The position numbers and the translations under genes are program-made. The notes below the pieces were generated by a model. That model was not told the origin of the DNA. It made no database searches and saw nothing but the letters and a program-made list of their open reading frames with translations. Below, piece by piece: positions 1-64,000 of a DNA stretch of 64,000 nucleotides (the stretch's first letter is position 1; every line of letters begins with the position of its first letter). Origin of the DNA: Anthracocystis setariae (Eukaryota > Basidiomycota > Ustilaginomycetes > Ustilaginales > Ustilaginaceae); the NCBI GenBank assembly GCA_928724745.1, contig CAKMXJ010000042.1, positions 434,001 through 498,000 on the forward strand, read 5' to 3'.

Positions 1-3000
1 CATCTGATAGATGCTCCAACCCATTTGTAGTGAGATGATCATGAGAAGCCGCAAGGTTGATAGCTTGACAACTGGTGCGAAAGTTTCGTCGTAGTCGATC
101 CCGTGTTTTTGAGCAAATCCTTGGGCTACGAGGCGAGCCTTGTATTTGTCAATCGATCCGTCGGATTTGCGTTTTACCTTGAAAACCCATCTGCTTCCAA
201 TGATGTTGGCCCCGCTAGGGGGCGTTACCAGACGCCACGTACCGTTTTCGCTGTGAGAGTTGAGCTCTTTGCTGATGGCCTCTTTCCACAGGGACCAGTC
301 TGGGCGTTGGAAGGCTTGTGTAATTGTTCGAGGTTCATCGTCGAGTAATCCAACGCTATCTGGCTCGTCAACACGCAACGTTGCATGTTCCATTTCGTCG
401 TTGAATTCTTGGATTGCGAGAGCTTGCAGGCGCGGTGACGTTGGTGGCGAGCCAGGCGGGGTTCCCAGTCCTTGTTCTCTTTCTTGTTCGGTGAGGTACG
501 GCCACCTGTCAATGCTGTCTGCGTTCCCTTCGTCATTCCCTTGACTTGGAGCTTGCGTGAGTGGGGCAGGCTGCTGTTCTGAACCCCAGACGTCGCGTGT
601 TGGCAAGCCAAGTTGTTTTTCGGAAGATCCCTTGTAGGGGAAAGACTCTTCATCGAAGGTTGCGTGCAGCTGTGTTAGGTACTTCTTTTCGACGGGATCG
701 TACAACTTATAGGCTTTAGTTCCTGCTGCGATCCCTAGGTAGACACATGGGACGGCTCGGTTGTCAAGTGCGGACCTCCTTTCCGTCGGTATGTGGGCAT
801 ATGCTGCACAGCCGAAGGTTCGTACGAGGGAGAGATCTGGCGATTTGTCGTACAATAGCTTGATGGGAATCTTGTCGCCGTTTCCTTTCGTCGGAAGTCT
901 GTTGTTTAAGTAGGTTGCATGGAGTGAAGCATCGCCCCATAGTGTGTCAGGAGCGTGGGATTGTATCAACAAGCAACGTACAGTGTTGAACAACGTTCTG
1001 TTCATCCTTTCCGCAACGCCGTTCTGTTCGGGTGCAAACGGGGAAGTGAATTCATGTAGGATTCCGTGAGAAGCAAGGAAAGTATCCATTTCCGTGCTTG
1101 TGTACTCCCCTCCGTTGTCGGACCTGAGCTTCTTGAGTGGATATCCAGTTTGCTTCTCCATGGTCGTTTTATACTCCTGGAGGCAGCCGAACACTTCACT
1201 TTTGCGGGTGATCAGGTATATCATTGTGTGTCGAGAGAAGTCGTCGATGAATGTGACTGCGTATCTGTATCCTTGAGGGGTCTCGGTGGGGATTGGCCCT
1301 TTGACGTCTGTGTGGATTAAACCAAGTGGGTGTTCAACACGCGACGTTGCATGTTTGAACGGCTGCTTGTGGGACTTGGCAATCTCGCAAGTCTCGCAAA
1401 GTTGATGATTTTTCTTCGCACTCAACGTGATTGCTGGAACTTCTCTTGCGATTTCTTCCAGGCGACGTTGTCCAGGGTGGCCGAGGCGCTTGTGCCATCG
1501 ATCAGGCCCTGCCTTGTGTTCTGCGGCTAGTCCTGCGAAGTCAACACCTGCTTGGTCAACATACGTGAGTGGTCCGATGTGTACACCCCTGCAGGTGATG
1601 CGGCCGCTCTTTGTCCTTGCCACGGTCTCTTTATCGTTGGTGGTGATCTCCGCCTTCTTCCTCATCACTCCTGTGGATAGGAGGTTGACGTTGAAGGACG
1701 GGATGTAAGCAACGTTCGTTAGCATGATCCTGTTGACGTCTCCTTGTCCGACGTTGACGTCTAGATGCACTGTGCCAACGCCCTCGACCTGGACGGGTAC
1801 GTCGTTGGCCACCCAGATAGGTTTCATTGACACACCCGTACGGAGATCTGTGAAAAGAGAACGGTTGCAACAGATATGCCTGCTGGCTCCTGAGTCCATG
1901 AGCCACATAGTTGAACGCGGTTGGGTAAACTTGCTAACGGAGTAGGCGTTTTCGTTGTTGACGTTGCCGTCTTTCACGCAACCTTGCGTGTTCTCTTGCT
2001 TTGTTTTCTTTGGACATTTATTCTGGTAGTGTCCCTTTTCGTTGCAGTTGAAGCAAGTTATTTCTTCGATGGGTGTTCTTTTCCTACGACGTTGCGTGTT
2101 TGGCCTCTTCGTCTTATTTCCATCGCTGGCAAAGTAGGCTGACTGGTTTTGCTTTGTTTGTTGGTCCAGACCGTGTGAGTGAAGTCCGAGGCGTAGTTCT
2201 TCGCCGCGCAACCTCGTGACTATGGAGTCAAACTCTACTTTCTCGTCGATGTGAGCTTTTGCCATCGTGAACCTCTCGTTTTCATCCCCTTCGCGATGGA
2301 TGATCATCTGAGTTTGCTCCCGGCGAGCTCTGTACGTTTCCATGATTTGCGACGCGATGTTCTCGTACTCCTTTCGTAGTCCCTTCATGAGGACGCTGTA
2401 CTTCTTGTGGTGGCTTATGTCGTAGCCTGCCAACGTCAGTTGTTCAGCGAGCTGCTTGATTCTGCCAACGAAGCCGTCGATGGTTCGCTTCTCTTGTCTG
2501 AGACTGTTGAATTCGGTCTCCATTTCCTCGAGTTGCCATCGCATAGACTTGGCAAAACGGTCTTCGAGGGTGATCCAGATGGTCCTGGCATCCTCGAGAT
2601 CGCTGATCGTGTGCTTTATGTCGATTGACATGCAGCTTCGAAGCATTCCGCATGCTGTGAGATTGGCGTTGAGCCATTCCATGTACGTGGGGTCGGACTC
2701 CGGAGGTTTGGGGAAGATCCCTTTGATGATTCCGTAGACGCGGATGCCCTTTTGCATGAGGACATCTATAGTTCTGTCCTTCCACGTGTAGTAATCCTTC
2801 GCTTGCTCGAGTTTCGGCAAGCGAAGCTTCGTTTGGTCAATCTCTGTGCCCATCGTAAACGCAACGTTGCGTGTTGGTACTTCAGGGGATGGGATTAGAG
2901 ATGGGGTAGATTCTTCGTCGTCTCCACTGGGTGTTCCAGTAATCGAATCGGAACGACGGGTTCGCGATCGGGTTCCTTTGTAGCTACCTTCCGAGTTTCC

Positions 3001-3018
3001 AGTAGGCCTTGGGCTCAT
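1..3018 (-). CDS. Copia A gag-pol polyprotein, N-terminal part (runs off window)
   Basis: The reading frame is open from the ATG at 3018 to base 1, about 1006 residues, with no stop. It begins M-S-P-R, the same start as the other two copia elements. In order it encodes a UBN2-like gag, a CCHC knuckle (CFNCNEKGHY), the aspartic protease motif MDSGASRH, the integrase zinc region (HKRLGHPG), the DDE integrase core with RSDNGGEY and PEQNGVAERMNRT, and the beginning of reverse transcriptase, ending at the residues SIYQM. The frame at base 60 agrees with that at 3018, so there is no net frameshift. The element is probably competent if the rest is intact. Linker positions contain the palindromic word discussed in the findings. 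Confidence 0.92.
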   Translation of the reverse strand, partial: MSPRPTGNSEGSYKGTRSRTRRSDSITGTPSGDDEESTPSLIPSPEVPTRNVAFTMGTEIDQTKLRLPKLEQAKDYYTWKDRTIDVLMQKGIRVYGIIKGIFPKPPESDPTYMEWLNANLTACGMLRSCMSIDIKHTISDLEDARTIWITLEDRFAKSMRWQLEEMETEFNSLRQEKRTIDGFVGRIKQLAEQLTLAGYDISHHKKYSVLMKGLRKEYENIASQIMETYRARREQTQMIIHREGDENERFTMAKAHIDEKVEFDSIVTRLRGEELRLGLHSHGLDQQTKQNQSAYFASDGNKTKRPNTQRRRKRTPIEEITCFNCNEKGHYQNKCPKKTKQENTQGCVKDGNVNNENAYSVSKFTQPRSTMWLMDSGASRHICCNRSLFTDLRTGVSMKPIWVANDVPVQVEGVGTVHLDVNVGQGDVNRIMLTNVAYIPSFNVNLLSTGVMRKKAEITTNDKETVARTKSGRITCRGVHIGPLTYVDQAGVDFAGLAAEHKAGPDRWHKRLGHPGQRRLEEIAREVPAITLSAKKNHQLCETCEIAKSHKQPFKHATSRVEHPLGLIHTDVKGPIPTETPQGYRYAVTFIDDFSRHTMIYLITRKSEVFGCLQEYKTTMEKQTGYPLKKLRSDNGGEYTSTEMDTFLASHGILHEFTSPFAPEQNGVAERMNRTLFNTVRCLLIQSHAPDTLWGDASLHATYLNNRLPTKGNGDKIPIKLLYDKSPDLSLVRTFGCAAYAHIPTERRSALDNRAVPCVYLGIAAGTKAYKLYDPVEKKYLTQLHATFDEESFPYKGSSEKQLGLPTRDVWGSEQQPAPLTQAPSQGNDEGNADSIDRWPYLTEQEREQGLGTPPGSPPTSPRLQALAIQEFNDEMEHATLRVDEPDSVGLLDDEPRTITQAFQRPDWSLWKEAISKELNSHSENGTWRLVTPPSGANIIGSRWVFKVKRKSDGSIDKYKARLVAQGFAQKHGIDYDETFAPVVKLSTLRLLMIISLQMGWSIYQM

Positions 3019-3022
3019 AACC
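3011..3022 (-). other. Copia A primer-binding site (half initiator tRNA-Met)
   Basis: Read on the minus strand, the 12 bases directly abutting the LTR are GGTTATGAGCCC. They are complementary to the anticodon stem-loop of eukaryotic initiator tRNA-Met (GGGCUCAUAACC), not to its 3' CCA end. This is the half-tRNA priming known from Drosophila copia and yeast Ty5. The gag start codon is the ATG inside this site. Confidence 0.75.
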
Positions 3023-3895
3023 TGTTAGAGAGCACAGTTCGTCTGATCACTATTTCGTGGTGAGCGGACGTCGGAGTTTGATTGTGAACACGCAAGGTCG
3101 CGTGTTCGTAATCACTAAGTAGTTGTTAATCTTCTTCGGCGGCGAAGCTTGCACGAGTGGGTTGAGAATAACAACGCTCGTCCTGGTGGGCGCTGTAGGC
3201 TAGGAAGCTTGGTAGGTTACCACGTGAGGGACAAACACGCAAGCCTGCGTGTTGGTATGCTTGGTTGTATGTTAGGAACACGCTTTGTTGGTTGATGATT
3301 CGATGAATTTCCGATTACCACACAGTGAAATGCAACCTCTATATATACATATGGCGTGAGCAAGCGTATACGGCTAAGTGACGACCATCGTCGCTATAGC
3401 GTTACTCCAGAAGGTCCCATGACCGACGAGCGTTCCTTGCTAAACACGCAACCTTGAGTGTCTTTCCTCCTCGTTGAGGACGTCACTGTATATCTCGTTT
3501 GTTGCTCTTCTCTTGATTGGTTCGGATCAACGTGGTCCGCAAATGGGGCTCACCCTCGATTATGAGGGTTACCCATTGTTGTCTCGGAAGACGACTTCCA
3601 TCGTACCCTGTTCTATAGCGATTGGTGAGAGATCAAGGGAAGGGTTGCTGTTAAACACGCAAGCTGGCGTGAGTGGTCACCAGCTCGCCTGAGCGTCTGG
3701 TAGCAGCGCGTTTCCAGGGTCCATCCCTTGATATTCGGTAAATTAATAAAGTTTGTTCCTTCTTGATGCGCGCGCGCGTGCCTCGTGGTTCTTTGTCTTG
3801 AGTCGTTGAATAAAAACACGCAAGCTTGCGTGTTTGGTGCGTTCGAGCGAGATACTCTGAGTGCGAGATGACTTTCGGAACCCCGAGTTCCAACA
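3023..3895 (-). repeat. 5' LTR of copia A
   Basis: 873-bp LTR bounded by TGTTAG at 3023 and TTCCAACA ending at 3895 on the plus strand. It is clearly homologous to the 830-bp copia B LTRs but diverged. It contains five AACACGCAA-type palindromes (about 3087, 3234, 3443, 3654 and 3815) and a TATATATACATA stretch near 3340 that could be its promoter TATA. Confidence 0.9.
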
Positions 3896-3981
3896 TTCGC
3901 CGCCACAAGCTGTAAGCGATTTTCTGCAGCCCGGATTCCCTTAAACGCGGCAAATCTGAGATCGATTTCGCTTCCTCTTTA
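3896..3981. other. Short host or older spacer between copia A and the mariner element
   Basis: 86 bp with no recognisable gene or repeat. It ends in the TA (3980-3981) duplicated by the mariner element. Confidence 0.6.
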
Positions 3982-4136
3982 TTCCTTTTTCGGGATGTCT
4001 TCGTGAAGTAATGTAACACGTTCGGGAAACGTCGTTGTACGTCATCGTGATTGCTTGGATCAATCGTGAATTAGTATGATGTCATCGTGAGCTATAATTG
4101 AATGTTATCGTGAACTGATGCTGTTGTTATCGGGAC
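3982..4136 (+). repeat. Left terminal inverted repeat of mariner element
   Basis: 155 bp, imperfectly inverted relative to 38001-38155. It contains five to six tandemly spaced variants of a GTCATCGTGAA word (near 4000, 4042, 4066, 4082, 4105 and 4128) about 20-25 bp apart, probably repeated transposase-binding sites. Confidence 0.85.
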
Positions 4137-4203
4137 TCAAGCGCACAGACTTGCTATTCAATGTCAATGTTATCGAACTTCTGCATTGCAAACACAACAA
4201 GAG
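4137..4203. other. Mariner 3' non-coding segment
   Basis: Short stretch between the left inverted repeat and the transposase stop codon (4204-4206). Nothing else is seen in it. Confidence 0.5.
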
Positions 4204-4502
4204 CTACTGAACATGAGAAGATTCGGCCGGATGAGGATCGAGATGAGCTGTATCCGTTAGATCTGTCCATAGACCGTACTGCCGAAGTGCTGTCTCGGCG
4301 TCGTGATCGTCTGAGAGCGGATGACCATGCTCTGCCACCATCATCCAGCGCATGGTCTCTCGCAGCCATCCTTGTGCGATCTCCGGCGTGATTGTAGCAA
4401 TGCAAGCGTCGATCCAGTTCTCGATATCTGAGGCCTCTTGAAGATCCTGTCTGTTGACGAACGGTTTGATCTTGGCGAACACCTTCTCGGCGATGTTGAA
4501 CC
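4204..4502 (-). pseudogene. Mariner transposase, C-terminal fragment (severed by gypsy A)
   Basis: The fragment begins in the middle of the catalytic domain with FNIAEKVFAKIKPF. The E of NIAE is the third catalytic acid of the DD34E triad, 34 residues after the second D on the middle fragment (12688-13317). It continues for about 98 residues to a TAG/TAA-type stop at 4204. It is in frame with the middle fragment once gypsy A and one AACC copy are removed. The acidic histidine-rich tail is typical of fungal Tc1-like transposases. Without repair it cannot make an active enzyme. Confidence 0.85.
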
Positions 4503-4862
4503 TGTTATGATTGGGATATCGGGAGAGTTAGTGATTGGGTTTAGTATCAGAGCGGGCAGGAGTGGTCCCCCCGATGACGCCCCGGATCGGGGATCGGGGG
4601 GCAGACTGCGGCATCACCCGGGGGGTATCCGGGAGGCCACATAATCCCACGTCCTAAGTCCACCACACTCACGTTAGGACGTCGATTGTATTTTAGCTTA
4701 CTCACTCTAGTAGGTGGAAATATCAGACCTTCTCCCGATCTCCCGCTCACCCGCTCCGCTATCTTGGCAACGATCCCGGGAGTAACACCCGGTACCACGC
4801 CCCTGGCCTCGACACAGACGCACCGCCACGTTCCGAGGTTCTAAGACCCCAGGAGCCTAACA
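4503..4862 (+). repeat. 5' LTR of gypsy A
   Basis: 360 bp, TGTTA...TAACA ends, identical by eye to 12322-12681. GTCGATTGTA at 4681-4690 (LTR base 179) is exactly complementary to the primer-binding site at 4864-4873, so the transcript probably begins there. Confidence 0.93.
4681..4690 (+). promoter_or_regulatory. Predicted transcript start / self-primer of gypsy A
   Basis: The ten bases GTCGATTGTA are the exact reverse complement of 4864-4873. In the Tf1 element of fission yeast the first 11 bases of the mRNA fold back onto the primer-binding site and prime reverse transcription. The same arrangement here predicts transcription initiation at or next to 4681. The arrangement is conserved in gypsy B. 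Confidence 0.6.
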
Positions 4863-4863
4863 T

Positions 4864-4873
4864 TACAATCGAC
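4864..4873 (+). other. Gypsy A primer-binding site (self-priming type)
   Basis: TACAATCGAC lies one base after the 5' LTR. It lacks the TGG expected for pairing with a tRNA 3' end and instead pairs perfectly with LTR bases 4681-4690. Confidence 0.6.
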
Positions 4874-4909
4874 CTCCCCGTTGCCATCAACGCGGAGACT
4901 CCAGCTACC

Positions 4910-7900
4910 ATGCAAACCCGTAGCCAGCATCGTCCTGGCTCCCCGGACTCAGTCACGAGTTCGGGCAGTCCTACCCCCGAAAGTCCCGATTCAGGAGGCG
5001 ACCCCGTCCAGGGGCTAGTCGCCGCCGTGCAGAGCCTAACCGCCCTGGTCGGAGGATTGGCCAACCAGATCCGGCTGCTCAACAGCGGCCGAGCCCTCGA
5101 CCCCGCCGTCCCGATACCGGCAGAACCGGGCCTCCCGCCCATGGAGCACCCGGGAGACCCTTCTCCGGAACGCGAGACCTCGGAGGAAAGGTACGCCCGC
5201 GCTACTCGCCTTATGGGCAAGCGCGGGTCCAATCCCCAACCGGTGCCCCCGGGAGCTCCCGTCGTGGCTCCCAACTGGGACCTTACGGAGGACTATTCTT
5301 CCCGGGTCAAGACCCCGGAAGTTAGCGTTGCCGCCCCCTCCTGGGACGGTAAGCGCGACGAGCTGGAGGCTTTCATCGAACAATGCACCCTCCATTTCGA
5401 TCTTAACCCGGCACGCTTCCCCTCCGACCCCCGCCGTGTCTTATGGGCCCTAGCCCATATCTCGGGTGTACCCCGGGAGCGGCTCCGCAACCTGCGCCAG
5501 GCCCGCCCGGAAATCAACCTGTTCCACAAGTGGGACACGTTCTGCGCCGATCTCCGCCGCACCTACGGGGATCCTAACCCGGGACACACCGCCCGGGTCA
5601 AGCTCCAGCGGCTGCGTCAATCGGGAAGCGTCAGTGCTCACGCTGCCGAGTTCTTGGCCCTAGCCACTAAGGCTAACGCTACCGATAATCAGCAATTGCT
5701 GACGACTTTCCAGCTTAGCCTCCGGGAGAGCCTCCGGCAGAAGCTCCTCCACGTGGAGACCTACGACCTGCACGAGTACATTGACACCGCCATCCGAACT
5801 GAGCAGCGAATGTACGAAATCGGCTTGGTGACCCCGGGTCACTCGGACGCCCCGGGTCGCCCGGAACGCCGCCCCAAACTTCGGGGCGGTCGCTCACCCA
5901 ATTCGACGGTACCCCGTCGCGAGGCCCCCAACAAGCGGGGTGATCCGCCCCGCCCCAGGCTGGCCAGCCGGGAGCTTCCCGACGAGGTCCGCAAGTACCG
6001 TCGGGAAAACAACCTCTGCTACGGGTGTGGGGGCCCTCACGCAGTCCGGGACTGCCCCAAGGCCGCCCAGACTCGGCCCCTCCGGGCCAACGTGGCCATC
6101 CTGGACCCCGCCAACGGCAAGCTTCTGGTCCAACCCCTGGTCCCGGACGTCCCGGAGACCCGGTGGTCCGGTGAGGACGAAGCCACACCTACCAACGGCG
6201 AGGATGACCTACCCGATGACCGCTCCGTCCTTTCCTACGACCCGGAGTGGGACCCCGAGTCCACCGACCACCCTCAGACTCTCCCGGTGAGGGCCAACAT
6301 CGCCCAACTTCGCCAGGACACGGGACTCGTGGATCTCAGGAGCCATGTAGCGGCCCTCATCCCCCCCGCCGAGCCGGTGATCAGCGGGGACACCATCCGG
6401 GTACACCGACACCCCAGCATCCCGGTGTACGAGTGCTGGGTCGCGCTGGCCGGGTGCCGTGCCCGGGCCCTAATCGACGGGGGCGCCACCGCTTCTTTTG
6501 TGGACAGGGCCATGCTGGATCGGGAGGTGGGCGTCCCGGAGGCCCTCCGGGCCCCGGTGCGTACAGCAACCTTTGATTCCCGCTCGGAAGATATCACCCA
6601 CACTATCCGGGCATCGGTCAGCCTTGCGGGCGTCCCGGTTACCCCGAGTCATCAATTCTACGTCGCACCCCGCATCTCCAATTATGATATCATCCTAGGA
6701 ATGGATTGGATTGAGAAGACCGAACCGGTACTCAATTACCAAACCCAAACCATGCACTTCCCGCTCCCGGGAGGAGGGGGTTATGCTACCACCCCGGTTC
6801 AACCTACCGGCCCCCCGCTGCTTACCAATGGACAGGATCCCGTCCCGGGGGAGAACTGTTTCGCTATCCACCCCAGCTCCTTGGAGCCATCCCGGGCCCC
6901 AGGCCTTCCGGAAGAGTACCGGGACTTTTCGGACGTGTTCGATGAGGCCAACGCCAACGTGCTTCCGCCTCGCCGGCCCCACGACCACCATATTAACCTC
7001 CTCCCCGGAGCTCAGATCCCGCATGGCGCGCTATACTCCCTCTCCGGGAGAGAAATGGAGGAACTAAAGACCTATCTTGATAAGATGCTTGAGATAGGGT
7101 TCATCCGGCCGTCCAAGAGCCCGGCAGCCGCCCCTATCATCTTCGTCCCGAAGAAAGATGGCAAACTCCGCCTTTGCGTCGACTACCGGGCCCTCAACAG
7201 CATCACCGTCAAAGACAAGTACCCGATTCCCCTGATCTCCGAGCACCTGGACTGCCTCTCCCGGGCTAAGATTTACACGAAATTGGATCTTAAGGGGGCC
7301 TACAATCTTGTTCGCATCGCGGAGGGCGACGAATGGAAAACAGCCTTCCGGACCAGGTACGGGAGCTATGAGTACTTAGTTATGCCCTTTGGGCTATGTA
7401 ACGCCCCGTCTACCTTCCAGCGTCTTATGAACCACGTCCTCCACGACCTCTTGGATGTCACCGTAATAGTGTATTTGGATGATATCCTCATATTTTCCGC
7501 CGACCCCGCGGAACACACCTCTCACGTCCGGGAGGTGTTAAGGCGCCTCCGGGACCACAAGTTGTACTGTGCCCCGGAAAAATGCAACTTCAGGACCTCG
7601 TCCGTCGAATTCCTCGGGTACCAGGTCAGTCCCGGGGGGATCAGCATGGATCCCGGCAAGGTGGACGCGGTGACGTCCTGGCCAGAACCGGTCACAATCC
7701 GGGACATCCAGGTTTTCCTAGGATTTGCCAATTTCTACCGTCGTTTTATCCGCCACTACTCCCGGGTGGCAGCCCCGCTCACCGATCGGCTCAAGAACAA
7801 GGCTGCCGGTAAGATCAACTTGGAGCCTCAGGAGCGGGAGGCTTTCACCCGTCTCAAAGAAGCCTTCACTACCGCCCCAATCCTACAACACTTTGACCCC

Positions 7901-9796
7901 TCCCGGCTCACAGTGATCGAGACAGATGCTAGTGATTACGTCGTGGCCGCCGTACTCTCACAGTGGTACGCCATCCCGGGGACGGACCCCGAGGCCGTAC
8001 CCCGGCCCTCGACACACCGGCTCCACCCGGTAGCCTATTGGTCGCGGAAAATGCAGCCCGCAGAGCGCAATTACAAAATACACGATAAGGAGCTCCTAGC
8101 GATCGTGGACGCGTTGCAGGAATGGAGACATTATCTCCACGGGCTCCAGGAGCCGTTTGAGGTACTCACCGACCACCAGGCCCTCCAATATTTCCAAACA
8201 AAGCGGCAACTTAACAGGCGGCAGGCCCGGTGGAGCATGGCTCTCGGGGAGTTCACGTTCACCATCACGTACCGACCCGGGACCCAGGCAACCCGCCCGG
8301 ACGCTCTGTCCCGGCGCTCCGATGGTCATCCCAACACCACCACTGCCAATCATCAGCATGACCTCGCTAACGTCGCGGTCCTCCTACCCCCCTACCTGTT
8401 CCAAGAGTCCGGGCTGTCGGAACAGCGGGCCCCGGCTGCGCACCGAATATCTGACGTAGTCCCGGCCCCCGACCCTCTCCCGACCAGTCCCGTGTCCCCC
8501 ACCGAAGTTAAACAAATCCTAGAGCGCTATCACGACCACCCGACGGCGGGACACCCGGGAGTGGCCGCTACCCTGGAACTGGTCCGCCGCCACCACTCCT
8601 GGCCCAATCTCAAGCACGATGTCACGGAGTACGTTCGGACCTGTGGAGCCTGTAAGCGCGCTAAAGCGCCCCGGCATAAGCCTTACGGACTGCTGCTCCC
8701 GCTCGACGCCCCGACCCGGCCGTTCGGGACCATCACGATGGACCATATTGAGGGTCTCCCGGTTTCCCGGGTCGGTGGTCTCACGTTCGACTCCATCCTC
8801 GTCGTCGTTGATCGCCTCACCAAGTACTCCCTTTTCCTCCCGGCCCGGAAGTCCGATACGGCCAAAGATCTCGCCCACATGCTGTTCTCCCGCGTCTTCG
8901 CCTATTTTGGACTCCCGGACACCATCGTGTCGGACCGGGGGCGCACGTTTGTAGCGTCCCTGTGGAAGGATATCTTAACAGCCCTCGGGACCACTCCGGC
9001 CCTCTCCACGGCCTATCACCCCCAGACAGATGGCCAAACCGAGCGTGTTAATCAAAATCTAGAGGTTTTCCTCCGATTCTATGTCAACTACCAGCAGGAC
9101 GACTGGGCGTCCTGGCTACCGTACGCCCAACTTACGCTAAACAATAGAGTGTCAGCTACTACCGGGCTACCGGCCACCCTACCCCTGTTTGGATTCACCC
9201 CGAAAACCCTCCCCGGGTCACCAGCCCTCTCCCCGGATGGTATCCCGCCCTCCGATTCGGCTTTCCGGGGACTCCTCCAACATTGCCGGACCAACATTAA
9301 CCACGCTGCCACCCTGATGTCCAAATACGCAAACCGCTCCAGGATGGACCGGTCTTTTGCCGGGGGTGACATGGTGCTACTCCGCACCCGACATCTGCGT
9401 CAAGATCGACCATCCCGGAAGCTAGGGAATCCGTTAGCGGGGCCGTTCCGGATTCTCCAGGCGGTAGGCTCCCGGGCTTACAAGTTGGACCTCCCGCCCG
9501 CCTGGAAAATCCACCCGGTGTTTCACGTCAGCCTCCTGGAGCCGCACTCCCCGGACACCCGGCCCTCCGAGCACGCCCCGACGTCTCGGCGCCTGGAGGA
9601 CGACCGGCAGGATTTCGAAGTGGAAGATATCCTGGCTTCCCGCGATACACGCCGGGGTCGGCAGTACCGAGTGAAATGGGTAGGCTACACCCAACCTACG
9701 TGGGAGCCAGCGGCCCACCTAGAGAATAGCCAGGAGCTACTCCAGGAATTCCACCAGCGGCAGCCCGGGAACCAGGCTAGCTCCCGGGACTGCTGA
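4910..9796 (+). CDS. Gypsy A gag-pol polyprotein with chromodomain
   Basis: Single 1628-residue ORF. Gag occupies about the first 350 residues. A CCHC knuckle (CYGCGGPHAVRDC) lies near 369, and the protease motif LIDGGATASF near 523 carries DGG where DSG or DTG is usual. Reverse transcriptase has YLDD near 855, and RNase H has ETDAS near 1003 with HDKELLAI. Integrase has an HHCC zinc region, D of TMDHIEG near 1277, D of VSDRGRTF, and E in QTDGQTERVNQ near 1375. A C-terminal chromodomain (FEVEDIL...YRVKWVGY...TWEP) lies near 1569-1617. The chromodomain places it in the chromoviruses, in the Tf1/sushi branch, where it is expected to direct integration to particular chromatin. The ATG at 4910 has A at -3 and is the first in the leader. 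The frame is intact, so it is likely functional. Confidence 0.96.
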   Translation: MQTRSQHRPGSPDSVTSSGSPTPESPDSGGDPVQGLVAAVQSLTALVGGLANQIRLLNSGRALDPAVPIPAEPGLPPMEHPGDPSPERETSEERYARATRLMGKRGSNPQPVPPGAPVVAPNWDLTEDYSSRVKTPEVSVAAPSWDGKRDELEAFIEQCTLHFDLNPARFPSDPRRVLWALAHISGVPRERLRNLRQARPEINLFHKWDTFCADLRRTYGDPNPGHTARVKLQRLRQSGSVSAHAAEFLALATKANATDNQQLLTTFQLSLRESLRQKLLHVETYDLHEYIDTAIRTEQRMYEIGLVTPGHSDAPGRPERRPKLRGGRSPNSTVPRREAPNKRGDPPRPRLASRELPDEVRKYRRENNLCYGCGGPHAVRDCPKAAQTRPLRANVAILDPANGKLLVQPLVPDVPETRWSGEDEATPTNGEDDLPDDRSVLSYDPEWDPESTDHPQTLPVRANIAQLRQDTGLVDLRSHVAALIPPAEPVISGDTIRVHRHPSIPVYECWVALAGCRARALIDGGATASFVDRAMLDREVGVPEALRAPVRTATFDSRSEDITHTIRASVSLAGVPVTPSHQFYVAPRISNYDIILGMDWIEKTEPVLNYQTQTMHFPLPGGGGYATTPVQPTGPPLLTNGQDPVPGENCFAIHPSSLEPSRAPGLPEEYRDFSDVFDEANANVLPPRRPHDHHINLLPGAQIPHGALYSLSGREMEELKTYLDKMLEIGFIRPSKSPAAAPIIFVPKKDGKLRLCVDYRALNSITVKDKYPIPLISEHLDCLSRAKIYTKLDLKGAYNLVRIAEGDEWKTAFRTRYGSYEYLVMPFGLCNAPSTFQRLMNHVLHDLLDVTVIVYLDDILIFSADPAEHTSHVREVLRRLRDHKLYCAPEKCNFRTSSVEFLGYQVSPGGISMDPGKVDAVTSWPEPVTIRDIQVFLGFANFYRRFIRHYSRVAAPLTDRLKNKAAGKINLEPQEREAFTRLKEAFTTAPILQHFDPSRLTVIETDASDYVVAAVLSQWYAIPGTDPEAVPRPSTHRLHPVAYWSRKMQPAERNYKIHDKELLAIVDALQEWRHYLHGLQEPFEVLTDHQALQYFQTKRQLNRRQARWSMALGEFTFTITYRPGTQATRPDALSRRSDGHPNTTTANHQHDLANVAVLLPPYLFQESGLSEQRAPAAHRISDVVPAPDPLPTSPVSPTEVKQILERYHDHPTAGHPGVAATLELVRRHHSWPNLKHDVTEYVRTCGACKRAKAPRHKPYGLLLPLDAPTRPFGTITMDHIEGLPVSRVGGLTFDSILVVVDRLTKYSLFLPARKSDTAKDLAHMLFSRVFAYFGLPDTIVSDRGRTFVASLWKDILTALGTTPALSTAYHPQTDGQTERVNQNLEVFLRFYVNYQQDDWASWLPYAQLTLNNRVSATTGLPATLPLFGFTPKTLPGSPALSPDGIPPSDSAFRGLLQHCRTNINHAATLMSKYANRSRMDRSFAGGDMVLLRTRHLRQDRPSRKLGNPLAGPFRILQAVGSRAYKLDLPPAWKIHPVFHVSLLEPHSPDTRPSEHAPTSRRLEDDRQDFEVEDILASRDTRRGRQYRVKWVGYTQPTWEPAAHLENSQELLQEFHQRQPGNQASSRDC

Positions 9797-9999
9797 CTCC
9801 CGGCTGCCCCCGCCCCTCGGAACCCAGCGCGAGGGCGGCCAGCGAGGTCCCCCTGGGAAGCATCAGCAAGGGAACGGGGAACGCAGCGGTCCGATCCGGG
9901 AAGCGGGACAGCGGTCGGGAGCTATGCATCCCGCCAGACGCAGTTTGCCCCGGGTGTTCCCTTGACCCGGCCACCACGCCCAGGGGGCAGAAGGCTCAC

Positions 10000-10062
10000 C
10001 GACACACTCACACACACGCCCACACTCTCACCCTCACTCACACACACACACACACACACCCA
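10000..10062 (+). repeat. CA-rich microsatellite in gypsy A
   Basis: CACACA/CACTCA simple repeat between the convergent 3' ends of pol and the antisense gene. The counterpart in gypsy B is the GTGTGT tract near 22070-22118. Confidence 0.85.
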
Positions 10063-10147
10063 ACACGCGGGAACTCACGGCAAACACAATTGTATTCCCG
10101 GGATCCTAATGATCCCGGACACACAACATGACACAGCTCCCGGGGGC

Positions 10148-12033
10148 CTATCGACGCCCCCGACGTGGAGGGGTGCGGGGACGGGACTCGTATACGTCCG
10201 AGTCCACCATCACCACATCCTCGTCGGAGCCCTCCCCGGACTCCCGGCTTCGGTCCTCCGCCCCCGAGCTCTCCTCGTCGCGGGACTCACCCCGGGAGTC
10301 TTCCCGGGAGCTCTCCCGACGGCGGGCACGGATCGGGGCCCGCATGTCCCGCACCACCGCCTGAGCCCGGCGGCGCTGGGCACGCCTCTCCGGTTCGGGA
10401 GAGGGAGGGCGAAGTCCGCCCACTGGGAGACGCTTCCCGCCCGTCTGGAAGCTCCCCGGGAGGCGCTTACCCCCCGTCTGAGGAGGGCGCTTTCCTCCCG
10501 TTTGGGGGCGGGAGCCACTCGCACGGGAAGTTCGTTCCCGCGTGGGCGTCCCGGGGCGCTGCCGCTTAGCACGCGCCAGCTCCGGGGTCGCAGGAGCATA
10601 CCCCGGGGAGGGAGGACCCCGGATCCGGGACGGCCCAGCCTCGGCATTGCGCCTCGGGGGCGCCGCCGCACGAGTGGGAGCGGGAGCGGGAGCAGGGACG
10701 GGGGCGGAGGCAGCGGGAGGCACTACCGGGGGCGGGGGAGGAGGCGGGACGCCAAGCTCCTGGGTGATGCCCCCGAAGGCATGGCTCACCCCCTCCACGT
10801 AGCGGAGGATGTTCTCGTCCCGGTACGACCAGGAGAGACGTCGCTCCGCCCCCACGGCAGCGGTCCGGCGAAGGACCTGCACCAACGCGGCGATCACTCC
10901 CGCCGCGTGGGATGCCGCCTCCCGGGCCCCGGCCATATGTTGGTCCCCCGGGGCATCGAAGGGACACACCTGACGCAGGGCCAGGGGAGCATCGGGGATG
11001 AGGGTGGTTTGTTTCCACCCCCGTTGACCCCGAGGGGGCCGGGAGCCCGGGACACTGCCGCCAGCACCGGACGACGCCCCAGCGGGAGACTCGGGAGCCC
11101 GGGGACGACTTCCCGCCTTGGCTTGACGCCGAGTCTCATACCGAGCACGCGCAGGGGCGTACTCGGCCACCAGGTATTCCGGGAGGTCAGCCGCGGAGAA
11201 CGATGTGAAGGGCATCCCGGGGTTAGGGCGTTGACCCCGGGCCCGGAGGACAAGATAGGCTTCCATAAGGAAGCCGCCCTCCTGGCGTCCCGTGATGTCC
11301 GGGACGCGCCCTTGCCAGTCGCAGGGGTACCCTGCGGCGTGGCAACGCTCGCACGCGGCATGCTGACCGTCCCGGGGGTCCTCCGGACCCCCGACGTCCC
11401 GGTGCGCATACCCCAGGGAGCACTGCGGGTGGGGCTTCTTTTTACTGTTGGCGCAAGACCAACAGTGCCCGTACCCCTCAGACGCGGGAGGGGTACCCCG
11501 TGCTCGAACCTCCCGGACGAGCGCCGCCAGCCGTCCGGGGTCCCCGATCGTTACGCCTGCCCCGGGAGCCGGGGTGGCCACAACCAAAGACCCGGGGGGA
11601 GCCCCGCTGGATGGGACCACCACACCGCTGGCTTCGCTGCCCGGGAGCCCGGGAGCCTGCTGCCTCTCTTCCCGGCACGAGGCCGAAGCCTGTACCGGGG
11701 ACTCGTCCACACCACTGGCACCCGGGACCAATTCGGGGCCAGCTTCCCCGCGCGGGAGCACGGGGGACTCATCCACATACAGGGAGACTACGTCTCCCTC
11801 TTGGGCCACATAGTGGCCCGACTCATCCACACCCTCCGGGGCACTCACGCCCCGGGACTCGTCCACAACGTTATTTTCGCCGGGAGCGGGGGCAGGGCCT
11901 CCCGGCATCCCAGCGTCGGAGCCACCACGCCGGGTGGAAGATCTTGTTGCTGTATCCAAACGGAGAAGCAAAAGATGTCAGTAACCGGCCTCGCTCTCGT
12001 ACCTCGGGTCCCGGAACTATACTTACTACGCAT
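10148..12033 (-). CDS. Antisense spliced gene of gypsy A: Zn2Cys6-like basic protein
   Basis: Join of 12033-12027 (ATGCGTA) and 11949-10148, 602 residues, opposite to gag-pol. The 77-nt intron has GTAAGT, an internal CTGAC branch site and ACAG, and gypsy B has the same structure. Splicing only works in the antisense direction and a TATATAAG lies about 85 bp upstream, so this is a gene with its own promoter. The protein is rich in Pro, Gly and Arg. Near residues 190-240 it has cysteines spaced C-x2-C-x10-C-x22-C-x2-C-x6-C (CWSC ... QCSLGYAHRD ... CERCHAAGYPC), resembling a fungal Zn(II)2Cys6 cluster with longer loops. Then come a conserved GRQEGGFLMEAY region, triple QTGGKR repeats, and an Ser/Arg/acidic tail ending RPRTPPRRGRR, which suggests nuclear location. 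There is no transmembrane segment and no known enzyme motif. I do not recognise the family. A DNA-binding role is inferred from the cysteine pattern. Confidence 0.75.
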
Positions 12034-12114
12034 GTTCTTGAAGATAACGTCCCGAGCTGTAGAATGTGTGGTTGTGGAAGGAGGGAAGGAACCAGGAACG
12101 GGAGCGAGGCGAGT

Positions 12115-12123
12115 CTTATATAC
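12115..12123 (-). promoter_or_regulatory. TATA box of gypsy A antisense gene
   Basis: Minus-strand TGTATATAAG, about 85 bp before the spliced ATG at 12033. The same sequence precedes the homologous gene in gypsy B (19252-19259). Confidence 0.65.
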
Positions 12124-12308
12124 AAAAGAGGAGTTAGCGCTCAGCCCGCTGCGCACGCTCCGCCGCGCACGTCCCGCCAGGCACACAAAGCGTCCGTTCC
12201 TGACTCCTTTGTTCTCAGCGCGGACCACGCGTGGTGGGTCCGGGGATCTCCCGGGTGGAACTTAAGACCCGGGAGTACCAAGTAGGCCACGAGGACGTCG
12301 GCCTTCCC

Positions 12309-12321
12309 GGGGGGGGGGTAA
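12309..12321 (+). other. Polypurine tract of gypsy A
   Basis: Ten consecutive G followed by TAA directly before the 3' LTR; the plus-strand DNA primer. Confidence 0.75.
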
Positions 12322-12681
12322 TGTTATGATTGGGATATCGGGAGAGTTAGTGATTGGGTTTAGTATCAGAGCGGGCAGGAGTGGTCCCCCCGATGACGCC
12401 CCGGATCGGGGATCGGGGGGCAGACTGCGGCATCACCCGGGGGGTATCCGGGAGGCCACATAATCCCACGTCCTAAGTCCACCACACTCACGTTAGGACG
12501 TCGATTGTATTTTAGCTTACTCACTCTAGTAGGTGGAAATATCAGACCTTCTCCCGATCTCCCGCTCACCCGCTCCGCTATCTTGGCAACGATCCCGGGA
12601 GTAACACCCGGTACCACGCCCCTGGCCTCGACACAGACGCACCGCCACGTTCCGAGGTTCTAAGACCCCAGGAGCCTAACA
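12322..12681 (+). repeat. 3' LTR of gypsy A
   Basis: 360 bp, identical by eye to 4503-4862. It is followed by TT and then the AACC target copy. Confidence 0.93.
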
Positions 12682-12687
12682 TTAACC

Positions 12688-13317
12688 ATGGTGAGTAAGC
12701 CGGCAGATATCTCCAGTTGTGGCCGGCCTCGATGATCGCCGTCTTGACTTTGACGCTGTGGTGGAATTGGACGTTGTCGAGCACCATTGTCCTGCCTGGT
12801 TCGATGTTCGGGAAGACTTCTGTGCGCAGGAAGTCTCGGAATGTGTCCGCATTGTACGCTCCCTTCTTGAACTGCTTGCCGATGAGCCCGTTCTTGTCGA
12901 TGGCGACCAGCAGCGAGTGGTTCGCACCACGGTTATACGGCCTGTTTCGCTGGACTGCTCGGGTACCAACCTCGCTCCTGCCGATCCTCCTTGTCTGCTG
13001 CAGGTGGAAGCCAGCTTCATCCAGATAGATGAAGTTCTCGATCGAGATGCCGTGCGATCGAATCTCATTGACCCAGTTCATCCTGGACTGGATCGCCGCC
13101 TCGGAGTTATGCTTATCATGTTCAATTCCAACTCGCTTGATCGTTAGATGACATTCTTCTCGAAGTGCGGCATGAAGAGCTGAACTGGAGATGCTGAGAC
13201 CGGTACGATCAAGCAGATGAGCTTGGATCTCCTCGATCGTTGCACCGGGATGGAGGTAGACAAAGCTCTTGATCACGTCGACATGCTGTTCTTGTACTCG
13301 CTTACCACGGAATGCTC
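12688..13317 (-). pseudogene. Mariner transposase, middle fragment
   Basis: About 210 residues between copia B and gypsy A. It includes the second half of the DNA-binding region (LHPGATIEEIQAHL, ISSSALHAALRE), the first catalytic D in FIYLDEAGF and the second in TMVLDNVQFHH, and it stops at PAYSPW where gypsy A entered. Joining across copia B (TSD TGCTC) and gypsy A keeps the frame, for a total of about 375 residues. It is a Tc1-like DD34E enzyme. Confidence 0.88.
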
Positions 13318-14147
13318 TGTTAGTTTCTGCGTGCGTCTAATCACTATTGCGTGGTGGGTAGACGTTCGAAGATGACTGCAAACACGCAAGGGCGCGTGTT
13401 TGCCACGTTCCTTGACTGACTTCAAGTTGTCCGAGTAGGCGCTGTAGGCTAGGAAGCTTGGTAGGTTACTACGTGAGAGACAGACACGCAAGCCTGCGTG
13501 TTGGTATGCTTGGTTGTACGTTAGGAACACACCTCGCTGGTTGATGATTCGATGGATTTCCGATTACCGCACAGTGAAATGCAACCTCTATATATACATA
13601 TGGCGTGAGCAGACGTATACGGCTAAGTGACGACCATCGTCGCTATAGCCTTACTCCAGAAGGTCCCATGACCGACGAGTGTTCGTTGCTAAACACGCAA
13701 TCCTTGCGTGTCTTTCCTCCTCGTTGGGGACATCACCGCGTGTCTCGTTTGTTGCCCTTTTCTGATTGGTTCGGCCCGACGTGGTCCGCAAATGGGGTTC
13801 ACCCTTGATTATGAGGGTTACCCATCATCGTCACGGAAGATGGCCTCCAGTGTGCCTCGAATCTGTGGTGATGGGTGAGATACCTAGGGGAGTGTTGCGG
13901 TCAAACACGCGAGCTCGCGTGTATGGTCACCAGCTTGCTCGACTGTTCGGCAGCGTTGTATTTCCAGGGTCTACCCCCTTGATATTTGGGAAATTAATTA
14001 AGTTCGTTCCTTCTTAACGTGCGCGCGCGTACCTTGTGGGTTTTTCATCTTGAGTCGTTGAACCCAAACACGCAAGCTTGCGTATTTGGTGCTGTTGAGC
14101 GAGATACTCTGAGTGCGAGATGGCTTTCGGAACACCGAGTTCCAACA
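13318..14147 (-). repeat. 3' LTR of copia B
   Basis: 830 bp, TGTTAG...TTCCAACA on the plus strand, flanked outside by TGCTC. It holds five AACACGCAA-type palindromes and TATATATACATA near 13594. It keeps CpG at all four sites where the other LTR has TpG or CpA. Confidence 0.93.
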
Positions 14148-14158
14148 GCCCCCCTCAT
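14148..14158 (-). other. Polypurine tract of copia B
   Basis: Minus-strand GATGAGGGGGGC abutting the 3' LTR. Confidence 0.65.
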
Positions 14159-14211
14159 CGAGTACTCACTCACACAGCACAGGCAAATCACATAGGGAAA
14201 GAATTGCAATA

Positions 14212-15465
14212 CTACAGGCGGGAACCAGAAGACGTACTTGATGTTTTCTTGGAGGAGCGCTTCTTTCGGCCTGACTTCTCGCGCTTCTCCAAGGTCTTAC
14301 GGACCGTACCAGCGATGCGGATGATGTTGGTAGGGTCGTAACACTTCGGCACCGGCTTGTTGAGGGACTGAGCCGTAATCGCCTCCTTTGCCGCGTCCTC
14401 GAGCTCTTCCAGTTGCTCGAGGGCCTCGTCGAGTAAGACCATCTTCTTGGTCCTAACGCCCGTGTAACCGTTACCTCGGCATAGCTTGCCAGCCACAATG
14501 CAGTGGTCGCATTGGTGGGTGGCCGGCGTTCGGGGGCGGCCCTTGTGGTTCGTGCCAACGCCATACGTGCAATGGACGTTGGCCTGGACACAAGGAGTGC
14601 ATCCTGGTGTCGAAGAGAGGAATCCTTCCTCTAGATGTTCCGAACGGGCGGGGAAGTCGGCCACCACGGCTCTGACAGACCCCGCCGGCACGACGAAGCG
14701 GTGTTGCTTGTCGAGCGACTTCTCCTCGTCCAAGGGCCCGGACCATGCTTGATGAGAGGGGAGGGGCCACTTGATGCCGCCACCCGGGACTTGAGGGCTT
14801 GAGGCCGGACGGCGAGGGAAGAGGTGAGCGTCGGCTGCCGGACGGTCAGCTGAGCTCACTCGTGATGAGCGACGGCGAATGGGGACCGGCCCGTTGTCGT
14901 CGTCGTCGTCGTTGTTGTCGTCGTGGGGGATGACTGGAGCATAATCTTCCTCCGAGTCAAAGCCTCCCAATTGGTCAGATCCGTCGCTGATCCGTAGGAA
15001 CAAAGGCCGAGGCCTAGCGACGTTGTTGGTGCTGGCCGTCGGTGGCGCAGCAGCTGTCTCGCTCGTTGGAGCGGAGACTCGAGTGACGGTACCCCTTCTT
15101 GGTACGTCCGGGGGCAGCAGATCGTGGATGGTCATGCTAGGTGTAGCAGAGGACCCGATGTTGATGGAGGGCGCACCTTCGTTGGTGGCCGCGACGGAGA
15201 GATTGGTCATGTCTTCGGCGACAGAGGACCGCGGAGATGGTGGACGTGCCACGCCCTGGTCGGCAGGCACAGGGGAGTTGGAGGAATGAGCCATGCCGTT
15301 GTTGGCAGAGGGCTCGTCGATATCCATGGCTACGTCGCCAGAGGGATTGGATGTTTCGGTTGCTGGCGTTGGCACAGCGTCGGGGATGGTGTTAGCACGA
15401 AGGCGCTTGCGAGCCTCCGTTGCTTTCTTGATGGATGCGCGTTGCTTGGCGCTAAGACGTGCCAT
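14212..15465 (-). CDS. Copia B second ORF (ORF2): Zn2Cys6-like protein
   Basis: 417 residues downstream of pol in the sense direction. The start at 15465 (MARLSAKQRASIKKATEARKR) is chosen because the copia C homologue begins the same way (MGKRLSQAKRDALAKANEARR) and upstream residues are not alike. The order is a basic N-terminal helix, a conserved AMDIDEP motif, a low-complexity acidic middle, the block WPLPSHQAWSG...RFVVPAG, and then a cysteine cluster with spacing C-x2-C-x6-C-x19-C-x2-C-x6-C (GCTPC ... HC ... QCDHC ... LCRGNGY). Last comes a helical segment (LEQLEELEDAAKEA) and a lysine/serine tail. The 2-6-loop-2-6 spacing is that of fungal Zn(II)2Cys6 DNA-binding domains apart from the long loop. 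There is no signal peptide or membrane span, so it is not an env. The function is unknown; a sequence-specific DNA-binding role is inferred. Confidence 0.8.
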   Translation of the reverse strand: MARLSAKQRASIKKATEARKRLRANTIPDAVPTPATETSNPSGDVAMDIDEPSANNGMAHSSNSPVPADQGVARPPSPRSSVAEDMTNLSVAATNEGAPSINIGSSATPSMTIHDLLPPDVPRRGTVTRVSAPTSETAAAPPTASTNNVARPRPLFLRISDGSDQLGGFDSEEDYAPVIPHDDNNDDDDDNGPVPIRRRSSRVSSADRPAADAHLFPRRPASSPQVPGGGIKWPLPSHQAWSGPLDEEKSLDKQHRFVVPAGSVRAVVADFPARSEHLEEGFLSSTPGCTPCVQANVHCTYGVGTNHKGRPRTPATHQCDHCIVAGKLCRGNGYTGVRTKKMVLLDEALEQLEELEDAAKEAITAQSLNKPVPKCYDPTNIIRIAGTVRKTLEKREKSGRKKRSSKKTSSTSSGSRL

Positions 15466-15889
15466 GTCGATGGTTGGCGACGTTGTCGTTGGTGGTGGTG
15501 GTGGAGAGAGAAAAGGATCGTGAGAGTTGAGTGAGCTACTTCGGGTGTGATGCAGCTCTCGTCTACAACCCCTTTGTGTGCGGCTGAGCGTGTGTGATTG
15601 GGTTATCTTACAACACTCAACGTTGTGTGTTGCGGATTGCGCCTCCACGCTTTGTGAAGCGGATGTGCCGATATGAAGTCCGTGGCGGTGGCGCAGAACT
15701 TGGGGATTGCGTGTAGTTAATTCCGGAAACACGCGACGTTGTGTTTTTGGTGCTGAGTTGTCAGCTTAAGATCTTTTCCGTGTTTTTTTTTTTATTTGGT
15801 TTTCTTGAAGTTTGTATGTTCTGTCGGTTCTGTTAAAGTCGAGTCGGGTCGGGCGAGTATGTACAAGGTTAACACGCAACGCTTGCGTG
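15466..15889 (-). promoter_or_regulatory. Copia B spacer between pol and ORF2
   Basis: 424 bp holding three family-specific palindromes (about 15612, 15728 and 15871) and a T-rich run (A-rich on the coding strand) at 15782-15795. It is the likely location of any promoter or processing signal for ORF2. No clear TATA is seen. Confidence 0.4.
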
Positions 15890-18687
15890 TTATTCCGCAG
15901 CGTCGTTTGCTGGAGATTTGACGTTTAGCGCTTGACGATTTGCTTGAGTCTTGTTCTTCTCCAAGGCTTTCGTTAGTATATCGGCTAGTTGGTCAGTAGT
16001 AGACACGGCTTTTACCGTCAGGACGTTGTTAGTTTGGTATTCGCGTGTGATGTGATACTTAAGCCTGAAGTGTTTGGTTCGATTGTGAAATCTTGACTCC
16101 TTTGCGAGCTCGATCGCTGCTCTGTTATCGACCATGAGTTGTGTGGGTGTCTCTACTTTGAGTCCTATCTCGGCTGCTACCCATCGTGTCCAGATGATCT
16201 CTTTGGTAGATTCGGCCATTGCTACGTACTCAGCATAAGTCGTTGAGTCTGTGACGATGGACTGAAGTTTTGAGAGCCAGCTGTATGGCATACCCGCGAC
16301 GGTGTTAACAATTCCCGAGGTTGATCGCGAAGTAGCAGTGTCCCCCGCGTGATCTGCATCGGTGAATGTTCGAAAATAACGTCCGAAGTCAACACGCAAC
16401 GTTGCGGGGTTGAGATCAGCGATGCGGGTGTAGTGCAGACCGTGGGAGGCCGTGCCCTTGAGGTATCGGAGCAAATGCTTTGCTTGCACCATGGCATTAT
16501 GGTGTGGTTGCGAAAGCTCACGACTGAGTTTCTGAACTGCATAGGCGATGTCGGGGCGTGTACAGGTTGCAATGTAAAGGACCTGGCCGACGAGACTTCT
16601 GTAGGTAGAGTGTTCGGTGGGCGAAAGGGGATCTCCTTCTTTGAGGTCGTGAGTTGGGTTGATGGGTGTATGCGTGATGTTTGCACACGCAAGGCCGTAG
16701 GTTTCCAGAAGTCGATGAATGTAACTCGTCTGTGTCAGATGAATGGTTTGTGCGGTTTGGACGACTTGGATGCCTAAGATGTAGTCCAGAAGTTCACCAC
16801 CAGTCATCTTAAAATGTCTGCGAAGTTCCTCCATAACACTTCGGGCCGAGTCTTGTGTTTTAGCGAAGATTAAGATGTCGTCGACGTATAGTGTTAGGAT
16901 GATGGGTTGCTCTTCAACACGCGACGTTGCATGTTTGAAGTAGAGGGCTGAGTCGTGCTTGCTACGTGTAAAGCCCATTTCATGTAGTGTGGAGTCGGCT
17001 TTGTGGTACCAGGTCCGACCAGCTTGCTTGAGTCCGTACAACGACTTGTTGAGTTTGCAAACCTGGCCTTGGGTGGTGCCCCGAGGGTCGTCGATTGTGG
17101 GTGGTGGCCTCATGTATAGGTCCACATCGATCTCGCCGTTCAAGTACGCGGTAGCCACGTCCATCTGATAGATGCTCCAACCCATTTGCAATGAGATGAT
17201 CATGAGGAACCGCAAGGTGGATAGTTTGATAACTGGTGCAAAGGTTTTGTTGTAGTCGATCCCGTGTTTCTGGGCGAAGCCTTGTGCCACGAGGCGAGCC
17301 TTGTACTTGTCAATTGAGCCGTCGGATTTACGTTTCACCTTGAAGACCCACCTGCTCCCAATGATGTTGGCCCCGCTAGGGGGCTTTACCAGACGCCAAG
17401 TATCGTTTTCGCTGTGAGAGTTGAGTTCTTTGTCGATAGCTTCTTTCCATAGCGGCCAGTCTGGGCGTTGATGGGCTTGCTTGATTGTTCGAGGTTCGTC
17501 GTCGAGTAATCCAACGCTGTCTGGTTCGTCAACACGCAATGTCGCGTGTTCCAACTCATCGTTGAATTCTTGAATCGCGAGGGCTTGTAGACGCGGCGAC
17601 GTCGGCGGGGAACCTAGCGGGGTTGCCAGTCCTTGTTCTCTTTCTTGTTCGGTGAGGTACGGCCACCTGCTAAAGCTGCCATCGTTCCCTTCGTCATTTC
17701 CTTGACTTGGAGCTTGCGTGAGCGGGGCAGGCTGCTGTTCCGAACTCCAGACGTTGCGTGTTGGCAAACCGAGTTGTTTTTCTGGAGATCCTTTATAGGG
17801 GAAAAACTCTTCGTCGAAAGTTGCGTGCACTTGTGTCAGGTACTTCCTTTCGACGTGATCGTACAACTTATAAGCCTTAGTTCCTGCTGCGGTCCCTAGG
17901 TAGACACATGGGACAGCTCGGTTGTCAAGTGCGGACCTCCTCTCCATCGGTATGTGGGCATATGCTGCACAGCCGAAGGTTCGTACGAGGGAGAGATCTG
18001 GCGATTTGTCGTACAAGAGCTTGATCGGGATCTTGTCGCCGTTTCCCTTCGTTGGAAGTCTGTTGTTTAAGTAAGTCGCATGAAGTAAAGCGTCGCCCCA
18101 TAGTGTGTCAGGAGCATGGGATTGTATCAACAAGCAACGTACTGTGTTGAACAACGTTCTGTTCATTCTTTCCGCAACACCATTCTGTTCGGGTGCAAAT
18201 GGGGAGGTGAACTCATGTAGGATTCCGTGAGAAGCGAGGAAGGTATCCATTTCCGTACTTGTGTACTCTCCTCCGTTGTCGGATCTGAGCTTCTTGAGTG
18301 GATATCCGGTTTGCTTTTCCATGGTCGTTTTATACTCCTGGAGGCAGCCGAACACCTCACTTTTGCGGGCAATCAGGTACACCATCGTGTGTCGAGAGAA
18401 GTCGTCGATGAATGTGACTGCGTATCTGTATCCTTGAGGGGTTTCGGTGGGGATCGGTCCTTTGACGTCTGTGTGGATTAAGCCAAGTGGGTGTTCAACA
18501 CGCGACGTTGCGTGTTTGAACGACTGCTTGTGGGACTTGGCAATCTCGCAAGTCTCGCAAAGTTGATGTTTTTTCTTTGCACTCAACGTGATTGCTGGGA
18601 CCTCTCTTGCAATTTCTTCTAGACGACGTTCTCCAGGGTGGCCGAGACGCCTGTGCCATCGATCAGGCCCTGCCTTGTGTTCTGCGG
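15890..18687 (-). CDS. Copia B gag-pol, C-terminal part (integrase, RT, RNase H; interrupted by gypsy B)
   Basis: This continues the frame of 35388-36879 after gypsy B is removed. In order it has the integrase zinc region and CETCEIAKSHKQ, the integrase core (HTDVKGPIP, RSDNGGEY, PEQNGVAERMN), the LLDDEPRTI linker, reverse transcriptase (WVFKVKRK, ATAYLNGEID, YVDDILIF), and RNase H (FTDADHAGD, STTYAEYVA, DNRAAIELAK). It ends at a TAA at 15890. About 932 codons lie here, and the joined ORF is 1429 aa with no stop or shift. The window's copia A matches it closely. As it stands, the protein cannot be made from one transcript because of the 16.7-kb insert. Confidence 0.93.
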
Positions 18688-18692
18688 CTAGT

Positions 18693-19051
18693 TGTTAAGC
18701 TCCTGGGGTCTTAGAACCTCGGAACGTGGCGGTGCGTCTGTATCGAGGCCAGGGGCGTGGTACCGGGTGTTGTTCCCGGGATCGTTGCCTAGATAGCGGA
18801 GCGGGTGAGCGGGAGATCGGGAGAAGGTCTGATATTTCCACCTACTATAGTGAGTAAGCTAAAATACAATCGACGTCTTAACGTGAGCGTGGTGGAATCA
18901 GGACGTGGGATTATGTGGTCTCCCGGATACCCCCCGGGAGATGCCGCAGTCTGCCCCGATCACCGATCCGGGTCTATATCGGGGGGAACTACCCCCGCCC
19001 ATGTTAATACTAAGACCGAACACTAACTCTCCCGATATCCCAATCGTAACA
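18693..19051 (-). repeat. 3' LTR of gypsy B
   Basis: 359 bp, TGTTA...TAACA, apparently identical to 35029-35387. It is related to but distinct from the gypsy A LTR. It carries the same self-primer word, read on the plus strand as TACAATCGAC at 18865-18874. Confidence 0.92.
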
Positions 19052-19068
19052 TTACCCCCCCCCCCCGG
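19052..19068 (-). other. Polypurine tract of gypsy B
   Basis: Twelve C on the plus strand (G run on the coding strand) abutting the 3' LTR. Confidence 0.75.
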
Positions 19069-19251
19069 GAAGGCCGACGTCCTCGTGGCCTGCTAGGTAC
19101 TCCCGGGTCTTAAGCTTCGCCCGGGAGGCTCCCGGACCCACCACGCGTGGTCCGCGCTGAAAACAAAGGGGCCAGGAACGAACGCTTTGTGTGCCTGGCG
19201 GGGCGTGCGCGGCGGAGCGTGCGCAGCGGGCTGAGCGCTAACTTCTCTTTT

Positions 19252-19259
19252 GTATATAA
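19252..19259 (+). promoter_or_regulatory. TATA box of gypsy B antisense gene
   Basis: TGTATATAAG at 19251-19260, 83 bp before the ATG at 19342, followed by a CT-rich leader as in many fungal promoters. Confidence 0.65.
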
Positions 19260-19341
19260 GACTCGCCTCGCTCCCGTTCCTGGTTCCTTCCCTTCCCCCA
19301 CAACCTCGTTCCTCGACGCCCGGAACATTATTTCCCTCAAG

Positions 19342-21984
19342 ATGCCTGGTAAGTACCGTCCGGGACCCGGGAGGCGGGTTAAGAACATGTGCTGACGTTC
19401 TCTTCTTTTTGCTTTTACCGCAACAGCAACAAGATCCTCCACCCGGCGAGGTGGCTCCGGCGCTGGGGTGTCGGGAGGCTCTGCCCCCGCCCCCGGCGAC
19501 AACAATGACGTGGACGAGTCCCGGGGCGTTGGTGCCCCGGAGGTAGTGGACGAGTCCCGGGGTGTGAGTGCCCCGGAGGTTGTGGATGAGTCGGGTCACT
19601 ATGTGGCCCAAGAGGGAGACGTAGTCTCCCTGTACGTGGACGAGTCCCCCGTGCTCCCGCGCGGGGAAGCTGACCCCGATTTGGTCCCGGGTGTCAGGGG
19701 TGTGGACGAGTCCCCGGCGCAGGCTTCGGCCTCGCACCGGGAAGATAGGCAAAGGGCTCCCGGTCCCCCGGACAATGGCTCCGGCAGCGTGGTGGTCCCC
19801 CCTAGTGGGGCTACCCCCGGGTCCTCGAACGTGGCCGCCCCGACTCCCGGGCGTGGCGTACCGATCGGGGATCCCGGTAGGCTGGCGGAGCTGGTCCGGG
19901 AGGTGAGAGCGCGGGGTGCCCCTCCTGCTTCGGAGGGGTACGGGCAGTGCTGGTCTTGCGCAAATAGCAAGAAGAAGCCGCACCCGCAATGCTCCCTGGG
20001 GTTCGCTCACCGGGACGTCGGGGGTCCGGAGGACTGTTGAAATATATGGTCACCTGCTGCGTCAGCTATCGACGTGACACTACAGACGTCGGTATGTCCA
20101 TAACTAGGGCGGTGATATTCCGACATAGTTGCCGACAATACAGTTCCTCGGGACTCGGCAGCGGGGAAACTATGCGCGTGCCAATGCCAATGCTGGCACT
20201 GTGCGTTCCCACGTGACGTTGACATGGTGCCTCATCACATCTCTGACCGGGATGTTACTCGTCGGGTCATGTTATTGTCAACATCGTTGTTTATGTTGAT
20301 GATCAACTGTTGTTTACACTTAGCGTAGAATCTTGTCACTAACGTCGACGCTATGGGGTTCCCTACACCGCTACGGGCAACAATGGTGTAGGGGACTAAG
20401 TGTATTTATAGGGCGTACTTCGAGCGCACAGTTGATGATCCCTTAATCGATTCATTACCAACTTCTCCGTATCATAACGCCTGCTACTTACAGATCCTTA
20501 CCAACGTCGCTACTGTTGTATCGACATAGGTCTCTCCCCTTCGTGCCTGCTGCTTAACGTCACCGCCCACTCTTGGTTACGGATCTAACTGGCCTGACAT
20601 AACAACAGAGCCAGCTCTATACGCCCATCCACCAGTGTGAGGTCTATAGCGACTTAGCTACTTGTTATAGTATCTTTGGCAGACGATAGACTCATCGTAC
20701 CTGGCTGCCTACCGTCAAGGTCGCCCCTTGACGCAGTCGACTTCCAATAAGGACCCCCGGGACGGTCAGCCTGCCGCGTGTGAGAGGTGCCATGTCGCGG
20801 GGTATCCCTGTGACTGGCAGGGGCGCGTCCCGGACATTACGGGACGCCAGGAGGGTGGCTTCCTCATGGAGGCTTATCTCACCCTCCGGGCCCGGGGTCA
20901 ACGTCCGAACCCCGGGATGCCCTTCACCTCGTTCTCCGCGGCCGACCTCCCGGACTACCTGGCGGCCGAGTACGCCCCCGCGCGTGCTTGGTACGAGGCT
21001 CGGCGTCAAGCCAAAGCGGGAAGTCGTCCCCGGGCTCCCGAGTCTCCCGCTGGGCCGTCTACCGGTGGGGGCGGCACTGCCCCGGGCTCCCGGCCCCCTC
21101 GGGGTCAACGGGGGTGGAAACAAACCACCCTCATCCCCGACGCTCCCTTGGCCCTGCGCCAGGTTTGTCCCTTCGATGCTCCGGGGGACCAACATATGGC
21201 CGGGGCCCGGGAGGCAGCATCCCACGCGGCGGGAGTTATCGCCGCGCTGGTGCAGGTCCTTCGCCGGACCGCTGCTGTTGGGGCTGAGCGTCGCCTGGAG
21301 TGGTCCTCCCGGGACGAGAGCATCCTCCGTTACCTGGAGGGTGTGAGTGGTGCTTTCGAGAGCATCACCCGGGAGCTTGGCGTCCCGCTCCCTCCCCCGC
21401 CCCCCGTGGTGCCTGTGCCTGCCCCTGTCCCTGTCCCGGCTCCCGCCCCTGCCCCTCACCTTGTGGCGGCTCCCCGGCGACCCAACGCCGAAGCTGGGCC
21501 GTCTCGCCCCCGGGGTTCTCCTCTTCCGGGTTATACCCCGGCAACCCCGGAGATGGCCCGTGCCAAAAGGCAGGGTCCCGGGACGCCATCGCGGGAACGC
21601 GCTCCCCGGGCGAGTGGCTCCCGGCCTCAGACGGGGGGAAAGCGCCCCCCTCAGACGGGGGGTAAGCGCCTCCCGGGGAGCTTCCAAACGGGCGGGAAGC
21701 GTCTCCCGGTGGGTGGGCTCCGCCCTCCCTCTCCCGAACCGGAGAGGCGTGCCCAGCGCCGCCGTGCTCAGGCGGTGGTGCGGGACATGCGGGCCCCGAT
21801 CCGTGCCCGTCGTCGGGGCAGCTCCCGGGACAACTCCCCGGGCGACTCCCGCGACGAGGAGTCCTTGGGGGCGGAGGAACGCAGCCGGGAGTCCGGGGAG
21901 GACTCCGACGAGGATGTGGTGATGGTGGACTCGGACGTATACGAGTCCCGTCCCCGCACCCCTCCTCGTAAGAAACGGAGGTAG
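19342..21984 (+). CDS. Antisense spliced gene of gypsy B (interrupted by solo LTR)
   Basis: Homologue of 10148-12033. Exon 1 is 19342-19348 (ATGCCTG). The intron 19349-19426 (78 nt) starts GTAAGT, has CTGAC near 19392 and ends ACAG. Exon 2 is 19427-20034 and, after the solo LTR, 20755-21984. Without the insert the frame is open for 614 residues. The insertion falls exactly on a codon boundary, between the first three and last three cysteines of the Zn2Cys6-like motif (CWSC...QCSLGFAHRD | CERCHVAGYPC). Read through, the protein would end two codons into the LTR. The tail SDEDVVMVDSDVYESRPRTPP is conserved with gypsy A. Conservation of the tiny first exon and intron in both copies supports a real gene. 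Confidence 0.75.
20035..20749 (+). repeat. Solo LTR, probably copia type
   Basis: 715-bp insert that begins TGTTGAAATA and ends CTTCCAATA, flanked by the 5-bp duplication AGGAC (20030-20034 and 20750-20754). The terminal bases resemble those of the copia LTRs here (TGTT...TTCCAACA), and TGTATTTATA at 20401 could be its TATA. There is no coding capacity. Internal sequence is unlike the other LTRs in the window, so it represents a further family. The orientation is uncertain. Confidence 0.75.
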
Positions 21985-22069
21985 GAGCCCGGGAGTTTGG
22001 TCTGGTCGTGTGTCCGGGGTCATTAGGACCCTGGGAATGAAATTGTGTTTACCTCGAGTTCCCGCGTGT

Positions 22070-22118
22070 CGTGTGTGTGTGTGTGTGTGAGAGAGTGAGA
22101 GTGAGGGTGAGAGTGTGT
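22070..22118 (-). repeat. GT-rich microsatellite in gypsy B
   Basis: GTGTGT/GAGAGT tract, the counterpart of the CA repeat in gypsy A, between the antisense gene and the pol stop. Confidence 0.85.
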
Positions 22119-22323
22119 CGGTGAGCCTTCTGTCCCCTGGGCGTGGTGGCCGGGTCAAGGGAACACCCGGGGCAAACTGCGTTTGGCGGGATGCATAACT
22201 CCCGACCGCAGTCCCGCTTCCCGGATCGGACCACTTCGTTCCCCGTTCCCTTGCTGATGCTTCCCAGGGTGACCTCGCTGGCCGCCCTCGCGCTGGGTTC
22301 CGAGGGGCGGGGGCGACCGGGAG

Positions 22324-24071
22324 TCAGCAGTCCCGGGAGCTAACTTGGCTCCCGGACTGCCGCCGATGGAATTCCTGGAGCAACTCCTGGCTATTCTCTA
22401 GGTGAGCCGCTGGCTCCCACGTAGGTTGGGTGTAGCCTGCCCACTTCACCCGGTACTGCCGCCCCCGACGTGTCTCCCGGGAAGCCACAATATCTTCCAC
22501 TTCGAAGTCCTGTCGGTCGTCCTCCAGGCGCCGGGACGTCGGGGCGTGCTCGGAGGGCCGGGTGTCCGGGGAGTGCGGTTCCAGGAGGCTGACGTGAAAC
22601 ACCGGGTGGATTTTCCAGGCGGGCGGGAGGTCCAACTTGTAAGCCCGGGAGCCTACCGCCTGGAGGACACGAAACGGTCCCGCTAACGGATTCCCTAGCT
22701 TCCGGGATGGTCGATCTTGACGCAGATGTCGGGTGCGGAGTAGCACCATGTCACCCCCGGAAAAAGACCGGTCCATCCTGGAGCGGTTTGCGTATCTAGA
22801 CATCAGGGTGGCAGCGTGGTTAATGTTGGTCCGGCAGTGTTGGAGGAGTCCCCGGAAAGCCGAATCGGAGGGCGGGATGCCATCCGGGGAAAGGGCTGGT
22901 GACCCGGGGAGGGTTTTCGGGGTGAAACCAAACAGGGGTAGGGTGGCCGGTAGCCCGGTAGTAGCTGACATTCTATTGTTTAGCGTAAGTTGGGCGTACG
23001 GTAACCAGGACGCCCAGTCGTCCTGCTGGTAGTTGACATAGAATCGGAGGAAAACCTCTAGATTTTGGTTAACACGCTCGGTTTGGCCATCTGTCTGGGG
23101 GTGATAGGCTGTGGAGAGGGCCGGGGTGGTCCCGAGGGCTGTTAAGATATCCTTCCACAGGGACGCTACAAAAGTGCGCCCCCGGTCCGACACGATGGCG
23201 TCCGGGAGTCCAAAATAGGCAAAAACGCGGGAGAACAGCATGTGGGCGAGATCTTTGGCCGTATCGGACTTCCGGGCCGGGAGGAAAAGGGAGTACTTGG
23301 TGAGACGATCGACGACGACGAGGATGGAGTCGAACGTGAGACCACCGACCCGGGAAACCGGGAGACCCTCAATATGGTCCATCGTGATGGTCCCGAACGG
23401 CCGGGTCGGGGCGTCGAGCGGGAGCAGCAGTCCGTAAGGCTTATGCCGGGGCGCTTTAGCGCGCTTACAGGCTCCACAGGTCCGAACGTATTCTGTGACA
23501 TCGTGCTTGAGATTGGGCCAGGAATGATGACGACGGACCAGTTCCAGGGTAGCGGCCACTCCCGGGTGTCCCGCCGTCGGGTGGTCGTGATAGCGCTCTA
23601 GGATTCGTTTCACTTCGGCGGGGGACGCGGGGCTGGTCGGGAGCGGGTCGGGGCCCGGGGCTACGTCCGATATCCGGTGCGCAGCCGGTGTTCGTTGTTC
23701 CGCCAGCCCGGAATCCTGGAACAGGTCAGGGGGTAGGAGGACCGCGACGTTAGAGGGGTCATGCTGATGATTGGTGGTGGTGGTGTTGGGATGACCATCG
23801 GAGCGCCGGGACAGAGCGTCTGGGCGGGTTGCCTGGGTCCCGGGTCGGTACGTAATGGTAAACGTGAACTCCCCGAGAGCCATGCTCCACCGGGCCTGCC
23901 GCCTGTTAAGTTGCCGTTTCGTTTGGAAATATTGGAGGGCCTGGTGGTCGGTGAGCACCTCAAACGGCTCCTGGAGCCCGTGGAGGTAATGTCTCCATTC
24001 CTGCAACGCATCTACGATTGCTAGGAGTTCTTTATCGTGGATTTCGTAATTACGCTCTGCGGGTTGCATCT
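22324..24071 (-). CDS. Gypsy B gag-pol, C-terminal part (RNase H, integrase, chromodomain; interrupted)
   Basis: 580 residues starting just after YWSRKM of the N-terminal part. It has RNase H (HDKELLAIV, LTDHQALQYF), the integrase HHCC region (TCGACKRAKAP), the DDE core (MDHIEGLP, VSDRGRTF, QTDGQTERVNQ), and a C-terminal chromodomain (YRVKWAGY...TWEP). With 31838-34981 it makes exactly 1628 codons, the same as gypsy A. The break is caused only by copia C, whose duplication CATCT lies at 24067-24071. Confidence 0.93.
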
Positions 24072-24778
24072 TGTAGAAGAATAGCAGATGAGGAATGACG
24101 GCCTTACGGCAAAGCCAAGAATAAGTAGTTAATTATGGCTTTTGAGCGTGACTTACGGAAGTAGGCGTCGGGTGATCAATCCCGACGTCGGGTTCTGACA
24201 AACTGCGGGTTTGTTAGAATCCCGGAAGTCTTAGGATGTCCGAACGTTATTTTTGTTGTTATTCCAAAGATCCACGTCGGGTTTCGTACGCTCACGTCGT
24301 CTTCGCAGAGGTAGGAAGCTTGAACGATAAATACTGTAAGTACTTTGATGACTACTCGACGAGTTGTCGGAGAGAAGGTATGATAAGGGTAAATGGGGAA
24401 AAGATTCGATATATTTCAGATGCACTAACGGGTCAAGGCAAGAGGCACTTATATACATCTCGGGATGGCTCTTCATCCGTATAGCATAGGACTCCATCGT
24501 TGGGTGGAAGGGCTTTCCGTTCTCATTTGCGACGCATCCGGAATCAGCATAACCCGACCGCGGGTTTTGCGATTATGTTTCGAACCTTTTGTCTTTAGCC
24601 GTGTGTCTCGAACGCGTATGTTGGTTTCGGATGTTTTCTTGTGAAATCCTTCGCAGTTGTCCGAATTCGGCTAGAAGTGTGAACCCGCATGCGGGTTACA
24701 AAACCCGACCGCGGGTTTTGTTGCTGAGGTGTGAAATGCTCTAAGTGCGAGGCGATTTATGGAACCCGAGTTCCAACA
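24072..24778 (-). repeat. 3' LTR of copia C
   Basis: 707 bp, TGTAGAAG...TTCCAACA, identical by eye to 31131-31837. It contains several ACCCG..CGGGT palindromes (about 24178, 24551, 24682 and 24703). Confidence 0.95.
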
Positions 24779-24790
24779 GTCCCCCTCGTC
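24779..24790 (-). other. Polypurine tract of copia C
   Basis: Minus-strand GACGAGGGGGAC abutting the 3' LTR. Confidence 0.65.
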
Positions 24791-24857
24791 AAGCACTTCA
24801 CACACTTCAAGCACACATGGTGTTACATTGGAAAGGAAATGGAATTCACGGCGGGTC

Positions 24858-26246
24858 TTAATGACCCGAAGTGTGTGAACCAGAAACGTGAGCAAACCTA
24901 TTTCGAGGACCGGGAGCCTCGCGCTTGTCGATGAGTTCTTCAGCTTGGCCAAGGAGTTTGATGAAATATGACGGGTCCCATTTCTTTGGCGTTTGCTTTC
25001 CGGTCCTCGAGGCAACGATCGCATCAATGCAGATCTCCTTCGCTTCGTTGAGCTTGTTCCGAAGGTCGTCAATGGTAGCTATCTTCTTGGTTCTCTTACC
25101 CTCGTATCCTAATCCGCGACAAGGCTTCGAAATCACCATACAATGATCGCAAGACCCGCGGGCGGGGTCTCGCTTTTTCCCTTGATGATTAACCCCGGCG
25201 CCAAATGAGCAGTGCACTCCAATGAGTTGGCACTCTTGACAGCCGGGGGTTACGACCACGAGGTCGGGGTGGTGAGGTTGTTCCAGTCGAGTGAAGTGCC
25301 GACGTGAGTTTAGCACTACTCCAGCTGGAACAACGAATCGTTTTTGTTTTGACAGTGGAACCCCGGGTGTGGGTGCCCCGGACCATGCCTGGTGCGGGGG
25401 AAGGGGGTGTTCCACTGTGCCACCAGCCGGTTGGACTTTGTCGGCCTCGAAGTTTGCTTCAGAGGCCGCGATGGCGTTGGCGGCAGCTCCGACGATACGA
25501 TGACGAGATTGACTCGTCGTTGCTTCCACCAGCTCGATTGCTCGAATGGGGTTGGTGGTTCTTGCAGCGTGACCGTTGGTGATTGGCCCTTGTCCGTGCT
25601 CGTTTTCGCTGGCGCGATTGTACGCCGGATCCTCTTCGTAGTCCCCGTCGGCAAAGGAGTCGTCCGAACCTAAGAAGAGATCCCTGTCCTCGGTGGATGG
25701 GTCAGCTCTGGTCGATGAGCTGACTGGCCTCAGCGTGGGGAGGGGGCGAGGGCGTAGTCGGAGCGGGCGGTCGGCCGCACGGAGCACAGTCGCTGCGGAG
25801 GAGTCATCGTCGCCTTCGTTTGCGGTGACGATGGCGCTGATGCATGGCATCTCAGCGTCTTCGATTGCCGTACCTTGGTTGGTAGGCGACGTTGTTGGTA
25901 TGGGTGGCTCTTCGTTGGCGAGTCCACCTTCGGGTTCTTCGGCCATGTCATGGTTGACAGAGGGCGTAGCGTTGTCGGAAGATGAGGGGCCCTCGCCAGT
26001 TGGCTGAGAGGGCTGGTCGTCGACATCCATCGCCTCTTCTTGATCGTCTTGAGGGGAGGCAAGTATCGTATTCGTATTGGCCGTAGTACTGTTGGCGCTG
26101 TCGGCGGCAGGGTTGATGTCGGTAATGTTGATGTCGTGGTGGGCGTTGGCGTCGGATACCAGGGTTAATCCGGTGGTCTTCTTGCGCCTAGCCTCGTTGG
26201 CTTTGGCGAGGGCGTCCCTTTTTGCTTGGGATAGTCGTTTGCCCAT
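24858..26246 (-). CDS. Copia C second ORF (ORF2): Zn2Cys6-like protein
   Basis: 462 residues from the ATG at 26246 (good context, AAACGATGG). The frame is open further upstream to 26507, but homology with copia B ORF2 starts here. The plan is the same: basic N-terminus, EAMDVDD motif, acidic serine/threonine-rich middle, block HPLPPHQAWSG...KRFVVPAG, and a cysteine cluster C-x2-C-x6-C-x19-C-x2-C-x6-C (GCQEC ... HCSFGAGVNHQG ... SCDHC ... PCRGLGY). A helical segment (LRNKLNEAKE) and KKWDPSYFIKLLGQAEELIDKRE follow. Spacing within the cluster matches copia B ORF2 exactly, although the overall sequence is much diverged, so it is under selection. No membrane segment is seen. The role is inferred to be binding of the family's own palindromic sites. 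Confidence 0.8.
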   Translation of the reverse strand: MGKRLSQAKRDALAKANEARRKKTTGLTLVSDANAHHDINITDINPAADSANSTTANTNTILASPQDDQEEAMDVDDQPSQPTGEGPSSSDNATPSVNHDMAEEPEGGLANEEPPIPTTSPTNQGTAIEDAEMPCISAIVTANEGDDDSSAATVLRAADRPLRLRPRPLPTLRPVSSSTRADPSTEDRDLFLGSDDSFADGDYEEDPAYNRASENEHGQGPITNGHAARTTNPIRAIELVEATTSQSRHRIVGAAANAIAASEANFEADKVQPAGGTVEHPLPPHQAWSGAPTPGVPLSKQKRFVVPAGVVLNSRRHFTRLEQPHHPDLVVVTPGCQECQLIGVHCSFGAGVNHQGKKRDPARGSCDHCMVISKPCRGLGYEGKRTKKIATIDDLRNKLNEAKEICIDAIVASRTGKQTPKKWDPSYFIKLLGQAEELIDKREAPGPRNRFAHVSGSHTSGH

Positions 26247-26818
26247 CGTTTCCTGTTGGGAGTTGTCCGGATAGTGGGTGTTGAGAGAGGTGGTGGTGAG
26301 GAGGGTGGTTGAGACTAGTGTAGTGAGAGTCTCATCGTCGATTCTTGTTGGTGCTTCGATCCTTTGTGATGTAAAGCTTTGTTCGGCTTGTTCCGCGAGT
26401 GGCGCAGTGCAAGGTAAAAGTCCGCCGTCGGGTTCTGCAACCCGGTGATGAGTTCTGGTTGTTGCGCTGCACTTCATCTCCGTAGGTGTGATTGCGCAGT
26501 GTGACATATATGTGACTTGTGGTGTTAGTGGTAAATTTATTTGTGATTTCGCTTATCCGGGCCAGGGTCTTGGGATTTCTCGTCGGGTGTCAAGTCCCGC
26601 CGTCGGGTTTTGTGGTTTGCCAGGGTTCTCGTTATCCAGGGTCGCGCTTTATGCAGGGTCCACTTATTCTGTTGATTTTTATCGATCATTATTAATAATT
26701 TTTTTTTTTTTTTCTTTTTTTTTTTTTGGTTTTGATGTTTTTCGCGTCGAATCGTGAGTGTGTATGTACGGATCTTGATGATTAATTTATGGAAGGTGGA
26801 ACCCGTCGTCGGGTTTTC
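26247..26818 (-). promoter_or_regulatory. Copia C spacer between pol and ORF2
   Basis: Non-coding 572 bp with palindromes near 26421, 26596 and 26800, a long T-rich tract (26700-26729; A-rich on the coding strand) and CATATATG near 26505, which could serve as a TATA for ORF2. The A-rich tract has a counterpart in copia B (15782-15795). Confidence 0.4.
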
Positions 26819-29800
26819 CTAATTCGTTGGAAGTATGTGAAGGTTTTCGCGATTGACTCGAACTTTGTTCTTTTCCAGCGCTTTGGTCAAGATGTCGGCT
26901 AGTTGGTCTGTTGTTGAGACTGGCTTCACGATCAGTAATCCTTCTGCTTGGTATGATCGGGTAATGTGATACTTGAGGCGAAAGTGTTTGGTCCTGTTGT
27001 GGAATTTGGGTTCCTTGGCGAGTTCAATGGCAGCGCGATTATCCACCATCAGTTGCGTCGGGTTCTTGACTTTCAGGCCGAGTTCTTCGACCAGCCATCG
27101 GCACCATGTGATTTCCTTCGCTGCTTCGGCCATAGCTACATATTCGGCGTATGTTGTAGAGTCCGTGATGATGGACTGTAGCTTAGAAATCCAGCTGTAT
27201 GGCATAGTATTGACCGTGTTGACAATTCCCGACGTTGATCTCGAAGTTAGTGTGTCCCCCGCGTGATCTGCGTCGGTGAATGTCTGAAATAGCAATCCGA
27301 AATCAAGATTCACGTCGTGAATTGGAAACCCGACGGCGGGTTTATATTCGAGCCCGTGGGTTTCCGTTCCCTTGAGGTAACGTAACAGATGTTTAGCCTG
27401 AACCATAGCATTAGAGTGCGGGTTTGCAAGTTCGCGGCTGAGTCTCTGTACAGCGTAGCTGATGTCTGGCCTCGTACATGTTGCAATGTAAAGGATTTGG
27501 CCAACAATGCTCCTGTATTTGGAGTGTTCGGACGGCGAGAGGAGGTCTCCATCTGTCAGGCTGGCACTCGGGTTGAGCGGGGTGTGTACGATGTTGGCAG
27601 ATTCGAGTCCGTAAGTCAGAAGGAGCCGTCGGATGTAGCTGGTTTGGGACAAGTGTATGGATTCCGGCGATTGTTTCACTTGAATGCCTAGAATGTAGTC
27701 AAGCTGTTCTCCACCCGTCATCTTGAAGTGCTTCCTGAGGTCGTTCATTACGTTTTCGGCGAGGGGTTTAGAGCGAGCGAAGATTAGTATGTCATCCACG
27801 TAGATTGTGAGGACGAGCGGGTGAGTCCCGGACCCCGACGTCGGGTTTTTGATGTAGAGCGCGGAATCGTGGTTACTGCGCTTGAAACCCATTCCCCGCA
27901 AAGTCGAGTCTGCCTTTTGGTACCAAGTACGGCCAGCTTGTTTGAGACCGTACAGTGACTTGTTTAACTTGCAAAGTAGACCCGGAGCGTGAGGATCTGC
28001 GTCGGGTTCACGAGGTGGCGGTCTCATGTATATATCTTTGTCGATTTCGCCATTGAGGTAGGCGGTTTCGACATCCATTTGGTAGATAGTCAATCCAATC
28101 TGCAGGCTTAGGATCATGAGCAGACGGAGTGTCGCAAGCTTCACGACGGGTGCGAAGGTCTCGTCGTAGTCTATGCCGTGTTTCTGTGCGAATCCTTGTG
28201 CTACCAAGCGAGCCTTGTACTTGTCAATTGTTCCATCGCTTTTTCGTTTGATCTTGAAGACCCATCGACTTCCGATGACGTTTGCGTCCTTAGGAGGGGT
28301 CACGAGGTTCCAGGTGTTGTTGTTCTTGTGCGACGCAAGTTCTCTATTTACTGCCTGTTTCCACAATTCCCAATCGGGTCTTCTGAAAGCCTGGGTGATT
28401 GTTCGTGGTTCGTCATCGAGTAGCCCTATTGGGTCCGAATCGTCCAATCCCGACGTCGGGTCTTCGACCCCGTTGGTTTCTTCGAGGGCTGCGAGCGCGT
28501 CCAGGCGTGGTGAACTTGGTGGCGAACCAGGTGGAGTCTGGATTCCTGCCGCCCTTTCCTCTGGAGTAAGGTAGGGCCAACTGTTTGAGTCTTCCGATGT
28601 GTTCTCCTGTAGTTCGGCGTTTTGATGATTTGACTGGGGGGGGATATCGATTTCCTTCGTCGTTGTGTTAATTCTGGGCGGGTTTGCAAACCCGACGTCG
28701 GGTTTTGCAAACCGCACCGAACTTTCGGTATCATACGAGAAGGGGAAAGTCCCTTCGTCGAATGTTGCGTGGACCGTTGTAATATATCGATCTTCGACCA
28801 CGTTATATAACTTGAAGGCCTTCGTCCCTGCAGTGATGCCGACGTAGACGCATGCCAGCGCGCGGGGCTCCAATTTGTCTCTTCTCTCCTCTGGAACGTG
28901 TGCCCAAGCAGCACATCCGAACGTTCGAGCGAGGGAGAAGTCAGGTGTAATGGAACGCAACAATTGGATCGGGATCTTCATCCCGGCGCCCTTCGTTGGG
29001 AATCGGTTATTGAGGTAGACCGCGTGGAGGAAGGCGTCTCCCCACATATGATACGGTGAGGATGATTGGATCATCATGCAGCGAGCTAGGTCGAACAGGG
29101 TGCGATTCATTCGTTCTGCAACCCCGTTCTGTTCTGGCGTGTATGGAGCGGTGTGTTCGTGGATGATCCCATTTCCTCGAAGTAGCTCTGCAAGTTCTTT
29201 ACTCGTGTATTCGCCTCCGTTGTCCGACCTGACTCTTTTAATCAACTGGCCGGTTTGCTTTTCCATCAAGGTTTTGTACTCCAAGAAGTGGCCGTACACC
29301 TCACTCTTCCTTGTGAGTAGGAAAGCGACGGTGAATCTTGAGAAGTCGTCGATGAATGTGACAGCGTATCGGTGGCCTTGAGGAGTTTCGTCGGGCATTG
29401 GGCCCACGACGTCGGTGTGTACAAGTTCCAGGGGTTTTGTGGAACCCGACGTCGGGTTTCGAGAAAACGGCTGTTTATGCGATTTCCCGATCTGGCACGT
29501 CTCGCACTTCGCGGGTGTGCGTGGATTGAGAGTTACTTGGGGAACGACCTTCGCAATCTCTTCCAAGCGTGCTTGACCAGGGTGACCAAGGCGTTTGTGC
29601 CAGTTCGTGGTGTTAGCCTCGTGTTCGGCTGCAATTCCTGCAAAATCGGTACCGACTTGGTCGACATACGTGAGGGGTCCAATGTGGACGCCTCTGCATG
29701 TAATCCTGCCGTCTGTCGTTCGGGCGATGGTTTCACGGTCGTTTGTGACTATTTCTACCTTCTTCCTCATCACTCCTGTGGAGAGGAGGTTGACGCCGAA

Positions 29801-31126
29801 GGATGGTATGTAAGCCACGTTCGACAGTGTGATCTTGTTCGTTTTTCCTCGTCCGATATTGACTTCGAGGTCTACTGTGCCGAGTCCTTCGATTTTGACC
29901 GGAACTTCGTTTGCTACCCAGATGGGTCGCATGGTTACGCCGAGTTTAAGGTCCCGAAATAGGGTCTTGTTACAACAGATGTGTCGACTGGCACCCGAGT
30001 CCATTAACCACATTGTTGACCGCGGGTGTGTGAACTCACTAGCGGAGTAGACGTTATCGCGCCCGGGTTCACCAGTTTTGGTGTTCGGCTGGGAACCCGA
30101 CGTCGGGTTCTTGGGTTTCGGGCATTTGTTCGCATAGTGTCCCTTTTCTTGACAATTGAAGCAAGTGATCTTTTCGATTGGCGTTTTCGGCTTCGTCTTG
30201 GAGTTTCGCTTCGGGTTTCGTTGACCCTTCCGTTTGTTTTCTTGTCCGGCGTAATATGCCGATGACCCGACCCGGGTTCGCTGATGCATGCCCTGAACGT
30301 TGATACCAAGGCGCAATTCCTCGCTTCGCAGGCGGGTAACGATGTTGTCAAGCTCGACTTTCTCGTTAATGACGGCACTTTCGACAACCAGGGTCTCGAC
30401 TTCGTTATCGCCCCTTCGGACGATCATTTCGCTCGTTTCTCGTCGTGCTCGGTAGGTTTCCTCGATTTGTGCTCGGATGTTGTCGTAGTCCTTGCGGAGA
30501 CCTTTCATTAGCACGCTATACTTCTTGTTGAAGCTAATTGTAACGCCTGCCATGGTCAGCTGGTCTGACAGTTCGGTGATTCGGCTGACGAATCCGTCGA
30601 TGGTTCGTCTGTCTTGCTTGAGACTGTTGAGCTCCGTCTCCATTTCCTCGAGTTGCCATTTCATGGCTTTAGCGAACCGTTCTTCGAGGGTTTTCCAGAT
30701 TGTGTGCGCGTCTTCAAGGTCCGCAATAGTGTGTTTGATTTCACTAGAGAGACTGCTTCGTAGCATGCCGCAAGCGGTAAAGTTGGCGTTAATCCACTCT
30801 CCATATTTGGGGTCAGAGGCTTCAGGCCGGGGTAGCGTCCCCTTAATGATTCCATAGATTCGAGCACCCTTTTGCATAAGAATGTCGATGCATTGGTCCT
30901 TCCATTGGTAATAGTCGCGTGCCTGTGTCAATTTCGGCAATCCGGGGGAATTGTGCGGGACCCCGTCAATGGATTGCATGATTTCTTCGGTGTATTCGGA
31001 ACCCGTCGTCGGGTTCGGTAAGTTTCTTTCGGGGTTTTCGTGTTCTCCGGTGATCGAATCGACTCGGGAGCGAGATCGAGTATTCAAGTATATGTCGTTC
31101 GAGTTTCCAGCAGGCCTTGGGCTCAT
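26819..31126 (-). CDS. Copia C gag-pol polyprotein
   Basis: Intact 1435-residue ORF whose ATG (31126-31124) lies inside the primer-binding site. Gag has a UBN2-like retrotransposon domain (WKTLEERFAKAMKWQLEEME). A CCHC knuckle lies near 320 (CFNCQEKGHYANKC) and the protease MDSGASRHICC near 375. The integrase zinc region is near 509 (HKRLGHPG), with catalytic D near 570 (HTDVVGP), D near 635 (RSDNGGEY) and E near 665 (EQNGVAERMNR). Reverse transcriptase has YVDD near 1108, and RNase H has TDADHAG near 1282 and DNRAAIELAK. It provides all enzymes for copia transposition. Repeated NPTSGS/KPDVGF-type linkers between domains are encoded by the ACCCGACGTCGGGT word. Confidence 0.96.
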   Translation of the reverse strand: MSPRPAGNSNDIYLNTRSRSRVDSITGEHENPERNLPNPTTGSEYTEEIMQSIDGVPHNSPGLPKLTQARDYYQWKDQCIDILMQKGARIYGIIKGTLPRPEASDPKYGEWINANFTACGMLRSSLSSEIKHTIADLEDAHTIWKTLEERFAKAMKWQLEEMETELNSLKQDRRTIDGFVSRITELSDQLTMAGVTISFNKKYSVLMKGLRKDYDNIRAQIEETYRARRETSEMIVRRGDNEVETLVVESAVINEKVELDNIVTRLRSEELRLGINVQGMHQRTRVGSSAYYAGQENKRKGQRNPKRNSKTKPKTPIEKITCFNCQEKGHYANKCPKPKNPTSGSQPNTKTGEPGRDNVYSASEFTHPRSTMWLMDSGASRHICCNKTLFRDLKLGVTMRPIWVANEVPVKIEGLGTVDLEVNIGRGKTNKITLSNVAYIPSFGVNLLSTGVMRKKVEIVTNDRETIARTTDGRITCRGVHIGPLTYVDQVGTDFAGIAAEHEANTTNWHKRLGHPGQARLEEIAKVVPQVTLNPRTPAKCETCQIGKSHKQPFSRNPTSGSTKPLELVHTDVVGPMPDETPQGHRYAVTFIDDFSRFTVAFLLTRKSEVYGHFLEYKTLMEKQTGQLIKRVRSDNGGEYTSKELAELLRGNGIIHEHTAPYTPEQNGVAERMNRTLFDLARCMMIQSSSPYHMWGDAFLHAVYLNNRFPTKGAGMKIPIQLLRSITPDFSLARTFGCAAWAHVPEERRDKLEPRALACVYVGITAGTKAFKLYNVVEDRYITTVHATFDEGTFPFSYDTESSVRFAKPDVGFANPPRINTTTKEIDIPPQSNHQNAELQENTSEDSNSWPYLTPEERAAGIQTPPGSPPSSPRLDALAALEETNGVEDPTSGLDDSDPIGLLDDEPRTITQAFRRPDWELWKQAVNRELASHKNNNTWNLVTPPKDANVIGSRWVFKIKRKSDGTIDKYKARLVAQGFAQKHGIDYDETFAPVVKLATLRLLMILSLQIGLTIYQMDVETAYLNGEIDKDIYMRPPPREPDADPHAPGLLCKLNKSLYGLKQAGRTWYQKADSTLRGMGFKRSNHDSALYIKNPTSGSGTHPLVLTIYVDDILIFARSKPLAENVMNDLRKHFKMTGGEQLDYILGIQVKQSPESIHLSQTSYIRRLLLTYGLESANIVHTPLNPSASLTDGDLLSPSEHSKYRSIVGQILYIATCTRPDISYAVQRLSRELANPHSNAMVQAKHLLRYLKGTETHGLEYKPAVGFPIHDVNLDFGLLFQTFTDADHAGDTLTSRSTSGIVNTVNTMPYSWISKLQSIITDSTTYAEYVAMAEAAKEITWCRWLVEELGLKVKNPTQLMVDNRAAIELAKEPKFHNRTKHFRLKYHITRSYQAEGLLIVKPVSTTDQLADILTKALEKNKVRVNRENLHILPTN

Positions 31127-31130
31127 AACC
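31119..31130 (-). other. Copia C primer-binding site (half initiator tRNA-Met)
   Basis: GGTTATGAGCCC on the minus strand, immediately after the 5' LTR, complementary to the tRNAi-Met anticodon loop. Confidence 0.75.
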
Positions 31131-31837
31131 TGTAGAAGAATAGCAGATGAGGAATGACGGCCTTACGGCAAAGCCAAGAATAAGTAGTTAATTATGGCTT
31201 TTGAGCGTGACTTACGGAAGTAGGCGTCGGGTGATCAATCCCGACGTCGGGTTCTGACAAACTGCGGGTTTGTTAGAATCCCGGAAGTCTTAGGATGTCC
31301 GAACGTTATTTTTGTTGTTATTCCAAAGATCCACGTCGGGTTTCGTACGCTCACGTCGTCTTCGCAGAGGTAGGAAGCTTGAACGATAAATACTGTAAGT
31401 ACTTTGATGACTACTCGACGAGTTGTCGGAGAGAAGGTATGATAAGGGTAAATGGGGAAAAGATTCGATATATTTCAGATGCACTAACGGGTCAAGGCAA
31501 GAGGCACTTATATACATCTCGGGATGGCTCTTCATCCGTATAGCATAGGACTCCATCGTTGGGTGGAAGGGCTTTCCGTTCTCATTTGCGACGCATCCGG
31601 AATCAGCATAACCCGACCGCGGGTTTTGCGATTATGTTTCGAACCTTTTGTCTTTAGCCGTGTGTCTCGAACGCGTATGTTGGTTTCGGATGTTTTCTTG
31701 TGAAATCCTTCGCAGTTGTCCGAATTCGGCTAGAAGTGTGAACCCGCATGCGGGTTACAAAACCCGACCGCGGGTTTTGTTGCTGAGGTGTGAAATGCTC
31801 TAAGTGCGAGGCGATTTATGGAACCCGAGTTCCAACA
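31131..31837 (-). repeat. 5' LTR of copia C
   Basis: 707 bp, identical by eye to 24072-24778; flanked outside by CATCT. Confidence 0.95.
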
Positions 31838-34800
31838 CATCTTTCGCGACCAATAGGCTACCGGATGGAGCCGGTGGGTCGAGGGCCGGGGTACGGCCTC
31901 GGGGTCGGTCCCCGGGGCGGCGTACCACTGTGAGAGTACGGCAGCCACGACGTAATCGCTAGCATCTGTTTCGATCACTGTGAGCCGGGAAGGGTCGAAG
32001 TGTTGTAGGATTGGGGCGGTAGTGAAGGCTTCTTTGAGTCGGGTGAAAGCCTCCCGCTCCCGGGGCTCCAGGTTGATCTTACCGGAGGCCTTGTTCTTAA
32101 GCCGATCGGTGAGCGGGGACGCCACCCGGGAGTAGTGCCGGATGAAGCGGCGATAGAAGTTGGCAAACCCTAGAAAGACCTGGATGTCCCGGATGGTGAC
32201 CGGTTCTGGCCAGGACGACACCGCGTCCACCTTACCGGGGTCCATGCTGATCCCCCCGGGACTGACCCGGTACCCGAGGAACTCGACAGACGAGGTCCCG
32301 AAGTCGCATTTTCCCGGGGCACAGTACAGCTTGTGGTCCCGGAGACGTCCCAACACCTCCCGGACGTGAGAGGTGTGTTCTGCGGGGTCGGCGGAAAATA
32401 TGAGGATATCATCCAAATACACTATTACGGTGACATCCAAGAGGTCGTGGAGAACGTGGTTCATAAGATGCTGGAAAGTGGACGGGGCGTTACATAGTCC
32501 AAAGGGCATAACTAAGTATTCGTAGCTCCCGTACCTGGTCCGGAAGGCTGTTTTCCATTCGTCGCCCTCCGCGATGCGGACAAGATTGTAGGCCCCCTTA
32601 AGATCCAATTTTGTGTAAATCTTAGCCCGGGAGAGGCAGTCCAGGTGCTCGGAGATCAGGGGAATCGGATACTTGTCTTTGACGGTGATGCTGTTGAGGG
32701 CCCGGTAGTCGACGCAAAGGCGGAGTTTGCCATCTTTCTTCGGGACGAAGATGATAGGGGCGGCTGCCGGGCTCTTGGACGGCCGGATGAACCCTATCTC
32801 AAGCATCTTATCAAGATAGGCCTTAAGCTCCTCCATTTCTCTCCCGGAGAGGGAGTATAGTGCGCCATGTGGGATCTGGGCTCCGGGGAGGAGGTTAATC
32901 TGGTGGTCGTGAGGCCGGCGAGGCGGGAGCACATCGGCGTTGGCCTCATTGAACACGTCCGAGAAGTCCCGGTACTCTTCCGGGAGGCCTGGGGCCCGGG
33001 ATGGCTCCAAGGAGCTGGGGTGGATAGCGAAACAGTTCTCCCCCGGGACGGGATCCTGTCCATTGGTAAGCAGCGGGGGGCCGGTAGGTTGAACCGGGGT
33101 GGTGGCATAACCCCCTCCTCCTGGGAGCGGGAAGTGCATGGTTTGGGTTTGATAATTGAGTACCGGTTCGGTCTTCTCAATCCAATCCATTCCGAGGATG
33201 ATATCATAGTCGGAGATGCGGGGTGCGACATAGAATTGATGATTCGGGGTAACCGGGACGCCCGCAAGGCTGACCGATGCCCGGAGAGCGTGGGTAATAG
33301 CCTCTGAGCGGGAATCGAAGGTTGCTGTACGTACCGGGGCCCGGAGGGCCTCCGGGACGCCCACCTCCCGATCCAGCATGGCCCTGTCCACAAAAGAAGC
33401 GGTGGCGCCCCCGTCGATTAGGGCCCGGGCACGGCACCCGGCCAGCGTGACCCAGCACTCATACACCGGGATGCTGGGGTGTCGGTGTACCCGGATGGTG
33501 TCCCCGCTGATCACCGGCTCGGCGGGAGGGATGAGGGCCGCTACATGGCTCCTGAGATCCACGAGTCCCGTGTCCTGGCGAAGTTGGGCGATGTTGGCCC
33601 TCACCGGGAGAGACTGAGGGTGGTCGGTGGACTCGGGGTCCCACTCCGGGTCATAGGAAAGGACGGAGCGATCATCCGATAGGTCATCCTCGCCGTTGAT
33701 AGGTGTGGCTTCATCCTCCCCGGCCCACCGGGTCTCCGGGACGTCCGGGACCAGGGGTTGGACCAAAAGATCGCCGTTGGCGGGGTCTAGGATAGCCACG
33801 TTGGCCCGGAGGGGCCGAGTCTGGGCGGCCTTTGGGCAGTCCCGGACTGCGTGAGGGCCCCCGCACCCGTAGCAGAGGTTGTTTTCCCGACGGTACTTGC
33901 GGACCTCGTCGGGAAGCTCCCGGCTGGCCAGCCCGGGGTGGGGCGGATCACCCCGCTTGTTGGGGGTCTCGTGACGGGGTACCGTCGAGTTGGGTGGGCG
34001 ACCGCCCCGAAGTTCGGGACGGCGTTCCGGGCGACCCGGGGGGTCCGAGTGACCCGGGGTCACCAAGCCGATTTCGTACATTCGCTGCTCGGTTCGGATA
34101 GCGGTGTCAATGTACTCGTGCAGGTCGTGGGTCTCCACGTGGAGGAGCTTCTGCCGGAGGCTCTCCCGGAGACTAAGCTGGAAGGTCGTCAGCAGTTGCT
34201 GGTTGTCGGTAGCGTTAGCCTTAGTGGCTAGGGCCAAGAACTCGGCAGCGTGAGCGCTAACGCTTCCCGATTGACGCAGCCGCTGGAGCTTGACCCGGGC
34301 GGTGTGTCCCGGGTTAGGATCCCCATAGGTGCGGCGAAGATCGGCACAGAACGTATCCCACTTGTGGAACAGGTTGATTTCCGGGCGGGCCTGGCGCAGG
34401 TTGCGGAGTCGCTCCCGGGGTACACCCGAAATATGAGCTAGGGCCCATAAGACCCGGCGGGGGTCGGAGGGGAAACGTGCCGGGTTAAGATCGAAATGGA
34501 GGGTGCATTGTTCGATGAAAGCCTCCAGCTCGTCGCGCTTGCCGTCCCAGGAAGGGGCGGCAACGCTAACTTCCGGGGTCTTGACCCGGGAGGAGTAGTC
34601 CTCCGTAAGGTCCCAGTTGGTAGCTACGACGGGAGCTCCCGGGGGTACCGGCTGGGGATTGGCCTCGCGCTCGCCCATAAGGCGGGTAGCGCGGGCGTAC
34701 CGTTCTTCCGAGGTCTCGCGTTCCGGAGAAAGGTCTCCCGGATGCCCCATGGGCGGGAGGCTAGGTCCTGCCGGGATCGGGACGGCGGGGTCGGGGGCTC

Positions 34801-34981
34801 GACCACCGTTGAGCAGCCGGACCTGGTCGGCCAATCCTCCGACCAGGGCGGTTAGGCTCTGCACGGCGGCGACTAGCCCCTGGACGGGGTCGCCTCCTGA
34901 ATCGGGACTTTCGGGGGTAGGGCTGCCCGAACTCGTAACAGAGTCCGGGGGGCCGGGACGAGGCTGGCTACGGGTTTGCAT
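31838..34981 (-). CDS. Gypsy B gag-pol, N-terminal part (gag, protease, RT; interrupted)
   Basis: 1048 codons from the ATG at 34981: gag, CCHC knuckle, protease with LIDGGATASF (again DGG), reverse transcriptase with YLDDILIF, and the start of RNase H (ETDASDYVV), ending at YWSRKM where copia C enters. Very similar to gypsy A throughout. Read through, it picks up about 35 unrelated codons in the copia C LTR and stops at 31730. Confidence 0.93.
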
Positions 34982-35017
34982 AGTAGCTGGGGTCTCCGCG
35001 TTGATGGCAACGGGGAG

Positions 35018-35027
35018 GTCGATTGTA
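35018..35027 (-). other. Gypsy B primer-binding site (self-priming type)
   Basis: Coding-strand TACAATCGAC one base after the 5' LTR. It pairs perfectly with the LTR word at 35201-35210, as in gypsy A. Confidence 0.6.
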
Positions 35028-35028
35028 A

Positions 35029-35387
35029 TGTTAAGCTCCTGGGGTCTTAGAACCTCGGAACGTGGCGGTGCGTCTGTATCGAGGCCAGGGGCGTGGTACC
35101 GGGTGTTGTTCCCGGGATCGTTGCCTAGATAGCGGAGCGGGTGAGCGGGAGATCGGGAGAAGGTCTGATATTTCCACCTACTATAGTGAGTAAGCTAAAA
35201 TACAATCGACGTCTTAACGTGAGCGTGGTGGAATCAGGACGTGGGATTATGTGGTCTCCCGGATACCCCCCGGGAGATGCCGCAGTCTGCCCCGATCACC
35301 GATCCGGGTCTATATCGGGGGGAACTACCCCCGCCCATGTTAATACTAAGACCGAACACTAACTCTCCCGATATCCCAATCGTAACA
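35029..35387 (-). repeat. 5' LTR of gypsy B
   Basis: 359 bp, apparently identical to 18693-19051; outside flank CTAGT. Confidence 0.92.
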
Positions 35388-36879
35388 CTAGTCCTGCGAA
35401 GTCAACACCAGCTTGGTCAACGTAGGTGAGCGGTCCAATGTGTACACCCCTGCAGGTGATACGGCCACTCTTTGTCCTTGCTACGGTTTCTTTGTCGTTG
35501 GTGGTGATCTCCGCCTTCTTCCTCATCACTCCTGTGGATAGGAGGTTGACATTGAAGGATGGGATGTAAGCAACGTTCGTTAGCATGATCTTGTTGACGT
35601 CTCCTTGTCCGACGTTGACGTCTAGGTGCACTGTGCCGACGCCTTCGACTTGGACGGGTACGTCATTGGCCACCCAGATAGGTTTCATTGACACGCCTGT
35701 ACGGAGGTCTGTAAAAAGGGAACGATTGCAACAGATATGCCTGCTGGCTCCTGAATCCATGAGCCACATGGTTGAGCGTGGATGGGTAAACTCGCTAACG
35801 GAGTAGGCGTTCTCGTTGTTGACATTGCCATCCTTTACGCAATCTTGCGTGTTCTCTTGCTTCGTTTTCTTTGGGCATTTGTTCTGGTAATGTCCCTTTT
35901 CGTTGCAATTGAAGCAAGTTATTTCTTCGATGGGAGTTCTTTTCCTACGACGTTGCGTGTTTGGCCTCTTCGTTTTCTTTCCGTCGCTGGCAAAGTAGGC
36001 TGACTGGTTTTGCTTCGTTTGTTGGTCCAGACCGTGTGAGTGGAGTCCGAGGCGTAGTTCTTCGCTACGCAACCTTGTGACTATGGAGTCAAACTCCACT
36101 TTCTCATCAATGTGTGCTTTCGCCATCGTGAACCTCTCGTTTTCATCTCCTTCACGGTGGATGATCATCTGAGTTTGCTCCCGGCGAGCTCTGTACGTTT
36201 CCATGATTTGCGACGCGATGTTCTCATACTCCTTTCGTAGTCCCTTCATGAGGACGCTGTATTTCTTGTGATGGCTTATGTCGTAGCCTGCCAACGTCAG
36301 TTGTTCGGCGAGCTGCTTGATTCTGCCAACGAAGCCGTCGATGGTCCGTTTCTCTTGTCTGAGGCTGTTGAACTCGGTCTCCATTTCCTCGAGTTGCCAT
36401 CGCATTGACTTGGCAAATCGGTCTTCGAGAGTGATCCAGATGGTCCTGGCATCCTCGAGATCGCTGATCGTGTGCTTTATGTCGATTGACATGCAGCTTC
36501 GAAGCATCCCGCATGCTGTGAGATTGGCGTTGAGCCATTCCATGTACGTGGGGTCGGACTCCGGAGGTTTGGGGAAGATCCCTTTGATGATTCCGTAGAC
36601 GCGGATGCCCTTTTGCATGAGGACATCTATAGTTCTGTCCTTCCACGTGTAGTAATCCTTCGCTTGCTCGAGTTTCGGCAAGCGGAGCTTCGTTTGGTCG
36701 ATCTCCGTGCCCATCGTAAACGCGACGTTGCGTGTTAGTGCTTCAGGGGATGGGGTTAGAGATAGGGTAGATTCTTCGTCGTCTCCACTGGGTGTTCCAG
36801 TAATCGAATCGGAGCGACGGGTTCGCGATCGGGTTCCTTTGTAGCTACCTTCCGAGTTTCCCGTAGGCTTTGGGCTCAT
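35388..36879 (-). CDS. Copia B gag-pol, N-terminal part (gag, knuckle, protease; interrupted by gypsy B)
   Basis: The ATG at 36879 lies inside the primer-binding site. 497 codons cover gag (WITLEDRFAKSMRWQLEEME), the CCHC knuckle CFNCNEKGHYQNKC, the protease MDSGASRHICC, and the linker to integrase ending at DFAGL, where gypsy B entered. Reading on into gypsy B adds nine foreign residues and stops at 35359. It joins in frame to 15890-18687. Confidence 0.93.
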
Positions 36880-36883
36880 AACC
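36872..36883 (-). other. Copia B primer-binding site (half initiator tRNA-Met)
   Basis: GGTTATGAGCCC on the minus strand directly after the 5' LTR, as in copia A and C. Confidence 0.75.
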
Positions 36884-37713
36884 TGTTAGTTTCTGCGTGC
36901 GTCTAATCACTATTGCGTGGTGGGTAGACGTTTGAAGATGACTGCAAACACGCAAGGGCGCGTGTTTGCCACGTTCCTTGACTGACTTCAAGTTGTCCGA
37001 GTAGGCGCTGTAGGCTAGGAAGCTTGGTAGGTTACTACGTGAGAGACAGACACGCAAGCCTGCGTGTTGGTATGCTTGGTTGTACGTTAGGAACACACCT
37101 CGCTGGTTGATGATTCGATGGATTTCCGATTACCGCACAGTGAAATGCAACCTCTATATATACATATGGCGTGAGCAGACGTATACGGCTAAGTGACGAC
37201 CATCGTCGCTATAGCCTTACTCCAGAAGGTCCCATGACCGATGAGTGTTCGTTGCTAAACACGCAATCCTTGCGTGTCTTTCCTCCTCGTTGGGGACATC
37301 ACCGCGTGTCTCGTTTGTTGCCCTTTTCTGATTGGTTCGGCCCAACGTGGTCCGCAAATGGGGTTCACCCTTGATTATGAGGGTTACCCATCATCGTCAC
37401 GGAAGATGGCCTCCAGTGTGCCTCGAATCTGTGGTGATGGGTGAGATACCTAGGGGAGTGTTGCGGTCAAACACGCGAGCTCGCGTGTATGGTCACCAGC
37501 TTGCTCGACTGTTCGGCAGCGTTGTATTTCCAGGGTCTACCCCCTTGATATTTGGGAAATTAATTAAGTTTGTTCCTTCTTAACGTGCGCGCGCGTACCT
37601 TGTGGGTTTTTCATCTTGAGTCGTTGAACCCAAACACGCAAGCTTGCGTATTTGGTGCTGTTGAGCGAGATACTCTGAGTGCGAGATGGCTTTCGGAACA
37701 CCGAGTTCCAACA
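36884..37713 (-). repeat. 5' LTR of copia B
   Basis: 830 bp; differs from 13318-14147 at four sites, each C to T or G to A at a CpG. Outside flank TGCTC at 37714-37718. Confidence 0.93.
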
Positions 37714-37718
37714 TGCTC

Positions 37719-37917
37719 CACCTTTCTTCCTTGTTGCTTCGACTACGCCTTCATCCTCGAACTTTCGGACGATGCTATCGACGGTCGACCACGGCAGCCG
37801 GTATCGCCTCGCTACCTCGGCTTTAGTGTGACCTCGATGCAGGATGTTGTCCACAATCCATTCTCGGACAGCATCAGGTACGCTGTTACGCTTCTTTCTG
37901 ACTTGGGAGGCCGGCAT
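37719..37917 (-). pseudogene. Mariner transposase, N-terminal fragment
   Basis: Starts at the ATG at 37917 (MPASQVRKKRNSVP) and encodes a helix-turn-helix (KAEVARRYRLPWSTVDSIV), the DNA-recognition part of a Tc1/IS630-type transposase. Copia B interrupts it after KKGGA. The frame continues at 13317. Confidence 0.85.
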
Positions 37918-38000
37918 TGCGAAGAGATGGTGTCAGTATTTACACAGACAAGACAGCGGCGACGACAAGATTGATCTTATTGGATGGTGGAGGCCTGAGC

Positions 38001-38155
38001 GTCCCGATAACAACAGCGCTAGTTCACGATAACATCCAATTATAGCTCACAATGACATCATACTAATTCACGATCAGAACAAGCAATCACGATGACGTCG
38101 AGCGATGTTTCCCGAACATGTTACATTAATTCACGAAGACATCTTGAAAAAGGAA
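38001..38155 (-). repeat. Right terminal inverted repeat of mariner element
   Basis: 155 bp, inverted imperfect copy of 3982-4136 with the same spaced TCACGATGACAT-type words; followed by TA at 38156-38157. Confidence 0.85.
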
Positions 38156-38157
38156 TA

Positions 38158-38439
38158 ATACCGGCACATCATCTGTTGCGCGACGCGTTCACACGACCTC
38201 TGCCGCTCCGAGCTGCAAAGCCGTCGCCTGTTCTGAAGCCCGCTTTCCGCATGCAACAGACCACGGCGGTCCCAAATCTTTTGTGAGCTCATCTCCAAAT
38301 TTATCGACTCGATCTGAGACATTCCGCCCCGATCCGATATCATTGACTCGCACGGACGCTCTTCACTCTCCCAGCCAGAAATCACCTTCGCATTGTTTAC
38401 ATTGTAGCATCAACCTTGCTACAGGAACAGTACAGCTTC
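38158..38439. other. Host intergenic DNA, downstream of the omega-amidase gene
   Basis: 282 bp with no gene seen; it carries the 3' flank of the minus-strand amidase gene. Confidence 0.5.
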
Positions 38440-39561
38440 TTATCCGCAGGTGATGTCCGGGTAGACGTCAAATCTGCGCTGTGTGCCAATGGGGATGTTT
38501 CGTCGGGTCTGCTCCACCTCTTCGGGATCGAGTGTGAAGAAGAGCGTATCTTCAGCCTCGTTGAGTTTCGCCTTGACATCACCGAGCGGACCGACGATGC
38601 TCGAGTGGCCCCAAGCCGGATATGCTTTCTCGCCCTCTCGCCAGCCTTTGTTTCCGGTCAGCACACCATCCATAGCTTCCTGGCTGGGTCGCGCGGGGCT
38701 GCAACCAACCACATACGCCTGGTTGTCGGTGGCACGCGCACGCAGCAACAGCTCCCAGCTGACGGGTCCAGTAGTGGTGTTGAATGCACCGGGATAGATC
38801 AAGCATCCTGCACCCAGACGACCGGCGATCATGGCAGGCTCCGGGAAGCGCAGATCATAGCAGATGCCCAAACCGAAGCGTCCGAGGCTGCAGTCAAACA
38901 CCGTGACGCGATCACCGCCGGACAGAGTTTCACTCTCCTGAAAAGTCATCTTGCCCGGAATGTCAATGTCGAACAGGTGAAGCTTGCGGTGGATGCTGAT
39001 AAGTTGACCTTGCTCGTTGAAGACGCAGGATGAGTTGTAGATGTTGCCGGTGAGATCATCGCGTTCCGGTACGCTTCCACCCACCAGCACCACCTTGGCT
39101 TCTCGCGCTGTCTCGGAGAGCATCTTGAGACTGGGCGAGAGTTTCTGGATGCGTTCGTCGATATCGACAGGTTTTCCAATGCGCTTCTCGCGTGCGATGT
39201 TCGGCTCTGCGCTCGGATCAGTGGAAGCATCGATGGTCCATCGGATCTCCTCCTTGCCTTTGCCCATGCGTGCCAGTGCTGAAGGAAGCGGCTTTTTGAT
39301 TTTCTGGTAGGCGCCTCCGAACGATTCGGCGTATTCAGCAAAGTACCTGACACCGTAAGGAGAGTTGAAGCATTCGGGTAGCACTACCATTCCGACAGGT
39401 GCGGTGATGGGGGTGGACGAAGCGCCTGGACGAGTGGCAGCAGCACGCAGCACTGCATCCCTCGCTCGCTTGAGGTTGATCGCCTTGTCGAATGAGGTGG
39501 ACCCCAGCTGCACAAGCGCAACCGACGTCTTTTGTAGCGAAATAGCAGGAGCTATCGACAT
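38440..39561 (-). CDS. NIT2: Omega-amidase, nitrilase superfamily (Nit2 type)
   Basis: 373 residues from the ATG at 39561 (MSIAPAISLQKTSVALVQLG); the frame extends eight codons upstream only through a GTG. The Glu-Lys-Cys catalytic triad is visible in LPECFNSPYG, IHRKLHLFDIDIPGK and GICYDLRFPEP. The run LFDIDIPGKMTFQESETLSGG and YPGAFNTTTGPVSWELL are characteristic of the Nit2/Nit3 omega-amidase branch, which hydrolyses alpha-ketoglutaramate and alpha-ketosuccinamate to the keto acids and ammonia, in cytosol or mitochondria. An insertion of about 45 residues (roughly 90-140, from KIKKPLPSALARMGKGKEE to KPVDIDERIQK) makes it longer than the usual 280-300 residues. It is divergent from the next MFS gene with about 490 bp between. 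No intron is seen. Confidence 0.9.
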   Translation of the reverse strand: MSIAPAISLQKTSVALVQLGSTSFDKAINLKRARDAVLRAAATRPGASSTPITAPVGMVVLPECFNSPYGVRYFAEYAESFGGAYQKIKKPLPSALARMGKGKEEIRWTIDASTDPSAEPNIAREKRIGKPVDIDERIQKLSPSLKMLSETAREAKVVLVGGSVPERDDLTGNIYNSSCVFNEQGQLISIHRKLHLFDIDIPGKMTFQESETLSGGDRVTVFDCSLGRFGLGICYDLRFPEPAMIAGRLGAGCLIYPGAFNTTTGPVSWELLLRARATDNQAYVVGCSPARPSQEAMDGVLTGNKGWREGEKAYPAWGHSSIVGPLGDVKAKLNEAEDTLFFTLDPEEVEQTRRNIPIGTQRRFDVYPDITCG

Positions 39562-40050
39562 GTCTGAAGTTGGAATGCACAGCACAGAGTGGGTGGATAA
39601 GAGGGAGCAACGAGATGCTTTCGATGTCTCTGATGACTGTCAAGCAGCAGCAAGGGTGTCGGCCAGATGTCGTCACTTTGCTCGAACGGTTGCTATCGGC
39701 GAAATGCGCGGTATTCTGCTCAACCAGACAGGATCTAACAATTTTTCGACAAATTCATCGCAGTGGTGCAACCACAGAAAAAGCAGAGAAAGCTGCACGA
39801 GGCACAGGGTCCACTTGAACGTTTGGCAGCCGGGTTTGCTCGGTTATTCAAGGCGGTTTGGTTTGCTGTGTACACCCAAAGAAGGTGGTACAACAGCTTC
39901 AAATCCAAGAATACTATCTGTCCTCCGTCTATAACATGTCTCGAGCGACTCTGTCCCTTCTCCAAATTCCACTTTTTACCACTACAGTGACAGCAACAAC
40001 GACATACAGCTCGATACACGCCAGTCGTCTCTTGCCAATCGATCGGCAAA
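39562..40050. promoter_or_regulatory. Shared intergenic promoter region of amidase and DHA2 transporter genes
   Basis: 489 bp between two divergent start codons. No clear TATA box recognised. Confidence 0.45.
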
Positions 40051-42162
40051 ATGAGCATGCAGCGTCCCAGTGCCTTGTCCGATTTGAGGAGAGGCTCGCT
40101 ATCTTCCAGAAAGTTGTCCAGCTTCCTCACACCGCCCCACCTCTCGTCTCTTACCCGCATCATTCTCTCGCTCGTATCAATATGTGGCGTCACCATCCTC
40201 ACCAGTTTCCTGAGCGGAGCTTTGACCGTGGCTCTTCCATCCATGGCAAAGTCGGTCAACCTGTCGCAGGAGCTGCTCTCCTGGCCTCTCAGTATGCTCA
40301 GTCTGGTGACTGGTGCGTTACTGCTCATGTCAGGCGCCATGGCTGATGCCTTCGGTAGAAAAACCGTCTTTTTGCTCGGCATCATGGTGTTTGCTTCCGT
40401 CTGCATCGTTTCTTCGTTCATGAGCACCGGTTACGGTCTCATCGCCTGTTGTGCGGGTCTCGGTCTCGCCGCTGCCATGCTCATCCCCGCCGGTGTCGGT
40501 ATCCTGGGCAGCTCAATCCCCGAGGGCAAGATCAAGAACCAAGCCTTCTCGGCTATCGGAGCGTCTCAACCAATCGGCTTCATTCTCGGTCTCGTCTTGG
40601 GGGGTCTGCTCGCCAACAGTTGGCGCATCATCTTCTACATCCTCGGAGGCTTGGCAGTTGCGCTGGGTGTCTGCGCTTTCGTGTCTCTGCCCACCGAAGG
40701 TGAAGAGCTCATCAGGACCGCCTTCAACTCCAGGGCGACTTCGGTCGTCGATCTCGTGGGCAGCGTGCCATCCGTTCCTGTCACCGGACGCGCTTCCACC
40801 TCGTCGGCTCCCCAAAATTTCGACAAAGCTGATTCTTCAAGTCGTACTACAGCTCAGACCGCATCTTCTTTCAATGCTGCGGGTCCAAGTGCCAGCACCA
40901 CTGGCCTCAGTGGTGGTGTCAACGCCAGCTTGCAAAGCGTAGGCCTCGGAGCCCACATCGAGTCGAGTCGTTCGCTTCGTCTCAAGACCTTCGACTGGTT
41001 TGGCGCTCTCATGTCCACCGGCGGTTTGGTCATGCTCACTTTTGCACTTGCAGACGCCGAATCCGCTCCTCACGGATGGCGTACATCCTACGTTATTGCC
41101 TTGATCCCCACCTCGATCGCACTCCTCGCTGCGTTCCTCTCGTGGGAGAGGTACCTCGAACGAAAACAACAGACTTACGAACTAGGTGCTACTGCTGCTG
41201 CCACTCAACAGCGTCGAAATGCGACGTTCTTCAAGGCCCCGCCCACCACGCCTCTGTTGCCACCTGCCATCTGGCGAGCGCCGCGTTTCGGAGCAGTGCT
41301 GCTGGTCATCTTCCTCGCATGGGCCTCGTTCAACGTCATGTCATACTTGAGCACCCTGGTCTTCCAAGAGGTACAGCACGTTTCGCCTACAAAGACGTCG
41401 CTGTTCTTCCTTCCGATGATCGCCATGGGTCTTGCACTCAACTTGCTGGCCGGAGCTATTGTGGGCAAGGTGTCGGCGGTTTGGTTGATTGTGTGTGGTG
41501 CTTCTGCTGGTGCTGCGGCGTGTGCCATTCTTTCGCTCGCTGTCACGCCGGAAACGCCGTACTACAAAGGCATGCTTTGGATCATGATCTTGCAGGTGGG
41601 TCCAGATGTCTTCTTCCCCGCTGGCTCGCTCTACGCTTCCAAGTCCGTGGGCAGACAACATCAGGCGCTGGCAGGCTCACTGTTCAACACCACAATTCGT
41701 CTAGCCACTTCGCTCGGACTCGCCATCTCTTCCACCATCTCGACCTCGGTCACAAAGAGTGCCGTGGCTAAGGGGGTTGGTCATGCTGCTTCGCGGCTTG
41801 TCTCGAGGGATTTGTCACTCGATCCGTCGATGCTGTTGACAGGGGCTTACCTGGTGCCGCGAGCTGCTGCTGTTGCTGTTGCGTCATCTGGCGAGGGTGG
41901 AGCCAAGGAGTCGATCCCCGTCGGTGCGCTTTTGAAAGGATACCAAGCAGCGTCTTGGTTCTGCTTTGCATGCTCAGTCCTTTCCATCATCGTGGCGTTG
42001 GCACGTCTCAGGTCCATCGGCATCGTCGGAGGGATGGAAGGAAAGGTCGAGGATAGTTCGCATCCAACCAGGCCCAATTCGCCAAGCCTCGCTCCAGTGC
42101 AAGACGAACTCGAGCTTCACTCGGTTGGCACTGGATTGGATCGCAAGACGAGATCCACTTAG
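40051..42162 (+). CDS. MFS transporter, DHA2 (14-TMS) drug:proton antiporter type
   Basis: 703 residues without intron; ATG at 40051 in good context (CAAAATGA). A basic, serine-rich cytoplasmic N-terminus is followed by many hydrophobic spans. The motif GAMADAFGRKTVFLLG after the second span is the MFS motif A, and GASQPIGFILGLVLGG matches the antiporter motif C of drug exporters. A long hydrophilic loop (about residues 215-310, rich in Ser, Thr and Ala) separates two halves. The rest shows spans such as FGAVLLVIFLAWASF and WLIVCGASAGAAACAI. Closest in style to fungal DHA2 proteins of the Atr1/YOR378W group in the plasma membrane. The substrate cannot be told. It is convergent with the fucose-permease-like gene, 360 bp apart. 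Confidence 0.88.
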   Translation: MSMQRPSALSDLRRGSLSSRKLSSFLTPPHLSSLTRIILSLVSICGVTILTSFLSGALTVALPSMAKSVNLSQELLSWPLSMLSLVTGALLLMSGAMADAFGRKTVFLLGIMVFASVCIVSSFMSTGYGLIACCAGLGLAAAMLIPAGVGILGSSIPEGKIKNQAFSAIGASQPIGFILGLVLGGLLANSWRIIFYILGGLAVALGVCAFVSLPTEGEELIRTAFNSRATSVVDLVGSVPSVPVTGRASTSSAPQNFDKADSSSRTTAQTASSFNAAGPSASTTGLSGGVNASLQSVGLGAHIESSRSLRLKTFDWFGALMSTGGLVMLTFALADAESAPHGWRTSYVIALIPTSIALLAAFLSWERYLERKQQTYELGATAAATQQRRNATFFKAPPTTPLLPPAIWRAPRFGAVLLVIFLAWASFNVMSYLSTLVFQEVQHVSPTKTSLFFLPMIAMGLALNLLAGAIVGKVSAVWLIVCGASAGAAACAILSLAVTPETPYYKGMLWIMILQVGPDVFFPAGSLYASKSVGRQHQALAGSLFNTTIRLATSLGLAISSTISTSVTKSAVAKGVGHAASRLVSRDLSLDPSMLLTGAYLVPRAAAVAVASSGEGGAKESIPVGALLKGYQAASWFCFACSVLSIIVALARLRSIGIVGGMEGKVEDSSHPTRPNSPSLAPVQDELELHSVGTGLDRKTRST

Positions 42163-42522
42163 ACCGATCCACTTATATTTCACTTTGCTCAATCTGAATT
42201 TGTACTGTTTTGATGAGGTTCAAAACGTCAAGGAAGCGCAAAGTGGGATGTGCGCTGTTTTGACGTGATCACACTGCAACATGTCACTTGGGGGGCATTT
42301 CAAATGTGGCATTATACGACAAGCTCGGACGGTTTTGTTTTGCTAAAATCATGTGCAATTGATTTTGGTTTACGGAACGCATTCGAATCCTGTTCCGACT
42401 CGAAAGCATACGTTGAGAGGCGTTAAGACTACATGAAAACCCATACGAAGAAACAAGACCAAGACGTGATATATGAAAGTGAGAAAGGGGTAGTATAGAA
42501 AGCCAACATGTTGTTGGGGAGA
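42163..42522. terminator. Convergent 3' region between two MFS genes
   Basis: 360 bp between two stop codons; must hold both polyadenylation signals. No tRNA or ORF of note. Confidence 0.4.
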
Positions 42523-43990
42523 TTACTCCTTGCTGTCGATGTCGGAGGAGCGCTCGACGTCGGCGCCGTACGCGACGTTGCGCGTGTTGGTGGACGAGGT
42601 GAAAGCGATGACGTCTTCGCTTTCGAGCTTCCTCCAGCTCCAGTGACCGATCTGTCTGCATCCCTTGACGTGCATGTACAGACCGTAAGCCGAAACCACC
42701 ACGAAACCACCAACAGCCACAGCAAACGATCGCTGAGTGGTGGTAGCATCGGCAACAACAGCCTGGACACTTGGGTACCAAGCACCACCGGAAACACCGG
42801 CAGCAACGAGCGCACTACCCAGCTTCTGGTTAGAACCAAGGTTGAGCGTAGCAAGCGAGAAGATGATAGGGTAGCAAACCGACTCGAAGAAGAAGATAAG
42901 CATCAAGCAAGCAATACCACCCCATCCAGGCACAACCGAGGTAAGGATCGACATGAGGATGCATCCAAGACCGCAGACGAACAGCACCAGAGCCGAGTCG
43001 ACCTTGGCGAGAAGCGGAACACCCAGGAATCGTCCGATGGTGAACACCGCAAGAGTGACCGAGAACAGGTTGGCAGCCTGGGTGAGGCTGATGTTGAGAC
43101 CGGGTTGCTCGACAAAGTAGTTGATGGTGAGCGAAGCCACGGCGACCTGAGAACCGACGTACATGAACTCGGCAAACGCACCGTAAAGCAGGTGCTTCTG
43201 GCTCCAGATGCTGACGGGCTCGGCGTCGATGGTCTCGTCGACGACCTGCTTGATCTCGGGAAGCTTGGCGACGAAGAAGAGCAGGTTGATGATGCAACCG
43301 AACAGCGAGATACCGAGGTACACCCACTGAAGGTGGTTGAGCGTGTGCGACGAACCGGTCTTGAGGAAAGTGTGACCAGCGATGATGGGCCCAAGAACCG
43401 AGGCGACACCGTTCCACGACTGAGCGAACACAAGACGGAACGAGGCCATGTCGGGCGAACCGAGAACGGTGATGTAAGAGTTGGCGGCCATCTCAAGCCA
43501 TGCGAGACCGGAGGCAGTGACGAAGGTGCACACGAGGAAACCGGGGTAGGAGTAGTACACAGCACATGGCCAGAAGAGGATAGCACCGATCGAGAACAGA
43601 GCGAGACCACCGTGGATGGTGAAGGGGTAACCGAAGCGACGAGCAAGAGGACCCGAGATAGGACCGTTGAAGAGATCTGTGGGGATTTTGCAAGCAAGGA
43701 TTTTCCATGTCAGCTCTCCCGAGTCACACGACAGTCTGAAGCCAAAGCGGAAGATTCCAGGGAAAGAGCAACTTACAGGCACCGAAGTACATGGCCTGCA
43801 GACCAGTAGACTTGGCCTTGGTGAGGTGGAGCGAGTCCTGGAAAGTCTTGTTCAAGGAGTCAAGCAGACCATAAGAAAGACCCCAGACGAAGAAGAGCGA
43901 AGAGACGAGCGCGAAGCTGAAGTAGAGCTGCTTCTTGCTGAGCGTGTCTGCTGTAACAGCACGGTCGGCGGCGGCACCGTTGCGACCCAT
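42523..43990 (-). CDS. MFS transporter, L-fucose permease-like (one intron)
   Basis: Join of 43990-43777 and 43676-42523, 455 residues. The 100-nt intron has GTAAGT, a CTGAC branch point and CACAG. Splicing restores MYFGAYLFNGPISGPLARRFGY, the conserved third-span region of the FucP family. The ATG at 43990 (MGRNGAAADRAV) is chosen because upstream in-frame starts are only GTG. It shows twelve hydrophobic spans, e.g. LYFSFALVSSLFFVWGLSYG first and LPEIKQV in the central loop. FucP proteins are proton symporters for fucose or related sugars; fungal members are often of unknown substrate. The cytoplasmic C-terminus is acidic and ends SSDIDSKE. Confidence 0.9.
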
Positions 43991-46900
43991 GATGATGATG
44001 GAAGTGGGTGGTGAGTGAGGAGAGGAGAGGAGAGATGAGGAAGGGATTGGTAGGAGGAGCGACGACACGAGGCAACTTCGAAACGGAGCAGAGGAGGCGG
44101 GTCTTTATACACATCGAGCCGCAGACCTCATGGAGAGCGACTCATGCTTGCTTGCATGGCCACATTGCACTAGGCACAGAAATGGGACGAGGCTTGACAG
44201 ACGTTGGGTCCGCACCTCGGCTTCCGCGTGGACAGTGACGAGAAGCCAATGATTCGTCGAGGCACCCCCAGAGGCACAGCGACGCGTGGTCTTTGACATG
44301 GACACAGGCAGCGTGGACCTGTGTGAACATGTTGACTTCCCCACATTTGCTGTCATACGGGAGGAGAGAGCGTCTTTGCAAGCGACCTGTAGAACGTAGT
44401 ACAGTACTGTACAGGTCTGCATACGATACGTGGGAATCGATTGGTCGGTCAACCACTCCAATGGCTGTGGGGCTCCATCTGCGCTTACGAGACGTGATTG
44501 GTCGACTCAAGCTACTGTAGTACAAGCAGCTTACGGCGTGCAGTACAGTAGTCTACTGTAGTGGAAAATTCGAAACCCCATCGTGCGTCCAGTTGTGCCT
44601 TCTCCCCAGGGACCCACGCCTCCCCCCACAAATTTTCCGGGGGCACCTGAGCAGTGGTCACAAACCGGACCACTACAGTATAATAAATTTGCTAAAATTT
44701 ACAAGTAAAAGAAAAAAGAAAGAAAAAATCGCGTGGGCAACGTATACGCGGGGAGGCCCCGACTGCCCACGAAATTTCCCGTGTAGGATTTCCTATTTTA
44801 TTGTACTGTATCGTTCAGTTCCCCCCACCCGTGTTGTGTTGGTGTGCCCCTAGCGGTTGCAATGTTTCATGTCGAGCTCGACTGCTTTAGCATCGTTTGC
44901 AAAGTTCGAGCGACGGCTTCCATACCTTGCCAAATTTCTACTCGGAAACGCCATGCGGGAAAGCCGTCGGTCGTGTTGATTTGATCGATACAGCAGCCGA
45001 GCGAGAATCGTGTCAGTGTGAGTAGAATTGCAGCCCGGAAAGTCGTCCTTGGACGCGGGCCAAGTATCGACAGACGGTTGGTTTTAGACCGCTTCCAATC
45101 GCATGCATTACTGCCTCGCTCCTCAGCCACACGGGCGATTCGCGATCAGCTGGAAGCAAGAATGACCGACCAACGTCCGCGCTAGCATGGCAGCATGAAT
45201 TCCAAACTCTCTCTGTTATTAATACTGGAACGCTACGCCACTCCACGCCCGACGGATCGAGCCGCAACTCGCATTCCGCTGCCTACACCCACACCAACCC
45301 CTTCCGCAATATTTCACCCCACTTTCAAGGAACAGAGCCGCACGCCGCGCCCATCGTCTCCTTCCCCCCTTCCCCCCTTCCCCCCACACCGCTTCTCTAT
45401 GTGTCCGTCAGTCATCCAAAGCTTGCCTGCTCGGTCACATCACAATTTCCATGTTGACATGTTGCCATCGTACTCGACCATCGATGACAGCCGGAAGCGA
45501 ATGCTATGTTGTAGCCTGTAGAATCAATCAGTTTGACTCTCGCAAGAGTTTGTCCGTAACCAGTCGGATGTCAAACTTTCGGACGATCTCGACCAGGATG
45601 TTTTCGGGGCATAAAATGACCGATGCGAGCGGCAGAGAACTTGGTTTCAGGGACGTAATGCTGTACAAACGCGGGCCAGTGAATAGGAATGGCGTTGTGC
45701 ACCAAGGTGGGCGGCGCTTCTGCACTCAAAACGCACCATGTGGGGGATTCGCCGGTCAAATAGATCAACCCTTGAAACAACACACTGTAACGTACATTAT
45801 AATAATACAATACAAAATAGCTCCATCCATTGAGGTCCTCCATTTGTTCCTCCCATGCCCCTTCGTTGACAAGATCCAGTAGCGTTCACCTGCGAACCAG
45901 ACCGACGGGCGAACTACAGTAGTTTACTGTACGCGGATATGCAACATGCACTCCTACGCACCCATCCCCGCAAACTCTCCTTTCTAATACTGTACAGTAG
46001 AGCCTCGGCTCGACTCCACGTGCTGTTCAAATGTGGTCCTTGCGCGGCGGTAAGAACCACTTCCATCTCTCCCCGATCGACGCTGTACATCGTGTAACGC
46101 TTTCTCGGGTGAAGCAAGGATCATGAGCAAACGGCGGTGTCGGTAAGAGTTGCAGAGTCTGACAGTTGTAATTTGGTGGCTTTCATCCTGTTTGTCATGC
46201 TGGAAGCTAGTTTTGGCTGCTGAGTATGGTCAACGGCCAGGATAGAGCTTGACGATGCGGATTTGATTTACTGATTCAGTACAACCATTCCTACCACCAC
46301 CACCACCAAGCATGGTTCTCCGTTTTCTGAACTCCTTAACAGCCAAGCCGACATCCCCGGTGTGTTGCTACGGTCTTGCTGGTGAGACCGACGTTGTACC
46401 GATGGGTACATAGATTGCTTGCAAATGGTCTTGGTCTCGTTCCTCGTTTTTGATTCTGCCGTATATTCCCTTGGTTCACTCTCCGCTCGGTCGAATTTCG
46501 TGGCACACTCTGTCGTATTGGATCGTCTCGCTGGCGTTTCCGCGCTGTGGGGTCTCTTGCTCTCTTGCGCGGCATGAAAAAGCCAAATTTCGCCGAAATA
46601 TTGCCATCACTTCCCAAGAACAAGGTTTAACGAACCCGGTTTGGCCGAATTGTGGCGATTGGTTGGAGATCGAGTTACGATAAGCACTTCGCTATGATGG
46701 GGATGGTGTGGGTAAAGCAATCGGACGATAGCCCACGGTGTCAGTTGCCGAAAAAGAAGAACAAGTCGGGCTCAACCGAGAAGGAGCAGGAGGAGGTTTG
46801 GCTCGGGTGTGTGGTTTTGCCGTTCTTGGCAGGATTTCCTTTCGGTGAAGGATCGTACGTTGTTGACCTTGACCCGATCAAAGCCGCGCGTGGTTGCGGC

Positions 46901-47803
46901 TCGACCCCGCCTCCGCAAACCGGGGAACCATGATATGACACTTCTTCGATGGCCCTCGGATTTACCCGTCTCGCTAACATGCCCCGCCTTTCCTCGCCAC
47001 CTCACTGTAAGTCTGCCTGGAAAGAATCGGCTGACCCACCTCGCTTGGCCCCCCCCCACATTGTCCGCATTTTTGAGCTTACTTCCCCACGTTCAAACGT
47101 AGCGCATCCGCAACACCATCAACCCCTGCATTGCTTATGCTTCCGCCTCCGCTTTTGCTTCATGTCCCAGCATGGAGATATCGCCGTCTTTTGCTCACCC
47201 CGCACCCACCACGCTTGGCATGACGGAGATGAGACCCAATGTTGACATCGTGCATCATCATTACCGACAGCACAGAACAAATACAGTGTGCATTCACTGT
47301 TGTAGCATGCACGCATTGCACAAAAAGCTCACCTTGTCAATCTCGTTCCTGAGCTAGCCTGAATCTTGATCACCGATACCGTAGACGGCTCGCTTGTCAT
47401 GCCAATCTTGATCATATGAACACTCATTCGGCGTTGAAGTGATAGCAGCCGATCACCTGCATCTTGTTGCACTCATGGAATCATGTTAAACTAGAGGTCT
47501 ATTCATGCCTCAACTTTGTCCTTGTTAGATCTTGCAACGCGTAATTAATTGTTACATCGACAACGCTAGATTACGACCTTCCCATCCTTGCAGCTCGTCA
47601 ATTCAGATCGCCATCCGATCCACCAGATCTGATAAAGGCATCTCGCTCACGCACCTGCATGCTGACATTCTTCATTCCATTCTGTTCTAATTGCACAGTC
47701 TTTGGCGATTGGGTGAGAGATCGGCAGAGATCCAGCCATCACAACAACAGAACGGGCAAGAATCAGATGCATTCGAAAAGACTAAAAGCATGGTTTCCAG
47801 GCT
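43991..47803. other. Gene-poor intergenic region
   Basis: 3.8 kb between the fucose-permease-like gene and ILV6. The first part is the promoter of the former, with CT-rich leader sequence up to about 44.1 kb. ORFs here are short, with no recognisable domain or codon pattern. Repeated TACTGTA/TACAGTA words occur near 44400, 44515, 44545, 44675, 44805, 45925 and 45993. No tRNA was recognised. Confidence 0.5.
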
Positions 47804-48868
47804 TTAACCAGGAGGAAGAGCGCCAGCATCGATAGCTTCCACTTCGTCTTCGGTGAGGTCTTCGGTTCCAGAGTACGACGAAGGGATGGGCGAGCGTGGC
47901 AGAACCATGGTACCCGAACGAGCACATTCCAGGATGCCGAAAGGACGCACAAGTTTCAAAAACGCATCGCAACGGCTGCTCTTGCCCGACAGCTCAACAA
48001 TCACGCTTGTCGACGAGACATCCACAACACGTCCGCGGAACTGTTCGGCAAGCGCAATCACGGATCGCATGTTGTCCGACTTGACGCGAAGTGCTTCGGT
48101 GGGCGTGAGCGGCGTCGCGTGATGCAGAGCTTGCTGAGCCGCAGCTGCGCCAACCGAGCCGGCACCAGCGGCAGCCCTGTTGGAGTCCGTCTCACGTTCC
48201 GCCATGACTTCGGGCGTGTGAGCGGGGCTAGACGCCTGCTGAGATTCTTCAAAGTATTCGGGTCCGAGGATAGACACCTTGACCAGCATAAGTTCTCGCT
48301 CGATCACCTTGGTGTTGGTGTAGTCGAGCACAGCCCAGACAGGCACGAGATCCTCCAGTTGACGACGAGCCTGTTCGATCACGCCATCCTGTCCTCGCAG
48401 AACGATGCACATGCGCGAGAGGTCGCGAATCTCGGTTCCGCACACGACGAGCGAGTCGATGTTGAAGCCTCTTGCAGCGAGCGTTCCGGCCACACGGGAA
48501 AGCACACCTGGCTCGTTCTGGACGAGGCAGTTGAGCGTGTGTCGCGTGAAGGGAGCCTTGGACGGCGGAGGTGTGTTGTACAGGATGTTGGACACGGCTT
48601 GGGGAGCATCGAGCGAAGGAGGTTCGAGCGAAGGCAGAGGAGGAAGTTTGCGCAGCTTGTGTGCCAGCTTGTAGTCCAGCGCCGAGGTCGAGTCGGACTC
48701 GACGGGCTGTTGTGGTTGTTGACGCTTCTCCGTCGAGTTAGGCAGCGCCGCGATCAACGACGAAGACAAGTGGCGAGCAGCCATGGTTTGAACAGGCAGG
48801 CGCATCGCCGGCTGCGACGCCGACGAAGAGGCCACCCGCAGCAGCGAGCAAGCACCTCTGGAGATCAT
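47804..48868 (-). CDS. ILV6: Acetolactate synthase regulatory (small) subunit, mitochondrial
   Basis: 354 residues from the ATG at 48868 (MISRGACSLLRVASSSA); further upstream the frame has only a TTG. The Arg/Ser/Ala-rich, acid-free N-terminus fits a mitochondrial targeting peptide. An ACT domain (about residues 108-185) reads HTLNCLVQNEPGVLSRVAGT...RGFNIDSLVV...LSRMCIVL, diagnostic of IlvH/ILV6. The C-terminal domain has VKSDNMRSVIALAEQFRGRVVDVS and SGTMVLPRS. It activates the catalytic subunit ILV2 and confers valine feedback inhibition in the first common step of branched-chain amino acid synthesis. A low-complexity insert (HTPEVMAERET...GAGSVGAAAAQQAL) lies between the two domains. Divergent from the kinase gene. 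Confidence 0.95.
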   Translation of the reverse strand: MISRGACSLLRVASSSASQPAMRLPVQTMAARHLSSSLIAALPNSTEKRQQPQQPVESDSTSALDYKLAHKLRKLPPLPSLEPPSLDAPQAVSNILYNTPPPSKAPFTRHTLNCLVQNEPGVLSRVAGTLAARGFNIDSLVVCGTEIRDLSRMCIVLRGQDGVIEQARRQLEDLVPVWAVLDYTNTKVIERELMLVKVSILGPEYFEESQQASSPAHTPEVMAERETDSNRAAAGAGSVGAAAAQQALHHATPLTPTEALRVKSDNMRSVIALAEQFRGRVVDVSSTSVIVELSGKSSRCDAFLKLVRPFGILECARSGTMVLPRSPIPSSYSGTEDLTEDEVEAIDAGALPPG

Positions 48869-50043
48869 CTTGTTCACTATGACCGGGGATGCAAGTGGAA
48901 GGTGATGGCAAGAAGTAGAAGAAGGAGGCGGGTGACAACAGCCCAGTGATTGATTGTCCGGGCTTCCAATCTTCGGAACCAGTTGACGGTATCCCCGCAA
49001 CAGCCTTCTTGGCTATCAGTCAGGCCTCCAATTGGCCAGACGCTCGAAGACTATGCTCGTCTCCTGCAAACACGGCTTTCAGACTTAGACATGACTCGAA
49101 GCGTACAGCTTTTCTTCCTGTGCTCCTGTGGATTTTGTGCACGTCTCTCGCTCTCGTGCGAAACCATCTTTTTCTTACCATTTTTTTGGACATCTTTTTT
49201 TTGTTCAAGTTGCCTTTTTTTCCTGCAAAAAGCCTTTTTTTTCTTGTGTAGAAATGTAGGCCCCGTCTGTCTTTTTAGCCCATTTTTCTTCTGCTTTGGA
49301 TCGACTACCCTTGGCCCGTGGCATTGGCATTCATTGCAATACTTAATCTGTGATTTCTCGCTTGCATGTTAAGACTTAGGCCAAGCAACATCAGTCAGAT
49401 GGAACGACAAAGGGTCAAGCGTCGGGTCTGCATTTGTGATTTGCCTAGACCCTCTCTTTCTGTCTCTCTCGCTTCCTCTTGCGGACGGGCCTCCACGTAA
49501 GGAGAAGGAACGCAACAAATTCATCCGCTGCATCGCCTGGATTGAATATGCCCGGCTTCGTGTCATTGATTGATTGCATGCATGCATCGCGATTCCCCAA
49601 ATCACACGTCCCCCTGTTCCACGGACCATCGGACTCCTTCTCATCCCTGTCATCGTCAGCAAGGCAAAGCACATCCGCAACCTCGATGCAATCCCACCCG
49701 CTTGTCATGCTCGTTCCTGCCAGACATTGACCACCCATCACAGCAAATCATCAATTGGACCACAATCCTACGGCTACGGTCCTGGCGCTGCAAATTTCAA
49801 CGCCACCTGCTCCTCCAACTTGCAGGGCGCTCGCCAATCGGAACGAAGCCCGAAAGCGTTTCCACAAGAACCAGCTGGCATCCACATTGCAAAGTGCCCA
49901 CGCCACCATCCTCACCTACACAATGGCGTACCTGATCAATCTTGCGAAACCTCCCTGTTGCCCCTAAAAAGCAGAGCAGCTGATCGCCTAGCGAGGAACG
50001 CCAGCCTCGAAGCTGGCAACAACACCCGCCACAAAGCGACAAG
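48869..50043. promoter_or_regulatory. Divergent promoter region, ILV6 and kinase gene
   Basis: 1175 bp between start codons. T-rich stretches at 49165-49300 may belong to the ILV6 promoter. No clear TATA or tRNA seen. Confidence 0.45.
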
Positions 50044-53000
50044 ATGTCTGAACAGCAAACCTCATCTGCCGTGCAGGCGGCAGGCGACACACAGGAGGTC
50101 ATCTTTACGTCTCCTACCCCGATGGATACCGGGTTCCCTCACGTCGAGATGGATGACCATGCAGCAGAACCCTCCTCTTCCACGACGGCAAACGGGCCCC
50201 CATCCGCCGCGCCCTCTGCATCGACCACCCCCATGAGTGCCCCAACTCCTCTGCACGCTCCCGCAGCACCGTCCGCCATGTCTGCACCATCCAGTTCAGC
50301 CGCTTCACGCAAAAGCAGCATACGATCCACAGCGCCACCATCGTCCTCTGCCTCGACAACTCGAATCCGCAAGGGTCTCCTATCTCGCGCCGGCAGCGAG
50401 GCAGAGGACCGAATGGCACGCAATAACTCTGCCTCTGCCTCTGCTTCTCACCAGCCCCTCACAACAGACGATGACGAGGACGAGCCCATCATCAGCGACT
50501 CTGGTCCCATGCCGCGACGCTTTGCTTCACAGAACCGCGGTCAGGCTGGCATAGCCAACGCATCTCGCCAATCCTCTCAGTCTTCACTGTCCTCTACCTC
50601 ACGAGGTCCTTCGGCTTTGTCCTCTGGTATCTATCGCACAGCCGCTTCTGCGTCAGCCCCGTACTCTTCATCCAACAGTCTTGCTTCCGGCAATCGCAGC
50701 GGCAGCGGCGAAGCTAGCGAAGGAAACTCCAGCACTGGCGCGGTAAGCCTTGGTCGCGCCATGTCGGTCAGCTCTGTAAGCTCCGTCAACAGCACCAGCA
50801 GTCTTGAGGCTGTTCCTTTCCGCGAGGCGCCCCTCGGCAACGTTCGACTTGGTTTCGGCGGTGGAGGCTTTCGTGGAGGCTTTCGTGCAAATGGGCGCAA
50901 TGCGCGCAACAGCCCTTACGGACCACTCGATATGTCAAATCAACATCGTACAGCGCTATCACCGCCTGCACAAGCCAGCTCTCAAGCCTCGCAGGAGGCC
51001 ATAAGAGCTCAGATGGTACCAGACAGCCTTGGTGGCAACCAAGCCGGGACAGTCGCGACTGCTACTGACAACTCGGCCGCATCCGATCCTCTCAGCTCTT
51101 CCGCTCCTGCAGCAGCAGAGAGGCACAAAGGTGTACCTAAACCTGCATCCGACGCCTGGATGTACCGGGTTGGGCCGGGCATGCGCACGAACAAGCCACG
51201 GGTTCCATCGGCTACACCGCTCGAGCCGCCAGAGCTATCGGTCGAGGACTCTTCGTCCATGTCTCCCGCCAAACGTTCTCGCGACGTGCTCCGACAGAAG
51301 TTTGCCAAAGGGGCGAACAGGCTGGGCATCAAGGCCAATATTGTGACTGGTCTGGGTCCGTCACCATCGGACCAGCTGACCGTCTACAATCCACTCGACA
51401 GCTCCGAGGACGAAGACATGTTGATCCCACCTTCGAGAACACCGTTGCCGCGTAGCTCAAGCTACTTCACATCGGCCCCGCATAGCGCCAATTCGGCGGC
51501 CGGAACGCCATTGCCTAGCCTCACGCCTGTGCCGGCTGACTTTCGAACAAGTTCGGTCACGAACGCCCCATTGTTCGTCGCCAAGTACGCTGAAGACCAG
51601 CACTCATCTAGGTTGACGCCAGAACCCTTCCCGCCCTCCAACTCATCTTCTTCTGGTCCGAGCCAGACTGCCTTCAAGCATGCCACTGGGGCAGACGCCA
51701 CATCCTCTCATCCGACCCCTTATCTCATCGGCAGTTCAAGCAAAGATGGCATTGCTACCAGCAATTCCCGGCGCAGATCCTCGGCGACGCAAAAGCCCAT
51801 CCTGATGCGCGCAGAGAGCAGCAACGATGCGCTCGATCGCGCTGCTTCGCCAGGTCTCATGGTCAGTGACCCCAGTGCCGCCGGGGCGCTAGCTGCCGAA
51901 CCCGCTCTGTACACACGACCCACTTCCACCTCGTCGGCACAGCGCACGCCGCTCGCTGAACTGACCATCACACCTTCCACACCGTCCGAATCATCGCTGC
52001 ATCCAACGCCCGCTGAGTTGGTTCGCATGGAGGCACAGGCTGGAATCGCATCCCTTCCTGATTCACCCAGCGAGCCCTCCCCTGTCCCCGCCGGCTACTC
52101 ACCCACGGTCAATGACGAAATTAACTCGTATAGGCCCCCACGTGATTCTTCACAGTCTCGGTTCCGGAGACCCAGCACTGGCCAGGGCAGCGAGGCATCA
52201 CCATCCCTGGGCGCAACACTTGCCGGCACGTCTCGTCGACCTGAGTCGCAGCAGCGTCAACGTCTTTGGTCTAACGCCATACGACCTGCCATCTTGCGGA
52301 ACAGGACAAGTGAGAACTCGATCACTCGAGGTCGTCGCAGTCACAGTCTGGATCGCAAAGCCCAGTCCTCCGGTCCGCAGAGTTCTGTAGATGGTCCGCC
52401 CGAACCCTTTGACAGGCCAGGAACACACTCTAAGGACAGCTCCAGCAGCACTGTGGTAGGTCACGAGCTTGGCACGCGAGTACCGCCTCTTGTCGCAGTG
52501 ATTCCGGAGGATGACGACGTTGGCAATGTTAGCATTGATACGTCCCGGCACAGCGATATGGCTACCATCGGCGGACAAGCTTCGAACTCTCCACGTCCCG
52601 CCTCTGGCGTCGAGAGCGAACATTCCATGGCCCTATCGCCTCCCAACGGAGGAGTGTCGCCCTACGTTGCCCATCCCCTTTCGGGACAGCGATCGCCCTC
52701 GCCTGCATCGCAGCTGGCACGATCTCCAGAGACGATTCGCGTCGGCGCTGGACGGTTGACAGACTCTATCTATGGACGCAGCCCTGCATCTCTCTCCAAT
52801 TTACGCAGTCCTCGTCTGCAGCCATCGTCTGCATCCATCATCTCTGAACGCGCATCTACACCTTCGCCACGGACGACATCTGCAAGAGGACCAAATGACT
52901 TTCACTTTGGCGAGACTCTAGGTGAGGGCTCGTACTCGACTGTGCTCGAAGCCTGGGATCTCTTGTCAGGACCCTCGCCAAAGGAACCAGGTGTGGTCGA

Positions 53001-55038
53001 TCCCAATGCCGTGTCGGCTGCCGCAGCGATGGTAGGCTCTGACTCGGCGCGCCGACGCCGACGTAGAATGGACCTCACCGGACGCAAAGCGTACGCGATC
53101 AAGGTGCTCGACAAGGTCCATATCCTCAAGCAGGGTAAACAGAAGTATGTCTCGATCGAAAAGGAGGCCTTGAGTCGGATGATCCGACATCCCGGTGTCG
53201 TGACGCTTTTCTGGACCTTTCAAGATCGCGAGAGTCTCTATTTCGTTCTGGAATTGGCCAGCAACGGCGAATTGCTCAACTTTATTCGCAAGTATGGCAG
53301 CTTCGATGTTGCATCGGCGCGATTCTATGCCGCTCAGTTGGCTGACACCATCGACGCTATGCATCGCGCCGGTGTCGTGCATCGAGATGTCAAGCCCGAG
53401 AACATCCTTCTCGACTCCCGCCGTCGCATCAAGATCACCGACTTTGGAACCGCCAAGATCATGCATGCGGTTGGTCAATCTGAATCACAGTCCGCTTCCA
53501 ATGCTGCTCATTCCGGCGCTTCCGACAAAGGATCATCGAACCAGCCGTCCAGAGCCGCCAGTTTTGTCGGCACAGCTGAATACGTTTCGCCAGAGTTGCT
53601 AGTCGAGAAGGCGCACCCTGCTGGGAAGCCTGCCGATTGGTGGGCGTTCGGCTGTGTTCTTTTCCAGATGTTGGCTGGCCGACCTCCTTTCAAAGGCGTC
53701 AATGAATATCAAACCCTTCAGAAGGTCAAGAACCGCGAGTTCACTTTCCCTGAAGGGTTTCCCGAGGACGCCCAGGACCTCATCAATCGCGTTCTGGTAC
53801 TCGATCCTGATCAGAGGCCTTCAGCTGCTGATGTCAAGGCGCATCGCTTCTTCTCGACCATCAACTTCGACAATTTGTGGGAAGTGGAAGCTCCGGAGAT
53901 CAACACGGGGCTTGTTCAGCCGCTTCCAGCACCTCCATCGCGTCACTTTGGCGATTCAAGCGACTTTAGCTTTGACGACGGATTCGGCAGTTCCGACGAG
54001 TCTCAGGCATACAATGGCGATACGCAGAGCATCGACATTCCGTCTCGCGAAGTTGCTGGCGAAAGCTCGTTGAGTCTTGGTGCGGCGTCGTCGTCGGCAC
54101 GACCGGACGATGCTGATGATTCGGACTTGTCAGATGCGAGCTCCAACATGCGCGATGCAAGTCAGGAAAACAGCTTGCCACGACGGCAGAGCGGCTTGCA
54201 GCGCTTGGCGGATGGGTTTCAAAGCCGTTTCATGTCGAATGCAGGCGGCGCACCAACTTCAACTGCAGGAGGAGCTGCGCCCAGGCGAAGATTCTCATCC
54301 ATGTCAATCGATCCGTCCAGTGCTGCGGTTGTCGGTGACAATGGCGGTGGGATCGCAAGTCACGCTGTCGTTAGAGGCGCAAGACCGTCTTCGAGATCGA
54401 TTCAGACTGCGAGCAACAATGTTAGTCCAAGTCCCAGCTCTACCGGCCGAGCTGCTCAGATGATGGGCGTGCATGGTGCTGGGGTTGGGTCGACGAGTGG
54501 AGTGCAGCAAAGCTGGGCTGCGCTGCTATTGCCTCAGGAGGTGATGTTGTACAGTATACCGGTAGCGCAAAAGAAGACAGGCGCTGGGAAAATGTTTACC
54601 AAGCGGAGACAGCTGGTGTTGACCGACTTCCCGAGACTGTTGTGTGTCAAGGAGACGGCTACGGCTCTCAAGGTCAAGAGCGAGATTATTCTTGCGATCT
54701 CGTCGCATTCAAGCGATGCGACTGCGACACGAGGAGCTCCTGCGGTTGGAATGGATGCAGGAGCAGCATCATCCAAGTTTGGCGAGTTCGAGAGGGTATC
54801 GGGAAGGCACGTTTCAGGCAACTCTGACGGCGAAGGCGAGGAGGAAGAGGGCGCATGGGTTACGGGACGAGGCTCGCAACAGGCACTTCCGAATCTACTG
54901 ACGGGGCTCGATTACAGAGGGGGCAAAACGTTTACGCTGCGGATCGGAAATTGTCAGACCTTCGTCTACGAAACGGTTTCGGGCGATGCAGCGGCGCTGG
55001 TACGGTATATCCAGGAAGCGAGGAGATCAGCATCGTGA
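50044..55038 (+). CDS. PDK1/Pkh-type serine/threonine kinase with C-terminal PH-like domain
   Basis: 1664 residues, no intron; ATG at 50044 with A at -3. The first about 950 residues are a disordered Ser/Pro/Ala-rich extension. The kinase domain (about 953-1290) has the Gly loop GETLGEGSYSTV near 955, an insert of about 45 residues with a run of arginines, the ATP-binding Lys in YAIKVLDK near 1020, the catalytic loop HRDVKPENIL near 1112, DFGTAK near 1133, and an activation segment ASFVGTAEYVSPELL. FKGVNEYQTLQKV and LDPDQRPSAADV follow. The segments SFVGTAEYVSPEL and NEYQTLQKV mark it as PDK1 family (Pkh1/2 in budding yeast, Ksg1 in fission yeast), which phosphorylates the activation loop of AGC kinases at the plasma membrane and eisosomes. 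The last about 170 residues (WAALLLPQEVMLYS...RQLVLTDFPRLLCV...TFTLRI) form a PH-like domain with a serine-rich insert. The family usually has 500-1100 residues, so this one is large. Confidence 0.92.
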   Translation: MSEQQTSSAVQAAGDTQEVIFTSPTPMDTGFPHVEMDDHAAEPSSSTTANGPPSAAPSASTTPMSAPTPLHAPAAPSAMSAPSSSAASRKSSIRSTAPPSSSASTTRIRKGLLSRAGSEAEDRMARNNSASASASHQPLTTDDDEDEPIISDSGPMPRRFASQNRGQAGIANASRQSSQSSLSSTSRGPSALSSGIYRTAASASAPYSSSNSLASGNRSGSGEASEGNSSTGAVSLGRAMSVSSVSSVNSTSSLEAVPFREAPLGNVRLGFGGGGFRGGFRANGRNARNSPYGPLDMSNQHRTALSPPAQASSQASQEAIRAQMVPDSLGGNQAGTVATATDNSAASDPLSSSAPAAAERHKGVPKPASDAWMYRVGPGMRTNKPRVPSATPLEPPELSVEDSSSMSPAKRSRDVLRQKFAKGANRLGIKANIVTGLGPSPSDQLTVYNPLDSSEDEDMLIPPSRTPLPRSSSYFTSAPHSANSAAGTPLPSLTPVPADFRTSSVTNAPLFVAKYAEDQHSSRLTPEPFPPSNSSSSGPSQTAFKHATGADATSSHPTPYLIGSSSKDGIATSNSRRRSSATQKPILMRAESSNDALDRAASPGLMVSDPSAAGALAAEPALYTRPTSTSSAQRTPLAELTITPSTPSESSLHPTPAELVRMEAQAGIASLPDSPSEPSPVPAGYSPTVNDEINSYRPPRDSSQSRFRRPSTGQGSEASPSLGATLAGTSRRPESQQRQRLWSNAIRPAILRNRTSENSITRGRRSHSLDRKAQSSGPQSSVDGPPEPFDRPGTHSKDSSSSTVVGHELGTRVPPLVAVIPEDDDVGNVSIDTSRHSDMATIGGQASNSPRPASGVESEHSMALSPPNGGVSPYVAHPLSGQRSPSPASQLARSPETIRVGAGRLTDSIYGRSPASLSNLRSPRLQPSSASIISERASTPSPRTTSARGPNDFHFGETLGEGSYSTVLEAWDLLSGPSPKEPGVVDPNAVSAAAAMVGSDSARRRRRRMDLTGRKAYAIKVLDKVHILKQGKQKYVSIEKEALSRMIRHPGVVTLFWTFQDRESLYFVLELASNGELLNFIRKYGSFDVASARFYAAQLADTIDAMHRAGVVHRDVKPENILLDSRRRIKITDFGTAKIMHAVGQSESQSASNAAHSGASDKGSSNQPSRAASFVGTAEYVSPELLVEKAHPAGKPADWWAFGCVLFQMLAGRPPFKGVNEYQTLQKVKNREFTFPEGFPEDAQDLINRVLVLDPDQRPSAADVKAHRFFSTINFDNLWEVEAPEINTGLVQPLPAPPSRHFGDSSDFSFDDGFGSSDESQAYNGDTQSIDIPSREVAGESSLSLGAASSSARPDDADDSDLSDASSNMRDASQENSLPRRQSGLQRLADGFQSRFMSNAGGAPTSTAGGAAPRRRFSSMSIDPSSAAVVGDNGGGIASHAVVRGARPSSRSIQTASNNVSPSPSSTGRAAQMMGVHGAGVGSTSGVQQSWAALLLPQEVMLYSIPVAQKKTGAGKMFTKRRQLVLTDFPRLLCVKETATALKVKSEIILAISSHSSDATATRGAPAVGMDAGAASSKFGEFERVSGRHVSGNSDGEGEEEEGAWVTGRGSQQALPNLLTGLDYRGGKTFTLRIGNCQTFVYETVSGDAAALVRYIQEARRSAS

Positions 55039-58000
55039 CACCGGAGCGACAGTACGTCCACAATGCGCACACATGTTCTCGGCACGCACCAGGAAAACAA
55101 TCCATGGGTGCGAAGACAATGCTCGCTATGGCTGTCATCTGCAATCTGCATCTCTGAACAAAGATTGTCGAGCGGACATGTGGCTTCGATCTGTGAGGAA
55201 TAATCAAAGTGTCAATTCTGGTCGGTGATGGGGGGGGGGGGGGGGTGAGTGAGCCAGGGTTTCGGAGAACGACTATGGTGTGATTCAAGGATTCATGCCA
55301 GCGTGCAGTGCAGTACTGTAATTGGAAAGTGCAGGGGCGGGGGTTGATTGATTTGTGCAGCAAGTGGGAGGACGGCAATCTCGCCGTGCGGGGAAATGGG
55401 GGAATGGAAATGGATGATGCGGCTGCATTTGGGTCCAAGACATTGTCCGCACAACGTTCCAAGAAGAGGATCAAGCGGGGTTGAGATTGATAAAGGGCGG
55501 ATTCGGATCAGACCACCCCGCACATATCAATCTCAATCTCAAGATCAAGCTCCGTCTTTGCTGTACAGAAGGGTAGGAGTTGGGGGTCGGAGCGGGGAGC
55601 AAAGTGGTGGGGGTTTTTTTTTTTTGACGTGGGTGTCGACACGTGTGCGTTCAGCCAAAGTTGGGGGAAGCGAAGGGGGTCTGTGCGTTTGCCGAAAAGC
55701 GAATGAGGTAATCATCCCATTACGGTCTTGAACAGCAGACAGACAGGTGGGGAAGCTTATCGTGATCGGATCTAAACGACCGAGTGTTTTTGTGGGGCGG
55801 GGGGAGGGGGGAGGGGGAGACAGCGACGGTGGCGGCGTAGGCTTTGCATAAACGAGAATGCGGGGGGGGGAACAAGGCGGGTGGATGGAACGCGGGGAGC
55901 CAATGTGGCGCACGATAATGGATCGGATACGGTACTTTACGGCAGGTATTCGGACGAACCCTGGGAATAAATTGGGGGCAAACTTGATCTCTTCTGCAGA
56001 TGGTGTCGAGGTTGACAAAGGCACGGCAGTTTGAAGACGACGCATTTAATCGAGCTGCCCGTGCGGTGTGTGTACGCTCACCACTCATCTGCGGCATTTC
56101 AAAGCCGAGGTTGAGTCGCCATCTCTCGGCTTGGCTCGACATTGCCAAGGAAGCCAATTAACCACAAGAGCTCTCTGTTGGAACGGTAGACCCAAGCTGC
56201 TCAGAGCCGACCACAAGGAATCGTGAGTAGTAGACATTGTTTCGGGTGTGAGTGCATGGCAACAATCGGGACTCGACTCTGCATCGTCCCGATTCACCTC
56301 TCTATGGTTCAAGACGGCTTGCCTGGCTAGCCTAGATGCGCTGGAACGGAGGAAAAAAAAAAAAAAAAAACCCAGAGAAGGCGACATTGAGATCGTAGAA
56401 ATTTGATCGAGCAAAGGTGAGTTGAGTCGGTCAAAAAAGAGAGGAAAAGGGAAAAAAAAAAAAAACTACACTGCAGAGAAAATAAAACTGATGCACCCAG
56501 AAAAAAAGGAAATAATTAAATGAGCCGGATGGCAAAGTTCCGCCGAAATCTTGTGCTGACATGCATGCATACTGCACTGGAGTCTGCCTGAGCAATTTGA
56601 TTTGGTCTCTCGCCCTCCCTCCATTTGAACCGTAGGGCTGACCTGTTGTCATCTTCTTTCGCGGTTCGAAATCTCAAAAAATGAAAAAAAAAACCCGACC
56701 AGTCCCCCAATTAAAGAAACATGAGCAGCGGCTTCTGTGCCGAGGCTCCCTCCAGAACGAGCCAACCCATTGCTTGGCAGCCGGAGTCATTCGTTGACAG
56801 AAACCGGCTACTTGGCACAAAGTTGCCGCTCAATCCTCGTATGATCATGTTTCTCAAACGATATTCAAAGGGCAAACTACGGTAGACTAGCTTTGGTCCG
56901 CAAAGGATGGGTGCTAGGGTACGAAGCTTTAGACCCCCCTCCTCAGGCACGAAAAGGCTGCACTTTTGCGGTACTGGTCATGCTCAAGGGATTAGCCGAG
57001 GAGCATAGCCGAAGCATCCACACCACGGAAGCGAAAGTTCAAGAGTCAAAGTCAAAGTCGGGCAGGGTGTGACAGCCACGCGACCTCTTCCACAACAGAA
57101 TGCACAAAATCACAGTACTGTGCGGCACAAATCGTGTTGCAACAAGATCCGTCGAATGCCGCCTTCACTTCAATGCCGTCCTATACAACCGAAAGGCTCC
57201 GGTATGTCGCCGGGACCGTACTGTATGTCATGTCTGGTCAAAGATCGCGCCGAACCTATCATGTTGCAGGGTGACGAAAAGGCCGTTCTGTCTGGATAGT
57301 TTCCAAGTTGGCCGGCCTAGAAGGTGTCAAATTCAAAAAAATTTGCTACAGAAGTGTAAAGTACTGCCCGAATTCAAATTTTTGCATGAATTCCAATTCG
57401 ACAACAAATTTCTCCGAGAATCCTCCTTGGTGATGATGCAGGCCGGCAGAGAACAACGAACCAGAGAATTTTCGCTGCAACACAAAAATGTTTGGCCCCC
57501 CCCCCTATGCAGTGTGCAGCAACTTGCTCCCCGAGAGTCCTCGCACATCGGCTCTCCCATGGGTTGACTTGTAATAGACGATGGGGACAGATCAGGATGG
57601 GGACAGACCAGAAGCCGTCCCCAATCGAACAACAAGTATAGTGTGAGTCTGGAAATCCTTTGCACAGCTTTATTCGAAGTTGCAGTCAGAGGCGGACGAA
57701 CAAAAAAAAATTGGCATCTTGCAAACGATCCTCAACGGTAACCTGCTACAAAATTTGGTAGCAGCTGATTGGTTGAGAATTTCAAATATTGGACTGCATC
57801 ACACTCACAAAGCGGAGAATTTTCGCTGAAAACTCGCTGCATCTTCGTTCGGTCCACATCCGAATTGAAACTACTGTTGTCAAGCAGCAGAGTGGTGAAT
57901 TTTCGTTGCCTCGCGAATCCCAACCAGATCCTCTTCCTATTTGGCAACATGGATCGGTTGATCCCATCCCACATGCGTGGTAGATATGCCGGCGGGTCTC

Positions 58001-61000
58001 GTGTGGCTTTACCGGTCAAACGATTCATTGGCACGACATGACGAGATCGTCCGAAAGCCTCCATATAAAACATGGTGGCGGCTCCCCGCTATACTACCCC
58101 GCCAATGCCGCCAGTCGCAGACTGAAAGCTGAAACGGGGGGCCCCAGTTCATACATGTAACTATAGTGGGAGAGCCAGAACCAGATCAGTCGAAAGGTGA
58201 ATCAAGGCATTGCACCGGTTTGTATGGAGAAAATGGCTGCGAATACAATGTCAGAGGTCGGCGGTCAGCATTTGCTGCAGCTACACCGGCAACTTGCGCA
58301 ACTCAGGTACCTGCAGCTACTGTACAGTACCTGTCCACAAGTTTCCGCACGGTCGCGTTTTTTGAATTTTGTGTAACATAAAATTACACACACTCTTTTG
58401 ATCATCAGTTCTCAGCATTCAAGTTCTTATACCTTTGCTTGTTTGTGCTGGACTGACAGTGTATTGGGAACAGTATCAGTGGCTGTGAGCTGGCACTGTT
58501 TCAATGGTTAGATGAAGTGCTGTGCCTGATCAAGCTGTGCTTAACCAGTTTTGCTGCAAGCTGTCAACTGAGCTGAAATCAAGGAAAAAAGTAGGCGATA
58601 ACTCAAAGCTGTGTCCACAGCATTGATGATGTCTTGATGGTCTCTCTGGTGAGGGCAGGCTTGAATCAAGCTGACTACCAAAGCAGCTGCCAAGATCAAC
58701 AGCAGCTCAGAGTTGCAAGCCATGAAGTGTCAGACAGTGTTGGTCATATCTCTTAACAAGCATGCTTCCTTTTTGTTGCTAGCAAGCTGTATTGTACCTA
58801 TGTACTACCACCTGAGCTTCATGAGCAATGAACATTCCCATGCTGAGCATCAAGCTAGCTAGCTGGTATGGTCTTTACATTGCTGTATACTGTTGGACAC
58901 CATCAAATTTATTCACAACCATGAAGAGAAATTTGAAAATTCAAAATCGTCCGGAAACTTATGGACAGGTACTGTACGAATCCAGCGCCATGCGCGACTT
59001 GCTCTGTGCGAAGGAGAAGGAGAAAGAAAAAAAAGAAGACGACTTACAACTAGTCTTCGCATTCGTGTCAGAAGAGCTTAGAATTGCTGCAGCTATGATC
59101 GTCGCCAATTTCGCTTGCTAAACTCAAACAAAGCTTACGAATGTGTACGAAGGCAAGATCGCAATCTCACCCATGTGCTTGTGCCCCGTTGATGGGACGT
59201 CTCCTTTTGCACGGTTCGGGATCCATTGCTGTAACCGGCAAGCTGTCTGAATGGAGGCCCATGGTCGGAGCTGAGATCGTCTCTTTGCCCGCTACTGTTT
59301 GTACGGTAGTCTATTCCAGATCGCCCAGAATGCATGTTTTTCCCGACCAGTGATGGCCTTGGCAAAGTCAGCGTCCACCAACATTTTGCTTCGATGCCAT
59401 CCACGTTGTTGACGACCAAATTGCAGCCATGTGTGGTTGACACCACCACCGATCAGGTTCACTTGCGAGCTTGGCATTCGACCCCTTTGGCGTCTGAGTT
59501 CCACCCGACCTGGACGAACGAGGCCGCGATCAACGAAGTGGACTGACAAATGGCTCTTGGCTTAGGGTCGCTCTGAGGTGTTTCAAATTTGGGATCGACC
59601 ACGCGACCAAATTGGATCGGATCACCACGCACTTTTCTGATGCACCAACTGAAACTCCGCGACCGATGTTTCCCCTGCCGAACCACCAGAGACAGTGTGT
59701 GTGTGTTCACATCTGGTCGCTCCATATGCCAGCCAGTGCTGGAGCCCCTCTTTCCAAGCCAAGACGGCCAAGACATCGAGGAAACAGCGTCGGGGCAGGC
59801 CGGTATTCACCTTGTACTGGGACCTGCTAGCTGTCTTGCAGTGGATCCGGTTTTGTCCAATGACGTGTTCTGTGAACCGGAGCCTCGATCGCTGAACCTT
59901 TGTTCTGCATCTTGGCCATTCTAAACATTGGCAACAAGAGTGGACTCACTGGGCCAAGTTTGGACGATTCTTGCCACTGGGAAACTGGTGGAAGAGCTGC
60001 ACAGTGAGTATGTTGGCGTAGTGCCGAAGGGAACACGGAGGTCCCCCAAGTGTCAGTGCACAGCCGTTCACAGGACTCGTAACAGACTCGTGACTTGTAG
60101 AGCACAGGACAGCACAGCACGGTAGTCGAATTCGGCTGGACATTTCTACGGACTTCAAGAAAAAAAGGGGGCGGTGCGTACAGAAAAAAAAAAAAACACA
60201 AAAAAAAAGGTGGCTTGTCGTGTCGAAACGAGTTCCCGAGTTGAAATTTGGATAGTCACCGACGGTCGCTTCTGTTGTAGCTGTCATGTTGAATCGTCTC
60301 TACGATGTTGGCGCGGCTTTTCGTCCGTATGGGACGCCTGTTGCGCGCGACAAAGATTTGTGTGTTGCAACAGTGAAAGTACACCAGTACATTTACCGTC
60401 CAGTGCAGATGAAAAGATCTGAGCAGATGTTCAGTCAGTGGCGATGGTGGCCATCCATCCGTCCATCGCTTCTGGTGCCTCAATTGCCAGTAGTAGTAGT
60501 AGTAGGTGTCAACTGTGCGCGGTCTATGCTCAAGCAGCTCTAAAGCCTGTCTTGTTCAACGATCAAGCTCCGAAAACAAGCGAATGTGTCACCCTTCATT
60601 ACTTGTCTCCGATCTGCTATACCAAGCTTTCGTGCCACACTTCGTCTTACAAGATCGCTCTTGGAGAAAAAGACTAGACGTCGCAGACAGCTGCAAGCCC
60701 TACTGGCACGGGCTACGGGTACTTTTCCTGCAAGGGCATAGGGGAAAAGAAAGAGGCCCCACGGGCAGAACCTGCAACCAATCGATCGGCTTGCTCGCGT
60801 CAGCATGGCGGTCAAGTTTGGTGTGCTTCATTTGCGGCCAAGTGGTGGCCCCACGGGGCATACGAGGCTCGAGCAACGAAATCAAAGTAACAAAATGAGG
60901 TTGGCCAACCCGAAGTGGGCTTGCTTGCCGGCCGTTGAGCAGCTTTAGACAACACATTGGTTCATGCGAGGCAACCAGTCCGACCGAGACCTCGATCCAA

Positions 61001-62337
61001 GGCGTTTGGATCAGGGACGGAAAGGAACAACAGACAAAAAAAATTGTGTAGCATCCATTCCATGTACTGTACTGCACTGTACGGTACCGGTCAATACTGG
61101 ACTTGATCGTAGAGAATGCTCCTCTGTCTAGCGCGACTGGACCATTCATCCGTTTCGGAGCAGCTAAGCGAGAGCTTCATGTGGTCAGACGCGGTGTACT
61201 GTATAAGAAAGGATCAGCAAAACGCGAACTGCGTCCCCTTTTCGGCGGTGGATATGGAGACAAGCGAATAAGCGAGCGCGTGCAACTTGAAGTTAGGCCA
61301 CGGACATAGAGTACACTAGCGAGGCGCGACATGCTGGAGACGAGAATTTGGACAGCCGACCAATTACAAGAGAGAACGTCGGACCTTGAAAATTCTAGAC
61401 CAATGGTCTACCGGCACAATTCAGTAAATTCTGGGTCATTTGGGTCCCCGCCTGTCGCAGATCCTTTGTTGTGTGATGGGGCGAGACGCCTGAACCCCAC
61501 TACTACTGAAAGTTTTCCTTGGCTTGACCCGGAGACTCGTCAAAAGGCGATTTTTTTTTTCTCAACCACGGCGCGCGTGTGTTTTGTTGCTCGCATACCC
61601 TCCGAAAGTCGTTCGATTTTTCTCGACCGTCCATTCGCCCACGCACCTCCACTACACTGCCTGTGGGGCACCTGATCCAGGATGCATCGCGGGTCAGCGG
61701 AATTTTATTTTTCTGCTATGCTCTCTCTTTTTTGCCAGTTTTTTTTTTTTTTTTTTTTTTTTTTTTGTGTTTCCCGCTTCGTGAGTGCCTCGGCTAGGTC
61801 GTTGCAGCATTTCTGCCCCTGCTGATGGATTTTTCTCCTCTCGATCCGCAGCCATGAACCAGGGTTTCTCCAGATTCGGCCATACAGTATGTGGGTTTAG
61901 TTCGGGGTCCCCATGGCATGTAGCGAGCCATTGGATGTTTGGTTTGGTTAGTTGGTCGGAGGGTGGGCCAAGGCACGGTGTTGGAGTGCTTGTCGCGTTT
62001 CTGCCTCCATTGTTGCTCTTTCCTTGCCCGCCATTTTTTTCTTTCTTTTTTTCCTCTCGTCTTTCTTGTCCTTTCCTTTGCCTACCGCCACGCTGCCACC
62101 CTGCGCCGGACGCCTGACCCACCTCACTCATCCGCATCATTCGCCCCCACCTCGTTTCCCCTCCTGGTCGTCAGCTACATAAACCCCCCCCCAGCTCGAC
62201 CCATCGCTCACTACCTATCCCCATCATCCATCAAGCTCTGTGGCTCCTCTGTCCTTTCCTCAAGACAAGCTTGTCCATCTCAACATCACTCCCCCCCTTC
62301 CTCTCCTAACCCTCTACCACTCTTCTTCTTAGTCAAG
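55039..62337. other. Long gene-poor region upstream of hexose transporter gene
   Basis: 7.3 kb without an ORF that I can support as a gene; the longest frames are GC-strand or low-complexity accidents. It contains a G run (55229-55244), A runs (56353-56371 and 56451-56464), a T run of about 26 (61741-61766), TACTGTA words (near 55313, 57113, 57217, 58318, 58967 and 61066), a CAAGCTG-rich block (58.53-58.86 kb), and three GAATTTTCG words (57.46-57.91 kb). CATATAAAACATGG near 58062 resembles a TATA box but no gene follows. The last kilobase is probably the promoter and leader of the transporter gene. Confidence 0.5.
62160..62337 (+). promoter_or_regulatory. Pyrimidine-rich leader of hexose transporter, possible 5'-UTR intron acceptor
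   Basis: The CT-rich run ends with CTAAC (62306-62310), then TTCTTCTTAG, seven bases before the ATG at 62338. This has the form of a branch point and 3' splice site, so a leader intron may end at 62332. I cannot place its donor with confidence. Confidence 0.35.
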
Positions 62338-63975
62338 ATGGCTGGAGGTGCTGTTGCCGATGCTGGCTATGCCTCCACTGGCCCTGTGGCCCGCCCCGCC
62401 AATGTTAAGCAGTCGCTCCCTGCTATCTTGGTGGCTGCTGCCTCCGCTTTCGGTGGTGTTCTCTTCGGTTACGACACCGGTACAATTTCCGGTCTGCTTG
62501 CCATGCAGAACTTTAAGGAGACTTTCGGTTCCTACTACCCCGTCAACGTTCCCTCCAACACTGGTTTGCCCCTCAAGCCCGGTTACGATCTGAGCACTAG
62601 CAACACCTCGCTTGTCGTCTCGATTCTCTCCGCCGGTACCTTCTGCGGTGCCCTTGCTGGTGCTCCCATCTCGGACATCCTCGGTCGTCGATGGGGTATG
62701 CAGGTTGCTCTCCTCGTTTTCACCGTCGGTGTCATTATGCAGGTCGCTACCACTGACTTCGGTGTCTTCACCGGTGGTCGTGTTATTGCCGGTCTCGGTG
62801 TCGGTATCCTCTCCACCATTGTCCCCATGTACCAGTCCGAGACCGCTCCCCGCTGGATCCGTGGTGCCGTCGTCTCCGGTTACCAGTGGGCCATCACCAT
62901 TGGTCTCCTTGCCGCTTCGATTGCCACCAACGCTACCCAGCACCACAGCGGCACCTCGTCGTGGCGTGTTCCCGTTGCTATCCAGTTCGCCTGGGCCGTC
63001 ATCCTTTGCGTCTTCTTCCTCATCCTCCCCGAGTCGCCCCGTTGGCTCATCAAGAAGGGCAACCACGAGAAAGCTGCCAAGTCGCTCGCCCGCCTCAACT
63101 CCACCGATGTTGACGACCCCATTGTTCGTTCCGAGATCTCGGTCATCCAGACCAACCTCGACCTCGAGCTTTCGCACTCTGCCGGTTCCTACCTCGACTG
63201 CTTCCAGTTCAACGACCGAAAGTACTTCCTCCGTTCGTTCACTGGTATCTTCATCCAGGCTTTCCAGCAGCTCACCGGTATCAACTTCATCTTCTACTTC
63301 GGCACCACCTTCTTCCAGAACGCCCTTCCCGGCACCAACCCCTTCATCTTCTCGGTCATCTCCAACGTCGTTAACGTCGTGTCCACCATTCCGGGCATGT
63401 ACATGATGGAGCGCGTCGGTCGACGAAACCTCCTCATCTGGGGTGCCGTCTGGATGTGCGTCTGCGAGCTCATCGTCGCCGTTGTCGGTACCGCTCTTCC
63501 CAACACCAACCGATCTGCCGGCAAGTCGCTCATTGCCTTCGTCTGCATCTACATTGCCGGTTTCGCTGCCACCTGGGGTCCCGCTGCATGGGTCGTCTGT
63601 GGTGAGATCTTCCCTCTCGCCATCCGTGCCAAGGCTCTCTCGCTCTGCACTGCCTCCAACTGGCTCTGGAACTTCGGTATCGGCTACGCCACCCCTTACC
63701 TTGTCCAGAAAGGTGCTGGTCACGCTGGTCTCGGCACCAAGGTGTTCTTCATCTGGACCGGCACCTGCGCTGGCTGTGCCGTCTTCGCCTACTTCTTCAT
63801 CTTCGAGACCCGTCTCCTTTCGCTCGAGGAGGTCGATGAGATGTACTCTCAGTGCACTGCCATGACCTCGTCGCGTGCCAACTCTGAGATCCGTGCTCGT
63901 CGCTCGGACATCGAGGGTGGTGTTGCCCCCATCAAGGAGGACGAGATCGCCACCCACGACGAGAAGAAGAACTAA
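62338..63975 (+). CDS. Hexose transporter, MFS sugar porter family
   Basis: 545 residues from ATG 62338 (MAGGAVADAGYASTGPVARP). The frame is open upstream to 61939, but that part encodes only poly-pyrimidine leader, and the homology starts here. Sugar-porter signatures are all present: FGYDTGTISGLL in span 1, DILGRRWGM after span 2, PMYQSETAPRWIRG, PESPRWLIKKG in the central loop, QQLTGINFIFYFGTTFF in span 7, VGRRNLLIWG, and PAAWVVCGEIFPLAIRAKA before span 11. Twelve hydrophobic spans; cytoplasmic tail rich in charged residues. It imports glucose and similar hexoses at the plasma membrane by facilitated diffusion or proton symport. Codon use is strongly biased (GGT, GCC, CTC, TCG, AAG), unlike the other host genes here, indicating high expression. 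Related to smut Hxt1-type carriers. Confidence 0.95.
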   Translation: MAGGAVADAGYASTGPVARPANVKQSLPAILVAAASAFGGVLFGYDTGTISGLLAMQNFKETFGSYYPVNVPSNTGLPLKPGYDLSTSNTSLVVSILSAGTFCGALAGAPISDILGRRWGMQVALLVFTVGVIMQVATTDFGVFTGGRVIAGLGVGILSTIVPMYQSETAPRWIRGAVVSGYQWAITIGLLAASIATNATQHHSGTSSWRVPVAIQFAWAVILCVFFLILPESPRWLIKKGNHEKAAKSLARLNSTDVDDPIVRSEISVIQTNLDLELSHSAGSYLDCFQFNDRKYFLRSFTGIFIQAFQQLTGINFIFYFGTTFFQNALPGTNPFIFSVISNVVNVVSTIPGMYMMERVGRRNLLIWGAVWMCVCELIVAVVGTALPNTNRSAGKSLIAFVCIYIAGFAATWGPAAWVVCGEIFPLAIRAKALSLCTASNWLWNFGIGYATPYLVQKGAGHAGLGTKVFFIWTGTCAGCAVFAYFFIFETRLLSLEEVDEMYSQCTAMTSSRANSEIRARRSDIEGGVAPIKEDEIATHDEKKN

Positions 63976-64000
63976 GCTTGTCGCTTGTTCCTTTTTCCCC

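What the first reader, a model, noticed from the sequence alone, without database searches (positions are those of the whole stretch)
13318..31837. Candidate self-recognition system: element-encoded Zn2Cys6-like proteins plus family-specific palindromes dispersed in the element
Three element families here each encode an accessory protein with a Zn(II)2Cys6-like cysteine pattern, and each family is peppered with its own palindromic word (AACACGCAA..TTGCGTGTT, ACCCGACGTCGGGT, or TCCCGGGA-like). Zn2Cys6 proteins usually bind paired CGG/CCG-type half-sites, and two of the three words contain them. The word changes between families while its positions stay, as expected if protein and sites co-evolve. 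The closest known parallel is VANC of Arabidopsis VANDAL DNA transposons, which binds short motifs accumulated in its own element and removes silencing. I know of no such system in fungal LTR retrotransposons. Binding and the role (anti-silencing, transcription or copy-number control) are inference.
Basis: partly seen in the sequence, partly recalled or inferred. Interest (0 to 1): 0.93.

Follow-up and report, generated by a model that had tools for sequence, protein, structure and literature searches.

The report
Retrotransposons carrying private dispersed DNA words
In this fungal genome, several related families of jumping genes each carry many copies of their own short DNA word, partly at matching places but with different letters, and most of those families also encode a protein that could read the word; if it does, that is a self-recognition system of a kind known so far mainly from a plant DNA transposon.

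Summary
Copia families A and B in the window are peppered with a family-specific palindrome far above dinucleotide shuffles. A blind search of other copies found a third family (C) with a new palindrome and a fourth (D) with a looser one. In A, B and C, three palindrome centres inside pol coincide to the base although the words differ. Words lie in LTRs and coding DNA, in two or three frames, and silent positions inside them vary half as often as outside, so they act as DNA. A-D encode an accessory protein with C-X2-C-X6-C-X16-19-C-X2-C-X6-C; B's is under purifying selection.

Corrections: the gypsy TCCCGGGA palindrome is not above shuffles, but CCGGGA is (80 versus 25.5 expected). Zn2Cys6 membership fails Pfam's cut-off. 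Copia E has no accessory ORF yet carries the densest copia word, so the protein-word link is not strict. Copia F and a second gypsy-like piece show no clear word.

Best reading: element-encoded zinc-cluster-like dimers bind dispersed self-words, probably to activate or de-silence their own family. Binding and role are inferred.

The parts
13318..14147 (-). copia A 3' LTR (99.5% to 5' LTR at 36883-37713); 4 words
   Evidence: self-blast; edge and target duplication TGCTC read; words 13380, 13482, 13903, 14066
14212..15765 (-). copia A accessory ORF2 (517 aa frame; conserved ATG at 15465); words at 15611 and 15727 before the ATG
14479..14601 (-). A ORF2 cysteine domain C-X2-C-X6-C-X19-C-X2-C-X6-C
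   Evidence: residues 389-429; coordinates calculated from it
15890..18692 (-). copia A pol, 3' part; words at 16390, 16915, 17530, 17742, 18128, 18496; those at 18496, 17530 and 16915 are the sites shared to the base with B and C
   Evidence: matched to the columns through the 966/615/525 spacing of copy L019
35388..37713 (-). copia A, 5' part and 5' LTR, split off by the nested gypsy; words at 35833, 36716, 36946, 37048, 37469, 37632
1..3896 (-). second copia A copy (continues left of the window), 12 words within 6 mismatches
   Evidence: L019
24072..31837 (-). copia B complete element, LTRs 707 bp and 100% identical, target duplication CATCT, 19 words within 3 mismatches (both LTRs counted)
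24858..26552 (-). copia B accessory ORF2 (564 aa frame; conserved ATG at 26246)
25119..25241 (-). B ORF2 cysteine domain C-X2-C-X6-C-X19-C-X2-C-X6-C
   Evidence: residues 438-478; coordinates calculated from it
26819..31162 (-). copia B gag-pol, 1447 aa, 7 words
   Evidence: Pfam; words
29443..29458 (.). B word AACCCGACGTCGGGTT at alignment column 2032, same base as an A and a C word
28447..28462 (.). B word at alignment column 3091, same base as an A and a (weaker) C word
27832..27847 (.). B word at alignment column 3715, same base as an A and a (weaker) C word
4503..12684 (+). gypsy copy 1, CCGGGA/TCCCGG 10.1 per kb
10148..11977 (-). gypsy accessory ORF2, antisense to gag-pol, cysteine pattern C-X2-C-X10-C-X22-C-X2-C-X6-C
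18693..24071 (-). gypsy copy 2, 3' part (rest 31838-35387), target duplication CTAGT; antisense ORF2 interrupted by a 715-bp insert 20035-20749

Best explanation
These LTR retrotransposon families carry roughly 12 to 80 copies per element of a private short DNA word spread through LTRs, coding regions and spacers. In copia A-D the word is a 14-22 bp dyad. The words are binding sites for a sequence-specific DNA-binding protein and are kept by selection on the element. By coating its own copies from the LTR promoter through the body it most likely raises transcription or keeps host silencing off its family alone. As the domain's specificity drifts, the sites in the element shift with it. Shown: the words, their private distribution, homologous positions in A-C, constraint at silent positions, purifying selection on B's ORF2.
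For: Enrichment above shuffles in blind searches (best spaced dyad 15, 16, 15, 14 in A, B, C, D against 4-6 in four shuffles each) and above synonymous-codon shuffles (B 7 against at most 2; A 8 against at most 5, C 8 and 5 against at most 4 and 3, D 23 against at most 8 and 10). Word-by-family matrix: own word 14-17 (A), 21 (B), 12-15 (C), 27-30 (D), other words within the shuffle range except A and C, which share outer arms CAACAC..GTGTTG and are the closest pols (69.5% against 64.6-64.7%). Base-exact centres at columns 2032, 3091, 3715 in A, B and C, A-C also at 4240. Silent positions in words vary half as often as outside, common odds ratio 0.50, P 0.0007 over four families. Two of three U3 words persist in the variable promoter-side LTR. 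Sense-strand mismatches G.U 50 against A.C 97 argue against RNA pairing. Words occur on both strands in G (17/12) and gypsy (36/44). B ORF2 cysteine region dN/dS 0.08, tail 0.07, N-half 0.34. 208 B-word places genome-wide within 1 mismatch against 9 for the reversed control; 79 against 0 for the C word.
Against: Copia E encodes gag-pol only between its 148-bp LTRs yet has 64 TGCGCA in 4342 bp, so words can exist without ORF2. Copia F has a cysteine-rich ORF2 but no word in the 3 kb read, though that length also misses D's word. A second gypsy-like stretch (5 kb of L016) shows only a marginal word. Pfam Zn_clus is below cut-off and no significant solved-structure match was found. Few families, so co-variation of protein and word rests on few independent points. 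Over all positions, B words are not less variable than the rest of pol (15/112 against 692/4229, P 0.52); silent-site conservation is significant alone only in B (P 0.012; A 0.07, C 0.60, D 0.08). At a loose cut-off B pol words do not exceed the synonymous shuffle (9 against mean 6.9, maximum 12). C's words at columns 3091 and 3715 are at the 6-mismatch limit. D shares no exact position with A or C and one with B (P 0.04); 19 of 30 D sites in L031 are at the 4-mismatch limit and the D word was taken from these elements. The U3 word at +82 is no better conserved than its surroundings. Two remnant loci with ORF2 but no pol (L016, L020) show no family word. No expression, chromatin or binding data.
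Confidence: 0.58

Rival explanations
1. Host factor: the words are sites for host transcription or chromatin proteins that each family has separately recruited; ORF2 does something else.
For: Copia E has a very dense word without ORF2; transposons often use host factors (recalled).
Against: Words are private to families, at least 12 per element and spread through coding DNA; two host stretches of the window lack A-D words above shuffle. Of the 50 exact B-word places listed (a capped list), 48 lie in or within a few kb of copia B-type matches and the other two are spaced 651 bp as in copia B (compared by eye).
Confidence: 0.17
2. Same proteins and sites, other role: ORF2 binds element cDNA or chromosomal copies to guide nuclear entry, integration or copy-number control rather than expression.
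For: Sites run through the whole body, not only the promoter.
Against: Two of three U3 words are kept while the rest of U3 varies, pointing to a promoter role; the acidic, low-complexity N-terminal half resembles activators (recalled).
Confidence: 0.2
3. RNA-level palindromes: words dimerise or package the element RNA, giving family-specific co-packaging.
For: Palindromes in retroelement RNA can pair between molecules (recalled).
Against: G.U 50 against A.C 97 mismatches in the sense strand over distinct sites, opposite to RNA-pair tolerance, in each of the four families (related copies are not independent); non-palindromic words in G and gypsy occur on both strands.
Confidence: 0.05
4. Peptide-level repeats such as protease cleavage sites (NPTSG, HATSRV, HSVLSV) that happen to look palindromic.
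For: Several sites lie in linkers between polyprotein domains, the peptides recur within a family, and 18 of 23 D pol sites share one frame.
Against: The same words occur in other frames with other peptides (KPDVGF, TRNVAF), in LTRs and spacers; synonymous shuffles lose most of them; one B site, residue about 1106, lies inside RVT_2 948-1196.
Confidence: 0.04
5. Neutral or mutational word amplification, or a composition artefact of retroelements, without selection.
For: Most families examined show some enriched word, including E without ORF2.
Against: Aligned sites lack shared flanks and sit at base-exact homologous positions while differing in sequence; silent positions are conserved; three host stretches show only simple or short repeat-like words.
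Confidence: 0.07

Closest known systems
VANC / VANDAL anti-silencing system of Arabidopsis (PMC5735166, PMC10398659; passages read)
   Same: Element-encoded protein, short element-private motif at high density, motif and protein differ between families, variable and conserved protein regions.
   Different: VANDALs are DNA transposons (recalled); motif YAGTATTAY is non-palindromic, arrayed in one orientation, mainly in non-coding tandem repeats. Here: LTR retrotransposons, dyads also in coding DNA at fixed homologous positions, cysteine-cluster protein; binding untested.
Sirevirus repeated motifs (plant Ty1/copia; PMC2829016, section 9 read, passages)
   Same: Copia elements with 8-32 copies of an element-specific palindrome, 12 of 13 with a CGG-CCG core, in LTRs and before a 3' extra gene; the Usier word GTCGGACGTCCGAC resembles those of B and D.
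   Different: Almost all Sirevirus copies lie in LTR and linker (a few at the start of ENV), and no self-encoded binder was proposed in that section; here many lie inside pol and an ORF2 accompanies them.
En/Spm TnpA (named in a PMC10398659 passage; its repeated subterminal motif is recalled)
   Same: Transposon protein that activates its own silenced element.
   Different: DNA transposon with sites near the ends (recalled).
Fungal Zn2Cys6 factors of the Gal4/Leu3 type (recalled)
   Same: Six-cysteine pattern followed by a likely helix; dyad sites; B and D words contain CCG-N4-CGG, the everted spacing recalled for Leu3.
   Different: Loop of 15-19 residues between the halves, no lysine or arginine in the first six-residue loop of the window copies of A and B, Pfam score below cut-off; A and C words lack CGG.

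Membership tests
Zn2Cys6 (PF00172) | Pfam gathering score (21 bits) | tested here: not met
   best 13.1 bits, E 0.1, for the C-terminal part of B ORF2; A 9.5, D 9.1 bits; C and G no match
Zn2Cys6 (PF00172) | six cysteines C-X2-C-X6-C-loop-C-X2-C-X6-C | tested here: met
   A, B, C loop 19, D 16, G 15 residues; not the gypsy or F ORF; the usual loop of 5-12 is recalled
Zn2Cys6 (PF00172) | two-zinc cluster fold | not testable with these tools
   structure prediction switched off; no significant PDB sequence match for G ORF2 or the A+B profile
Zn2Cys6 (PF00172) | dimerising coiled coil after the cluster | tested here: inconclusive
   heptad-like tail seen by eye in A-C; tail dN/dS 0.07 in B copies
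VANC-like self-recognition | protein encoded by the element carrying the motif | tested here: met
   A-D and G; not met by E
VANC-like self-recognition | motif dense in own family and private to it | tested here: met
   matrix; genome count; A and C overlap in part
VANC-like self-recognition | protein binds the motif | not testable with these tools
   needs gel shift or DAP-seq
VANC-like self-recognition | loss of silencing on expression | not testable with these tools
   no expression or methylation data
VANC-like self-recognition | motifs in non-coding tandem repeats | tested here: not met
   dispersed, many in pol
VANC protein family | homology to VANC proteins | not tested
   ORF2 B: none of the 8000 scored candidates reached E 0.001; no direct comparison with VANC was made
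Sirevirus | palindromic repeats almost wholly in LTR and linker | tested here: not met
   seven B words inside pol
Ty1/copia | gag and integrase before RVT_2 in one polyprotein | tested here: met
   B; E

The most novel reading that the evidence does not exclude
A genome-wide self-word system: many LTR retrotransposon families of this fungus, copia and gypsy alike, each carry a private DNA word read by a self-encoded protein. It would be an allorecognition code among retrotransposons that decides which copies are switched on or spared from silencing.
Probability: 0.3. Interest if true: 0.95.

Novelty: new variant of a known kind. Interest (0 to 1): 0.86.

Why it matters
How parasitic elements tell self from host chromatin, and how such recognition changes over time, is known in detail from a plant DNA-transposon group. 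Here four copia families with four dyads on alignable pols give a direct record of sites rewritten at the same positions. The question of how a DNA-binding specificity and a dozen or more of its sites change together becomes testable with a few small protein domains and oligonucleotides. If E's word is read by a host protein instead, the same data would show retrotransposons recruiting host factors throughout their coding sequence.

Tried and rejected
Gypsy palindrome: TCCCGGGA and unspaced dyads are at shuffle level; spaced CCCGGG dyads exceed the shuffles, but the enriched unit is the hexamer CCGGGA. RNA pairing, peptide repeats and simple copying of words (no shared flanks among the aligned sites, by eye) were considered and set aside. 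Homologues of ORF2 B: none among the 8000 candidates scored from 5.8 billion proteins. NCBIfam: nothing relevant. Paper searches for fungal or retrotransposon self-binding systems showed nothing alike in their listings, which were capped in part (12 of 228 shown) or empty; 'not in print' rests on these open-access listings alone. Rows dropped: L016 (B-type ORF2 remnant in gypsy DNA) and L020 (A-like ORF2 remnant) lack pol and were left out of later copia counts; the first D locus, L029, first gave the word of a neighbouring A LTR. One search used 13 B copies, 11 copies, the 8 with both LTRs. One search stopped with an error after the B rows; one search repeated the test with fixed family words.

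F is not a clean negative: a 3-kb piece of the same layout also fails to show D's word and is borderline for A and C.

Odds changed after re-checking: the novel case went from 0.33 to 0.30 because the second gypsy-like piece, with only a marginal word, had been left out.
Full report
Setting. The window is G000:C36:434001-498000 of a 21.5-Mb, 36-contig genome; gene density, long intronless frames and genome size suggest a basidiomycete yeast or smut (inference, not tested). Positions 1-37713 are mostly nested LTR elements: copia A (13318-18692 and 35388-37713) is split by a gypsy element (18693-24071 and 31838-35387), which is split by copia B (24072-31837); a second gypsy (4503-12684) and a second copia A (1-3896) lie to the left. 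B and the nested gypsy have 5-bp target duplications CATCT and CTAGT.

Observation. B's word and A's word are far above chance in the window. The family palindrome is the top cluster in 12 of 13 B loci (not L016) and the window's B copy, in 6 of 7 A-type loci (not L020) and the window's A piece, and in 5 of 5 C loci; five shuffles each gave 1-2. For the D locus L029 the top cluster came from a neighbouring A LTR. Family C, not in the window, has ACTCAGTACTGAGT. With LTRs counted once and 60 shuffles per element, the representatives of A (3), B (1) and C (2) stay above every shuffle; D (2) is above only at the looser setting (6 and 10 against 3); gypsy equals its shuffle maximum; two host stretches show none. 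An exhaustive half-site search agrees: best spaced dyad 15, 16, 15 and 14 in A, B, C and D against 4-6 in four shuffles each, 6 and 7 in host stretches against 4-6.

Privacy. Scanning with half-site words and a free centre gives own-word counts of 17, 14, 15 (A), 21 (B), 15, 12 (C), 27, 30 (D); shuffle means are 0.05-3.5. Other-family counts lie within the shuffle range, except 5-8 C-type sites in A and 5-6 A-type sites in C, which share the arms CAACAC..GTGTTG. The words scanned were taken from these same families, so this matrix shows privacy rather than discovery, and 19 of 30 D sites in L031 sit at the 4-mismatch limit. A and C are also the closest pols (69.5%; A-B 64.7%, B-C 64.6%). D, 44-46% from the others, shares CCGACGTCGG with B. 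Genome-wide, B's word has 208 places within one mismatch against 9 for the reversed control, and the 22-bp C word 79 within three mismatches against 0.

Positions stay, letters change. In a codon alignment of pol, A, B and C have palindrome centres at exactly the same base at columns 2032, 3091 and 3715; A and C also coincide at 4240. For A-B, A-C and B-C the exact coincidences are 3, 4 and 3 against random means near 0.01 (P 0.0005, the floor of 2000 draws). At 2032 the C word is perfect; at 3091 and 3715 it is at the 6-mismatch limit. B and D share one centre, 2786 (P 0.04, not corrected for the pairs tested); D shares none with A or C. At column 3091 the three families read GAA CAT GCA ACG TTG CGT GTT, GAA GAC CCG ACG TCG GGA TTG and GAA CAT TCA GTA TCG GAT GTT. 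These look like homologous sites rewritten, not insertions.

DNA level. B's word is lost when synonymous codons are shuffled (7 observed, shuffle maximum 2). With fixed words, A (8 against at most 5 in three copies), C (8 and 5 against at most 4 and 3) and D (23 against at most 8 and 10) exceed every shuffle, but B at a loose cut-off does not (9; mean 6.9, maximum 12). Half-site hexamers give a mixed picture: all exceed the shuffle mean, but several for A, C and D stay within the shuffle maximum. Words use two or three frames, with 18 of 23 D pol sites in one frame. Silent third positions inside words vary less: B 6/35 against 523/1363, A 15/57 against 514/1321, C 8/57 against 240/1356, D 2/116 against 77/1381; combined odds ratio 0.50, P 0.0007, treating variable positions as independent. 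Over all positions B words are not less variable than the rest of pol (15/112 against 692/4229, P 0.52). Imperfect dyads carry more A.C (97) than G.U (50) mismatches in the sense strand, in all four families, the reverse of RNA-pair tolerance.

The accessory protein. A-D have an ORF after pol on the same strand, with C-X2-C-X6-C-X19-C-X2-C-X6-C in A, B and C and a 16-residue loop in D; G has a 15-residue loop. In A-C a heptad-like stretch follows, noted by eye. Among 55 pairs of 11 B copies, dN/dS is 0.34 in the N-terminal half, 0.08 in the cysteine region, 0.07 in the tail and 0.06 in pol; selection on the other families' ORF2 was not measured. Median dS is 1.1, 1.1 and 1.7 in the three ORF2 parts but 0.25 in pol. 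In 8 whole copies, mean pairwise nucleotide identity is 0.90-0.96 in pol, 0.60-0.79 in ORF2 and 0.68-0.84 in the first 600 nt of the LTR. So an old, diverse ORF2-plus-U3 cassette appears to ride on a homogenised pol. U3 words at about +62 and +213 are kept in all 8 copies while flanks vary (conservation 0.96 and 0.94 against 0.78; 93rd and 85th percentile of U3 16-mers); the one at +82 is not special (0.85, 59th percentile).

Other families. A search for RVT_2 finds 81 places, a lower bound, which I group by length and identity into at least seven copia families. E (L032) has LTRs of about 148 bp and no ORF between pol and LTR; antisense frames of up to 261 aa lack the cysteine pattern. Yet TGCGCA occurs 64 times in 4342 bp; in pol 61 against 17.1 in synonymous shuffles, maximum 28. 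G (L033) has the non-palindromic GAAGTC 17 and 12 times on the two strands; in pol 15 against 4.9, maximum 11. Gypsy has CCGGGA 36 and 44 times; in pol 18 against 6.2 and 26 against 9.1. F (3 kb only) has an ORF2 with C-X2-C-X11-C-X10-C-X2-C-X6-C and no word, but this length would also miss D's. A second gypsy-like stretch (5 kb of L016) shows one marginal 8-mer (score 12.7, shuffles up to 9.2) and no hexamer above shuffles. Counting A, B, C, D, F, G and the window's gypsy, six of seven families with an accessory ORF show a word, and so does E, the one family without.

Mechanism. Private, mostly dyad, strand-symmetric, silently conserved words rewritten at homologous positions are what sites of a specific DNA-binding protein look like. 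The element's own ORF2 is the simplest reader for A-D and G. Dispersal over the body and retention of two U3 sites fit activation or protection of the whole copy, as VANC does (PMC5735166, PMC10398659; passages only). Family E means that either its gag-pol, a protein from another element or a host factor reads its word; this is the main open contradiction.

Known parallels. Sirevirus repeated motifs (PMC2829016, section 9) are the closest cis parallel, VANC the closest trans parallel. I saw no report of this combination in nine paper searches of an open-access library; beyond the listings I read only passages of four papers and one section.

Noticed in passing
L032 (copia E), 147-4636: TGCGCA occurs 64 times in 4.3 kb, about one per 68 bp, in all three frames of pol, without any accessory ORF.
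   Followed up: partly
L033 (copia G), 5100-5999 of the reverse strand: Accessory ORF with CHTCRVGRHRC...CFWCYKKKRPC, whose basic first loop looks most Gal4-like (recalled), and a very acidic stretch; word CGAAGTCAC on both strands.
   Followed up: partly
copia B copies, first 600 nt of LTR and ORF2: ORF2 and U3 are about 60-84% identical between copies whose pol is 90-96% identical, as if an old variable cassette were kept on a homogenised element.
   Followed up: partly
window 10148-11977 and genome: The gypsy accessory ORF lies antisense to gag-pol and stays open in many of the 107 matches; relatives at about 32-41% identity exist elsewhere.
   Followed up: no
window 20035-20749: A 715-bp insert interrupts the gypsy copy 2 accessory ORF; its GC (0.50) and word density (1.4 per kb) differ from the gypsy.
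   Followed up: no
window 12578-13336: An ORF resembling a DDE (Tc1/mariner-type) transposase fragment lies between the gypsy and copia A (by eye).
   Followed up: no
window 38200-46000: Host stretch with an excess of ACTGTA and ACAGTA (13 each against 2.2 expected) and GTACAGTA, perhaps a small repeat.
   Followed up: no
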